64,000 bases of DNA from Physcia stellaris (lineage: Eukaryota; Ascomycota; Lecanoromycetes; Caliciales; Physciaceae), in assembly GCA_018902385.1 (NCBI GenBank), contig JABSSW010000014.1:434001-498000 (forward strand). Direction: 5' to 3'. The position numbers and the translations under genes were made by a program. Under the pieces are notes generated by a model, which saw only the letters and a program-made list of their open reading frames with translations, did not search any database and had not been told where the DNA came from. Of this stretch, positions 1-64,000 are shown piece by piece (within the stretch, counting starts at the first letter, position 1; each line of letters opens with the position of its first letter).

Positions 1-840
1 GGTATAATCGGTCAAGATTCCTTAAGGTGATTGGCTCGCTAGGTTTTAGCTGCATAACGGACTCCATACGGAGTCGGTTGAGAGTGCTTGATAATGAGAT
101 TGTCCGAAATAAACGCAAAAACAAAGTTTTGATTGAGCGTATAACATGCATTTTCGATGAGGTTGTTTTTCGTATTTCTGCCTTCTGTTTACCTTCTGCG
201 TGGGGCATGACCTTCAGGGCAAATCGGTCAGTCGAAGCATGATGTGATTGCGATACTGATTGAAGATCCTTTCAATGACGACAAAACACTTGATTAATAT
301 GAACTGTTCGTCGATGACGATGCAGGCCATTACTGAACCTGAAGATACCGTTGCAAAAGCGACGGACGAGAGAGAGAATATTCGAGAAGTATGGAAACCT
401 TCAACACCATGTACAAAAAGCTGATATAACCGCATGTTTGGGACAGGGGGGGTGCGTATACCGGATTGAGAGATATGCGTATCGGGAAGGGGATTGCGCA
501 TACTGACAGCCAAAAAAATTGCAAGAAGTCGAATTTCGATCTCGTCGGCATCAAGACCTAACGACAATTCGTCTGCGGTCACTGACGTGTCCTGCTACGG
601 AGACTCATCGAAGAAGAGGGCGATCTTTACATGGAGCAGGGTAGCGAGAGATAGAGCAGGTAGTGGGCCTCGGAGTCAATAAAATGATCTGGAATTGACA
701 AGGACTCCAAAGGCTCGAAACCGAAGAATGTTGTACAGCATATGAATGCGAGTTCAGTACCATAGTCAAAGCATGCTTCGAGGTCTCCGGGTTTGGCCAA
801 ATTTGCCTGCAGACCAGATTCGAGGCACGTAGGCGATTAG
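1..840. other. No supported gene
   Basis: The short open frames here (longest 122 codons) overlap each other on both strands and show no recognisable domain, signal peptide or intron structure. Base composition is like the gene islands. I see no gene that I can support. Confidence 0.4.
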
Positions 841-985
841 GTTGGTAGATAGATTGATATGAGATATGGCATACAACTTTGGCAGGAGATGGGAATGAAA
901 GGGGTCAAAAAAGATCCGGGGCAATTCCGTGGGGCATTCCGGACTGGGGGCTCATCTACCGAGAAAAAGCAGAAACGAAGTGACA
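841..985. repeat. Degenerate arm of the MITE found at 62.8-63.4 kb
   Basis: The stretch reads in the same order as the right arm of the MITE at 62769-63403. It has a GGTAGATAGATTGA-like tract, then a CAACTTTGGCAGGAGATGGG block (MITE: GAACTTTGACAGGAGATGGG), then a G-rich block with two TTCCG-type repeats, then a degraded form of the subterminal CCATTTACCGAA motif. The second arm and the terminal CGGACCCCCC tip are not visible, so it looks like a truncated, diverged relic. It was matched by eye. Confidence 0.45.
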
Positions 986-1056
986 GGTCGAAATCCACGC
1001 TCAATTCGAGGCAGCGTTGTTTACTTACTCTTTCAATAGTGAGTCGCAGCTCTTTA

Positions 1057-2148
1057 TTATACGATAGGATTCGAACGCTCTTTTGATACATCATATGAGA
1101 TCAGCGTCCGCACTTCAATACTTTCTCTTGGCAACTCGTCCGGCCCCGCCAACGGATTTGCAAATGAGAAGTGAGATACACCTTCATCATCGTCAGTATT
1201 TCTTTGGCCCTTTGAGATATTCGTAGATTTATCGAGATGATCCGCGCTCGCCGAGTCAGTCTGCCGAAAGATCAATAATTTCGAAGCTTGCTGGTCGGGC
1301 AGGTAATACCACGCCTGTGTGTCGGCGTAATGTACAAGCAGACTCTCTACCTCTCTGTTGCTATACACGTTATCTGTCGCTATGAGATCAGCCGCAGATA
1401 CGGTAGTTGCGTCGCAGAGCGCAAGAGGTCAGTCTCGTAGCGGTCCTCGCAAAGGCTTTCAAACACTAGACGCCCTGTCAGTGCTATACGATCTTGTAAG
1501 GTGCAAGCAGAACCGAGAACATACTTCACAATTTGGTATCGCTGGCATGTCGGATCACGAAGTACTTGCTCACATGTGGAGGCTGCACCCTCAAAACTAG
1601 TGTCTTGCTTGTAAGTTAGTTCAGTCGCGCACCGCAAGAGCGCGGAATGTTCAAAGACTCTAAGTCTGATATAATACCTATGTGAACCATTGTTGAAGGC
1701 TGATGGTTCTCATAGCCTTCCCTTCCTTGTTTCAAGGGGAACCCCGGATCGCGTCTCCGAATCTTGGTAAGATGAGTTTAGCTACCTCACAGACGCTCAT
1801 TGGGGCAAAACATACACCATAACTGAACACCTGGACTTTATCGGCACCAAGGAGTGCCTGGACGCTTTGAACGACCGTTCGAAAGTATGCCTGGATGCCC
1901 TCGGGTGTTTCGAAATCAGTGTAGGGAGTTTCTTGGTTCATTTTCACAACGGTGAATCCGTTCTTCTCGAGGGACAACCACTTCTCATGACCTCTCATGC
2001 TAATTATTTTGATGCAATCTCGTTTCTCGAGACGATAATTTGACCTGGGAACTCCGTCTTCCGGGGTGAATTTAAGCTGAAAGGGTTTCTCTTCATTGTA
2101 CAATTCGTCTCTGACGAGGAAGTGCATGGAAGACTCTACGACTGCCAT
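1057..2148 (-). pseudogene. Decayed CmcJ/NvfI-like (GA4-desaturase/AsaB family) dioxygenase gene
   Basis: Members of this fungal family are about 280-aa proteins related to Fe(II)/2-oxoglutarate-type hydroxylases and desaturases of secondary metabolism. The family order is visible in pieces. The first exon (2148-1816, ATG at 2148) carries the ELYxxEKPFxLKFTPEDGVPR and YRLEKRD segments. A 53-nt intron (1763-1815, GTATGT..AG) follows, and the frame then continues with RRRDPGFPL and YENHQPSTMVHIG. Near 1560-1700 the frame is lost. RYQIV then leads into a second intron (1466-1524). The last exon has KPLRGPLRD and PLALCDA, WYYLPDQQ, and the family ending PRESIEVRTLISY. Both conserved tryptophans, before KPLRGP and before PLALCDA, are TGA stops. 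Two stops plus a frame break make it non-functional. The family assignment is from memory of conserved motifs. Confidence 0.75.
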
Positions 2149-5100
2149 TTTTTCCTGGTATTGTGCAAGACTGCAAGCTCTGCTGGGTATGAAGTAAGGA
2201 TGTATAGGAGGACGTGAGGGTAAAGCTGATGAAAGTATGCCGGAAGTATGCCCGAGGTGAGATTTTACCGCTAAGTCTCGTAGCACGCTCAAAGTCTTAT
2301 CGTGACAGAGTCATCCGAGAAGCAGTATCATAAGGATATATGAGGCACAAGTTGAGAACCTGAAGCGCAAAGCCATGTTCAAATTCAGTAGCTGCTGCCA
2401 TTCATGCGGCCGATTGTACTAGTCGAGAATTGAGCAGACACTCGATTTGAAAATCGCATGCACATGACGGTCATGACTCTGTGGGTTTCTTTGGATCCTT
2501 GCGAAGTTCTTGTGTGGGCGATCTTCCGTGAAGGAGTGCACAATGTGAGGACCAGGATGGGGACGATCATGCGACCGGCACTACTCGGTCTCGTTTTTGT
2601 TCTAGACTTACCTACTTACACACCTGACAGAGTCTTACGCTATTATGCGCAAGACTTCAAACATCGTGGGGTAGAGGTTTGCGCGTTGATACGAGCTCGT
2701 CCGTCCGGTGGACAGATAAGCTATCACCGACCTGGCGAACAATTCGTCACTTTTCGTCTACCCTTACATCGGCCCAACCGACTTAGGATCAAGCTATAAG
2801 AGGAACTTCTTTGTCCTTCTCAAAACCTTGACTAACAAATCACACTTCCTACAACACCTCAGGAATACATCGCAATCTTCAGACCATTAGTTTACTACAT
2901 CGAATAAAAGCAGTAGCCTACTATGTCTCCCAACACCACCGCCGGCTCCGCCCAGCATACTAAGATCCAGCCCTGGAAAGCGCATTCGCGCGTCGAAAGG
3001 TACTTGACCTGGGTCAAGGGTGCTCTCCTTGTAGACATACTGTTGTTCATGTTTGACACCGTGGTCTCTAGCGACCTTGTAATCACCAAAGCCCAACCTC
3101 ACTTTGCAGGTCACAGATATTTGACCACTGCCGACGGCGTTGCCGTTGTGGATCTGTTGGCTTTTCAGGCCGAAGTCGCTGAATTTAGCGACCTCCTCGC
3201 CACCGATGAGGGTAAAGCGCGTGGAGATTAAATGTCTTCATCAGTCCACATCGGTAGGTAAATGCATCGAGGTCTTCATTCTCCTTGAAACAGACAGACT
3301 GATTGAATATAGTGAATGGAATGGGTGACCTATCAAAGATTGGGAAAGTCAAGGTGTGATGGAAGTATGTCGGGATCGGTGGATAGTCGAATAGTGCAGA
3401 GTTTGTCTCAACAGAATACACTGTCTTTACTCAATTGAAGCATTCTACCCTCCTTGATCGCTATATCTATTCTCTCACCTTAGTCTCTTCGCAAATGGGG
3501 GTCGCCAGCACCTCATTGGATTCAGAAGTCAAGCGTTCAGGATCTCGATGGCAAATTGTCATGTACAGTAGCCGAGTATTCCCAGCATGAGCTCAGTCCG
3601 AGTCACATTAGAGTAGGCTGTTAGCAGTACAGGATCATGATCATTTTTATCCCTGTCGGATCTTATTCGATCCATGCAAAGGATTGAGTCCAGTTTCTGA
3701 TAGAGTCACATAGACCTGTTGAGGAATGATACTAGTCGCAACTTTGGGGGATCAAGTATACGTGTTATGGCATGAATCATTGGCACTTGGCCTGTGAAAT
3801 TTTTAGGTTTACCCGAGAGAACGTCTGAGACGTCCTGCAACACTGACGCCAAGACGGGTAGGACGGGCCGAGCGATCCCTCTTTTAGTGTTCGCGAGATT
3901 CTTAGCGGCCGCCACCAAGACTGATGTGAGCGCTAAAATAATCAGACGATATCAAATTCGCTTTGGAGCGATGCATGCTCGGGAAAACTCCTTGAAAATG
4001 GATCAAGGCTTACATGATGGCGACAGCTATCATGGCGGCAATGTCATTGTGTGAGCGGTGAACATTTCAAAGCAATTTGATGTGAGACGCTATAGTACGG
4101 AGTAATTAGTGGCGAATATATCCTTATGTGCATTGATCGACCCGAGAAACTCCGCGCGCCCCTCTCGTCCTGGCACACCCTCGCGCACTCTCGTGTCAAG
4201 TTGTTTTCTATCAGGTGGTCATAACTGCGTCCGTAATAACCTCTGTTGATAGTCCACGGGGCTTCTTCGGGGCACCAAACAAGACCATCGGCGACCGGCG
4301 TTGTTCGGGTGGAATTCCTAGGACGATGCACATCATATGTGGGTCATCGTCATCACAAACACTGACGCCAGGAAAGATGCCGTGGCTATCGCAAACTCAA
4401 TATGTAACAATGGCGAATACCATTGGATTTGTGATCGAGAAAAAAAGAAAGTTGGGGCTAGTGTTCAAGGAGAGTTCAGTGCCGAACAATCGTGAAACGG
4501 CGATCACAAAAGACGTCAACATGCACGTTCGATTATAGAACTTACTCAATGGGCTTTTTCAATTGCACTGTGGCTTCGGCAGTCGGCCATGAAGCGACAA
4601 ATATTCAGTGTCCCTTCAGACTCGTGCCCCTCGAAGACAAGTATCAGTTGCCAATTGCTGGGCCCAGAACATCGTCCCCAATTCGCTCTCGGTTTTCTCA
4701 GGCTAGTGAACAGAAACGGTGGCTGCATCATGCAGCACTCCTCTCTGGCCAGTGTCCTTCCGAGCGAGTCAATGTATCTCCGTACGCAACCTTGACTCAA
4801 GCAGTGAAAAGGTCCCGGACATCCACGGGCCTTAGCCAGCCACAGGCCTCAACTTACGCAAAATTGCAGATTGTTACAATGCTGGGGCCAAAGCTAGCTT
4901 CTGCAGCTTGGTTTTCCCATGCCAGAGGCAAATAGCGGGAGTCATGCCCGTGGGAAAGGCCCGTCGTGAATGCATGTCACTAACAGGTCAAGTCGGGAGT
5001 TGTTTATTCAAGCCCGGCAATTCCAAGTACATGAGTTTGTCCAGAATCAAGTCAGATGCCTTGACCATTAGCCATATTCCATCTTTGCTCCACATTTTCT

Positions 5101-5290
5101 CATCTTAAATTTGCGTTCCAATAGCATTGGTAGAGAACCCACCATGATAGGGAAACCATTCGTCATAACTTGGAGCATCCAAACCGGTCACGACCGAGTG
5201 TGTTCGATCCACCAATTTGATTCCACCACACGTGAGTGATTTGACTAACTCGGAGCACCCGAGATTTCAATCATTCCAATGGTGACACGA
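2149..5290. other. Intergenic stretch, only weak ORFs
   Basis: Apart from the weak candidate at 2923-3231, the open frames (for example 2458-2799, 3706-3918 minus, 4492-4935) overlap one another on both strands and have no recognisable domain. Composition is normal for the island. I see no repeat or RNA gene here. Confidence 0.4.
2923..3231 (+). CDS. Small hypothetical protein, 102 aa
   Basis: I do not recognise the product. The frame starts at an ATG followed by SPNTT. It has one moderately hydrophobic stretch around residues 30-48 (WVKGALLVDILLFMFDTVV) and a charged end. The sequence just upstream has features of a 5' leader or intron (CTAAC at about 2830 and CTCAG at about 2860). A minus-strand frame of similar length overlaps it, so it may be chance. 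There is no functional evidence. Confidence 0.25.
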   Translation: MSPNTTAGSAQHTKIQPWKAHSRVERYLTWVKGALLVDILLFMFDTVVSSDLVITKAQPHFAGHRYLTTADGVAVVDLLAFQAEVAEFSDLLATDEGKARGD

Positions 5291-5298
5291 TATATAAA
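5291..5298 (+). promoter_or_regulatory. TATA box of the secreted-protein gene
   Basis: TATATAAA lies 114 bp upstream of the ATG at 5412. Pyrimidine-rich sequence (CTTTCTTCTACAG) follows, as is common around fungal transcription starts. Confidence 0.5.
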
Positions 5299-5411
5299 GT
5301 CTCGACCTTTCTTCTACAGACAAGAGGAAAGGCTTTATTTGCATCCTCAATATTTCCAACCCCAAGCCACCAGCTGCCGCCACCTGGTGCTATCACATTC
5401 AACGCAGCATT

Positions 5412-6174
5412 ATGAAGTGCCCCTATTTCATCATTGCTTTCAATGCGTATTCTGCATTGGCACTGGCAGTTGCGGGTGAAGTACAGTCACGCACCACGCC
5501 TTCCACAAGTTGCAATTCGAGGAATTTCCTGGATACTGTAAGTCACCTCTGCATATCTCCTTCGGCATCTTTCAACATCGCTTCTGGCACCATCAAATGC
5601 TGTTCCCGAAGTTACAGCTTCCGTTGCCTTTATCTGACGACTCTAGTTTGACGAGCGTAAAGCTCTGCCTGTGTCCGCCGGCCCCGCCACAGCAGTCGGC
5701 ATCGAAGGCGCCCTCAACTACTCAACATTCACTTTGTCAGACGATACTTTGGCCTTACTCATCAAGCCTCCATCGAAACCAAACTTCGCGGCCGCTGGTC
5801 TTTTAGACCAACTCACCAGCGGCGGACAGGCCCAACTCCTCCCAGCCAACAGTACAGTCCAGTACTTTAACTTCGAGAGTCTTGCATACGCTTGTGTTAC
5901 GAATGCAAATCCCGCACCCATCAGTTGCACGATCCACGTCATTGGTATCAAGGGGAAAGCCTACGGAGGGGGTCAAGTGACGCAAGATCTGATCTTCAAT
6001 CCAGGTCCGGTGGTTACAGGTGGAGTTGCGAAGCAGTTTGCAACGTCGACGTTTCCACAACCGAGTTTTGCGGGATTGGTAGCGTTGACGTTGAGTATTA
6101 CCTCCGCTGCTACGAGCTCTGCTACTAATATCAATATCGACAATGTGGGTTACCATGCTTGTATCGGCAAATGA
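5412..6174 (+). CDS. Putative secreted protein, 217 aa, one intron
   Basis: Exon 1 is 5412-5537 and exon 2 is 5647-6174. The 109-nt intron (5538-5646) starts GTAAGT, ends CTAG, and leaves the frame intact. The N-terminus (MKCPYFIIAFNAYSALALAVAG) looks like a signal peptide cleaved near residue 22. The mature part begins with FLDT-FDERKALPVS, followed by a Gly/Ala/Thr-rich, beta-type sequence with few charges and cysteines around ACVTNANPAPISC and at HACIGK near the end. This resembles a family of secreted fungal proteins of unknown function that begin with an FD/FDD-type motif; that match is from memory. A TATA box lies 114 bp upstream. No catalytic motif is visible. Confidence 0.7.
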
Positions 6175-7795
6175 GGGCCGAGATCCAGAGCTTGTCGGGG
6201 AGTCACAAGTTGGAAGGTTTCAGTGAGATTTAATTAGAACATGTGTGGTGAGGAGGGGAAGGGAGAGGGGACATGTTATGCTTTCAACTCCGCGATTAGA
6301 TAATCATAAGAAATTCCAGGCTTAACACAGGTGATAGCAGCTTGATGTTTGATCATTGATATCTCTCGTCAAGACTGTAAATGATTCCACGGATAACCAG
6401 GCTATGTCTTGTCTCCGTCATGGCCCGCCCTAAAGTTTTTGTGCGGAGCACTGCAAGTTCAATTGGACTGACTTGCCTTTATTACCAGCCACCCCAATTA
6501 CTTTTGGCAGCTGGCGCCCGCGATTAGAAGACTGATTTTCAAATCAAAGACGTTTAAGAGGTACTAATGCAATGTACGTTTCGCTCACGTCGATCACGGC
6601 AATTTTGACTTATTGACAGTCATCCCCCTCTAGCTGGAGCTCGCGAGAAGGTTAGTACGGGCTTACCCCATTGTTACTTCGCAAAAAGGGCGACTATCGA
6701 CGCCCGGCGTTCTGAGCTTCTCGACTCGTTTATACAGCTTTTAGGTCGTTAGAAGTTGAAGTTCTACCTACTTTACATGAACACGGACAAGGACTTCAAC
6801 CTGCACGTCTCCTGTCGCCACAAGAGTTTCTGGGTACCTTCATGTTCTGACGACGATTGAGAAGTAAAACTGCTTAGCTTGCATCTACTTTGACGCTTTA
6901 TCTATGCTGAATATAATAGACTCGATGTAATAGCAAGACCACGCGTCGAGAACGAGAAGCTTCGATACTGGTATCAGATTACGTATACTTGAACTTGTGT
7001 AAATCATAATCCATACGACCATAGTAGTCAGAAAGCTCGATTGCTCTACATCCACCAGGAGTGCGCGTCCACTGACAGCTTTCTCAAAAACGTAATTTCG
7101 CGGCTTTGCAATCGAACGGGACGGAGGCCTCGTGGTAGATTTCGATATGCCTCGAAGCTGTTGATTGGATGATAGGATAACAAGGAGAATCATGTCATAT
7201 GCTACAAGTTTTGACCTAAGGGAGAAGATGGAACGTGGTCAGCCGGACATACCCTCCTGCGCGGCTGTTGAACATATACTCTGGACAATGGCATTTAATC
7301 GATGATGCTTTCATCTTCCTTGGAGATTTGACCACTTTTTCTCGCAGAAAGTGATCTTACGCACGAGAACAAAATCCAAAAGAGAAGATACAACGTAACA
7401 TTGAATGGTTACTAAAAAGCACTACGATACATAGAGTGGAAGAGATGGAGCTTATCGTGGCATCGTCTATCTTACTACTGCTTACCCCTGGGATGTCTTA
7501 GAGAGAAATTGAAAAAAAAAGAAGCTTAGGGTAGATCGTCTCCATTTGATGATCATGTTTTCTGGAGTTTTTTTGGATGCTGGGATGAGGGAGCTTCCTC
7601 AATGAATTGGCACGTTGGTGTCTGAGCTACCCAACAGCATCTTCCTACCCTTATAGCTTTCCTCGGAAATTTTCTGAGAACCAAGTCCCCTTGCCGTTCG
7701 CACTGTCTTGCAACCATCCAAAATTCAAAGTCTTTTGGCTCTGCTGAAAGTATCTGTCCAATATCAAGCATCACCAATCGCGAGTGATTTCACAG
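6175..7795. other. Intergenic stretch without supported genes
   Basis: This lies between the secreted-protein gene and the 3' end of the minus-strand HET gene. Open frames such as 6885-7193 minus and 7553-7777 minus show no domain. I see no repeat, tRNA or inverted repeat here. Confidence 0.4.
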
Positions 7796-10700
7796 TCACC
7801 CTATTCTGATCCGATCTAGAGTATCCGAATATATACCAATTTCACACACAACATCACTCTCCTCAAGCTGTTGACTTTCATGGATCGGCTCCGCAAGATC
7901 GGCAATACTCTCTGACATGTCTTTCCTTCCAGTGCGAATTTGCAGCCCTTCTGGACGCTTCCCCGGAATATCGTGCTGCGTGGTTTGCGCACCTTCAAGG
8001 AATCCATGTCCAGTTCCTCTCCGCTGGCGCAGCTTCGATGACGATGCAAGGTCGCTATGACTAAGGAGAGGAACGTCCTCTGAGAAGGTCTGATCACTCG
8101 GCCACTTGTCTTGGACATCTTGCCGGCTTCGCTCGAGAGCTAGCTTAATTTGGGCTTCTTCGTCCATCAAGCCATACGCGTGGTCGATTTGTAGCGCCTT
8201 CGTTGGGACCGAGAAAGTACTGCGAGGACGCTTCCCCAGAGCTTTCGTACTCAACCCGAGCTTCACCTGATCCGGGTTGGGGTCTCGATGCGTCGGGCGA
8301 ACAAGACTCGAACCATTACTGGACATACATATCTTCCTACGAGCGGTTGCGGCCAATGTAGGAACATTTTCATCCGCTTCAGTGGGTGCGGCCGCTGTCT
8401 GTTGCCGTTTATCTTATGATACCAGTCAACTCCATCCGTGATCTTGACTATTGCACCCTCGGTAGCGAAGCCTTCTTCCAGAGCCAATCTCCTGTCGAAG
8501 CCTTTCAACACGATTGCTAAGTAAGGCTCCTCCTTGAGCATTTTTTTCGTGGATTTGGCAATGTTTTGCAATAATATCGGACCCTGCGAAATCGGATTGC
8601 GAACCGCGCTTGAATCATTATCCGTAACCTCCATTTGCATTGATATTTGTCCCAAAGGAAGCTGCTCGACGGCAAGTTTGACAGGCTTACTTTCCAGACC
8701 TTGAGCTGCGTCGTCGGGCGCCTGTGGTGGCTCTAAGTGAACGTGGAAGACTTGGGGAATGTGCTCCCCAATCTCTTGGGGTTTCACCAGAATCAGGTGG
8801 GCGAACATTTCAAGGCCTGTAGGGCGAACGGTACCCAGGGTATGACTAAGAAAGCTATCAAGCCCCGCAGCAGGATAGTCATCATTCCAGCCAGGTATTT
8901 TCAGGGATTGCGGCGCCCATCCGAGTCCTGGGGCGCTCAGTCGCTTGACGTTGCAATAGAGAATCGCTGTGGGAAACTCGTCGATCCTTTCAAACAGTCT
9001 CTGCGTTCGGCGTGCTACGCAATCTACCTCCCACCATTTAATCTCTAGTAGAGGTGTCGGATCGAGACCGAGAAGTCCCGCGAAGACAACAGGCTGATCA
9101 GTAAGATAGGCAGTGTCTCTCCATTTGAGCTCATGAAGGATCTGACCTATCAACTTACCCGATTTCTTCCCCTTGGCATGTTCCCTGATGTTTACTAATA
9201 TTTTTGTCATGCTCCAGGTGAAGCCGAAGACTGGTGATGTTATACGAAAAGGCGGCCAGTAGGCCATTGCTTCAGCGACATGAACTAATACATTTGCGAA
9301 ACGTACGTATAGCCGATCGCCAGCAAATGCACCCTCCTGCAAAGTCCAGAATCGCCTCATCCAAGAGGATGTTCGAAATTGTAACCAAACGTGAAATGAA
9401 TAGGGTCCATACACCAACGAAAGCAAATCGTTGGCAATCACGACTACTTTGGCGGCGCGCAAGTAGATGTTATTCATGCTTGCAATGGCCTTGGAACGAT
9501 ATTTTTCATTTTCCTCCGATTCGTACGGTATGCAAAGGGTATCCATCCAGATAGGTGAATCATCCGACAGCTCACAATAATCGTACAAAGCTGCCAGTTG
9601 GCAACGGGGCAAAGCATTGGCGTTCTTATTGCCCTTCCCATCTGACCATACGTGCGATATGGCAAGGTATGATACACCTCCATCGTGCGAGAGCACTTCG
9701 ATATCGTTGATGGCAGTGGATTCGATGGTACTTGGTATTCGTACCAATGGTATCGCGCCTGAATCAATCGCACTCTTGATCTTGTCGAGGTCGGGACCAA
9801 TCATATCACACTTGCAATTCTCTCGCGTGTGCTTCGTCTGCCCGTTCTGAACAACGGACAGGCCACAGTGCACAGGGCTGCATGTGTTCTCGTGGTGCTG
9901 GCCCAGAGGCTCTATCAGCCGGTGCTCGACCAGACCGTGGCGTGATTGCGGCTCGCACAAAGACCTCAATAGTTTGTTATTTGCGCATAGATTCATCGTA
10001 TGCATTGCTAACATCGACACGTTCGCCCCAGGTAAAGAATATATGAAAGACGCTTCGCTGGGGCATCTTCCCAGCATTGAGAAGCGAAAGTCTGTCAGAC
10101 CTTGATTGAAGCCTGTAGTATATCTCCATATCAGCATTTCCCGGTTACGAAGGAGATAGTCTGAGAGATGTCTCATCGCTCGTGAGGAGGACTGGCGCGG
10201 AGATCCAAGCATCAGGAATCACTTACCCCAGTCCATCGAAAGACCCATTTCGATAGGGAGGAGTGACATGGCATCGATTGTGCCATAATGAGTATGAGGA
10301 TGACCCATATGATGAGGTAGCTGCTCGGGAATTTCCATCAAAGCGTAGCCCACGTGTTCACCCACGCTCTGCATGAAGCACAACCATCGCCAAATATCGT
10401 GTGCTGGTAACAAGAATGAGTCTTCTCCTCGGAGTTCGCCATAGGTGAGAACGGAGTGGAGATGAGCGCAAAGGGCCGGAAGGCGCGCCGAGCCACATTG
10501 TAGTCCTGGCAAGCTTCAGTGTAGTAGCAAAGTAGCTCGTTCCCTTCAAGACCTCCAAGATACTCTAGTAGTTTCTTTGTCTGGCTTGCAAGCCAATAAA
10601 TGACTTGACTGAACGAATAGCAGGATTTTCCCTGCTTTTCTTCGGTCGTGAGTTGCATTGGCACGGTAGATTTTGGCCAGAAGACTGCATAGACAAGTCC

Positions 10701-11120
10701 ATGTATCAACCACTCCTCCATGAAGACTGCCAATTTATGATCATCATATTCTGCCAGTCTCCCACTGGAGATGAGATTCAAGTCGAACGACTTGTCACCA
10801 GGATAATCCCGGAAAGAGAAGTTAGAGGCAAAATGGATCTTCTCATCTAGAAGGCTGGGTGCCATCACAAATTCATGAATCAGGGATAGTATATCTGGTC
10901 TATGGATGAGGGATGACTGTCCAGCTGGACCTTCGTAGTCATCATCATCATTGTCATCATTATCCATTTTATCCTGCTCAGACCTGGTGTCCCTGCTATC
11001 AGTTGAGCCTTCACTACTATCGCCGTCTGCATCGTTGATCAAAAGAGTGAAGTTGCCGGGATCTAGGTAAGGGGCCTCAAGCATTGCTATGAACTGTTTT
11101 GTGCGATCGGACAGAGGCAT
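7796..11120 (-). CDS. HET-domain protein with C-terminal ubiquitin-interacting motif, 1033 aa (model)
   Basis: My model has exons 11120-10553, 10505-10227, 10112-8329 and 8266-7796. The introns 10506-10552 (47 nt), 10113-10226 (GTAAGT..CTACAG) and 8267-8328 (GTATGT..CAG) all preserve the frame. HET domains trigger vegetative-incompatibility cell death. The diagnostic blocks are YLAISHVWSDGKGN (about residue 431), IWMDTLCIP (about 470) and SSWMRRFWTLQEGA (about 531). A Cys/His cluster, HHENTCSPVHC, lies at about 355. Residues 31-66 are strongly acidic (DNDDNDDDDY). The last exon adds MDEEAQIKLALERSRQD (about 911-927), which fits the UIM consensus of acidic residues, then Ala, then Ser. The first intron is short, and the last has no clear branch site. 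Without the last splice the protein would end at 8263, and the UIM frame would be a separate ORF. The modelled length is close to the second HET protein in the window (1025 aa). Confidence 0.75.
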
Positions 11121-11701
11121 TCTCCTGCAATTTTGGACTCAGCCAACCATAAACAGGAGCACGAATTATGAGTACAATCGCTGTTCTGGAAGCGTGACGT
11201 GATCGATTTTGCAGTGTTAGCGTTTTCGTTCGTCCACTATCTCGACATTCGTGCGCTCAAGATTTGGCTTCTCGATGTATGTCTTATGAGGCACATTATC
11301 ACTGCTATCCGACCGTCAAAAGAGATGAGACTGGCTTTTGATTCGCGAAGAGAAGGCGATGAAGTAAGGACGAAAATACGTCTAATCTCGCGAAACGGTC
11401 TCGGGTGCAATCAGTAGCGAGGCCACCGCGTGACCCATCATGAATCGCCCTCCGCGTCTTGACTTTAATGCACGGATGAGGCTCAACAATGCAGTTCAAG
11501 CCCCACAAATTAATAAGGTATACGCTTCGGCAAAAGGCTCTGCAACAAATTGCGCTATCGAATTGGGTTTTGGGTGCCAGGTGCCAGCCTGCCAGGTGGG
11601 ATGACATTACCATTAGGGCCCGGTAGTGGTACTCTCTAAGGTACTTAGTAGTGGATAGTGTGTTGGCACTAAGAACACGGGAAAGGTCTAGAATTCTATT
11701 T
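11121..11701. other. HET gene upstream region, no supported gene
   Basis: This is GC-balanced sequence between the HET start codon and the transposon end at 11702. A minus-strand open frame at 11305-11808 runs through the transposon end repeat and is not a credible gene. Confidence 0.45.
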
Positions 11702-11820
11702 GCTAATGCCCCTGAAGGCTTCTGTATAGAGACTTTGGTGATTGGCCCGGCCAGCGAGCACCGCCTATGCAAGAAACACTCATCAAGGGCTTTGCTGAGC
11801 AATAGCATCGCCGGCTAACT
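11702..11820 (-). repeat. Split repeat B2, unmutated copy (119 bp)
   Basis: This is a direct copy of 12044-12162 with no indel. The two differ at 27 positions, all C to T or G to A in the other copy. It is GC-balanced, so it appears to preserve the pre-mutation sequence. It forms the 3' terminus of the element. Confidence 0.9.
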
Positions 11821-11892
11821 CCCTCTACCTAGCGCGATCGAGCTATGAAGTGATATGTACATGAAACGATTTCTCAAAAACGAATGAACGAG

Positions 11893-12043
11893 AAACAAAA
11901 ACGTTTCGAAAAATGAAAAACAGAAAAAAAAAAAACAATGAGCGATCGTCTGCAATATAACGAGCAAAAAATTCGAACATTTTTTTTGACGATTGAATTT
12001 TTATGCGTTTTTTTTGCATCAGCATTTTTGTTCAACAAATCGA
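11893..12043 (-). repeat. Split repeat A2 (151 bp)
   Basis: This is a direct copy of 16281-16430, sharing for example AAACAAAAACGTTTCG and GATCGTYTGCAATATAACG. It differs by transitions and one base of length in an A-run. It abuts B1 at 12043/12044. Confidence 0.85.
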
Positions 12044-12162
12044 GCTAATGCTTCTGAAAATTTTTGTATAGAAATTTTGATGATTGATTCGATCAACGAG
12101 CATCGTTTATGCAAAAAACATTCATCAAGAACTTTGTTGAGCAATAGCATCGTCGATTAATT
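12044..12162 (-). repeat. Split repeat B1, hypermutated copy (119 bp)
   Basis: This is the damaged partner of 11702-11820. All 27 differences fall at C followed by C or T, or at G preceded by G or A. All 17 CpA/TpG and all 5 CpG dinucleotides of the intact copy are preserved. Confidence 0.9.
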
Positions 12163-12249
12163 TTCAAATCTCAAAACAACGTCGCGCGACGAAATCGTTA
12201 CAAACAAAACGACGTGCGCTCAACGAGTTCGAAAAATTTGAAAAAATCG

Positions 12250-13026
12250 AAAAACAACTAATTTGATTGTTTTATTGACGTCAATATATAACAAATACGC
12301 GTTGAACGATCAACGATTCAACATTTGAATCATGATTTCGATAACGTTTTGAGTTTTGATTTCTGTAGCGACTTTTCGACGAAAAAAATGCTTTGAATAG
12401 TGTTCACGTTTTTCAACGATACAGAATTTTTTGCGCAACACATTCGTAATCATTTGTGCACTGAAAAATTTGTATGATTCAATTTCGAACAATGACGTAT
12501 TCGCAATCGCAAAATATTTGATGAAAAAATGACGCAAAAAATTGACAAAGCAATTCGCATCGCTCGTTGCAACAATAGTAAAAATAACGTCGTGACGAAA
12601 AAAATTCATTTTGAAAAAAAGTAAAATCAATTTCAAAAAATCGTTTTGTAAAACAACGAAAAAGCGAATAACGTGTCATTGAACAAAATCGAATTCGTTT
12701 TGCTCGCTCGTCTTATACGTGAACTTTTTTACACGAAAAAATTTTGCGAAAATCAGACAGAAAACAGCGTGCATCGTGACGTTTCATCTGATGTTCGTAT
12801 TGAAATTTGTTAGCAACTTCAGCAAAATATCGCGAGTAATGAATTTACGCTTTCGACGATCGTTTTTTTGATATTTTTTCTTTATTTCGCGTATGTGACG
12901 TTGCAACAACGACGAGTTGAAAGTCGAAAAATTTGAATAATCGCGATTAATGTGTGCAAATTTCAATGCATCAACGTATGTTTTGATGATTTTGAATTTC
13001 AGACGATTTATGTTCATGAAAATCAT
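12250..13026 (-). pseudogene. Tyrosine recombinase of the DIRS-type element
   Basis: The core-binding region reads KTYVDALKFAHINRDYSN, then LLQRHIREIKKKY and FITRDILLKLL (12784-13026). The catalytic part has the FFRHDVIFTIVATSD block, HFFRRKVATE (HxxR-type motif) and MIQMLNR, then a TGA where a Trp is usual, then NAYLLYI with the candidate nucleophilic Tyr codon at 12286-12288 or 12295-12297. These enzymes integrate the circular DNA product of DIRS-type elements. Several residues that are normally Gly or Pro are replaced by Lys/Asn or Phe, as expected from GpG and CpC mutation. It is non-functional. Confidence 0.8.
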
Positions 13027-13753
13027 TCAATGATGTAACATTCATTCGTTGATCGATCAAAAATTCAACGCGATCAATCTCATCGAACAATGTCGTTTGT
13101 AATTGTTCATCGCAATTTCGTAATTGTGACGCGTATTAAAAATCAAATTTCATCAAATGTGATTCGTTGTTTTTTTAAACAAAAAACATTTTGCATATCA
13201 ATTTTCGAACGAATCTCGAATCGCATAAAGATTACGAAAGAAATCTGAAATCATGAAAATGTTCGATAGATTAATTGTTCAAATTCGTTAACAATGATAT
13301 CATGTTTATCTCGTGACAACAAATCAACAAAACGATTTTTTTTGAACTCGATTCAAACGACGTAAATTTCGATGTCGTGAATCGTCAACAACATCACGAT
13401 TTTGCGTAAATTTTTCATGACAAAATTTCGCATGATGTCTGAACGTAAATTTGCGCATATCGTTTGATTGTCACAATGAACGATGAATTTGCAATCGTTG
13501 AAATTTTCGAGTCAAATACGCATGACATGCAATACGATTTGCATTTTCTTGATTTGTATGTTTCGCTTTTTTTTGCGATATCGAGTGATGAAACGCTGAC
13601 TGAATATTTCGTCAAAAAGATTACGTCGATGACGAAATCGATAATCATCAATATTTCATTTTTTTGAAACGTCGATTCACATCAAACACTCGAAACGTGT
13701 TTCAAATTTTCGTATCATTTGATTTCGTTTCATTGCGACAAAAATTCGATTCA

Positions 13754-14032
13754 TCAAGTCAAATCGATTCGCATGTCATCGTTGATGTGTATTAGTCGTG
13801 TTTTCGAATCGAAAGTTCTGTAAAATGAAATCAAAAAGATTTTTTCAAACACAATCATTTTCGCGCAAAAAAAGAAAAAATCAACGAGTTCATCGAATTT
13901 CTGATGATTAATCGAATTGAAAAACTCGTTATTGACGTCATGAATCAATTTTTTGACGCGTTCGAGTTTATTTGCAAATAATTTGATTTTCATGAAATTC
14001 GAATTCAATTCGATGTTCAGAAACGACATCAC
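13754..14032 (-). pseudogene. RT/RNase H connection region of the DIRS-type element
   Basis: The frame contains FLNIELNSNFMKIKLFANKL followed by RVKKLIHDVNN, LVDFFFFCAKMIV and DDMRIDLT. Spacing and pattern match the segment downstream of the catalytic YxDD in DIRS/Ngaro reverse transcriptases, where FLG-E, L-GFLSFCAKV and MRADL motifs recur. It lies between the RT and the recombinase on the same strand. This is a fragment with no intact ORF. Confidence 0.7.
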
Positions 14033-14099
14033 GATGTTCGATTGTTTCTTTTTTGCGTTGATGCGAAAATTTAGCTTTTTACAAATATGAATTCACAAT

Positions 14100-14764
14100 T
14101 TTTTGTACGACTTCGTATCTGCGTCGAATAACAACACGAAAAAAAAATCATCGAAATAATGATAAATTGTAAAACATCGAAACAATCTGATGAATATGTA
14201 ATTGAGAATTTTATTGAACAAATCAAATAGAAAGAACGCAATGCGTAACTCGAAAAATAGAAACAATTTCAAATAATAAATATTCAGTCAATAGAAATCA
14301 AACAATCAACGAATTGATATGATCAACGATACGTGTCTGAAAACGTCAACAAAATTTTTTTTGAACATTTCGACATGACGATTTCGTCGCACTATTGCGA
14401 TTATGACATCGTTCACAACGATATATTCAAATGTTTCATATTTTTTTCGTATGTAATGATTGATTGACGAGTTTGCAAAATGCGAAAAATCGTGAATTCG
14501 TTTTCAATTTTCATCGTTTTTCGATATCAATTTCAACGAGAAACATATGTACGAATTTGTTTTCAATTGTGATTTCACGATCAACAATCTATTCAACGTT
14601 AATTGTTTCTGTATATCGACGATGAAAACGTCAGAAATTTTCTCGATCGAAACGTGATTTTTGAATATAAAACATTGTGAAAAGCTTTCGTAATTCATTT
14701 TCACATCGAAACGAATTATACGCAAAAAAGTTTTGACGAAAAATTTATCGAAATGAAAACGCAA
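14100..14764 (-). pseudogene. Reverse transcriptase of the DIRS-type element
   Basis: Upstream in the frame are NSYICFSLKLISKNDEN and RIHDFSHF, the RT entry motifs. They are followed by FVDVFRHVSL, then LRIAFFLFDLFNKILNYI, and then the catalytic YFDD in TIYHYFDDFFFV, with YFDD codons at 14147-14158. Two in-frame TGA codons lie between, at positions where Trp is usual. The motif order and spacing identify an RT, and the neighbouring recombinase places it in the DIRS order. It is non-functional. Confidence 0.8.
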
Positions 14765-15228
14765 CGTTTTTTTTCAATCATCATGAATCAACGAATTTTC
14801 GATTTTTAATTTTTTTTCATCATTTGATGCAATGTCATATGAAAAGTCTTTCGAAATTCATAGTAGAAAAAAAGAAATATTTTCATATCACGAAAAAAGA
14901 AGCGATTTCGTAATTCGCGACGAATTTTTTTTTTTTCGCACGAATCAAAGTCGACGACGAGTAAAACACGTTGTTTCGTCGTGATTTGATTGTTGACACA
15001 TGAAACAGACGTGAATTCATTTGCAATTCGATTTGATGCAATTTTCGATAATCTGAAAATTGACACAATCGTCGTTAAAGCGATTATAGAAATCGTTGAA
15101 ATTTTTGTCGAAAAATCGACGAAACGTCGTCGTTCGCGATTGAGAATCGAACGACGATAAACGTGTTTTTGCTGATTAGTCGTTTGTTTTTTTCGTCTCG
15201 TTGACATTGTCGATGATAAATTTATCAA

Positions 15229-16280
15229 TTTTCAACGCGTTTTTTCGTACGATTTCATTCAAAACTTGAAATTGTTTTGATTCATGAATATGATACGAGT
15301 CACGAACTTTTCGTGATACAACAGCACGAAAGCGAAAATTTTTTAATTCATTATCGTCAACAGATTTCGCATGTATGTTGATTGAATCATTGACAAATCG
15401 TATCGCATCGTTGACGTCGCGATAAAAAAAACAATTTGAAAATAAATTATTAAACAGCGCAAAAAATGCTTTTTGAATTTGATCATTTGAATCGCGTCGT
15501 CGACAAAACTGATTTTATTTGACGCGAAAACAAAAATCTCATCGAATTTTAACATGTTTTTGATTTTGAATTTGTCGATTCGAATATTTTCGAAATGTTT
15601 GCGATCAATGATCGAAAAGATGACAAACAGAACGAACTTCACGATTTGCTGATTGAAATCAATAAAAAATGTTCGAAATTTCGCGAATATCGCAGCTGCG
15701 TAAAAGTTGTGAAAAAGAAAAAATTGTGATACAACGAGAAAAATAAAATGCGCGTTTGATATCAAAAAAAACGTATCATCGTTGATCGACGACGAGAACA
15801 CGTGAAAAATCAACGAAATCGCACGATTTCGTTTCAATTGCATTTTTTTCTTTATTTGATTTTTCGTCGCGTCGATGTCGTTCTTTCGTCTGAAAACGAA
15901 AAGTTTTTGTTTGTTTGTTTTGATGAATTCGTTTTTCACGAGCTTTTTCATATCGACATTGAGAAAGCGAAAAAAAAACGATTGACGAGATCGAAATCGC
16001 GACGTTGAATTTGACGTCAAATGAATGATTTTTCTGACGTCGACGAAGCGTGTCTGACGAAACGTAAAATCATCGAAAATGATATTGAATTTCTTGAAAA
16101 ATCTGACATTCGATTTTTTTGTTGATTTTCTGTTTGATCATGACGACGACGACGTGAATACGCGACGCGTGTATAAAACGAAAAATCGATGATTTGATAT
16201 GAAAACGTCGAAAAAAATGATATTTGAAATTGCAACATTAAAACAGCAGCCGATTGATATACAGAAATTCGATATATCAC
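15229..16280 (-). other. 5' part of the DIRS-type element, gag-like region not identified
   Basis: The minus-strand frames 14806-15228 (Arg-rich N-terminus MSTRRKKQTTNQQKHVYRR) and 15343-16020 (225 codons) lie where a gag-like ORF would be expected. No zinc knuckle or other motif is recognisable after mutation. Confidence 0.4.
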
Positions 16281-16430
16281 AAACAAAAACGTTTCGAAAA
16301 ATGAAAAACAGAAAGAAAAAAACAATGAACGATCGTTTGCAATATAACGAGCAAAAGATTCGAGCATTTTTTTTGACGATTGAATTTTCATGCGTCTTTT
16401 TTGCATCAGCATTTCTGTTCAACAGATCGA
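16281..16430 (-). repeat. Split repeat A1 (150 bp)
   Basis: This is the 5'-terminal repeat of the DIRS-type element and a direct copy of 11893-12043. Its outer edge, ending CAGATCGA at 16430, matches the A2 edge at the B1|A2 junction. Confidence 0.85.
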
Positions 16431-16470
16431 ATTGCGATTTGTCGAATTCGTGAAAACGAACTTTTCACGA

Positions 16471-16525
16471 TCAGAATCACACTAAAATTCGAATCGAGAA
16501 ATTTCTTCTTTTAGTGTGATTCTGA
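16471..16525. repeat. Palindrome TCAGAATCACACTAAA / TTTAGTGTGATTCTGA
   Basis: Two perfect 16-bp arms (16471-16486 and 16510-16525) enclose a 23-bp loop, 40 bp outside the DIRS-type element. An equivalent palindrome lies at 60639-60696 in undamaged DNA. The sequence just to the right (GACTCACGATTATC) also resembles that locus (GACCCATGATTATC). Confidence 0.65.
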
Positions 16526-19500
16526 CTCACGATTATCGTAGAATTGAATCTTCTTTTTTCGCTATTGACAATTTTCGCTTATACGTGATATATGATGCAA
16601 ATCAAACGATCGTCGTCAATTTCAAATCGACAACGCGTGTGCGCATTCGATTTCGTTTGATGATTCACGTTCGAACGAATCTGATTTCGCGAACGATTTT
16701 TCTCGCTCGTTGTTTGTGAATTGACATTCGAAACGATGATAAAATATTTTGAAAAAAATCTGTGAATTGAAACTCGAAACGATGATACGTAAAATATTTT
16801 GAAAAAACAAAATGAAAAATCAATCGCTCATCGAGACGTCGCGATCGTTGCTTTGAACAAAAAACGAAAACGAACAAATCTCGTTCACACAAACTGAAAT
16901 TGATTTTCACGCTTTCGTTTCAAAACGCTTTCTCGCGATGATTTTTGAAGATGAATGAAACGACTCGATGATTTTTTCAGTTCATGCGACATAAATCAAA
17001 TGATAACATTCAACTTCGAAAATGAATCGATGAATGAATGACGAAATCAATCGCGATGTGTGTTGTTGTGTTGTTGTGAATTTTTTTTTGCGTTCGAATC
17101 TAAAAGCGTCGAAAGTTTCTAAACGAATTTTTTTTTTTTGTAATTTTCTGTTTCAGATTTCGCATCGTTCAACAAACTTTCGTATACAACGTATTAAACA
17201 GCGATCAACGCATTTTTCAGTTTCATTTTTTTGAAAATGTCAAAGAACGTTTTGAATGTGATTTTCGCGATTGATGAACGTTTTCGCGAAAAATTCGAAA
17301 AATGATCGAAATTTGATCTTTGACAATTTTTGTATGTTTTGAAAAATTAATGATATGCGCAATCAATTTTCAAATATTCATATAATGTGAAATTTCAAAC
17401 GTGATTTTGAAAAAAAAGTTTTGAATATCAACGTTTTTGCATTGTGATCATGACAACGTCGACGTCGTTCAAAAAATTCTTATATTCATCATAATTTTGT
17501 TGACTGTGTACGAAATCATATTTGAATCGTTGATGCGATCAGAATTTCGAAATTTCAATAAATTTGAAAAAAGAAATTAGATGTGTCTGAAATATTCGAT
17601 GATTACACGATTTTTCAAATTTAATTCACATGATGTTGTTCAATTCAAATTTCAAAAATAAATTATGTGAAACAATATTCATCGTCACGTCGACTTGCTG
17701 TAAGAAATTCGAAATTTTCAATTAATTTTGTCAACAATGTACGATCAAGCACGTGAATCGACTATATCAACAAAATTTTGAATTTTCATTAGATTTTGTG
17801 TTGATGAAATTAATGATTTCGAAACGATTTTTTTTTGATCACAATTCATGAATGTCGAAAAATCAAATTGAAATGCGAACTTTACATGCACATGCACACG
17901 ATTTGAAATCAATTTCTCATTGCTATCTAGATATTACGTTTGATAATGTCATATTTTCGAAATCAAAATATTTCAATTGTTTTTTTAGTTTTTTGTATCT
18001 ATGATTTATCTTTTTTTTTTTGAACAAAACGACACGTTTTTCTTGCGTGAAATAGTCGAAAACGTTGACAAAATTTTCATCATATTCGTTTTTAACACGA
18101 TCGATATTTTTGACATTGATTTTTTTTTGTACGTTGCGATTTTTCTTGTGATGTCAATTTGATTCATAGATTTTGTTTTTCGTGTTTTGAAATCAAGATT
18201 TTGATGATGAGTTCAGAAATTTTCGTTGAAATTATATCGACTTCGTAATTGCACGATTTGTTGCATTTGATCAATCAACAATGAACAAAATAAACGTTCA
18301 TATGATTTACTTTTCAAATACGATATTGTTTTTTCATAGTTTTTCAGATTTGCGATTGTTGTTTTTTTTCAAACAATTTGTCTCAATATCTCAAAGAAAC
18401 GATCACGTTTTTGACGAAAATCACGATTGCGACGAGATTATTTCATTCGTCGAACAATCGATTGAAATTTTTCGAATACGTTTTGACGAGAGATGTCGAT
18501 ACATCGAATTGAACATATTGAATCGTTTTATGAAACATCGTGAACAACAACGATTTTTTCGCGTTCGCATTTTTTTTGTTTTTTTTTCGAAAAGTGTTTG
18601 TATTGTTTTGTTTCAATCGATTTCGTTTGAATGATGTGATTTGTGAATATATCATTTGTTCATACATGTCGTTTCGCGCGTTTGTAACGAATTTTCGTGC
18701 AATTTGTTTCAAAACGTTTACGATCGAGACATTTGCATGAATGTAATGATGATGAATAAAATGAATATCGATGTTCGATTTCGAAATCGATGAAATTATG
18801 ATTTTTCGCATCAATGAAATTGTCGAAATCATTTGATTTGTGAACAACGAAAAAATATCGAAAATCGAGTTCGCAAATAACGAAAAGTTCGAACAATGCA
18901 CATCGCGATCATCGATGACAAATTCAAATTCAACATCAACGAAAACGTCGAATTGTTGCAATTTGTATGTAAATAAATATTGATCAATCAAGAAAGAATA
19001 AATATGTATCGAATCAGATCGCGAAACGTTCGTTCATTTTTTTTTTTCATAAGACTGTAAAGTATGTGAATTCAGTTTTTCATTTTGATGATTTGATTTG
19101 AATTGCGCAAATTTCGTTCAAATTTGCAATCAATTTTTTTTTTTTTTTCGATAAAATCGCAAATTTTGAAGTTCGCGATGTCGTTTGTTTGCGAACGTTT
19201 TTTTGAACATGATGAATACGATTGACGAATTCGAATATCGATATGAACGTAAAAAAATTTGATGAAATCAAATGAACGATATGTAAATAACAAAATGCAA
19301 AATCAACGACACGAAACGAAAATTTTCGCGTTACAAACATTCAGTGCTTTTTCTTGACACATCATTCAATTTTTTGTGACATTTATATTTAAAATTCGTA
19401 TAATCGTTTGTTTTGTTTTTGACGTCGTTTTTATTATCGTACGAATAATGTTACAAAACAACAAAATGTTCAATCAACGTTTCATCGACGAACAAATTGT

Positions 19501-22500
19501 TGAAATTGATCAAATCAAAAATATTTCGTTTTTTTTTCAAACGTGTTGCGTTGAATTCATTCGTTCGTAAAACATTGTTTACATACATATTTTGACAAAT
19601 TTTTTTCAAAATTCAAACAACAAGTTATTATTTTTGATCGCAATTTTTTTGATTTTTCAAAAATTTCGTCATTTTTCAATACAGTACAAATTTTATTTGT
19701 GCGTTTATTTTTTGTTCGCGTCAAATGCATTTCGTCAAAAATCAACGCGTCGTCGTTCGATTTTGTGTTTTTTGAAAATTACAAATTGATTTACGACAAA
19801 AAACGATTGTTCAATTCAATTTATCGTTTTTCAATCAAAAATTCAATATGAAATCGATCATTTTCGCTCAATTGCGAATCATCATGAAAAAAATTACAAG
19901 AAATTCGATCATTGCACAGAAAACAAAATTCGATTTGATCGAATCAATCGAAAAAATGAAAATCGAAATAGTCGAAAAAAACGAAAACGAAAAAAAAAAA
20001 AATGAAAAAAAAAAAATGAAAAACAAAACAACGAATCAAAACATCAATTTTCAACGTTCAAAAAAAAAACACATGTGTTCAAAAAAATGTTACAAAAATT
20101 TTTGAAAAAGTTTACGTCTCTTTTACATTGAAAAATTACAAAGAATTTGTGATTGTTGTTCATTAAATCAACGTTACAATTAAAAATCATATAGTCAATG
20201 AAAGCAATTCGAAACGTTCGTCAAGAACAATCTTTTTTCGAATTATTTGAAATGTTTCAAACAATTCGACGCAAAAACGTTCGAATTGATCATGATTTGA
20301 ATATACGTCGTTTGTGATAATTCGAACATGATTTTTATCGATACAAACAACGTTGAAAAAAAAAAAATTTTTCGATTTGATTTCACAAAATCGAACATAC
20401 AATCACGCGTTGAAAATGCGTTTCGCGTGCAATTGACATTATGAATATCGACAAAAAAAAATATCGATACGTTTCGTCACGAGAAAAATGATTTTTGAAA
20501 TGACAATTCGTCGTTGTTTTTAAACGTGTTCATTTACATGAAAAATTTACAAAAAAAAAAAATAAAATATCGTCGTTGAATTGTTAAAATATTTTTTTTG
20601 ATAATGTATGTTATTTACAAATTGCAATATCGAATCGACAAAATCGTTATCAACGCGCGCGTTATAAACGAAAAAAATTTACAAAAAATGTGAAAATACA
20701 ATCGACAACATCGTTCGATCGATGATTTACAACGACTCGATACAAATCATAATGAAAATCGATTTTGAATCGAAATCAAACAACGAATTATGTTGCAATT
20801 GATTTACGTCATGATTTTTTTGTGTTTATTGCGAATTGACGAAATTTTGCGCATTGAATTTCATCATATTGAAATCGTAAACGAGAATTTCAATTATTTT
20901 TGCATCAAATTGATGTTGAAATTTCGAAAAATTTCATCAAAATGAAAATAAGCAAAACATTGATAACGAACTCGTCAACAATACAAGATTAACAATGTTT
21001 TAAACATCAAATTTTTTTATTTTTATGACAATAAAAACGAATTTTGATTGAATGTGTCTCATTTATTCGCAAAATGAATTGTCTTGTTCGATTTTGAATT
21101 TAGCGACAAAATTTTTCGACGATTTGATGTTATGAATCGCGTTGTCACAATCAATGTTTTTTTTATGATATTGAATTTGATATTTCAAATTGAATGAATT
21201 TCGTTAACGTTTTTATTACAAACATTTCAAATTTTTTTGAATAATTTTCGCAATAATTTTGTTGATATCGATGTGAATTCGAATTTTTTCGAAACGCACT
21301 TTTTTCGCAAAGACGATGTTCAATATTTCTTGATTCAAAAACGTTGAAATATTCGCAAATTATGTGATTGAAACGATTGAAATATGAAATATGACAATGT
21401 GACAATTGTTAAATACATTATCAATTGAAATGATAAATTTATCAAAATGCGAAAAGATTTTTTTAATTTTGACGATCAAAAAAATACACGTTGCAACGCA
21501 TGCGACAGAAAATGCGATTGCGCATAATTGTTGTTCATTTTTGTCGATATTTGAAGTCAATTATCGATTTCTACGAGAACTTTTTCGTAATGATTTTTTC
21601 GAATCATATTGAAGAAAATTTCAAAAACAAAAATTTTGAATTAATAAACAAAATTCAAAATCGTCACGAAAATCGAATGACAATATCGAGCAAAAACAAA
21701 TTTCGAAATGTCAAACAATGATTTGTCGACGAATGCAAATTTGATCAACGATAATTCGTTTCATTGACATATGTATATATTTTTTAGAACATCAATTTTT
21801 CGTTAATCGTTCGATGTTTTTTCATGATCGTTTTGATTCGAAAATTTTCAAAATAAATCGTACGTTATTGCATATTAAATATCGCAATTCGATTGAAACA
21901 ATAAATATTGTGAAAAATGTTGTTTTGTCGTTGATATTGTCAATCGAAAAATGTTTAATCAATATTGAAATTCAAACGATTCATTGATTGAAATCGTTTT
22001 CGTGTAATATACGTTGTTGAAAATGTATTTCAATTAATTGTCGAAATTTTTATTATTTTTTCAACATATATATTCGTACGATAATTTCAATTTATTTGTA
22101 AAAAATTGAAACGATCAATCGAATTTAAAATGAAAATTTTTTAACGTTCAAAAAAATTGAAATTGAAAACGTGTTTACGAAAATTGTCGATTGAATCATT
22201 TTTTATTTTTCACATCATTTGAAGCATCGTTTTTCATTATGAATCACATTATTGCATAACAAACAGTTCGTTCAATGATTACGATTTGAACAACATAAAG
22301 TTATTGCTTTAATGCAATACACAGCAACAAGATTTGTCTTGTTCAAAATTTTGAGTCAGAATTTTGACATTTGTTTGATATATGCATTTATCTTTAAAGC
22401 AAAAACGAAAATCGTTGTTTTATTGACTTCTATTATAACTTTTACTATTTTTTTTTCACAGTGACATGAAGTATGTCAATGCAATGTTTAATGAATATTT

Positions 22501-22689
22501 TTTAATTTGCTAATATGTATTGATGCAAAACGAATTTGTCTTTGAATGTTCAACGCTATGTGTTTTAAAATTATAATCATTTTCGCGAACGCATGATCGA
22601 CTCAACAATGCAAAATTGAACGAAAAAAACAATTATCACGAATCGAAAAAAACAAAATCAAAATTGAACGTGACGAACACAAAACGACT

Positions 22690-22860
22690 ATAAATAGCTG
22701 ATTATTGAATGTAAATGATGCGAAAGCTGAAATATTTTAAAGCAAAACGTGAAAAATTTGAAGCAAAACGTGAAAAACGACTATAAATAAATTGAATGTA
22801 AAAAGAAAACTGATTTTGAAACAAAACGTGAAAAATTGAAAAACTGATTGTAAATATATT
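22690..22860. repeat. Short imperfect tandem repeats (AAAACGTGAAAA units)
   Basis: Units built from GCAAAACGTGAAAAATTTG and ACGACTATAAATA recur several times in 170 bp. Confidence 0.5.
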
Positions 22861-23402
22861 TTGATTGATGAAAATGTGAAAATATTTGATAATCGTCGCA
22901 TAATGTTTATATATGCAAATAAAAAATCAATATTTTAATGAAACGAATTTGATTGAATGATTTAACGATTAAAATTGTAAATAAGCATTTTTCATTCAGA
23001 AAATCGCGAATTCGAATCGTATGATGAACAAAACGTGTTAAAAAATCGAATGAATTATTTCATGATTATAAATTAAAAACGCAAATTCTGACGCGAATGA
23101 AAATTTTCAAAATAGTCGAATTGATAATTTGAAATCACTGCTAACATGTGAAATATAACAAACAACAAACATAATTTTTTTTTTGTTGTTGTTGTGATCA
23201 ATGATCGAAAAATCGCGCGAAATACGAAAAAAAAAAAAACGATTGAAATGTTGACAAAACAACGACGATTACAAACAAAAATGACAAAACAAAATCGAAT
23301 CAAAATGATGTGTGAATCGAGAAAAAAAAAATGATAAAAACATCGTTCGAAAAAATAAAAACGATTTAATCGTATTTGACGAAATGAATGATAAAAAAAA
23401 TG

Positions 23403-23434
<32 letters not shown>
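23403..23434. repeat. A homopolymer, about 32 nt
   Basis: An uninterrupted run of A. It could be a former poly(A) tail or simply slippage-prone sequence, and its length may be uncertain in the assembly. Confidence 0.7.
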
Positions 23435-23436
<2 letters not shown>

Positions 23437-23637
23437 GAACAAATGTTTCGACAAATTTTTTATGATAAATTGAAAAAAAAACGCAACAAATCGTAAAATT
23501 GTTAATGATTAAAAAAAAAAATTGCAAAAAACGAAAAAAAAACGAATCGAACAAATGTTTCGACAAATTTCTTGATTTGAATTGTAAAAAAAAAAAAAAC
23601 GCAACAAATCGTAAAATTGTTAATGATTAAAAAAAAT
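23435..23637. repeat. Tandem duplication, unit about 110 bp
   Basis: The blocks ATCGAACAAATGTTTCGACA and ACGCAACAAATCGTAAAATT occur in the same order twice, starting near 23435 and 23546, separated by A-rich linkers. Confidence 0.75.
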
Positions 23638-26600
23638 CAATTTCATGTATTGATATGAAAAATGATTTATTTCGTCGTTATCGAAAACATGATCGCACGA
23701 TCACAATTGAACGTGTATGAAATTTACGACGTGATAAAAATTCAAAAACGCGTTGAATCGTGTCAAAAATACGTTTTTGAAATTCAAAATTTCGAATTAC
23801 AATTCATCGTCATGATGAAAAAAACATTGCAACAATGTGATGTAATGATTGCAAATTGAAAAAAAAATAAATAAAAGCGAAAGAAATTGCGAAAGCAATA
23901 AACTAAACGAATTTGCGAAATCAAATTTTGTCGATTTCGCAATATCAACATCACGAAATCATGATCATGAATTTATATGAAATGAAAACATCAAAACAAT
24001 TTCATCACGATTAATGCACAATCGATATGACATATAACATTTATTTTTGAAAAAGTTTATATTAATGTTTTCGCACGAATTGAAAAACTGAACATCGAAA
24101 TCTAAAAAACAAAATTACATTAAATTAACATGAATAAAAAATCAGACATAACAAAATCATTTTAACATCATTGTTTTTATGAATACAACATGCAAAAAAC
24201 ATCGATTTGACAACGATAAATATATTTTTTTTCATAAATTGTTATAATGATTACACGTTGTCAATTTCTTGAATTCGAAACGATGTTTTTTCAACAATAT
24301 TATTTTCATGTGTTATTGTTTTTTCTGTAATTCATAATGTAAATTGTGTTTTGACTTTACATTATCGTGATTTTTAAAAATAAATGTTTTCGATCAAGAA
24401 AAAGCAATGAAAATGTGAACATTTTCTCGATGTTTAAATTATTTTTTAATATATTATACTCGTACGTTGACGAGAAATGATAATTAAAATTAAATAATCG
24501 TTGACTTTTTTGTTTGATATTATGCAATTACGATGATATTGTTCATTTCATTGACAACGATGTTTTGATAAATTGTTGTTGTTTCAACATGTGAATATTT
24601 TCGCGTCAACACATATTCATCATTAACGTCGTTTGTAAAATCATTTTTGTTTACATGAATTTCAATTTTTTTTTTTTTTTTTGTTGTTTAAATATCACGA
24701 TCATCATCATCATGTTTCGTAACGCGAATCAATTGATCATTTGTAAATGTATTATTGAATCGAAAATGTGTATGATTTTTGATATATGTTCAAACGTATT
24801 CGATGAAATTGTTATCAACGTCAATATTTTCGTCGTAAATGAAAATGCGAAAAAATGCGCACACGTTGATTGATGTATGCGAAACTTCGTCAACGTCTAT
24901 CAAAAAGCGAATTTTTTCAATTTATTGAAATTTACGACGATCATACAATTTTTTTGACGAACGTCAATCGTTTCGTTTCGTTTCAAATCATTCATTCGAA
25001 ACAATTGAAAATTCTGATTATTCAAATAAATTTCGAATTTTAATGCTCATAATATTGTTGACGCAATTTCAAATCATCGATCGAAATGCTCGTTCGTTTT
25101 GCATTTATTACGTCGTCACGAACAATCGTGTTTTTCGCGTTTGTCGTCAAATCAAAACGCAATTTGAAACATGCGACGAATATTGATGAAAACACAAAAC
25201 GTCGAAATGTTCGTTGAATATGTTTTTTTCTTTTTTTTCGTTTCATTCGAAACGAATGAAACGATTGTTGATTTATGATGTAAATTCGATGCGCGTAGAG
25301 TTTGCGATCGCAAAAATGATATTTTCGATTTTTTTCAAAATTAGAAGTTTTTTTGTGCATGACAAAAACACGCGAACTCGTATCAATGTTGTGAAAACAA
25401 CATTGTCGAATTTCGAAACGTGTTTTTCGCAACGACAATCAAATCGTCAAAAATTGTTCATCAATCAATTTACGACAAATCGCGAACGATTGCAAAAAAT
25501 CGATTTCAATGTCGACAAAAATGAATTATTATTTTTGTTTCAAAATGAAAACGAATTCATGAATATAAACACAAAAATTCATTTTGAACACGACGACAAT
25601 TTCGACGATTTCGAATTTGACGATTTCGAAATCGAACGATTCGATTTTATCGAATTTCAAATCGTTGTTTTCGCATCAATTGAAAAAACAAAAATTTCGA
25701 ATTTTCGTTTTACAAAAACATTTACAATTTGAATTTCAAGATCGCGTCGTTTTCGCGTCGCAAAAAAAATTGTAAATGTGTTTTTTAAAAAAATTTGAAA
25801 AAAATTCATTTTTTTGATTTATAAAAAAAAATATCAAACGATGTTAAATAAAAACGAAAAAAAAATATTGAAAATTGTGTTGACGAAAAAAATCAAACAA
25901 AAAAAAATGTATCAAACGTTGACGAAAACATCGTTTTCGAACATTCAAATGAAAAATGTCGAATCAAACGACGAAAACGAAAAATAATGAAATGAAATTG
26001 TGACTTGAAATGAAATTAAACACAATTGAATTTCTGTTTCGAAAATAATTATGTTGTGTGTCGATTTCATTGCATTTTTCGTTATATACGAAATTGCAAA
26101 GAGATTTTTTTGCATTGTTGTTTGATTATGAATTTTTTTGAACTTTTTTGAAATAATCATGCTCTTTTCGCGATTGTAAAATATCATTTTGTAATTCATA
26201 TTAAGTTTGTTCAACAGTCAAACGATGCGAATGAAACGCGAAATTTGAAAAAAATAAAATCGAACGTGTTGCGACGCATAAAAAAAAAATTTGACGTCGA
26301 ACGTTAAATGTTTAAACATTATTTCAATGATCATGTATTGAAAAATTTTGTTATGAAAAACGATTTCATTGCAAACATCGTCATACACGATATTGTGAAA
26401 AAATTGACATTATTCGCATCAAAAGAAATTTGCATTGTATTTACTTTTCATTTATAAATTTCGTTGATTCGTTTTTTTTTTATTTTGTTGTTTTTTTACA
26501 TCATTCGTACGAAAATGTTTTTTAATAAATGCGATTGATTAATGAACAATCTTTTTGTATTTAGTAAATTTGATGTTGTCAAACAATTATTTTCTATAAA

Positions 26601-27232
26601 TTGTGATTTGATTTGATTTTGTTGATGTTAAAATGTTTTGATGATGTTTAATTTTTGTTTTGAATAAAAAAAAATGAATTTTTTTTTATTATTTTGATAT
26701 TTGCAGTTTGAAATGATACGAAAGCAACAATTTATAAATATTTAAAACGAAATGTTGATAATTATAACAATTGATCAATAAATATGATGAAACAGATGTT
26801 TTCATTTTTTATGTTGTTTTTTCATTTCATATGTTGATTCATGATCATTAATTCGTGAAATTGTTATTGCGAAATCGATGAAATTTAATTTCGCATTTTC
26901 GTTTAATTTTTCGTTTTTTTTTTTGTTTATTTTTTACACGACGTTTGATTTTTCATTTTCACGACGATGAATTGTAATACGAAATTTTGAGTTTTAAAAA
27001 TGTGTTTTTGACACGATTCAACGCGTTTTTATAATTTTTATCACGTCGTAAATTTCACGCACGTCAGAAATTAAAAAGATTTTTCATCGCGATGAAATGA
27101 ATTCGTTTAACAAAACGAAATCAATGACATCGAATTTCATCATCGACGACGTAATTAATAACTAGATCAAATTGTTTTTTCAATGAATTTTTTTTTTGCA
27201 ATTTTTTTTTTTTTATCATTTTCTTCGCTCGT

Positions 27233-27560
27233 GCGTTCGTTTCGTTTTTATTTTGTCACGATTTTTTTTTTTTTTTTTTCAATTTCGTTTAGACGATCAC
27301 AATTCAAACGATCATTTCGTTTTTATCATGTCACGATTTTTCTGTTTTTTTCTTTTCAATTTCGTTTAAACGATTACAATTCGAACGATCATTTCGTTCT
27401 TATTTTGTCACGATTTTTTTTTTTTTTTTTTTTTCAATTTCGACATGATTTTTTTTTTCTTTTTCAATTTCGCGTAAACGATCACAACTCAAACGATCAT
27501 TTCATTTTTATTCAATCATTTTTTTTTTTTTTTTTCACGATATTATCACATCGTTTTTAT
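27233..27560. repeat. T-rich minisatellite, about 4 imperfect units
   Basis: Units contain TTTCAATTTCG, AACGATCACAATTCAAACGA and TCATTTCGTTTTTA, separated by T runs of 8-20. The long open frame across it (27183-27716) is Phe-rich because of the T runs and is not a gene. Confidence 0.65.
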
Positions 27561-29424
27561 TTTGTCATGATTTTTCTTTTTTGTCATTTTCAATCGTTGT
27601 TTCATCGCGTTTATCGTTTTTCAATCAAGTCAATCGACAATTTTTTTTTCAACTTCGTATTTTGCGCAAAATATTCACGAGTTCTCAACATCGTTATCAC
27701 AACAACAAAAAAGTGATGTTTGTTGTCTGTTATATTTCACATATTAACATTGATTTCAAGTCAGTCAATTAAATGTCGAAACGCGAATTCGATAATCAAA
27801 CATTATTATAACGTTTTCATTGAATTCAGAACTGTTATTGTTCGATTTTTTCAATTGTAACATCAGATGTTTATCACACGAATCGAATTCGAACATTTTC
27901 TGAATGAAAATTTATCATTTACAATTTAAATCGCAATTTTAATCATTAAATTAACAAGTCGATTTCATTTCGTTAAATTATTGATTATTTATTTGCATAT
28001 ATAAACACGATGCGTCATTCAAGAAATCTTATATGTTTTTTTTTTTTTCAATTTTTTTTTCATTCTTTTTTTTTTTTCGAAATTTTTGCATTTGTGTCAA
28101 TCATCGTTTCACGAAAATCAGCATTCAACATTGAACATATTCATTAATTTTTATTTAGTCGTTTTACTTTATCGTCACATTCTCGCAAAAATAATGTTTA
28201 TTTTTCAAATTTTTTTGAGTTTGCTCATCGAAATCATTTGAAATTTGTTCATCATATAACATCAAAAATTCTATTATAATTGTCATGCATGATTTGATTT
28301 TTGAAAAACTGTTTTTCGAACTGATCGAATTATAAATGAACAAAATGATTGTTTCAGACGAAAAAAAATGAAATGAAATACATTTGTCTTGTATTGTTAA
28401 TATTAAGATTTTAGATTAACGTATTTGAATTTAACATTGAAATGCAAACATCATATAGTACAACAAACATATTTTCAGTAATAGTTTTTGCATTCAATAT
28501 TAAATTTTTTGTATTTTACAAAACAGTATATTCATTTTCATACAAAATGTTCATATCACAAATAATAATATCAAAATTCAAATCATTAATGACGAAATCA
28601 TTGTAATCAATATTTTAATTCATGTTTCGAATATTTGAATTTTTGATTTTATTTTTTTCATTCAAGATTTCGATAATCACATTAAATGCAATTCTAATTT
28701 TTTCAATTTTCTTATTTTTTTTTGAAAAAAGCAATTTGAATTATATGCGAAAACTATGTGCATCGTTTTCAATGACAATTTTTTGAAATGTAAAGATGTT
28801 TGATGTCGTATCTTGTTGAGTTTTCAAAAAATAATGACGTATTGTTGATAACGTTATGCGAATATGAAATGTATGATGTTTGATTTTCGAAATAACGAAT
28901 TTCAACGAAAAAAAAAATTCGTTTTCAAACATCAAATAACACGAAAAGCAAATATCATGATGTGAATTTGTTTCACGCATCTTGCATTTTCATGTGAAAT
29001 CAATGATAATTCATGAAATTCGCATACATGTATGATTTTAATCGTACGTTTCAACATTTTCAAAGAATAATAGCATCGAACGTCGAAGAAATAATTGTAT
29101 TGATGATTTTAATTGTTGAAAAAAATATTTTTCGATTGAAATTTATTTATGAATACATGTTATAATGTTATCAACGTCGACGTGATTGTTTTTGAACATT
29201 TTGCTTTTTATTAAATTTTTAATCAAACAATCATATTTTTCAATTTTCTGAAAAAGTTGAATTACTTTATGTTCAAATTCGAATCATGATTTTCGTCATT
29301 CGCGTTTTCATAATCATCATCGTTGAATAAATGATCGAAATCGTTTTCGTTTTCGAAAACATTGTCAAAATTATCGAAATTGTCGTTGAACATTTTTATT
29401 GACTTTTCAGTCATCATTTTATTG

Positions 29425-29480
29425 CGTGTGATATTTCGATTTCGATCATTGCGATTTCGATCATCGCGATTTCGATCACG
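29425..29480. repeat. 15-bp tandem repeat (GATTTCGATCATTGC type)
   Basis: About three to four consecutive units of a 15-bp sequence. On the minus strand they read as Asp/Arg/Asn repeats (RDRNRDDRNRND). Confidence 0.6.
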
Positions 29481-29729
29481 TCTTGATGTATTTTGAATTT
29501 CAATCGATTGCGTCATTTTGACAATTTTCTTTCGTGTAATTTTGATTTCGATCAATTTCGTTTTTTTGTTTCGAATTGTCATATCTGAAAGTTTCGACTC
29601 ATGATCAGAAAAATTTCGATCGATGAATTTTGATTTTCGTTTTTTGATTCGAATTGTTGTGTCGTTTTTGTTTTGTAATTTTCGATGTCTGTTTTTCAAT
29701 TCGATGATTGCAAATTTTTTGTTTGTCAT

Positions 29730-30045
29730 TTCAATAACGTCGACGTCGTTAACATCGAAAATATAATCAACATTTATGACATTGTCAATATCATCAGCGT
29801 GATCAAAACTAAAAACATTGTTTTCGTCGTGAACAGAGTTGAGAGCATCATCATTATCGAAAACACGAACAAAATTCGAAAAAATATCGTCATTCGAATG
29901 ATCAACAATTGAATTTTCGTCATTATCGTCAACATCGAAAACATCGTCATCATTGACAACAAAATCGTCATTTCGATCAATATCGACGACATCATTATTT
30001 TCGAAAACACGATCAAAATTGAAAACATCGTTTTCATCGTCAATC
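29730..30045. repeat. Degenerate repeat of CATCGAAAAC / TCGTCATTATCG units
   Basis: Roughly 300 bp is composed of recurring ATCGAAAACA, TCATCATT and CGATCAAAATT words with no fixed period. It is low complexity and shows no gene. Confidence 0.45.
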
Positions 30046-30262
30046 GATGAAACGAGAAAAACGAAACGTGATTGAAATCGATTGCGAAAAAATCGATTGC
30101 GATTATTTCATAGCACGTATTTTACGTCAAAAAAACGTTTTTTTTTGTCAAAAATAATCGAATTCGAATTCGAATTCGAATCGACGTGCGTAATCAATGA
30201 ATTTCAAAAACGAATGATATCAAATTTCGATGTGATGAAAAAAAATTTAAATTTTAACAATT

Positions 30263-31010
30263 TCAAATGAAAATGAAACAATCGAAACGAAAACAACGAT
30301 GCATTTTCAAATCGATTTTTTCGAATAATTTCAAGAAATTTCGTATATTGTGAACATACGAGATATTTGTTGTGATATTGTGAATGTCAATACACGATTC
30401 AAAAAAATGTGTATTCGACTTTTTTTTGATTTTGATGAATCGTTTGTATTGTTTTTCGATTTTGTGCAAAGCGTGAAATGTAATTCGAATAAACAAATCG
30501 CAATAAAATTGTCGATTAAATTTCGTAATTGCTGATTTCGTTCGAATTTGTTCAACGATTTCGAAATAATTCTCATATTGTTTAAAAAATAAAATTTTCA
30601 AACGTTTGATTACAAACTTCATATTGTCAATAAAGCATTTGAACATTTGTTTCAAAATGCGATGATCGTTTTCAATTCGAAAAAATTTATGAACGTTGAA
30701 ATGCAACATGTCGTTGATGTTGTAATTGCAAAAACAACGTCGTCATGAAACATCAAGTCAGATTTTGCGCAAATACACGATTTCGTCGCGATGAAAACGT
30801 TCGTATTTATTTTTCAAATTTTTTCAAATTAGTTTGTAATTTTCACGAATGAAAACGTGAACAATTTCGAATCAATGTTTCATGAATTGCTGTCATTTTT
30901 GTTCGATTTTGTCATCGTTGAAAGAATGTTTGCAATGTTTTCGAATTTTCTTGTTCATGTGATAAATGAAAAAAAAAATGTTTGTTGTTGAATATCGAAA
31001 TTCGAAAACT
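30263..31010 (-). pseudogene. Mutator-like (MULE) transposase relic, C-terminal part
   Basis: Reading the minus strand, the segment FIYHMNKKIRKHCKHSF resembles the conserved CxWHxNKN region of MULE transposases. Then come IVYLRKI-stop-LD, FNVHKFFRIENDHRILK (the usual TTSRVExAHxxLK position), a long helical stretch, and FHALHKIEKQYKRF (position of VTPYALxxLxxQYE). Two TGA stops fall where Trp is expected. MULE transposases are DDE enzymes, and their catalytic part should lie above 31.0 kb but is not readable. The last clean ORF is 30263-30709. It was recognised by motif order only, and no terminal inverted repeats were assigned. Confidence 0.65.
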
Positions 31011-32617
31011 TCGAACAATACTCAATTCGAAATGAAAACGATTACAAAAAAAAATTGAAAATTTAATCGTCGATACAGTTGATCGATATCAAACATCATT
31101 CATGTCAAATTCGTTCTATTTTTCGTATTAACAAAAATCAAATCTCAGTAAAAATTAATGTTTAATGAAATTTATTTCAAAAAAACAAACATCGACAATT
31201 CGTATTGTTTGACTTTGCAAATGTTATTCAACACGAAAATTTCGAAATTTTTGAATAGAAGATCGACGACATATTTGTTGACAAAAAAAAATTTATTCAC
31301 ACGATCGTGATATTTCACATCGCGACGATTTTAAAATCAATTAATATAATCGAAATCGAAAACGTCGTGCAAAATTTTCATAAAAATGACAATGTTCAAT
31401 TTTTGCGTCTTGATTTTTTTTTTCGCATTGTAAATGTTTTGAAAAATGAAAAAATGATTGAAATGATTCGTGATCAAATCATTCAAAATCTCGATCGAAA
31501 TCATGTTTATGTTTGTTAAATTGAAAATTGAATTTGTCGATCAGAAAATTGATTTTTTTCGCTTGCAATTGCGATTTTTTTCAAAATTTCGTTTGTCATT
31601 TGATGTTTGTGATGTACACGAAAATTTTTCGCTGAAACGAACGAATGATTATGAAATTTCGTTTTGATCGTGAACTTTCATTGCGTCGCACGAACGTTTT
31701 TGTAACATGTGATTTTTCATGAACAAACTTGATCGCATACAAACGTCGCTTTAAAACGTTTCGTGATGATTGAATCATTTTTTATGATTGAATGATAATT
31801 TGATCGTCTGATTGTGATATTGTAATCATGATTTCGAACGTAAATTATGAAAACGTCATGTTTTGTTTCAAAAATATGATGTCATACAACAAACTCAATT
31901 GATTCGTTCGAAAAAAATGTTTCGACGATTGTGAAAAATGCGAAAAATTGATTGTTCGTCATTTTGATGTGATCAAATCATTATGAACAAAAACAATTGA
32001 TTGTCAACGATTAATTAATCGAAATTTGTAAAAACGAATTCAATCGTACGTCGTTGATAATTTTACAATAACAAAATCGAATTGTTGAAATTTCGAACAA
32101 CGATAATAAAAAAAAATGATAATGATATTTTGCGTCTGATATTTGCTTTTGTTTGAAATAATATTTTCAAAAAAAATCGTATGTCGTTGACTTCAAAATC
32201 TAAAAACGATGATTGAATCGATTTGATTTCAAGCATTTTTCATCGTACGTCAAAAATGATTTTTGAACGAAAACAAAAAAACGTTATATGCGAAATTGAT
32301 TGTAATGCAATAAAATCGAAAATGTTTGTTACAAAAAATGTTTTCGTCTGATGTATGTTTTTTTTGAAAATGATGTTTTCAAATATGATCGTATCGCGTT
32401 GATTTCAAAATCGATAAATTGTGATCGAATCGATTTGATTTCAAACATTTTTCATCGTACGTCAATTATACAATGTTGACGAAATCAACAAAACATTGAT
32501 TGTTGAATTAATGATGTTGCGATAAAAACGAAAATGTTTGTTACGAAAAATGAAACGACGACATCATCACAACATGATTTGTTTACGCGATTTCATTTTC
32601 GCGATTACACGTGTTAA
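31011..32617. other. Hypermutated AT-rich DNA up to the island edge
   Basis: This may contain the N-terminal and catalytic part of the MULE on the minus strand, but I could not read it. Short repeats of the form GAAAATGTTTGTTAC..AAAATG and TTTTCATCGTACGTCAA occur twice, near 32.2-32.3 and 32.45-32.55 kb. No intact frame. Confidence 0.4.
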
Positions 32618-32620
32618 AAT

Positions 32621-32651
32621 TAGTCAATAGAAGTCGAGCTTTTATTGACTA
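32621..32651. repeat. Inverted repeat TAGTCAATA / TATTGACTA at the block edge
   Basis: Two 9-bp perfect arms with a 13-bp spacer sit exactly where AT-rich DNA changes to normal composition. A related ATTGACTTCTATTATAAC sequence lies at about 22.4 kb. The pair could be remnants of element ends. Confidence 0.45.
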
Positions 32652-32759
32652 TACTATAGCGTGACGCTAATAACGCCACGCGCGGTTTGCATTTTCAGAC
32701 TTCGAGACTGTCAATCTGCAGGTAGAATATGCGTTCCAAAATCCAGACACGATCAGACC

Positions 32760-33518
32760 ATGCCTAACGGAATATTAGGACGGGAAAGGCGCTTTCATGA
32801 CAGTGTGAAGCTTGAAGTCTTGCAGGATCCTGAATCTCCTATTTCCACCAAAGAAAAATTGCCTACCAGAGAAAGCATAACAGGCCGCGTCAGGAGATTT
32901 CTGTTGCAACATCGCGTTAGTGCCTTCTATTACAAGCAATGGAGTGCCTTCTACGACAAGCCATGGCGTGCCTTCTATTACAAGCCATGGACGCAACTCG
33001 CCGTACGCGGAATACTGAAAACCGTCAATGCCATCGCAATTGGCTATTTCGTGATCCGATACGGCTATCACACAGTCGTGTTCGGTAAATGCTCCATGCC
33101 CTGGAGAAACCTCGGCGCTTTGTTGTCACATTCGGCATCGATGAGTGTGGTAAGCTAGCATCGGATTCCTTAATTCCTTAATGCCTACTACTATATCTTT
33201 CGCTGAAACACGCGCTAGATTACGATGCACATGTTTACGGGTGGCTACCGATGCTACCACATGCTCAAGTATCCTGCCGAAGACCCCTTGACAAGAACCA
33301 ACGATCGCCATGTCACTCTCCAGGTAGCGCCTGAAATCCAATTTGCGGAATCGATCCTTAGCCTTGTATGCAGTGTTGGCTGGATTGTGCACGCGACAAT
33401 CCTGGATGCGGGATCTCTTGCACCACAGCCAGTGGCGATAACCTTGGCGGGATTATGTCTTTCAATGGCGTACGTTCACAACATTGCTATCAGTGGAGAT
33501 GAACTGATAGACGTATAG
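32760..33518 (+). CDS. Putative membrane protein, 229 aa, one intron
   Basis: Exon 1 is 32760-33149 and exon 2 is 33219-33518. The 69-nt intron starts GTAAGC and ends CTAG, phase 0. The start was chosen at ATG 32760, which has a good context (ACCATGCC). A cytoplasmic-type N-terminus is followed by a near-perfect triple repeat, AFYYKQW / AFYDKPW / AFYYKPW (about residues 60-82). Hydrophobic segments follow at ILKTVNAIAIGYFVIRYGY, ILSLVCSVGWIVHATIL and ITLAGLCLSMAYVHNIAI, suggesting three membrane passes. I do not recognise the family. The gene sits at the inner edge of the island, about 110 bp from hypermutated DNA. Confidence 0.65.
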
Positions 33519-33659
33519 AGGATTCTGTTTTTGGGCCGACTGGCTCGTTAAACAGGAGCTTGAGTACGAGCCTCAGTTCTCACAAAAGAAGCATACATAA
33601 GTTTATCTCATTGATGATGGGAGTCTACCTACTTTGTGACGAGCAGACAGTCACAAAAG

Positions 33660-35501
33660 CTATGTTCGAAACAAGAGCGGATCTACTTCGCCGTCCACCG
33701 GAACACCCGCTGTCCGATTTTCGGTGAGCCTTTGCAGAGTACCACAGATGTCAGCAAATTTCTTCTCGATCCGAACCGAGCGGCGATTTCCCTCGCCAAA
33801 CCACTGCGAGGCTTCAAACCCGGCCTCGATGCAGCGTTCCCGAGCCTTTTCAAGTAGAGAGATAGCGCTATCAATGGCAGAGATTAGCAACGCTACGCTG
33901 CTGCTATGACTGGAGTCGAGCTTCGTTCGAGCAAGTTGATTGTGGGCTCGCCAGCAAGCTGTTTTCGCCAGACCCTCCAGGGCTGCATATCGAATCTTCG
34001 CTTTCGCGTACCCTCCCAAAGCTTCAGATTTATGGAGAGCATCTCGAAAGACCCGTTCCGCATCGTCAATCCTGTTGCTGCAGAGGTGATCATCGGCAAC
34101 GTTGGTGAGTGTCCACAAGACACTGGACTTCCGATCGCCATAGAATGCTTCTTGCTCAGAAAGTAAATTTGCCCTAACTACTTGCCGCGTGCCGTCGGTG
34201 CCCGTATGGTAGAGGCAATCGCAATAACGTTCCTTGAGATAGAGCAACTTCCAGTGCGCTGGATCCGTGCGCGGAACATCCGCCTGTTCAAAGGAGTTTA
34301 CCATGCTCTCCATGACTCTCAATAGCTCATCCGATATTCGCTCGGCTTCTGTCAGCTTGACAAGCATCTGCTGGATGGGATTCCCCTTCGGCACCCGGTA
34401 TATAGATAGCCTGGCTGTGTGTTCCACTAACATTTTGAGTATATATTGCAAGGCCGGATGTTTCTGCGCACGCACTGCCAGTTCACTGGCCGCCGTAAAG
34501 AGCTGAGCTAAGCCCATCGGATGGTCGTCGTCCAGAATGGCTTCCACTCTGATGAATGCGCTGCTAAAACAATCGTGGGCCTTCGAGGGCTCGCTCTGAT
34601 ACAGCAGTGCAGAGATCCCGTTCTGTATTTCAAGCCCAAAACGCCCATGTTCCGTCTCCATGTGCACCTTCGGCTCAATGTGCCCCTTAATCCGAGGTTG
34701 ACTTCTATAATAAGAGCAATACATTGTCGCGAAATCTACCATGTGCTCAGAATAAACGTATTGCTCTGGGGGTCTTATCGGCTTCGGAAGATCATCCCAA
34801 GGTAGAGTCGCCGAGCCCTGTGGATGGGACGATGGCTCGGCGAGACGCCGCATCAATGCTCCTGTCTTGTTCTGCGGCATCGCTAGGGCGACAGTATCCA
34901 ATGCCATTGAAAGACCATTCTCAGAGGAGCCTTCTGAAGCCGAAGAAGAATCGTTTGCTGCAGGTGGGATCAAATCTACACCAGACTCGGGTCGCAAGTC
35001 TACACCAGACTCGGGTCGCAAGTCTACACCAGACTCGGGTCGCAAGTCTACACCAGACTCAGGTCGAAACCCCTGGAGATTCTGCAGATGCCAAGTAACA
35101 GGATCATAGTTGCGCTTACGACGGTAGGAATGTAGGATTTTGCTCAAGCTTACTTCCCTGTTGCGAATCAAGAATACCGGTTCGCTGGATGGCCAGTTCC
35201 TTCCATTGTAGAGTTGAATCGCCTGATGCAAAGCTGTACGCATTTCGTTAGGTTTGAGTTTTTTGTCTAGGCCCCACTCAGTAATTTTTCCCTTCAATTT
35301 GGCAAAACTAAGTCTACCTCAGCAAAGATTCATGGGATTATGAGACACAAGAGTAGGCTGGTGTAGAACTGACCTGGGATTGAATCCAGCATCTCTCAGC
35401 TCTTGATGAACCTGCTCTCTAGTCAAGTTTTGTTCGACATAAAGGTCATCAACGCGTTCCTTCTGAGCTTCCCACTCCAGATGAGAGTACTGTGCCGTCA
35501 T
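33660..35501 (-). CDS. Clr5-domain protein, 591 aa, one intron
   Basis: Exon 1 is 35501-35374 and exon 2 is 35307-33660. The intron 35308-35373 (GTCAGT..TTAG) joins the two halves of the domain in frame. Residues about 7-56 match the Clr5 domain: WEAQKERVDDLYVEQNLT, then GFNPSFAKLKGKITEWGLDK and KLK. In fission yeast, Clr5 acts in heterochromatic silencing; in filamentous fungi the domain heads many proteins of unknown role. Residues about 120-155 hold four tandem copies of RPESGVDL. The rest is helical and probably repeat-like, with no named domain, as is common in this family. The gene lies alone between two hypermutated blocks, and its codon use and composition are normal. Confidence 0.85.
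34972..35067. repeat. 24-bp minisatellite inside the Clr5 gene, 4 units
   Basis: Four consecutive 24-bp units (34972, 34996, 35020, 35044), nearly identical, encode RPESGVDL on the minus strand. The multiple of three keeps the frame under copy-number change. Confidence 0.9.
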
Positions 35502-36240
35502 TCTGCTAGATGATGGCCGTCGTGATTGTTGCGACGATAACGTTGTACTAATTGCGAAATTGCAAGGCTATGCACGCGAGCGCTTGAATGGGTGAGATAC
35601 TTTAGGCGTCTGACAAGGAGAGCAACGGCCTTTTAAAAGGTTTTTGACGATAGGTGCAACGGCCAAAGATGCATTTGCAATGAGTGAGGCTCGCATGTAC
35701 TGCCAGGTTACTCAACATTTCCTGACATACCATAAGTTAGTGTTTTAGAAGACCACAGCTGCTGGCGTATGCAAGCTCGACGCTCATCCAAAACAGATAT
35801 CGCACGGAATTGGCGCCTCACAGCGTGCTACTGTACTGTACAGCGTCTGCATGAATGTAATGACGGCTCGCATTCGATGGCCTTTGGCCCTAGTTTGCAG
35901 ATCAGTCTGCAGCAAGCAGCTTGTGTCTATCACGGCCACGGCCAGAGCATCGTACGAGTACACGTCTGTTGGATTGCTATCGGTCGTTGCAGGATCGAAT
36001 AGGTAGCATTCGATAGCGCCGCCCATAGAGCGGTTAGCCGAATGTGCAGGCTTTTTGTACTAGCGTGCAGAGCCTCTTGTCCTAGCGTGCAGAGCCTTTT
36101 CTCCTGGCGTGCAGAGCCTTTTACCCTAACGTGCAGAGCGTTTTGTTATAGTAGTGTACCGCATTTGGGCAGCGTCGCATATGCTTGAGCTGATCTCTCC
36201 GCCCGAAGGAGGCTTACCTTAACGAAATCATCTGGATCCT
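35502..36240. other. Intergenic DNA, no supported gene
   Basis: Open frames at 35769-36002 and 35784-36026 minus overlap each other and have no domain. A 22-bp tandem repeat is listed separately. AT content rises abruptly after about 36.24 kb. Confidence 0.45.
36060..36147. repeat. 22-bp tandem repeat, 4 units
   Basis: Units of the form CTAGCGTGCAGAGCCTTTTC start at 36060, 36082, 36104 and 36126. A fifth degenerate unit precedes them (GAATGTGCAGGCTTTTTGTA). Confidence 0.9.
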
Positions 36241-36813
36241 GGCATCCGTAATGTTATCGTAGTAGATTATTGCCACTGTTTACGGACGGTTTGAACATAT
36301 TTACAGTATAATTATCAAAATATCGTAATATTTACACAACGTAATTAAAATGTAATCGTTATTTTCAATATACGATATACATGTCGTAATTGCACATTCA
36401 CGTGAATTTTCTGTACAACGTTCGATAATTGTCACGAGATTCTTAAAATACGTTAATTATTTTTCACGCAATAACTTTTCTACGTTTCGATAAACTAACA
36501 TAACGATGTGTTCACGTTTTCAATGTTTTATTGTAACGATTTATGAACGTTTTTAGAAATTTAACGTAGCAATTCAGTAATAACAATGCGATCGTAGTGT
36601 TACTGTTAAGCGCGAGATTTATCGAATAGACACGATTTTATCAAAACAATTCAGATTTATCATATAGAAACTGTCAAGTCTTGTCAAGCTTTGTCAACGA
36701 GATTCTCGTCATGTTACGATTCTCAACATCATGATAATTCTGATCTCGGATTCGTGCGATTCGATCAAAAGTTACGCGAAAACGCTTACGCGAGTATTCG
36801 TGTGCTTGATGTG

Positions 36814-36859
<46 letters not shown>

Positions 36860-37530
36860 GTTTTTTCGAAAGTCGAAATCATGATATCGAAAAAACGTAT
36901 TAGTGTATTATACGCGCAAAGATAAATATTGATTGACGATAAATCAACGATAAACTTCGAGTAACGATAAATTTCGCATAACAGTAAATAAAAATGAAAC
37001 GTTTCAACAAAATAACGATAACGAAGACACACGTTACAATATTTGTCACGTTTTAAACTATTTACGACAATAATTTGCAACGTAATAACATGTTGCAACG
37101 TCAATTAGAACGATACGTAATGCTAAAAAAATCGTCTTGAAACATGAGTGTTTAGAATTTACGTTAAATGATATTTACGATAATCGGACGAAGCTATTAC
37201 GATAGCTAGAATACATATAATTTCGTTAAGATATTAGCATGACGATGACTGAAGTGAATGACGTATCGTTGAACTTTTAGCGTATGCAAAATTCATCGAA
37301 AAACTCGTTTAGATGCAGATTCGCAAATTTTCTCTCCGCAATACTACGAATAAAAAACGACTTTCGCAATTTCGAATTTTTGAAATATCTGAAAACGCAC
37401 AGTTGTTTGAAATGTTTTAATTGATATACAAAACAATTTTTATTCGATTTAATAATCGTTACATACGATAACATGTCTTTTTTTGTATTGAAAACGCGAA
37501 AGAAATTGAAGTTCAAATATTTGCTAAAAT
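36241..37530. other. AT-rich DNA flanking the 3.1-kb LTR element
   Basis: No gene is visible. The text contains more TpA and fewer CpY-depleted features than the first AT-rich block. It includes a (GATT)n microsatellite. The open frame 36772-37104 minus runs through the microsatellite (SINQSINQ) and is not credible. Confidence 0.45.
36817..36859. repeat. (GATT)n microsatellite, about 10.8 copies
   Basis: A 43-bp uninterrupted GATT repeat. Confidence 0.95.
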
Positions 37531-37716
37531 TGTTAAACAGACATGAACAATAACTGCATGAATTGCGTGTAATTTCTAAATACAAACAAATCGAAAATTT
37601 TGATGTGTGCGATGTCAAAACACTAATTTCAACAAGAACGCATTAGTTCTCGTTTCGTTAAATTATATCAATCGAATTTTTGCGCATTTATCATTGAGAA
37701 AACTGTCTTTTCAACA
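37531..37716. repeat. Left LTR (186 bp)
   Basis: TG..CA termini. It is a direct copy of 40443-40628 and is preceded by the AAAAT target duplication. Confidence 0.9.
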
Positions 37717-37789
37717 CTTTTTCACAACATTCGTCTGTGCTTTCTGTTTAAAGCAAATATTCTGATTAGTTTGAAATTTTCGTGCAAGC

Positions 37790-38030
37790 TTTTTCAACGA
37801 TGCGTGTTCTGAAACTTTCGTGCAAGTTTTTTCGATCACGAATTCTGAAACTTTCTCGACGATGTGTATCTTGAAGCTTTCGAGCAAACTTCTCTAACTC
37901 GATAAATCTTGATTTATTGAAACGAATGACTGTCATTGTTGCAAATTAATTTTCTTAACGAAATGACTTTTGAAGCTTTTTCAACGATGTATTGTTTAGA
38001 ATTTTCGAACAAACTTTCTCAACGCAATAA
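37790..38030. repeat. Degenerate about 50-bp tandem repeat inside the LTR element
   Basis: Four to five units built from TTTCGTGCAAGCTTTTTCAA and CGATGTGTNTTCTGAA-like words. Confidence 0.55.
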
Positions 38031-38649
38031 ATTTTATCCAGATCATACATCGATGCGAAGATTGCAAAAACGAACGAATCGAAATTCGATAATCTATTGA
38101 CTTCAAATATGACGTAAAATCGATTTGTAAAACGTGCGATCGAATAATTGAAAACGTTTTGCGTTTCTTCATGAGATAATGCATCGATATGACAATTGCT
38201 ATCTAGAATTGATCAGAAGATACACGATGAAACAAATATCTTTTGTTTGAATTTGTCGCAAAAACGAAAGTCGAATGCATTGACGATTAACATTTGAATT
38301 CACTTGATGACATCATTGACGTTTCGCAAATGTTTCAGATTTTTCATTTCTCATTGCGATTTCATTGATCGAATTCGTATGTAATTTGACTGTAAAAAAT
38401 TCACAAAATGTGTCAACGAAGTGAAAAAGATGAAAAATGATCGAAAAATCGATGAGAAAAATGATGCATCGAATGCGCGAAACATGCATCGATGCGAAAT
38501 GTGCAAATTCGAATTTTTCTGATTTGACTAAATTCTGTCAGAAAAACAGATCGATTAGTATGCGAAAAATCAAATATTTTCAACGTTATTTGTTCTTCTT
38601 GATCGAGTTTTTGTTCTTGATCGAATTTTTGCTCTGCAAAATCGAGATG

Positions 38650-38945
38650 TAATGACTGCATAATACGCTCTTTCGAAACGATATTATCTGACATCAAAAT
38701 CTTGTATCAATAGTTTTTTCGAAGCGATATTGATCTGACTTCTAGACGTATTCGTGATTGCATAATACGCTTTTTCGAAACGATACTATCTGACTTCAAC
38801 TCGTATCAATTGTACAATACGCTTTTTCGAAGTCGTATTATTTGAAATCAAATCATTGTAGCAAACTCACTAGAAATACGTCATTGAAGCAAACTCACTG
38901 TTGTAACTGTACAGTACGCTTTTTCGAAGCAATATTGTCACGTTC
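38650..38945. repeat. Degenerate 50-100-bp repeat inside the LTR element
   Basis: Five copies of a CAATACGCTTTTTCGAAGCG core, each followed by ATATTATCTGAC-like sequence, near 38660, 38714, 38765, 38817 and 38918. Confidence 0.65.
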
Positions 38946-40079
38946 GTTTTTTCTCGTTCTGATTGCGTCTGATTCTTCTTCTCGCTTTCTCTTTTTCGTA
39001 TTTATCGTTCGATAACGAAGCCGCAAAATTGTAAAAAGTAAATGAATTATCGTGCTAAATCAAGACGAACAATCACAAAAAAAAAAAAACAGTCATGTTT
39101 TTACAAATCAATAAAACAACAACAAACAACAAGTTAGACTTTCTCAAAGATAAATGAGTGACAGAATGAATGAGAAAAACTAAACAAAGCAAATTAACAC
39201 GATTTAGAACTTCTGAATTCGAAAACAAATAACTTTTGTGATTTCTTCAAATCAATACTTTTTCAAGATAGAAATTTTCATGAATATTTCACTGCTTTCG
39301 ATTCTCGAAGCGATCGATGTGAATCAATTGCTAAACAAATAAATGACGAGATGTTCTTGACAACGTCTGCAAATTGAAATTGAGTGAAAAATTTCCGAAA
39401 ATCGAAAAACGTGAATCGAGAAATGAATCGAAAATTTGCGCGAAAAACTTTCGCGAACATGTGTAAATTCTGAAAATTTCGAATTTGATCGTTTCGAAAA
39501 CAAATGAGATCGTCGCATTGAGATATGACGTAACGCGAATTTGTATGAAACGATCATTGTTTTTGAAATTGCATTTGTCAAAATTGCGCAAAAAAACGAG
39601 CGCAATTGATGCTGCTGCAAATTTATTGATTTCGACTTTTCAAAAAACATGCGATATAAATCATTCACGATCGAAAATCTGAAAATAAGTGATGAAAAAA
39701 CGAGTCGACAATGTCTGAATGCAAACTTCGACTTCTTGACGTGTAATATTCATCGCTTTTATTTCTTGTTATGCTTTTGTTTTTAGCTTTTTCATTGACG
39801 TGTTGCTGAACAAAACGAATAACGAAATCGAAAAATGAATAAGATGTCACGTGCGGCGATCGATTAGATGTTTCGATCGAATGACAATTGACAAATGTCA
39901 ATAAGAAAGCTATTTCGTATCGTACATAGTTGAAATTGACGTATTGACGAGTGATCATGTGAATAGTCATTTCGTACTTGACTGAACGTGATCGATTGTC
40001 GAATAAATATAAATAAATTGAATTGACATTTTTCAATCTTTCTGTCTTCAACGCAAAGCGTGTAGATTTTTTCTATTGT

Positions 40080-40260
40080 TTTTTACTCATTCACTGAACT
40101 GATGATCGAGTTTGTGTCGTGAATTTTTTTCACAATTTTAACGCGATCGAACGATGAATTTTTTTCACAATCGTTTGTTCATTCGCAAAACTAATGATCA
40201 AGCTCGTTGTAAATTTTCTTTATTGTCTTGACGCGATCGATCGATGAATTCTTCTCATTG
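40080..40260. repeat. Tandem duplication of about 100 bp inside the LTR element
   Basis: The words ACTGATGATCGAGTTTGT, GTGAATTTTTTTCACAAT and ACGCGATCGAACGATGAATT recur in the same order as ACTAATGATCAAGCTCG, TTTATTGTC and ACGCGATCGATCGATGAATT. Confidence 0.55.
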
Positions 40261-40442
40261 TCGTTGATTTTCGTGATTCGTATCGTGATCGAATCGATGC
40301 GATTATGAATGCGAATTCGCGTACGAAGAAATTCAAATTTCTAAAAACACAACAATTCACGACTTGTCAGATCGAATTGCTTTGTCAAAGTAATTGCAAC
40401 ATCATTGTCACGAACAGCATACGTTAATTCGAACTCATAATC

Positions 40443-40628
40443 TGTTAAACAAACATGAACAATGACTGCATGAATTGCGTGTAATTTCTAAATACAAACA
40501 AATCGAAAATTTTGATGTGTGCGATGTCAAAGCACTAATTTCAACAAAAACGCATTAGTTTTCGTTTCGTCAAATTATATCAATCGAATTCTTGCGCATT
40601 TATCATTGAGAAGACTGTCTTTTCAACA
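40443..40628. repeat. Right LTR (186 bp)
   Basis: Direct copy of 37531-37716, same length, followed by the AAAAT target duplication. Confidence 0.9.
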
Positions 40629-41053
40629 AAAATAAGCTTAAATTTAGTATATCTTGGCAGTTTTGTATCACAACATTGAAATTTCAACGTTGTTAATACA
40701 TTGTTTTAAATTTATAAATCAATAAGTTATATGTGTTTAAATAATAGTACAAATTTTCAATTCATTTGTATTTGTTGTTGTCGTGAAAACTCAATTATTG
40801 ACGAAAATTCGTTATAATTTCTTGCGAAAAGAAGATTTTCGAATTCGCATTTAAGCGAGCTTTTCGATGAGTTCTGCATACGTTAATTGCAAAACTTTCT
40901 GTCTTAACGTCGAATCAGAGTTCACATTCATCTGCAATTAATGAATTATTAGCATCTTTCAAATGTGCAAAATTCTTGAAAATCTTGACGTTTGATTTTT
41001 CTTCGTGAGTCATTCAATTTGTCAGCAATCAATGAGTTTTAATCGATTGACGT

Positions 41054-41213
41054 TGAAGAGTTCAAATAGTAAAAACAACAAGAAAATCGATATTACGATA
41101 GAGCACGATTGAATGATAAAGATGATTAATTTGTTATTTACGATCAGAAATCAGATATGCAATTTGATGACTAATTAACGATCATATCGCTCATAACATT
41201 TGCAGAATTTACA
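41054..41213 (-). repeat. 3' LTR, hypermutated copy (160 bp)
   Basis: Copy of 51562-51721 without indels. It is the more damaged partner: 24 differences, all transitions at CpC/CpT or their complements. Confidence 0.9.
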
Positions 41214-41226
41214 TTATCTCTTTTTA
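41214..41226 (-). other. Polypurine tract of the retrotransposon
   Basis: On the minus strand AAAAAGAGATAA lies immediately before the TGTAAA start of the 3' LTR. That is the position and composition of the plus-strand primer site. It fixes the element on the minus strand. Confidence 0.65.
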
Positions 41227-41290
41227 GATTTTTTGATTTTCTAGTCAAATTCTTTGATCTCAAAGTCATTTGTCATAACATTTCAATTTG

Positions 41291-41695
41291 TCGTTTTCCG
41301 TAATGCGTTTTTTTTGAAAAATAAATCAAAGTAAATTGAAAAAATAAATCATCAATGATTTCGATCGTAATGTGTTTCTTTGTCAAAATAAAACGAAACG
41401 AAATAAGAAAAATCTGAAATAAATCATCAAGTGATTGTTTCGATCGTAATGCGTTTTCTGATCGAAATGAACTGAAAATCGAAAATTAGAAATATCGAAA
41501 ATGAATCAGAATTTGAACGATTTGATGTTCTGTCGTAATGCATTTCTGTCAAAATAAAGCGAAAAATAAAAAAAATCAGAAATAAATCATCAATGATTTC
41601 GATCGTAATGCGTTTTTTTTGAAAAATAAATCAAAATAAACGAGAAATCTGAAATAAATCATCAAGATATGATTCTCGTCATAATGCGATGTAGA
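41291..41695. repeat. Minisatellite between integrase and 3' LTR, about 6 units of 68-88 bp
   Basis: The core GATTTCGATCGTAATGCGTT recurs near 41298, 41366, 41445, 41534, 41603 and 41681. The copies are separated by AAATCTGAAATAAATCATCA-type sequence. Confidence 0.75.
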
Positions 41696-44684
41696 ACTAA
41701 TTTTTCAACGCTGTGTCGAAATCTTGAGTTTTCGTTTCTGAAAATAAAAAATCGTGATTTTTGCTCGTATAATAATTTTTTTGCTTTTTTTTTTCGCTGT
41801 CAATCTTTTTTTCTTTGCTAATTTCAAGAATTTTTCTGTGTTCACTTCTAGATTATCTAGATACGTTTTGAAAGTGTTATTTTTCGTTTTCAACGAACGA
41901 TTTTGTCGTTTTAACTTTTCAGCGCGAATACGAAAAATTTTTGTTGTTTTCAATCATAGTGCGAATTGTTTTTTATTGACAATTTCGTTAGCGATTTGTT
42001 TTCGAATCAATTTCACAATTTTGTTTTCAATCGTTAATCGAACTTTTTTCATTTTGAACATAAACTTGTCGATTTTGCATATAATGAATTGATAAATCAA
42101 ATTGACACGCGTTTTTTCGTTGATTTTTTTGTTTTCAAATGTTTTTGCGATTTTTCGAAATTTTTTCGTAAAGAAATTCTTGTTTTGTTTCAATTGTCTC
42201 ATACGTTTTTTTTTGATTTCAGTTTTTGTTCGAAACAAATTTGATTCGCGAATTTTATTTTTGAAAAACGTCGAATTCGATTGTTCAAAACTTTTTAAAC
42301 GTTTATTCGATCATATAAATTCGTCGTTGTTTTTTTAAATATCAAATGATAATATTTTTCGAACAAAACATTTTTAAAATTTCAAACGTATGAGATTATG
42401 ACTCATTGTTTTTTAATCGTAAATGACGTGTCGTTGTTTAATTTCAGTAATTTTTTCTCGTTAGATTTATTTTTCATGAAAACGTTTTTCGTGACGTGTT
42501 CATATTTTTGTTTTTGCTTTGTTGTCGTTTTTCGTTTTTTTTTTTTTTGTTCGATTCAACAATTTCTGTTGTCGATTTTTTTTTAACACTCGTCGTTTGC
42601 TTTTGAAATTTCTGAAAAGTTTTCTCTGTGTATCGAAAAAGTTTTTTCGTGTTTTTTGCAATCTTTTTCGTGTTCTTTGTTTGTTGTTTTGCTGTTTTTT
42701 TTTGCTTTTTCGTATTTTTATTTTTTTTTTTCACAGTTTTTTCTTGCTTTTCTGTATTTATTGTTTGCATAGATGATTTTTGCAAATTGATTGAAAATAT
42801 AAATTGTGATAAAGTGAATAGAAAAAAAATGTGCGAATTTTTCGTCGTAATGTGCTTTTCAATCGAATAATGAGATTGAGTTGAATGAAAAAATGATTTC
42901 GAAAATGAGAAATTTGATAATTCGTTCATGATATTTTTGTCGATTGCAAAGTTTTGTAATTTTGTAAAATTGAAATGTTTTTGAAATTAAGATTTGAATT
43001 GAATGAAACAGACAATTCTATAAAGTGAAATCTAATTTGAAATGTTTTGAATCGAAAAACGTATCGTCGAAAATTTGAATTGCGCAATAATAATGAAAAT
43101 ATTACGAAAATGAATACGACGAAAATCATCATGTCGTCGCGAAAAAAATTCGCGAAACTGTTATCGTTTTGCGACGATTTCGTTTCGCTCAAATATGTCA
43201 TTTTGTTATAAATGATTACATTTGTCATCGACGTTTCTAAATTTGAACAATTTGTAATCGATTGTCTATTTTGATATTTCGAATTTTATATTTCTCAGAA
43301 TGAAAATTTAACGTCATCGTGTCTTGAACGAGATGAAAAAATTCACTATTTTATTTTTTTCGAATTTTTCTCGAAATCTTTTTTGTCGAAACAAAAATCG
43401 AAAAACAATATATCGTAAATATTAATGAATCATGATTTCTGTGAAATTTTTCAATAATATTGATGATGATTTTCTGTCATAAATGATAATTCATTTGATT
43501 CGATTGTGAAATTTCATTATTTAATTTATTTTTGAAATTCATAATTTGAACACAATTTTTTGAATTTTGTGATTCACATTTTGTCTGAAAGTAATGCTAG
43601 TTGAAATTTTCGAGAAATTATTTTACGACAGACGTTTTCAAATTGAAAAATTTCGTTAAATTTCGAATTTGCGTAATGATATTCAGAACGTTTTTAAGTT
43701 TTGAAATTAAGTGAATGTTAAGAAAAACGTTCAAATGTTATCGTCGATTATTTTCGAGCACATTTTCAATGACTGTAAAATGAATAATGTAAATTATTAT
43801 TGCGTCAACGTTTTTTAATATTTTCTAAAACATTATGCGATTTCAATCTCGTTCGATTCTCGATTATTGATTGATTAATTGTTGAAAATTCACGATTTTT
43901 TTTTTATCGCGTCATCAATTTCATTTTGTTTCGTTCTCATAATTGTCAGTTGAAATATTAGATGATACATTTCATCATTTCTTGTCGATTTTTTTCGTTT
44001 TTTTTTCTTATCGGAATTTTGATCGTTCGTTTGCAATTTTGCTTTTTTAATTTTGATTCTGTTTCGATGTCATTGTTTCACGTTTTGTCGAATTTGATTG
44101 TTTATTTTTGTTATCGATTTTTAATTTTGATTTGAATTTTCATGTTGTTTTTTTTCGATTCATAATTTGACATCGTTTATCGAATATCGTTTTTTGACTT
44201 TTTCGATATACATTTTTTTCAATCAGAAATTCTTTTCGTGTCGCGTCAACTTGTGAACAATATACGAATTTTCTCATTTTGATTTCAACTTATGCAAATG
44301 TTGTTTTTTTTACGTCAAACGTTTGAATTTAATCAAACATCTCGTCGTAATTGAATTTTTTGACGTTTTTTTGTTTTCTTTCTCAATCAGCATTTTTTTT
44401 TTGATTAAATCGCTTTTTCACTGTTGTATCACGTAACTCATTCAGTTTAGATAATCGTTGTTCAAACGCAAATTTTTCAATAACTAATTTCTTTTCAGTA
44501 TTTGAAAAGAAATTTTCTTTAAAATAGCATTTTTTATCATTTTCATTCGCAATGAGTTTTCGTAAAACGCATTTTCGATAAAATATTTAAATTGATAATC
44601 GAACAATATTTTCGCTGAAAAAAATTCGTATATGCGAATTAGTTTGATATTGATTGCATTCACAACGTTAAATAATAACAAATT

Positions 44685-45440
44685 TCATTCGAAAATCATT
44701 TCTGAATAATGTTGTAAAATTGCGCGAAAACAATTCAAAATGAAACGATTGTATCGCTCGAAAAGTTTTACAGATTGAAAATGCGAAATCGAAACAAAAA
44801 TTTGTCGTATTTTACGATGTGATAAATATTTTGAAAATAATTTTTTAAAGTGCGTTTCATTATCGTGATATACAATTTTTGAATATTCGAACACGTTCAT
44901 CATTTTTTTTTCGAAAAACATGACAGAATTTTCAAAAATTGCGTTTGACATTGCGTCAGCGAACAGAAATCGACATATGTAATCGACGTCAATTTGTATA
45001 AATTTCGTTTCATTTTTGACGATAAAATTGATCGATTTCAAATAATTTGTTTCGACAAAATCGAATGACTGAATGAAAACAATAAATAAAAATTTCTCAA
45101 TCGATTTTAGAAAATTCAACATTTGACAATTCGAACATGAACGACAAAATTCAAAAATATTTTTAAATCTAGTCGATCAATAGTATTTCTCGACTGTTTT
45201 GACTTGCGTGATTTTTTTCGAAAAATGTTCACATACGTTGTGCAATAAAACAAAAATTTGAATCATTTTTTCGATATGAAAACAACGATTATAACGTTCG
45301 AATTTTTCAAAATACGTCAATTTTCGCGAATTCTTGCTTTCGATTAATAGAAATTTTCTAGATTTTTTTTCTGACATTTTATGAACGATTTCAAGCAAAA
45401 AATTATCAATTTTAATAACATTTCGAATTTTGTATTTCAC
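44685..45440 (-). pseudogene. Integrase (zinc-binding region and DDE core) of the gypsy-type element
   Basis: Upper part (45440-45120): histidine-containing segment IEKMIQIFVLLHNVC, then, after a TGA, FCRSCSNCQ, the CxxC half of the HHCC finger. Lower part (45122-44685): the core with FIQIDVDYICRFLFADAMSN (first Asp), IVYHDNETHFKKLFSKYL (second Asp) and ISHFQSVKLFERYNR (Glu). Spacing fits a retroviral-type rve domain. Gly and Pro positions are altered, and it is interrupted by stops, so it is inactive. Confidence 0.8.
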
Positions 45441-46379
45441 GATATTCGCATATCAGAAATCGTTTAATTATTTTTGTCAAATCACTTTTCAATCATTTTT
45501 CGAAATCGAAAATGTATCATTTTGAAATTGCTCATCATTTGTCGTAATTGAATTTTCTGCTATTTTCGACAATTTGTTCGCTAAAAAAATAAAAAAATTA
45601 TTTCATAAAAACTGTTCGTCATCTGTCGTAACTGAATTTTTTGTGACAGAAAAAATCATCATCGTAAATTCGAAACTGAAAAACGATGAAAATGAATAAT
45701 CTATGATTTTTGACAAATTGTCTGTTATGATTAATTTTTTTTTTGAAACATGAATGATATTCAGATTGAATTTCGATAACGTTAATTGTCAACGAATTAT
45801 TTTATTTGTTATATTTTCGTTTTTCAGACATTTCGTTAATGCTGAATGATTCGTGTACAATTTGATCGAATATTGAAAATTTTGTATTAATCATTTGATT
45901 TCTGTCAAACATTTCACGACTGTTAATGTTTTTTTCTCAATAATTTGATATTTGATTTGTGAAAAATTGTATTGATAATTTAAAAACATCACTATTTGCA
46001 TGTCGTTCAAAAATTTCTTACGATGAACGATTTCAGACGAATGATTATCAAATTGAAATAAAATTTCGTTTGTTTCAATTTTAAAAACGTCGATAACAAA
46101 ATGTCATTGACGTGTATCATTTTCGCTTGAACATATGATTTTCATAATTGTTTTTTTAATTTTTTGAAACATTCGTTCATGATTGAAAATTCACAGAAAT
46201 TTTTTTTTCTGTTTAACATTTTGTTTCTTGTCATTTCTCAAAATGATGATTGTTTTTTTCATTATGATCGTACGAAAAAAAGAAAATCGATCGACGCGTT
46301 CAGAAATGTATTTTTTAAAAAAATAACATATACAAAAAACGTTCTAATTTCTCTTTGCAAATAAATGAAAAATATTTTC

Positions 46380-46716
46380 TAAACATTTTTATTTTGTTTT
46401 CATTAGATTTAATGTCTTTAAAATTTCGTTTATGTTTTAGTAATTGTATTTTGAACGTGAAAAATTCGCATTTTTTGAAATTCAAAATAAGTTTTGCTCA
46501 TATTAATCTTGAAAAATAATGAATATGTAAAAAATTAATTAATGTCGATAAAATGTCGAATTTTTTTACGTCGTCATCAATAAAATGATTGAAAATTGAA
46601 TATTCAAAATTCACATTCGATAAAACAGATTTTGAATTCGATTTTGATATATTGTCTGTAACAGTATTTTTTAATTGAAAATATGTTTCAGATTTTTCTG
46701 TTGTATTTTGTTTCAT
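46380..46716 (-). pseudogene. Reverse transcriptase fragment of the gypsy-type element
   Basis: The frame holds FNHFIDDDVKKFDIL, the position of the catalytic YxDD. About 30 codons later, after one TGA, comes AKLILNFKKCEFFTFKIQLL, which matches the LxLxPxKCxFxxxxVxFLG block of Ty3/gypsy reverse transcriptases. It lies about 1.1 kb upstream of the integrase finger, the usual distance. The rest of the RT and the protease were not readable. Confidence 0.65.
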
Positions 46717-48540
46717 TCTAAAATAACAATAAAACTCAATGATCGTATTGATGTCAAACTTGTACGCATGAAAAAGATGAACAAAAATCGTTCAAAAATT
46801 ATTCGTCGCGTTCGCTTTAAATAAATATTTGACGAAAAATTGTGTTAAATTTTTGAAAATTGATTCGATTTTACGCATTGATTGATTCGCTTTAATAATG
46901 ACTTCGTTTAAATCACAAAAAGCATGCATCATTTTCAATTTTTCATTTGATTTTCGAAAGAATCGTGTTTTTGAAAATCAGAAAAAATTGCATTTCATGA
47001 TGATTTCAGCTTTTTTTAACAGTGAAATGTTTTTTTTCTGTCATTTCACTTTTTTTGCTGTGTAAAAAACAGATTTAATTATTCGCGAAATGATATGTTG
47101 ATACGTTGAAATTTTGTGTTCAATTAAATTCGTAAAAGACATATTTTTAATATTCGTAACAAAAACGTTTTTTCAGATTTTTAATAAACAATGTATTTCA
47201 TGCTTTTTCTGATTCGTAACGATCAAGTTTCTTATCAAATTTGAAAAAGTTTTCAGTCATAAATTAAACTTTTTCGAAATTTTTGTTAATAATTTTTTGC
47301 GAAATTCAACTGATTTTTTTTTAGTAAAAAAATTCATTTTTTTTTTCTCAAAGATTTTTTTTTCATCATGTATTTGCATCGAAATTTCTTGATGAATGTT
47401 TACGACAAAAAAATTGAAAATCGAAATTTTCTTTTTCGACGATGATTTTGTTGATCATTTTTGATAATTTTCGATCATTTGTATTTGCGTTTTTTGAAAT
47501 TTGATTTTCGTCGCATTTTTAATCGAATTTCTCATTTTATGTTCGAATTTTTGTTTACAGACAGTTTTTTCGTTTTTATCATGTTTCAATTTCATTCACA
47601 TCGTAAACAGATGATTTATGATAGAAAATTTGAAAAACATTTTTTTGTTTCGTCATTCATTTTTTTTTCGAATTTATTTTTGTCGTCAAGATGTTTTTCG
47701 AGACAAATTTACGTCGAATTTTTTTTATGACAAAAAGTCTTGATGCAATGATGTAACTTGTCGATATTTCAATTTTTTGATGATAATTTACGTATGTAAT
47801 TTTATCAATTTTCATTTTCGAAATCGTTTTAACAAATTTTCTTTTCGATTTTTTGTTTTTCGATTACACATCGTAATTTTTCATTTTGACGTCGACGTCA
47901 TTTTTTTCGATTTTATGTGATATTGTTGAATGATTTTTTTCGTTCGTTTTACGTTTCAATGTCGTAAAAAAAACATGATTTTTTTTTGATTTGCGTTTTT
48001 TTTCAAATTTATTTTTATCATCAAATTAATTTTTTCGTTTCACATTTTTTTTTCAATTTTTTTTACGATTTGTCGAAAAATCTTTTCAATTTTTTTTTTT
48101 TCGTATTTCAAATCAATGAACGTTTCGATATCAACATTTTGCATTAACGCGACATTCATTTCAATTTCGTATATTTCTTTTCGATTTTTCTTTTCGAAAT
48201 CAAACATTTTCATTTTTTTGTAATTTTTTGCAATCGCATTTTTAATTTAATATTCGTCAAATTCGTACAAATCGATTGCGATCACGTTTTTCAGTCACGA
48301 TTTTTTTAAAATCATCGAATAAATCGTTTTTTTTGACACAATTCAAGTTTTTATCACACGATTAATTTCTGTCGTGACGATTTTCAGTTTGATATATTTC
48401 GAAAAACGAATTCTGTTTTCGTTTGTTATGATCATTGTTATAAATTTTTTCGAATATGTGATTTCGTTCATTGCGTGAAAAATTCGTTCAAAAATGAAAT
48501 TCAATGTAAAATTCGAATCGACAAATATTTTTTTGATGTT

Positions 48541-50020
48541 TCAAATATTAAACAATGATTTGCGAAATCTGATCATCGCTTGAATGTAAAAATTTTTCAT
48601 TAAAGAATTCGCTAATGAGATTTGAAATGAAACAAAATTAATGAAACGACAATAAAATTTTTTGAAATCGTTTGTTGAATTTTTTGCGAAACGTTTCATG
48701 CGTTTGTAAAAATTTTTTGATTTCATTGTGTGTCGACGTAATAAATTTGATCGAAACACATTGTTTTCGATCATTTCAGAAACATGATTGACTTTTTCTA
48801 TCTGTTTTGCAAATTGTACATTTTTCTTTTCTGTCGTAAAGAGTTTTTTTTTCTTTTTTCGATTGAGATTTGATTGTAATCTTATTGCGTTTGTCAATTG
48901 TGTTCTTGTTCGCGAAATTATGATTAATAATTGTTTCAACTCAATGTTAATGTTGATATTTTTTATTCAATCATTGAAATCAAACATTTTTTCGTTTGTT
49001 TTCACAATTTTTATGAATTGTATTTGTGCTTTATTTCTTGTTGTTCGCTTTTGTTGAATTTTTGATATGAACGAAATCAATGAAACAAATGACGCATTCG
49101 AATTATCTCGTATCGTTTTCGAATTCGATGATTTATTTTTCATAATTTCATCGATAAAATCAAATTCTTCAAAATTTGTAAAAAATTTCGATGTTTGATT
49201 TTGTTGAAATCGATTATTGTTGAAATTTTCAATGCGACGAAACATCTTGATTCTGAATTTTTTTTGATTCATTATTTTTTTCAAAATGAAATTTTGATCA
49301 ATTTCGTATTCGATCGCATTTTTTTTAACGATCAGTATTTTTTTCTTTTTGTTTTCACACAATTCGCATTGATTGTTTTGATTCAAATACATTTGTTTAT
49401 CGTTTAAATTTCATTCGTCGATCATTTTTTGTTATTTTGAAATATCATGAATGTTTGTTGAATAACAATCGTGCTCGATCATAGAAATTTCTGTCGTACG
49501 AAATTTTTTCGCAAATAATATTTGTTGTGTCGTCGAACGTTTTTTTTTTTCATTTTTTCGAAACAAGCAATTTTTATCTTTTTTAGACGTTTGAAAATGA
49601 GAACATTGTTTGAAAAAATGCTCGATTTTTTCACAATTATAACAGATAGAAAAATTGACATTATTGAACGACGTTACAGATGATGCAATTGCAAACGCGT
49701 AATACAGAAAATGTTGTGAATTTTTTTTGAAATTTCTATTTTGCTGTTTTTTATATTTCTGATTTTGATATTTTTGTTGATTATTTCGATTTTGATTGTT
49801 TTGATTTTGATTTTTCTAATTGTATTTTTGTTTTTTTTGATTGAATGCATTATTACGACAAAAAACAAAAACATTTTCGACATTTTTTTGTTTTTCAAAT
49901 TGACGTTTTCTGAATGATGTTGAAACGTTGAAATCGACAAATTGTCGAATAAAAATCGAAATGACTTTGTTATTTTGATTTAAAATGATTGCAAACATAC
50001 GATTCTTTGAATTCATTTCT
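48541..50020 (-). pseudogene. Gag region of the gypsy-type element with zinc knuckle
   Basis: A stretch rich in Gln and Asn (49.7-49.85 kb; CAA and AAT codons) is followed in frame by CYNCEKIEHFFKQC near 49.63 kb, a CX2CX4HX4C knuckle with all four ligands intact. Frames at 48967-49392 and 48541-48939 continue on the same strand; the latter has a capsid-like helical pattern (FKKFYCRFINF). Survival of the CAA runs shows that CpA was not a mutation target. Confidence 0.7.
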
Positions 50021-51561
50021 CGTTGTAATTTCGTTATCGAATTTTTTTTATTTTGATTTTCGATAATATTCTTGATTAATTTGACAGTGATTTCAAAATC
50101 GTACGTCGAATTTTTTTCTGTGCAATTATTTTTTTAACGATTTTTTTCGTCATGTCATCGTTCAATTTCGATATCATTTTGTATGACATTTGATTTTGTA
50201 TCTTTTTGAAAAATATTCGTTGAATTTTTTTCGCTTTTTCAACATATTCATTAAACGATTTTTTTAGTTGTTTAAAGTTATATAATGCATTTAAAATCGA
50301 TTCGTATTCAATTTTTTTTTTAAAAAAATTTTTTTGCGAAAGCTTTTTGAAAACATTTCAATTTTTCATCAAAATATTTTTTTGATTATTAATTCATTTG
50401 ATTGCGTTTTTTTTAGTTTTGAATATCACGATGTAACATTGAAAATTTTTTTTGTTTTTCGTGTTTAATTGTGATTGAATCAACTATTGAATTTCGATGA
50501 ATCGTAGTCATCGAAAAAAAATTTTCGAAAAATATTCGTGAAAATTCGAAATTTGTATGATTTTCGAAAACATTTTTTTTTGATAATCAATTACGACAAA
50601 CGTTTTTAACGTATTGATGTTTTTGAAAATAATAAACTGTTTCGTGAAATGTTGTGAAAATATCTTTACAAAAATCGATTTACGATAAAAGTGAGAAATT
50701 TTTCGTTAAAATTGCTTAAAAAATGAAATCAATTCGTCGATAAAAGTGAAAATTCGACTTTTTGATTTTGAAAATTCAATAAAAATAACGAAATTGTTTA
50801 TCGCAAAAAACTTTGATAAATCAATAAATTCAATTGATAATTCAAATATCGAAATGATTGCGAATGTTAAAATAATTTCGAAAAATTCGTTTTTCAATGT
50901 TTTGTTATTTATCGACATTGAAATTACTGATTTAAAAACAGATGATTTAATTGAATTTCACAAACGAATTTTTTTCGTTTGTTTTTTTTCTCGAATCTTG
51001 TACAAATCAAAAATAAAATTTATGTCAGAATTCGACTTTGACATCAATTTACTTTCAAGAAAAAATTTATGATAAGTGTTTTCAATCTATTTCGATGAAA
51101 TGATTGAAAAATGATAAATTTTTAAAAAAAAAATTATGACAAGATGTTTTTTTTCAGTCGTTGAAAAAATCGATCAACGAAAATGTTCATTTTTCGAAAA
51201 ATGCGAATTCGATTGATTTCGACTAAAATCGATTATGATAAAGTTGTCAAAATTGATAACGAAAAATGCGAATATTTTCGAATAAACAAATCGATGATAA
51301 ATAAAATAAGTTGTTGAATGATTTTGTGATGTAATAAAGTCGTAATCTTAATAATTGATGTAGAAATTGTGAATAATGTTCTTGATGATAAATAATCGTT
51401 ATTGTATTGTAAATTCTGAGTTTTAACGTTTGACGATTTTCAAATTTTTCTATCGTAATTTCAATCTCATTCGACGTTTTGTATTCTCGTGACATTTAAT
51501 TTCGAATTTTGATTGCGAATCAATGATAAAAATTTAAATAATTTCTGACTAAATCATCAAA

Positions 51562-51721
51562 TGAAAAGTTCAGATAATAGAAACAACAAGAAAATCGATA
51601 TTACGATAGGACACGATTGAGTGATAAAGATGATTAATTTGCTATCTACGGCCAGAGGTCAGATATGCAATTTGATGACTAACTAGCGGCCATATCGCCC
51701 ATAGCACCTGCAGGGCTTACA
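51562..51721 (-). repeat. 5' LTR, partly intact copy (160 bp)
   Basis: The right two thirds (from about 51645) are GC-balanced and undamaged. The left part carries the same type of changes as the interior. The edge of the mutated block therefore lies inside this LTR. Confidence 0.9.
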
Positions 51722-52303
51722 GCGCAGGAGGGTCTTGACCTTCGGCTACGTACTAAGCGACAAGGGGCAGATAGCCGAAGAACGGGATTCTCCCGTCGAC
51801 GCGTCCGTCAAGACTTCATGTGTCCAATCAGTACCTTAGTACTCGTATCCAACCTCGCGATGTCCAAACGGAGCCGCTCAACCCGACTGCGACCGAACAA
51901 CCTTGCTCGCTACGAGTCACCCTCACCATGCGAATCAGGCTGTCATTGGGTCCAAAGATTATTCCCGTTTCATGTCTGCAAGGTGAGCCACCATGGCTTG
52001 GCGGGGCATTTCCGTGAAGGCTCAATGGAAGCATGGGCTCTGGAGATCAATCTTTCTAATTGGTTAAGGAAACACGGTATTGTCAATAAGCCGACTCATC
52101 TGGTGTACTTCAGCAGGCATATCAGCATCGGCAGGCTGTGCCTGCACGAGGCTTACATGTCAGAAGAAGCACTGTCGCGGATACTTTGTGGCTGTGATAC
52201 TCCGTCATCATTGTTCGTTCGACATCCCAGACTGCACTTTATATGCCAGCAGTGGGAGTGCTCGATTGTCAGATTAAAAACTCGAGCTCGACTGTCCTAA
52301 ACT
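51722..52303 (+). other. Upstream region of the second HET gene
   Basis: Normal base composition. An open frame at 51818-52300 (160 codons, cysteine-containing) ends 3 bp before the HET start codon. It matches no family I know, and a minus-strand frame overlaps it. I do not call it a gene. Confidence 0.4.
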
Positions 52304-55300
52304 ATGGATCATCTTCCATATCCCAAGAGTCCTGCGCATGGTCCCCTTCGTGTACCGATCCTGGTCAGCAGAGCATGCCCCATCGACGGTACAGTGGTGC
52401 GGCCTGTCGATAGCTGGCGGAATTACGCAAGGTCACTCGGTCATGGCAGAGCTGACAGCATTCCCGGACAAACGAGAACCCTTCAGGAAATGTTATACTT
52501 CGGCATCATTTCTCAATGTAGTGGAGAACGCGTTAATGTGAACGATTACATGTCCAATGGATATCTGGATTCCACTCACCTCCCATATGTATCGTTCGGT
52601 AATATCTCTGTCGATGAACTGTATAAAGCGTTCGAAGACTCAGAGGTGATACTGCGCGAATATGCAAAGAGAGCATTGGATCGCGCATCCGTCAATTACC
52701 AGGATAGTAACACTTTGCAACTGGTTATACTGTCCATAAGAATACTTACGGACCTACTACGCAGAGCCCATTGCAATTTTACATCAGTGAATTTTCGTCC
52801 GGCCTATTACAAGAACCAAGATGTCCACTCGACTGCTGCTGGGCTTCGCTGCGAGGTGCTTCGGGACCGTATGTCTTCCAGACAGGTCTGGTGTCCATCA
52901 GTAGTCTCCAAGATACTTCAAAACTTCAATGCATCAACTGCTTATTATCTCTCGGCGCTTAGACGTCCAATCCCACGCCCTGGGACTCCCAACCATAGTC
53001 GGTGTACGGATGAGAGATGCGAGCTAGACTATGACTGGCGCAACTACCAGCAAGTGCACACAAGTCAGTGTCAAGAAGGCCGGTCCTGCAAGATGGTCCA
53101 AGCTCCCTTCGAGGATATTTTGAACATTCTTCGTGAAGGGGCAATTCCAGTGGTGAAGCTGGATTCGCAGCGGTTAGAGGCAAGTAAAGTCGAGTATGGA
53201 TTACCTTACGTCGTAGCTACGCATGTCTGGGCCGGTGGATTGGGTAATCCGAAGGGAAACGCAATGTGGCTTTGCCAGCTGCAGGAGATGTCTCGGCTGA
53301 CTACCTTGAGCCAGAAGTCGATTCGTCGATTTGAGAGCGACCTCAAGCCCGAGAGGGTCTTCCCGACGTTATGGGAGACCATAGTTGATCCTTTGCGATG
53401 GGTTCCCAGACCTCCACCTTCCTGGTACTGGGTGGACACACTGAATACTCCAAGAATCGATGAGGATGCAGTGACTGCGGATTACAGAGACCGAATAATG
53501 GACTTCCGCATACTCGCAATCGATAGAATGACCCAAACTTATGCTGCGGCTGACTCGGCAATTGTACTAGAACCGGAACTTCGTCAACTTGACCTCAAGT
53601 GGTATCAGCGCCCTTCAGATTCGGATGATCATGAGGCCGACGAGACACTCTTACAAATCTTGAGTATCTTACTAGTCTCTACCTGGATGACACGCTGCTG
53701 GACTTACCAGGAAGGTACTATGGCTAAAGAGCTTTTGGTCAAATTATGTCATGACGATCTTTTCCCCATGCGTTTGGCACGCCGTGACATTCTTGCCAGG
53801 AACCGACGGCGTTTGGCTTGCGGCCAATATAGCGCCATTCATGAGATGCTAGACGAAACGTCGTCCTGGTTTTCCCAGCTGCCAGCTACACGAAAGGACG
53901 ATGAGAGTGTTGGCCGCAAAGAGATTGCAAAAGGAGATCCCGAGGTATTCACAAGGATTTGGAATGCTGTAGCAGTACGATCTACAACTTACGCTATCGA
54001 TCGTCTGGCCATACTTGCTCTACTCGTCGACCTCAGACCAAGCGAAGTACGCAAGAAAGGCCCAAGAGACGGATTGAAAGCGATCTTGAAGGCGCAGGAG
54101 GAATTGCCACTAGCCCTATTATTTCAGCCCCCGCTGGTAGACGGAGTACATAGCGGCTCAGCAGAAGACCCTGAGATCCATGATGGAGATGACACCTACC
54201 CACTGCCCACCAATATTGGGAGTGAACCACTGCCAGAGCAATTGGGCTGGATGCGGCGAAATCCACGCTACTTATACTTTAACAATGAACTGCTCGGAGC
54301 TGGGCGATTTCGACCCGGGCTGTTCAAGCTGCACAACTTGCAAGGTGTCAGTGGTCGCCAAATCCGACTCTGTAATGATTTTGAATCTTGTGTCTTCAGC
54401 ATGGCTTTTGGCTTCGTGTCGGAGAGAAGGCGTCAACGAATCGGGGAAGGTTCAGATCTATACTTGCTCACTAGCTCTGAAGCACGACCGCAAGACGCTT
54501 TTCGACTGGTAGATACTACCTTCTTCGGCATTCTACTCGAAGAGCTGTATCCTCACCATATACTAGTAGAGGACAATCTGCCACAGGCACGATTGTTTCG
54601 CTATATTCATCACGTATCCTGCACATCATTCGAGGCCCACATTACTGCTCCAATGCGGAACTCGAGTCATCCTACTTTCATAGAGCGGCAGCCCTTGGTC
54701 GATGGCTGGGAATATCGGATCACATGCGATTTTGGCGATACTGAAGCCCCAAGCAGTCATCGAATCCGAGGAGTCATTCCTGAATGGATCACGGCATTTG
54801 ATATACTAAGCACGATCATGCCAATCCTAGTATTCTACTATCTCGTATGTTTCGGATTCTGTTGCATTGCCGGTTTTGCGCATCAACCTGGCTCATTTCC
54901 GAAGGGTTGGCTCGCTATGATTGCATTCTTCTTTGCCTTTAGGTGGTTGTTCTTTACCTGGAACAATCACCGAGAATACACCAAGGCTGTGAACAGCATT
55001 AACTTTAATGATTGGGTCAATGGTATTGGGGGTGAGGCCGCCGGCGGTCACAATCCCATAATTGATAGCGATAGGGTGCATACTGGATTCAACGTCAATA
55101 TGAATTTGCGGGAGACTATAGTACTGGCGTTGTTGTGCTCTATCTTCATCATCGCTGGCGCTGCCAAATACGAGAATACGAATTGCCGCTGGCTAATTGC
55201 GGTGGGAGGTTCTGGGCTCGGCGAGCTACTGCTGAGATGGATCTTGGAATTATGTTTGCCTACCTCAATATTTTGGGGACCCCTAACCCACGCAGGGCAG

Positions 55301-55381
55301 CCTGAGCATCCTGCACTGCGGAGGGCATATCTGAGTCCCTCACGGCTGACAGTTTGGTTGAAGGCTAACATCCGAGGATAA
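52304..55381 (+). CDS. HET-domain membrane protein, 1025 aa, intronless
   Basis: This is a single uninterrupted frame. The HET blocks are GAIPVVKL (about residue 278), YVVATHVWAGGLGN (about 303), WYWVDTLNTPR (about 373) and STWMTRCWTYQEGTMA (about 459). A cysteine-rich stretch precedes them: CTDERC at about 235 and SQCQEGRSC at about 256. The C-terminus has four hydrophobic segments (about residues 829-859, 867-886, 936-952 and 962-983), predicting membrane anchoring, which is unusual for the better-known soluble HET proteins. HET proteins mediate non-self recognition and programmed cell death at hyphal fusion. This protein and the one at 7796-11120 share the N-terminal Cys/His region and the GAIPLV/GAIPVV lead-in, so they belong to the same subgroup. 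Confidence 0.9.
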   Translation: MDHLPYPKSPAHGPLRVPILVSRACPIDGTVVRPVDSWRNYARSLGHGRADSIPGQTRTLQEMLYFGIISQCSGERVNVNDYMSNGYLDSTHLPYVSFGNISVDELYKAFEDSEVILREYAKRALDRASVNYQDSNTLQLVILSIRILTDLLRRAHCNFTSVNFRPAYYKNQDVHSTAAGLRCEVLRDRMSSRQVWCPSVVSKILQNFNASTAYYLSALRRPIPRPGTPNHSRCTDERCELDYDWRNYQQVHTSQCQEGRSCKMVQAPFEDILNILREGAIPVVKLDSQRLEASKVEYGLPYVVATHVWAGGLGNPKGNAMWLCQLQEMSRLTTLSQKSIRRFESDLKPERVFPTLWETIVDPLRWVPRPPPSWYWVDTLNTPRIDEDAVTADYRDRIMDFRILAIDRMTQTYAAADSAIVLEPELRQLDLKWYQRPSDSDDHEADETLLQILSILLVSTWMTRCWTYQEGTMAKELLVKLCHDDLFPMRLARRDILARNRRRLACGQYSAIHEMLDETSSWFSQLPATRKDDESVGRKEIAKGDPEVFTRIWNAVAVRSTTYAIDRLAILALLVDLRPSEVRKKGPRDGLKAILKAQEELPLALLFQPPLVDGVHSGSAEDPEIHDGDDTYPLPTNIGSEPLPEQLGWMRRNPRYLYFNNELLGAGRFRPGLFKLHNLQGVSGRQIRLCNDFESCVFSMAFGFVSERRRQRIGEGSDLYLLTSSEARPQDAFRLVDTTFFGILLEELYPHHILVEDNLPQARLFRYIHHVSCTSFEAHITAPMRNSSHPTFIERQPLVDGWEYRITCDFGDTEAPSSHRIRGVIPEWITAFDILSTIMPILVFYYLVCFGFCCIAGFAHQPGSFPKGWLAMIAFFFAFRWLFFTWNNHREYTKAVNSINFNDWVNGIGGEAAGGHNPIIDSDRVHTGFNVNMNLRETIVLALLCSIFIIAGAAKYENTNCRWLIAVGGSGLGELLLRWILELCLPTSIFWGPLTHAGQPEHPALRRAYLSPSRLTVWLKANIRG

Positions 55382-55528
55382 ATACGTATTCTAGCTTACA
55401 AAGAATTGAGCATTACTTCAAGTTCGATACGTATGTTGCAGCTGGAACTTCGAAACGTTGAATGAACTACCTAATAGACTCCTCGTCCCTAGCCGTTCGA
55501 TTCACTATGCTCTAGCTACGAGTCATAC

Positions 55529-57714
55529 TCAGTATTTTGCCTCGACAGCGGCGTACTCTTTGCCCCGACATTTCAAGCTGAACAGCAGTGGCCCGCTCTG
55601 TACTGTGACAACCAGTTTGAAATTGAGTTGCCACCACTTTACCACCCTACCGTCCGGCTCCCGCCTCGAGCGCTTCTCAAAGTAGTCCTCTGAAAGGACT
55701 GATAAGTCCGTCTTGAGTTTGCAATTTACCTGCAAGAGGTCACCTCTTGGATGGCGGGGCGCACGTTCTCTGTCGCATTGCCACAACGTATCCTCCACTT
55801 GCAATTCGCTATGCGGAGGATTCTCGTCGAAGGTACGGGAGTAATCGATCTCGATAGGACGGGCTCGTTGAAGGTCATCGCCCTGGTGAATGTACCACAT
55901 CATTTTCGCCACACCCCATTCTCCGTAGTGTTGGCTGTAGGTCTGTTTCTCGCCTTTATCCTCGAGTGGGTCAATGTTGTAGCTGATGCAATTCACACCA
56001 TAGTGCTTTGTTGCAACATTGGAGACGACAACAGCTTCGTTTGGAGTGTTGTACATCACAGCACCACGGACGATGGCCGACCAGCTTGAAAGATCGTGTT
56101 AGCAAATGGAGTGGCTACGGAGTACGAGCCCTTGGAAGTCGAGCACTTACGCATCGTTGGGCTGAATGACACGGATGTCTGGATGCTTTGCCTTGATCTT
56201 CGAGTGGAGATAGGCGCTCGCACCGAATCCTCCCACAAGAAAGATAGCCTGACATTGTCCTTTAAGCGTAGTACTCGACGCATTTGACAGTGAATTATGC
56301 TTACGGTAATTTCCTTGCCCTTGGGATGCTGGTCCATAACTCGTTTCAAACGGGCCTCAGTGATCTGCTCAGATACGAGCCTCTCGATATCGAGAATTAT
56401 TGGATCGAATATCTCATACAGCTGGGTCCTAGGGACTGAAGTCAACATTCTGGTCCAGAGATTGCGCGATGTGATTACAGAAGTTACTGGAATACCTTTT
56501 GACCGTGATCGTGTCTTTGGAGAGGCCCAATTCAAGGCGATCCTTGAGCCCAGCTTTGGGGAAATTGATGTATTGCTCATCAAGGTCAGAGGTATGGAAA
56601 CCCGTCTTTACATGCTGATCAAAATGCTTCATCCCTAAAGCATAGCAACTCTTCTCGCGAAGCCGTACAAATTCCTTCTCTCCGACGAGGTTCTTGACGT
56701 ATTCCTCGAAGCGGCGGTTGAGCATTAACGAGCCGGCGAGCCCTCCTGCCGCGTTATCACTATCAGTCCTACTTCTATGGTTTGGAAGGGATTGATATCA
56801 CCACATCTCACTCAACGTACCTTTAGAGCCGACTAGCTCTTTTAGCTCGAATGGCTTCAAGCTCGTTATCTCGTACGATATTAAGTCCACAGTACCGCCT
56901 CCCGCATCGCATACGACGAAGGCATCACCAACGGCCAATCCTTTGTCTCCCATGTGATGCAAAGTGAACAGAGCAGCTGCTTCTGGCTCCTTAATTAGTT
57001 TCACGGGAGTAAGTCCAGCATTGCGCGCCGCCTAGTTTTAAGTGGTTACGATTAGCACGACACAAGCTCTGATAGCTTTTGGGTTGGGTTAGGGATGATT
57101 GGAAAAGAAGCCCACTAACCCTCAACGTTGCGTCTTGTGCATTTTCTGACCACACTGCCGGCACCGTCACTACAAACTTCTTCTTGAGCAGATTGAAGTA
57201 ATCCTTAGGGTATTTTGACTCAATGTTGGCTGACGCGTGCGTCCATAGTGCACTGATGAAGTCCGTGGCCACCGCAATGGCAGGCTTGCCTAGGCGTTTG
57301 AGCTCTGCTTTGGTGTCCACTGCAGGAACATAGATCGGTCTTGGCTGGTCTGGGTCCAGAAGCAGCTTGATACCTTCGATGCGACCTTCGGTGGCCCTGT
57401 CTAATTCGAAGCCCCATCTAATCACCCCATTGTCGTACTTTACGAGAGTTGGACACTTATCCCAGCTGGTCCCACCGGCTCCCGGCCACTCTTTGATCAC
57501 ATAGATCTCGGAGGGATTTGCCGAAAGACAGTATGATATTCCACTGAAAGTAGTGCCGAAATCCTGTTCATCTTTGATCAGAATCAATCAGTACCTTCGT
57601 AGATGTGTCAAAACTTACAATTCCAATGTTGACTGAATTGTCATCATCATCTGTGTCGATCTGGGTCTTGGACATGCGGTCGGCCAGTGAGGAAAGACCT
57701 GAGCGGTCGGACAT
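55529..57714 (-). CDS. Hsp70-like (HSPA12-type) ATPase, 592 aa, 7 exons (model)
   Basis: Exons: 57714-57619, 57563-57120, 57031-56821, 56745-56496, 56428-56305, 56248-56151, 56084-55529. The six introns (55-88 nt) have GT..AG ends and sum to an open frame. Actin-like ATPase motifs appear in order: NIGIDFGTTFSG (phosphate 1), VPAVWSENAQDATLR then NAGLTPVKLIKEPEAAALF, VVCDAGGGTVDLISYEI (phosphate 2) and AIFLVGGFGASAYLHSKI (adenosine site). A normal substrate-binding domain is absent, and the C-terminal part is of the type seen in fungal HSPA12-like proteins. Such genes often sit near HET or NLR-type loci, but a role here is inference. The start is uncertain: MSDRSG at 57714 was chosen; ATG 57780 is in frame and would add 22 residues. 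Confidence 0.85.
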
Positions 57715-58679
57715 GTCGTCTTTGATCGATTTTGAACGCGAGGTTTCCGATCTTAGAAAAAAAGATTTGACGTGGAGCATCTACGGTCTCCGCGAAAGGG
57801 GCACTTCTAGCTGGAGCGAAAGCCTGGGGATTATCAACTGTTTGGAGCTTCAAGAACCCCGCTTCTTTTTTTCTCAAGCTCGTCATTCTCAGGAAGTACG
57901 CAACGGCTGGTTCTGACGCTATAGGACATTAGGCTGAGCATAAGTGCGACTTGGTCTAGAAGCCGGCTGTGTGTAAAGTGCATGCCCCATCGAGTGACCT
58001 TGAGGGAGTTGATGCCAACATCACCTCCACAATCGTTCGTCAGCAGTCAGTCTAGATCCGATGCCCTTGTCGATATCTCATGCAAGAGGCTCTGAAAATG
58101 CACATCTCCGCTGGCTTTCAAGTCGAGCCGATGCAACCCCATATTTGGATCACAGTAAGACTATCTGCACCCGATACTAAAGTGCTTCGTTAAAGTGATA
58201 CAGGGGTTCATGTCTATCGGCAATGGCGTTTTTCGTCCGTAGGAGCCGAGAGCTGTCGGGACGGAATGAGACTCAAGATCCACGCGCCAGCACATGCCCG
58301 ACCGCGATATGAACCCGCACACAACAGCATTCCATCGCTAAGATACGAAGATGCATATCCCGATCACTTGGGTCGGTTAGTATCATTATGTATCGCGTCT
58401 TGCCTCGGGCGTAGGTGACTATGCAAGCTGCAGCGCTAAGTCTGGCCTTTTGTATTAGCGCACTTTGAAGCATGAGTCTTGGCGCACCAATTCTTGTGTT
58501 CCGAGAATGATGATCTTCTGAGGTCTCTCGCGTATCAAACCTCGAATCACGATGCCGAACCCATTCCGGCTTACAAACCCGATCGTCATTCACTTGGGTT
58601 GTTTCGTGGACCTCTCTTCCCATAATTTCAGCCAGCTGAAGACCGCGCCTCCACAAGGAAGCCACTGCTTGTCTCTTCA
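57715..58679. other. Intergenic region between divergent genes
   Basis: It separates the minus-strand Hsp70-like gene from the plus-strand coiled-coil gene, so it should hold both promoters. No clear TATA box or supported ORF (58273-58770 minus is not convincing). Confidence 0.45.
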
Positions 58680-60040
58680 ATGTCGGATCAAGGAGCTTAC
58701 GAAACCTCGATGGTCCCTCAAGGCATCTCTGGAGATGAGGATCAGGAAATGACAGATGCCTCTGAGACAAAGAATTGCCAAGCGGGCATGACCGACCTCC
58801 AAAAGAAGTTTATCACCAGAGCTCGGGAGAAACTTGCCACGAAGTTGAAACTCAGCGCAATGTTATCACAATCCTTAGAAGAAATCTGGGGTATCCTTGA
58901 AGACATACTCCCAGTTCCCGCCGATCTGGAAGCAGAACGATTGGTCGGTTCGATTCCTTACGTTTTCGTAGTCCTCCTGACTGATCATACAATAGAGGGC
59001 ATCAAATTCGAAAATTGCACAACTTGAGGATGACACGAAGCAGTTTCTCAGGGACAAACAGTCCTGGCAAAATCGAGACCTCAAGCAGAAATCTGAGATA
59101 CAACATTTCAAGGGCGAGACTGACATGCTGCTGGGACAGAACCAGTCGTTGAATTTGCAAAACACCAAGCTAATAAATGAGCTGGCGACTCTCAAGGATA
59201 CAGTCACCGCTCACAACAGCTCGTTAGCGCAGCTGGAGCATGAGCTGGTCGAAAAGAAGAAAGAGCTGGGTAAGCTGCATTCAATGATCGTCCGCAGCAG
59301 GCCGGAAAGCGACGCGTTCGACGACCACCATTTCACCATGGCATTTGGCACCCTCCAGGCGAACATACAGAACACCGTGAAAGGACACTTCGATGGCACC
59401 CTTGCCAGAAGTGAATTGGAACCACTGAACTCGGTAACCAAGCCTGATGACCGTGATCTGTTTTTGCAATCTTACATAGCAAAATTGGTAGCGTGGGGCT
59501 ACTTCAGTCAAGATGCTGGAGTCTTCGGCCTGGAGAGAGATGCTGAGGAAAGTCAAGCAAGGTTCGAGACTCAACTTCGCAAACATGAAGGTAAGCGTGA
59601 ATACACTCTACGGAATTAATAGTTGACGGAGTCTACTAGTTTCGAGCGAAGAGATCACGAACTGGAGGATCCAGACCATCAAAATTGGCAAAAAACTGAA
59701 TAGTCCTCGCTCCGTCGGCCTGACCCGTGATCTCACAGGTCTCCCTGACAAAATACTATCCCATAAACGACAAAGAGCTAAAGAAGGCCTCCGCACCCTT
59801 GCACGGTTCGCCTACGACCTAGCGCTTCAGATGCGACAATGCAGGACTAGGTATGAGTGGGCGCAGACAGCGAAGGTGGATTCCTTCGATGAGGCAGATT
59901 TCGACCGGATCGAAGACTACAACACAGAAGCTGAAGAACGGGCAGGGTCAGCTTCGAGAGTTCTATTTGGCCCTCTGTATAAGCATGTGGATGGTCGTCA
60001 GCGTGTCTTACTGAGGAAGGGCGTGGTCCTGTTCAATTAG
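58680..60040 (+). CDS. Coiled-coil protein of unknown function, 419 aa, 3 exons (model)
   Basis: Exons 58680-58943, 58996-59590 and 59640-60040. Intron 2 (GTAAGC..CTAG) is clear. Intron 1 has a good branch site (CTGAC at 58978) and AG end, but its GTCGGT donor is weak and was chosen to keep the frame. After an acidic N-terminus, residues about 80-200 form a coiled coil (IAQLEDDTKQFL, LINELATLKDTV, LAQLEHELVEKKKELGKL). Then comes a domain starting DHHFTMAFGTLQANIQN and ending SRVLFGPLYK and RVLLRKGVVLFN. This layout recurs in lineage-expanded fungal proteins of unknown function. No catalytic motif is visible. Confidence 0.7.
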
Positions 60041-61202
60041 GAGTCTCAGGCCAGATCAGACGTTACGATCTCGGTGCAACGAGAAACGCCAAAGCGCAGC
60101 TTACGTAAATTTAGAGTCTATAGTGATAGGCCGTCTCTGCACGAACTTTGAAGCTGGGGAGGTAAAGGGTAAAATCACGACGTTCATCTTCGCGGTGCTT
60201 GCATCTGTAGAGTCCGATTCTTTCAGCGTTGTCCCTGTGGATGCTTCTCTTCCCGCCTATGGGCAATATTTACCGGCATGTACCGATATGCAACAGACAA
60301 CGTAGTCATGCAGATGGCGAGCATGAGGCTCTCGAGGCACGGTAAATTTGACAGTTACGGTTAGTCTGGTCGAGATGCAGGGTGCACATGTTCAAACAGT
60401 CCTCGAAGGTTCCCATGCAGGGCTTTTTGTTTTAGTGCTACAGGGCTTAGCGACGTTGCAGCGCATAAGCCAAAACATCAGCTGTTGCCCCTGCACCGAC
60501 CAAATGATCACCTCTATAATCCCCGTTCGGGGTTTGGAGTAAGTTGTTGAGGCGGCATGGATTTTACATGTCAATCCTGAATGGGGAAAGAAACTATCGA
60601 TGCGCACGAGCGTCTCTCCATCTCACTCTACTCGTGAATCAGGACCACACCAAATCTCGGGGAAAAGGAAGGAACCGAGATTCAGTGTGATCCTGACCCA
60701 TGATTATCAGTGGACTAAGGACTTTCTTCTACGCTCTGCTCTAGCGGGAGCTTTTCGGCCGCTAGTTATCGAGAGAGTATCCCAGATGTCAGCCGTCAAT
60801 CGTTCCCGTGCTCCCACTGGATGCACAGTATGCGTTGCACGTATCGGTTTTTCTGTGCTAGCTTTATCATGATCAACGCGAAATCATTAACCTGTCACAG
60901 CTGTCTTTGAACCGTAACCGAGCTCGCAGAAATTTCTAGTGGCATCTACTCTAGGACTCTCTGAACCAAAGCTAATCTGCACGTTTGGCCACGTACGGGA
61001 CGGATCTCTGCGCCGGGCCTGGATTTCTGTGATGAAACTTTGCAGAGAAAGCCATAGCTAGTCCAATGCTTGCCGTGAAGTTTATAAGGACGTGGAGCTG
61101 GCGCCATGGACGATGGCATCCGCCTCCTAATCAAGACGCTTGGTTTTCCATATTGTCCGTCGTTACAACAGAGCTTCTGAATCAATGACTATTAGCGACA
61201 AC
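60041..61202. other. Intergenic region with palindrome, no supported gene
   Basis: Open frames here are short and overlap. The only structure I see is the palindrome at 60639-60696. Confidence 0.45.
60639..60696. repeat. Two-level palindrome, intact relative of 16471-16525
   Basis: Outer arms TCAGGACCACAC (60639-60650) and GTGTGATCCTGA (60685-60696) pair with one mismatch. Inner arms AATCTCGG (60653-60660) and CCGAGATT (60675-60682) pair perfectly. Similarity to the 16.5-kb locus continues to the right (GACCCATGATTATC). It could be a small mobile element end or a structured regulatory element. Confidence 0.6.
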
Positions 61203-62285
61203 ATGTCTGAACTTCTCACGCTCTTCCGATACCTCCTATGTCTACTGCTTCTCCTACAAGCAGGCGCCGCCGAGCACTTGGAAAGACATGAAGGCTACCC
61301 ACCGAGCCGGCTAGAAGCACGTTCGCCTTCTGACAGTCTGTCTGTCACCAAGCTTTTTCCCTGCTGCTCCAAAACCTGAACACTGACAACGCCTTCCAGT
61401 AATATCGTCCGTGGTCTACTCAGTTCCAACAAAATTCTCCAATTCATATCCAGCATCCCCTGCGACGTCATCCAGACCCTCGAAAACGACGCAGATGAAG
61501 CCAGCAATTTCCTCAGCCAGCTCGAAAGCGGCCAAGTCCCCACCCTGATCGAAGACCTCCCTCAAGAAGCCTTCGACGCCTTCCAATCCATCATCGGTAT
61601 CTTCGAGACCCTGCCCAGCGAACTCATCGGTGCGGCCGAAGCGGCCGTGACAGATGCTGCTCAAATCTTCAACGATATCGGAACCGGCGCTATCATAGAC
61701 GACATCGAGCAGATCCCCGGCGCGGTAGTTTCGTTGGTGACGGAGGAATGGGGAGATTTCACCTCGGCGCTTGTCAACGACTGGGATGCCGCGACTGATG
61801 CCATTGCGTGTTTCTTCGGGGACTGTCCCGCGTCTACCGTGGGTTCGGGTGGTTGCCTGAATAGCGCAGTGGCTACCACTACCGATTCGGCGACAGTCAT
61901 GGTACAGCCTGTTCAACCTACGTTCGTTATGCCTGTCTCCACTGTTAATGTCATTGTGCCGGCAACGCCTGTACAAACGTTGACCGATGAGCTGTCTGCG
62001 GTTAGCACAGTACCGTATGATGATTATACAACAGCACCATATGACTTTTACACGACAGCACCATATGATTCATATACAACAGCCCCATACGATTCTTACA
62101 TAACGGCACCATCTGATTCCTACACTTCGACAGCTGTCAACACCCCTGTGTCGGCTATTTCGACTGGTGCATCTTACGTTGGGATCAGCGCAAGACTTCT
62201 GCCACCTTCCTTCATGCTAGAAGGGATTTCGAAGGTTTGTTTGTTCTTTGCGATGGGGTTATTCATGGTTATGGTCCGCATGTAG
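61203..62285 (+). CDS. Putative secreted or cell-surface repeat protein, 340 aa, one intron
   Basis: Exons 61203-61339 and 61400-62285. The 60-nt intron has a branch site (CACTGAC) and CCAG end; its GTCTGT donor is not ideal but keeps the frame. The N-terminus (LLTLFRYLLCLLLLLQAGAA) is a signal peptide. A helical region with few cysteines follows (IPCDV, CFFGDCP, GGCLN). Then a tandem repeat of TTAPYDSY type (five units, 62005-62130) and a hydrophobic C-terminus (VCLFFAMGLFMVMV) suggest a surface protein anchored by GPI or membrane. I do not recognise the family. Confidence 0.7.
62018..62130. repeat. 24-bp coding repeat (APYDSYTT), about 5 units
   Basis: Units of ACAGCACCATATGATTCNTA type encode APYD(D/F/S)YTT. 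Length is a multiple of three, so the frame is kept. Confidence 0.8.
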
Positions 62286-62766
62286 ATGGACAGGTTTGCA
62301 GCGACCGAATGGGCAAGCTTCGGGCTCGGGCTTCGCTCGAAGATCTATACTGCCATTGTCGTTGTCTGGGTTGGGATCAATTCACGGGTCTCGGTTTAGC
62401 TTAAATCGTCTTCGAAGTATCGGAAGTCTTTCGAGGCAGAAAGCTAGAAGACGGAGATCGAGATAGCCATTGATTGACCCTTATTGCATTCGATCAGGCT
62501 GGCGTGCTTTGATGGACCTCCTACTCCGGTAAGATATGTTAGGAATGCTTTACCATATGTAAACCGTTTAACCCGTGAGATTTGGATCATCTTCCGGAAA
62601 GCCTACAGGATATCACCCTGATCCTACCTAAGTAGGCGATGACGGTGGGTCATAGACACCTTTGCCTCCATAGACTCGGATATGTTTTTTTCTCTGGAAA
62701 ATCTTGTACTCATACCACGTTCACCTGGAAGTGTGCAAAACAACTTGATTGATTTTGGCTGCCAGA
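62286..62766. other. Intergenic DNA
   Basis: No supported gene. It lies between the surface-protein gene and the MITE. Confidence 0.5.
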
Positions 62767-62768
62767 TA

Positions 62769-62935
62769 CGGACCCCCCATCTTGGTAAATGGACGCCCCG
62801 CGTTCGGTAAATGGACCCCCCTACCCGGAAGCCTACCGGAACCGCCCCCGCCCCCTCGGAATCACCCCCGAAGGTCTTTCGACCTTCATCTCCTGTCAAA
62901 GTTCGATGTTGCCATACAAAAGTGACCTTTTTGTT
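62769..62935 (+). repeat. MITE left terminal inverted repeat
   Basis: Pairs with 63234-63403, with a few indels in the GC-rich middle. Confidence 0.8.
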
Positions 62936-63233
62936 GGAGATACCTCATAGTAATCCATCTATTATCTTCCTACCTCCCTACCTCTCTACCTCCCTGCTTC
63001 CGTACTTGTCTATCTGTTCAGCTACCTTCCTATCTGTCTATCTTGGTGGGTAGATAATTAGGTAGATGAATGAATAAATAAATGAATAGATAGATAATAG
63101 TAGCTTGATAGAAGACGTGGAAGATAATTTCATGTTTCGCATTCAGTTATGGCTTTGTTTCTGCATTTATCTCGAACAATAACATGAACTGTTGAAATGA
63201 TTGAGTGTCTTCAATGAAAATGTCTTTTTTGTA

Positions 63234-63403
63234 TGACAAAATCGAACTTTGACAGGAGATGGGGATCAAAGGACCTCCGAGCTGAGTTTCGCGAGGGCGA
63301 GGACGATTTCGCGAGAGGGGCGGGGGCGGTTCCGGAGAGGCTTCCGGGGAGGGGGGTCCATTTACCGAACGCGGGGCGTCCATTTACCAAGATGGGGGGT
63401 CCG
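63234..63403 (-). repeat. MITE right terminal inverted repeat
   Basis: Inverted partner of 62769-62935. Confidence 0.8.
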
Positions 63404-63405
63404 TA

Positions 63406-64000
63406 TACTGCTAGCCTTGATTTTTATGGGAGGTGCAGGCTATCCATCCTTTGTGCGCTTAGTAATCAGGATGCTTCGGCGCTAATACTATGCCACAGAC
63501 AATGGGGTTCCTAGCAATACGCAGGGGCTGCAGAATAGGACACTAATAAGAAGTGTAACGTGATCAGGATTCGATGGTTCTGGGGATGCATATTATTGAC
63601 TATCTGTAGATGTGCTACGGGCGGATTTCTAGTAGGCCTATTGCCAAGCAATTAAAGTGCGTCACGTGACGCTTCGCTTTTTTTGACCAACTACCAGGTT
63701 TCTTGTTCCTTCCCCCTCATAGACGTATCAATTAATAGATGGAGCCCAGATGAACCTCCTGAGCCAGACGACGTGTCAACTCATTTCGGTAGATGGGTCG
63801 CCTTTGCCCGGAAAGCTCCTCAAGGCGAGACTAAGGAGTAGCCGTTGGCTGGAAAGTTTCTCATTTTCAATGCCCCTTGCTAATTCTATCTGCAAAATTC
63901 TTGGCGCAATTCTGTTCACTTCTCTTCACATCTGATTTTGGTGCATGTCTCAGAAAATTCGTTCAAAAGACGAAATTAAAGTCTTTATTAAAAAGAAAAA
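63406..64000. other. Intergenic DNA to the window end
   Basis: No supported gene; the frame 63750-63935 has no domain. It contains the CACGTG palindrome below. Confidence 0.4.
63659..63672. promoter_or_regulatory. Palindrome GCGTCACGTGACGC (E-box type)
   Basis: A perfect 14-bp palindrome around CACGTG, of the GTCACGTGAC form bound by Cbf1-like bHLH factors. A T-run follows. It may be part of a promoter of a gene beyond the window; the factor is inferred. Confidence 0.4.

Follow-up and report, generated by a model that had tools for sequence, protein, structure and literature searches.

Introduction

In Neurospora crassa and T. reesei, RIP converts C:G to T:A on both strands of repeated DNA, in genomes that carry RID and DIM-2 type genes (PMC11969663, PMC5496416), and Physcia stellaris resembles both fungi in these respects. 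The order of targets in N. crassa is CpA>CpT>CpG>CpC, with CpC last in T. reesei too (PMC5496416), and a survey gives CpA as the preference shared by RIP systems (PMC12543289). A 3′ pyrimidine is used, as in Physcia, in the CpT-leaning RIP of Magnaporthe oryzae, Botrytis cinerea and Sclerotinia sclerotiorum, which likewise have a RID-type gene but, unlike Physcia, mutate CpT alongside CpA (PMC4352252); the text of that paper makes no mention of CpC. CpT to TpT is also the dominant form in the alignments presented in PMC7882544. Ascobolus MIP (Masc1) and the DmtA-type proteins of Eurotiomycetes belong, with the RID genes of Physcia, to a single methyltransferase family, although MIP methylates without mutating (PMC4352252).

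Outside the ascomycetes, the basidiomycete Rhizoctonia solani AG8 shows a RIP-like C to T change, as Physcia does, and its Table 2 lists the shortest mean spacing at CpC (214 bp vs 370 for CpG); unlike in Physcia, the hypermutation is described by its authors as CpG-biased, moderate and alike in genes and repeats (PMC4014442). The lichen fungi Cladonia rangiformis and Endocarpon pusillum have strong RIP in AT-rich, compartmentalised repeats similar to those of Physcia, and Cladonia shares with it RID and DIM-2 homologues; the words CpA, CpC, CpT and dinucleotide are not used in the paper on Cladonia (PMC12542154). Here, we analyzed a window of 64,000 nucleotides of the P. stellaris genome, meaning the whole stretch presented, together with related copies elsewhere in the genome. 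CpC is the first target in Physcia, and CpA and CpG are nearly spared, whereas in N. crassa and T. reesei CpC is the least preferred (PMC5496416).

Results

The window contains two hypermutated blocks, at 11830-32675 and 36289-51608 (features have no strand unless one is given). Between 12 and 32 kb we counted one CC and no GG (observed/expected 0.00), the sole CC/GG of block 1 being at 16250, with observed/expected values of 0.24/0.25 for CT/AG, 3.14 for CG, 1.30/1.33 for CA/TG and 0.37 for TA. Block 2 had scattered CC/GG only, with five CC and four GG in 37-51 kb, where the values were 0.50/0.41 for CT/AG, 2.83 for CG and 0.42 for TA. Both outer flanks gave 0.90-1.08 for CC, GG, CT, AG and CG. 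Per kb, CC+GG stood at 0.05 in 12-32 kb vs 106 in the left flank (0-11.8 kb) and CT+AG at 25 vs 127, while CA+TG (132 vs 139), CG (61 vs 54) and TA (48 vs 47) were about equal. The loss of CpC in the window was independent of the 5′ base. An earlier note on this DNA had described AT-rich blocks nearly without CC/GG, poor in CT/AG and rich in CG, CA and TG, and the dinucleotide counts confirm this in a stronger form than claimed. The range that it gave for the hypermutation, 11845-51650, also takes in an unaffected island (32729-36288), which carries a 545-aa open reading frame on the minus strand (33660-35297).

Both blocks contain repeats. In block 1, a ~16-kb repeat (16540-32728) was collinear with C14:507562-523593, matching it at 93-94% along most of the repeat; eight other copies of the segment 20000-21500 matched at 93-97% and a ninth at 81%. 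On its right, block 2 is bounded by the 3′ end of a putative LTR-like retroelement of ~10.7 kb (41050-51724) with terminal direct repeats. Two repeat pairs had been said to differ only by changes of C before C or T, and this held at every site. An intact copy adjoining block 1 on the outside (11702-11818) and its damaged copy (12044-12160) showed 26 differences, 15 of them at CpC and the other 11 at CpT. The damaged left terminal repeat of the retroelement (41054-41213) and the right one (51562-51721), in which damage was lower toward the outer end, differed at 24 sites, all CpC (10) or CpT (14); in three of the CpT differences it was the other copy that had the C. Pairs with both members damaged had CpA differences too (D4, D5 and D7), as well as CpG differences in D4 and transversions in D4 and D7.

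Polarity was then set by intact transposon copies elsewhere in the genome, against which three mutated copies from two families (L053, L056 and L055) were pooled; L054, nearly identical to L053 (633/636), was left out, and L057 was not pooled either. C-to-T (or G-to-A) change had occurred at 204 of the 226 CpC, 197 of the 273 CpT, 18 of the 233 CpA and 9 of the 226 CpG sites, that is, at 401/499 CpY vs 27/459 CpR (pooled odds ratio 65). The target order is thus CpC > CpT >> CpA > CpG. Changes were found on both strands, and C:G to T:A made up 116/120 substitutions in L053, 170/178 in L056 and 148/159 in L055, so far ahead of other changes that the process must be fast relative to the background. 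The 5′ base was near-irrelevant, with 85-95% of NCC and 64-74% of NCT changed for each 5′ base in four copies, two of them near twins. CpA accounted for 4/113 (L053), 12/170 (L056) and 2/145 (L055) of the C-to-T changes, a minor share in each and short of the substantial CpA contribution that the note had named as refuting its reading. These alignments of intact and mutated copies support the proposed RIP-like process with a CpY preference; the sparing of CpA and CpG is strong, but not absolute, with 2-15% of CpA changed per copy. This leak was larger in heavily hit copies (CpA 12/81 and CpG 7/76 in L056), and the C/T differences between two saturated copies of 20000-21500 comprised 22 CpT, 18 CpA and 1 CpG. 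The CpG loss with TpG/CpA gain of CpG-methylation decay was not found in the blocks, given their CpG excess and the few CpG sites changed.

Among 11 LTR-like copies, CpA and CpG appeared to be changed much more often (CpA 17-28%, CpG 19-22% per copy), an excess mostly traceable to L033, a divergent member (74% identity, 214 transversions). In columns with C kept in at least six copies, the ten copies other than L033 had T at 4-22 of ~174 CpA and 0-5 of ~140 CpG sites; with minority-C columns kept and L033 removed, 12.4% of CpA, 4.7% of CpG, 78% of CpT and 87% of CpC were changed. Severity was graded across the LTR-like copies, with 57-96% of CpT changed. Two transposon copies (C12 and C5), 96% identical, were all but free of mutation (14 C:G to T:A changes, 8 of other kinds, no clear context), which suggests that the process either lacks full efficiency or is not recent. 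Strand runs of CpT targets gave no signal in three copies, and no relatives were found for L050.

The preference for CpA, the commonest form of RIP, was not seen here, and by the usual thresholds of 0.89 and 1.03 (PMC3897900) both RIP indices of 12-32 kb (TpA/ApT 0.38; (CpA+TpG)/(ApC+GpT) 1.39) would count as "not RIPed". Repeats of Endocarpon satisfy these classical CpA indices (1.47 and 0.70; PMC3897900), unlike the Physcia blocks. RIP of the CpY type escapes indices that rely on CpA and TpA, and surveys with CpA as the shared preference may therefore have missed cases.

Damage was confined to repeats at the ends studied. At nine insertion sites, judged at the 3′ ends of one element, it faded within the last 200 bp and none was seen in the flanks; in the 16-kb repeat, CC returned on the right from 32676, ~50 bp inside its end. 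Because damage fades inside the repeat end without entering the flank, it is repeat-targeted, that is, RIP-like. N. crassa differs in that single-copy DNA beside repeats is also mutated (PMC11969663). The same pattern recurred at C14 ~502.4-523.6 kb (L008-L010) and C8:300-304 kb (L022), one of 14 regions of 10 kb sampled blind from C1-C10 held such a block, and related ORFs and proteins in public databases, from other contigs, bore the same signature.

The genome has one Dim-2-type gene (C3:340323) and two RID/Masc1-type genes, RID-A (C5:499307) and RID-B (C6:791557), type labels that we take from homology and motifs. DmtA-named proteins were among the matches. A quick tree placed RID-B in a long-branched clade with 20 rows, a support of 100 and a stem of 0.79. 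The catalytic Cys and the MEET motif were kept in 18/19 database members of this clade, and 18/19 had Gln in the catalytic loop, vs His or Lys in 25/27 readable other RID proteins. An altered RID/Dim-2-type methyltransferase had been suggested as the source of the mutations: the genes are present and one RID is long-branched, and such an enzyme is a plausible source.

Discussion

Taken together, these results make it likely that the blocks consist of mobile repeats and that these were mutated by a RIP-like process, aimed at repeats, in which the 3′ neighbour sets the choice of cytosine, a reading that includes a sexual-cycle route with RID/Masc1. Shared with RIP are the nearly exclusive C:G to T:A change, confinement to repeated sequence at the ends examined and the presence of RID/Masc1-type genes. 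Recognition of the repeats would take place during the sexual cycle, as it does in Neurospora; P. stellaris has abundant fruiting bodies (PMC7513301). The conversion would then be the work of a RID/Masc1-family methyltransferase homologue whose 3′ preference is altered. Among the genes present, the divergent paralog RID-B may be the likeliest carrier of this CpY preference, a tentative choice resting on a correlative link, with RID-A and the Dim-2-type gene as alternatives. The CpY-leaning side is not wholly new, as CpT has precedents (PMC4352252, PMC7882544), while the lead of CpC with near-sparing of CpA is new as far as open-licence papers show. Against the reading as a whole stand the sparing of most CpA, the usual RIP target, the larger CpA leak in heavily hit copies, the nearly unmutated C12 and C5 copies and the lack of a strand-run signal.

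Other sources of the same changes were weighed. In slow decay, a Dim-2-type enzyme would methylate silenced repeats mainly at CpY, and deamination of 5-methylcytosine would yield T over time. The gene is present, the LTR-like copies differ in severity, and in N. crassa RID and DIM-2 alike contribute to the mutation of genomic repeats (PMC11969663). However, passive decay should accumulate far more background change than the 4 other substitutions beside 116 C:G to T:A in L053, and CpC is near zero, which leaves this explanation unlikely. No Dim-2 enzyme is known to us to methylate at CpY alone. A cytidine deaminase acting on repeats, whether AID/APOBEC-like or of another kind, would also give a purely C-to-T output on both strands, and PF00383 has 8 matches in the genome, with functions not assigned. 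The preference of AID/APOBEC-type deaminases is set by the 5′ neighbour, but here it is the 3′ base that decides, with hardly any influence of the 5′ base, so that a deaminase is improbable; a search for PF08210 (APOBEC family) gave no match in this genome, the control genomes being empty too. Alkylation damage through O6-methylguanine resembles the pattern in context, as its signature is G-to-A after a purine, that is, C-to-T before C or T; yet damage here ends at repeat ends with nine unique flanks untouched, and the genome has 2 matches to PF01035, presumably the family with O6-alkylguanine transferases, making this source very improbable. Extreme as the blocks are in composition, an origin in AT-rich foreign DNA or systematic base-call errors is scarcely credible when intact copies of GC ~0.51 align base by base with mutated copies of GC 0.24-0.33, nearly all differences being C:G to T:A in CpY, and when database proteins from other contigs carry the signature.

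For the RIP-like process, a natural near-inversion of preference together with two diverged RID genes offers a direct genetic handle on cytosine choice in RIP and on RID chemistry. A broader proposal, which we regard as rather doubtful, is that RID-B of Physciaceae and relatives, with loop Gln for His/Lys, turned RIP from CpA to CpC/CpT, that this is common to several lineages, and that their RIPed DNA, with stops almost all TGA, has partly been called as a TGA=Trp code. Stops arising from CpY mutation are nearly all TGA and could mislead gene prediction. In block 1, the stops in all frames were 1436 TGA, 730 TAA and 75 TAG, an excess of TGA that is partly composition.

CpC and CpT are lost from two AT-rich blocks

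The window spans C14:434001-498000 in an assembly of the lichen fungus Physcia stellaris (Caliciales, Physciaceae) that comprises 43,974,083 bases in 147 contigs. Dinucleotide counts along the window showed two AT-rich blocks (block 1, 11830-32675; block 2, 36289-51608) bordering an unaffected island at ~32.7-36.3 kb. Only one CC and no GG were counted in 12-32 kb, while the densities of CA+TG, CG and TA were close to those of the left flank, indicating loss of CpC and most CpT, retention of CpA and CpG, and no gain of TpA. In the block counts, CpC was unprotected whichever of the four bases stood 5' of it. Hypermutation of C before a pyrimidine (CpY), as the earlier note had proposed for these blocks, was borne out by these counts and by the CpC- and CpT-led changes relative to intact copies. 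A run of ~32 A lies inside block 1 (23403-23434). The island carries a 545-aa reading frame (33660-35297, minus strand), whose only match, to TPR, was sub-threshold (25.9 bits; cut-off 30.1). Nested inverted repeats (92 nt, 89% complementary; 107 nt, 74% complementary) were observed at 62766-63406 in otherwise normal sequence.

Context of change in transposon copies

A reverse-transcriptase domain search gave 527 candidates, and all 150 that were scored matched, 10 of them without stops. At least 40 matches were obtained for an intact copy on contig C12 (L048; 190 candidates, of which 40 were scored) and 20 for another on C52 (L049); self-matches and one 96% copy apart, their relatives were 68-83% identical to them. 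We aligned 640-base pieces from five relatives to the intact copies and counted C-to-T changes by context. In L053, 60/70 CpC, 49/89 CpT, 4/81 CpA and 0/76 CpG sites were changed; the corresponding values were 69/74, 82/94, 12/81 and 7/76 in L056, and 75/82, 66/90, 2/71 and 2/74 in L055. When these three copies were pooled, omitting L054 (a near twin of L053) and the nearly unmutated L057, changes were found at 204/226 CpC, 197/273 CpT, 18/233 CpA and 9/226 CpG sites. CpC was changed more often than CpT (Fisher p 3e-7, with sites and copies not strictly independent). Substitutions other than C:G to T:A numbered only 4, 8 and 11 in L053, L056 and L055, respectively. Over four copies, L054 included, the first C was changed in 35/50 CCC but in 79/82 CCA, perhaps because the second C of CCC often mutates earlier.

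The sparing of CpA and CpG claimed in the earlier note was therefore strong but not complete, as the CpA change rate was 5% in L053, 3% in L055 and 15% in L056. It ranged from 2 to 13% per copy among ten copies of a 10.7-kb LTR-like element. Two saturated copies of a 16-kb repeat differed by C/T at 22 CpT, 18 CpA and 1 CpG sites, and still had 180 CpA, 168 CpG and 6 CpT sites in common.

L053 (C95, a 32-kb contig) and L054 (C51, a 365-kb contig), mutated copies of one transposon, were identical at 633/636 aligned bases, reflecting either duplication after mutation or redundant assembly. Two retrotransposon copies (C12:59900-61200 and C5:1166109-1167409) were 96% identical and nearly unmutated; these are either escapees or recent arrivals still unhit.

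Damage is confined to repeats

The 16-kb repeat of block 1 (16540-32728) is collinear with C14:507562-523593, at 93-94% identity over most of its length, and the homology stops at 32728, ~50 bp beyond the point where CC resumes. The end of block 2 is formed by the 10.7-kb element (41050-51724), which has terminal direct repeats. We profiled nine of its 11 long 3' ends (3' ends only), omitting L033, which is divergent, and L034, which adjoins another mutated stretch. Inside the element, CC+GG per kb was 0-2 at 1500-200 bp from the end, 18 at 200-150, 33 at 150-100, 91 at 100-50 and 153 over the final 50 bp; outside, it was 99-136. Thus, the damage tapers off within the element, leaving nine different flanks untouched. 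Of the evidence gathered, this profile speaks most strongly for a process that recognises repeats rather than for chemical damage or regional bias. In the features examined, the process in P. stellaris is RIP-like, except for the usual CpA preference.

Comparison with published preferences

In the parts of the literature available, the order in N. crassa is given as CpA>CpT>CpG>CpC, with CpC likewise last in T. reesei (PMC5496416), whereas CpC comes first in P. stellaris. CpA preference is described as common to RIP-like defences in a study of 1,239 fungi (PMC12543289). CpT is reported along with CpA in Magnaporthe, Botrytis and Sclerotinia (PMC4352252), and is named dominant in one alignment survey (PMC7882544) and for N. 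crassa Tad1 (PMC2621366). For Monilinia, double changes of CpC to TpT have been noted (PMC8959702), and Table 2 for R. solani AG8 has CpC at the shortest spacing, where the text states a CpG bias (PMC4014442). The accessible part of the P. stellaris genome note does not discuss RIP (PMC7513301). In the open-licence literature searched, as far as its text was available, we found no report of CpC-led RIP in any ascomycete, and relative to it the order CpC > CpT >> CpA > CpG is new.

Stops and probable RIPed reading frames

TGG can become TGA through a CpY change, whereas TAA and TAG cannot arise in this way from CAA and CAG. A hand tally of stops in the 150 reverse-transcriptase matches gave 250 TGA, 33 TAA and 3 TAG; this excess is to be read with caution, as the blocks are TGA-rich in any case. 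Pro, Gly and Trp were absent from the two longest block 1 frames and from the L052 frame. Searching with the L052 frame gave 109 proteins among 355 candidates, and 85 of the 109 contain neither Pro nor Gly; the query itself lacks both, so the set is biased that way, and it may include Physcia itself. When ten of the 109 were compared with four intact relatives, conserved Gly had become mainly Asp (15) or Glu (14) and conserved Pro mainly Ser (48), while conserved His was kept at 30/38 positions and became Tyr at one. Trp was present in 35 of the 85 Pro/Gly-free proteins (including P0239, P0247, P0253, P0268 and P0341), partly at Trp positions of the intact relatives. These are probably RIPed reading frames in which TGA was called as Trp.

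Methyltransferase genes and RID-B

The RID- and Dim-2-type genes to which the earlier note pointed are represented in the genome: a PF00145 profile search gave four matches in three genes, namely RID-A (C5:499307, motif EQT), RID-B (C6:791557, motif EET) and a putative Dim-2-type gene (C3:340323, motif ENV). The eight matches to PF00383 in the genome yielded no assigned deaminase candidate. The methyltransferase part of RID-B matches DNMT1 and M.HhaI in sequence, and DmtA-named proteins occur among its homologues. A quick tree was built from 78 rows (76 of 236 hits, RID-B and a Dim-2-type outgroup). In it, RID-B fell apart from RID-A in a clade of 20 rows with support 100 and a long stem (0.79); a set of 32 rows (support 97) enclosed this clade together with Eurotiomycete DmtA-type proteins. 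Heterodermia aff. obscurata was the sole other named member of the RID-B clade. The catalytic Cys and MEET were kept in 18 of the 19 database members, the exception (P0036) being a fragment, and Pro replaced the Gln after the catalytic Cys in 5/18. A loop residue was Gln in 18/18 members, as against His or Lys in other RID clades (25 readable of 27).

We hypothesize that RID-B may have set the new context preference, for which the support is correlative. The fuller reading, that RID-B with its changed loop turned RIP from CpA to CpC/CpT in several lineages, whose RIPed DNA was partly called with TGA as Trp, is tentative and rather unlikely as a whole; we lowered its probability slightly, given that RID-B occurs in just two named species among the hits examined. 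Three short RID-type proteins of Teloschistales (P0044, P0064 and P0079) carry PPCK, not PPCQ, at the catalytic motif and MENT at the E-T motif.
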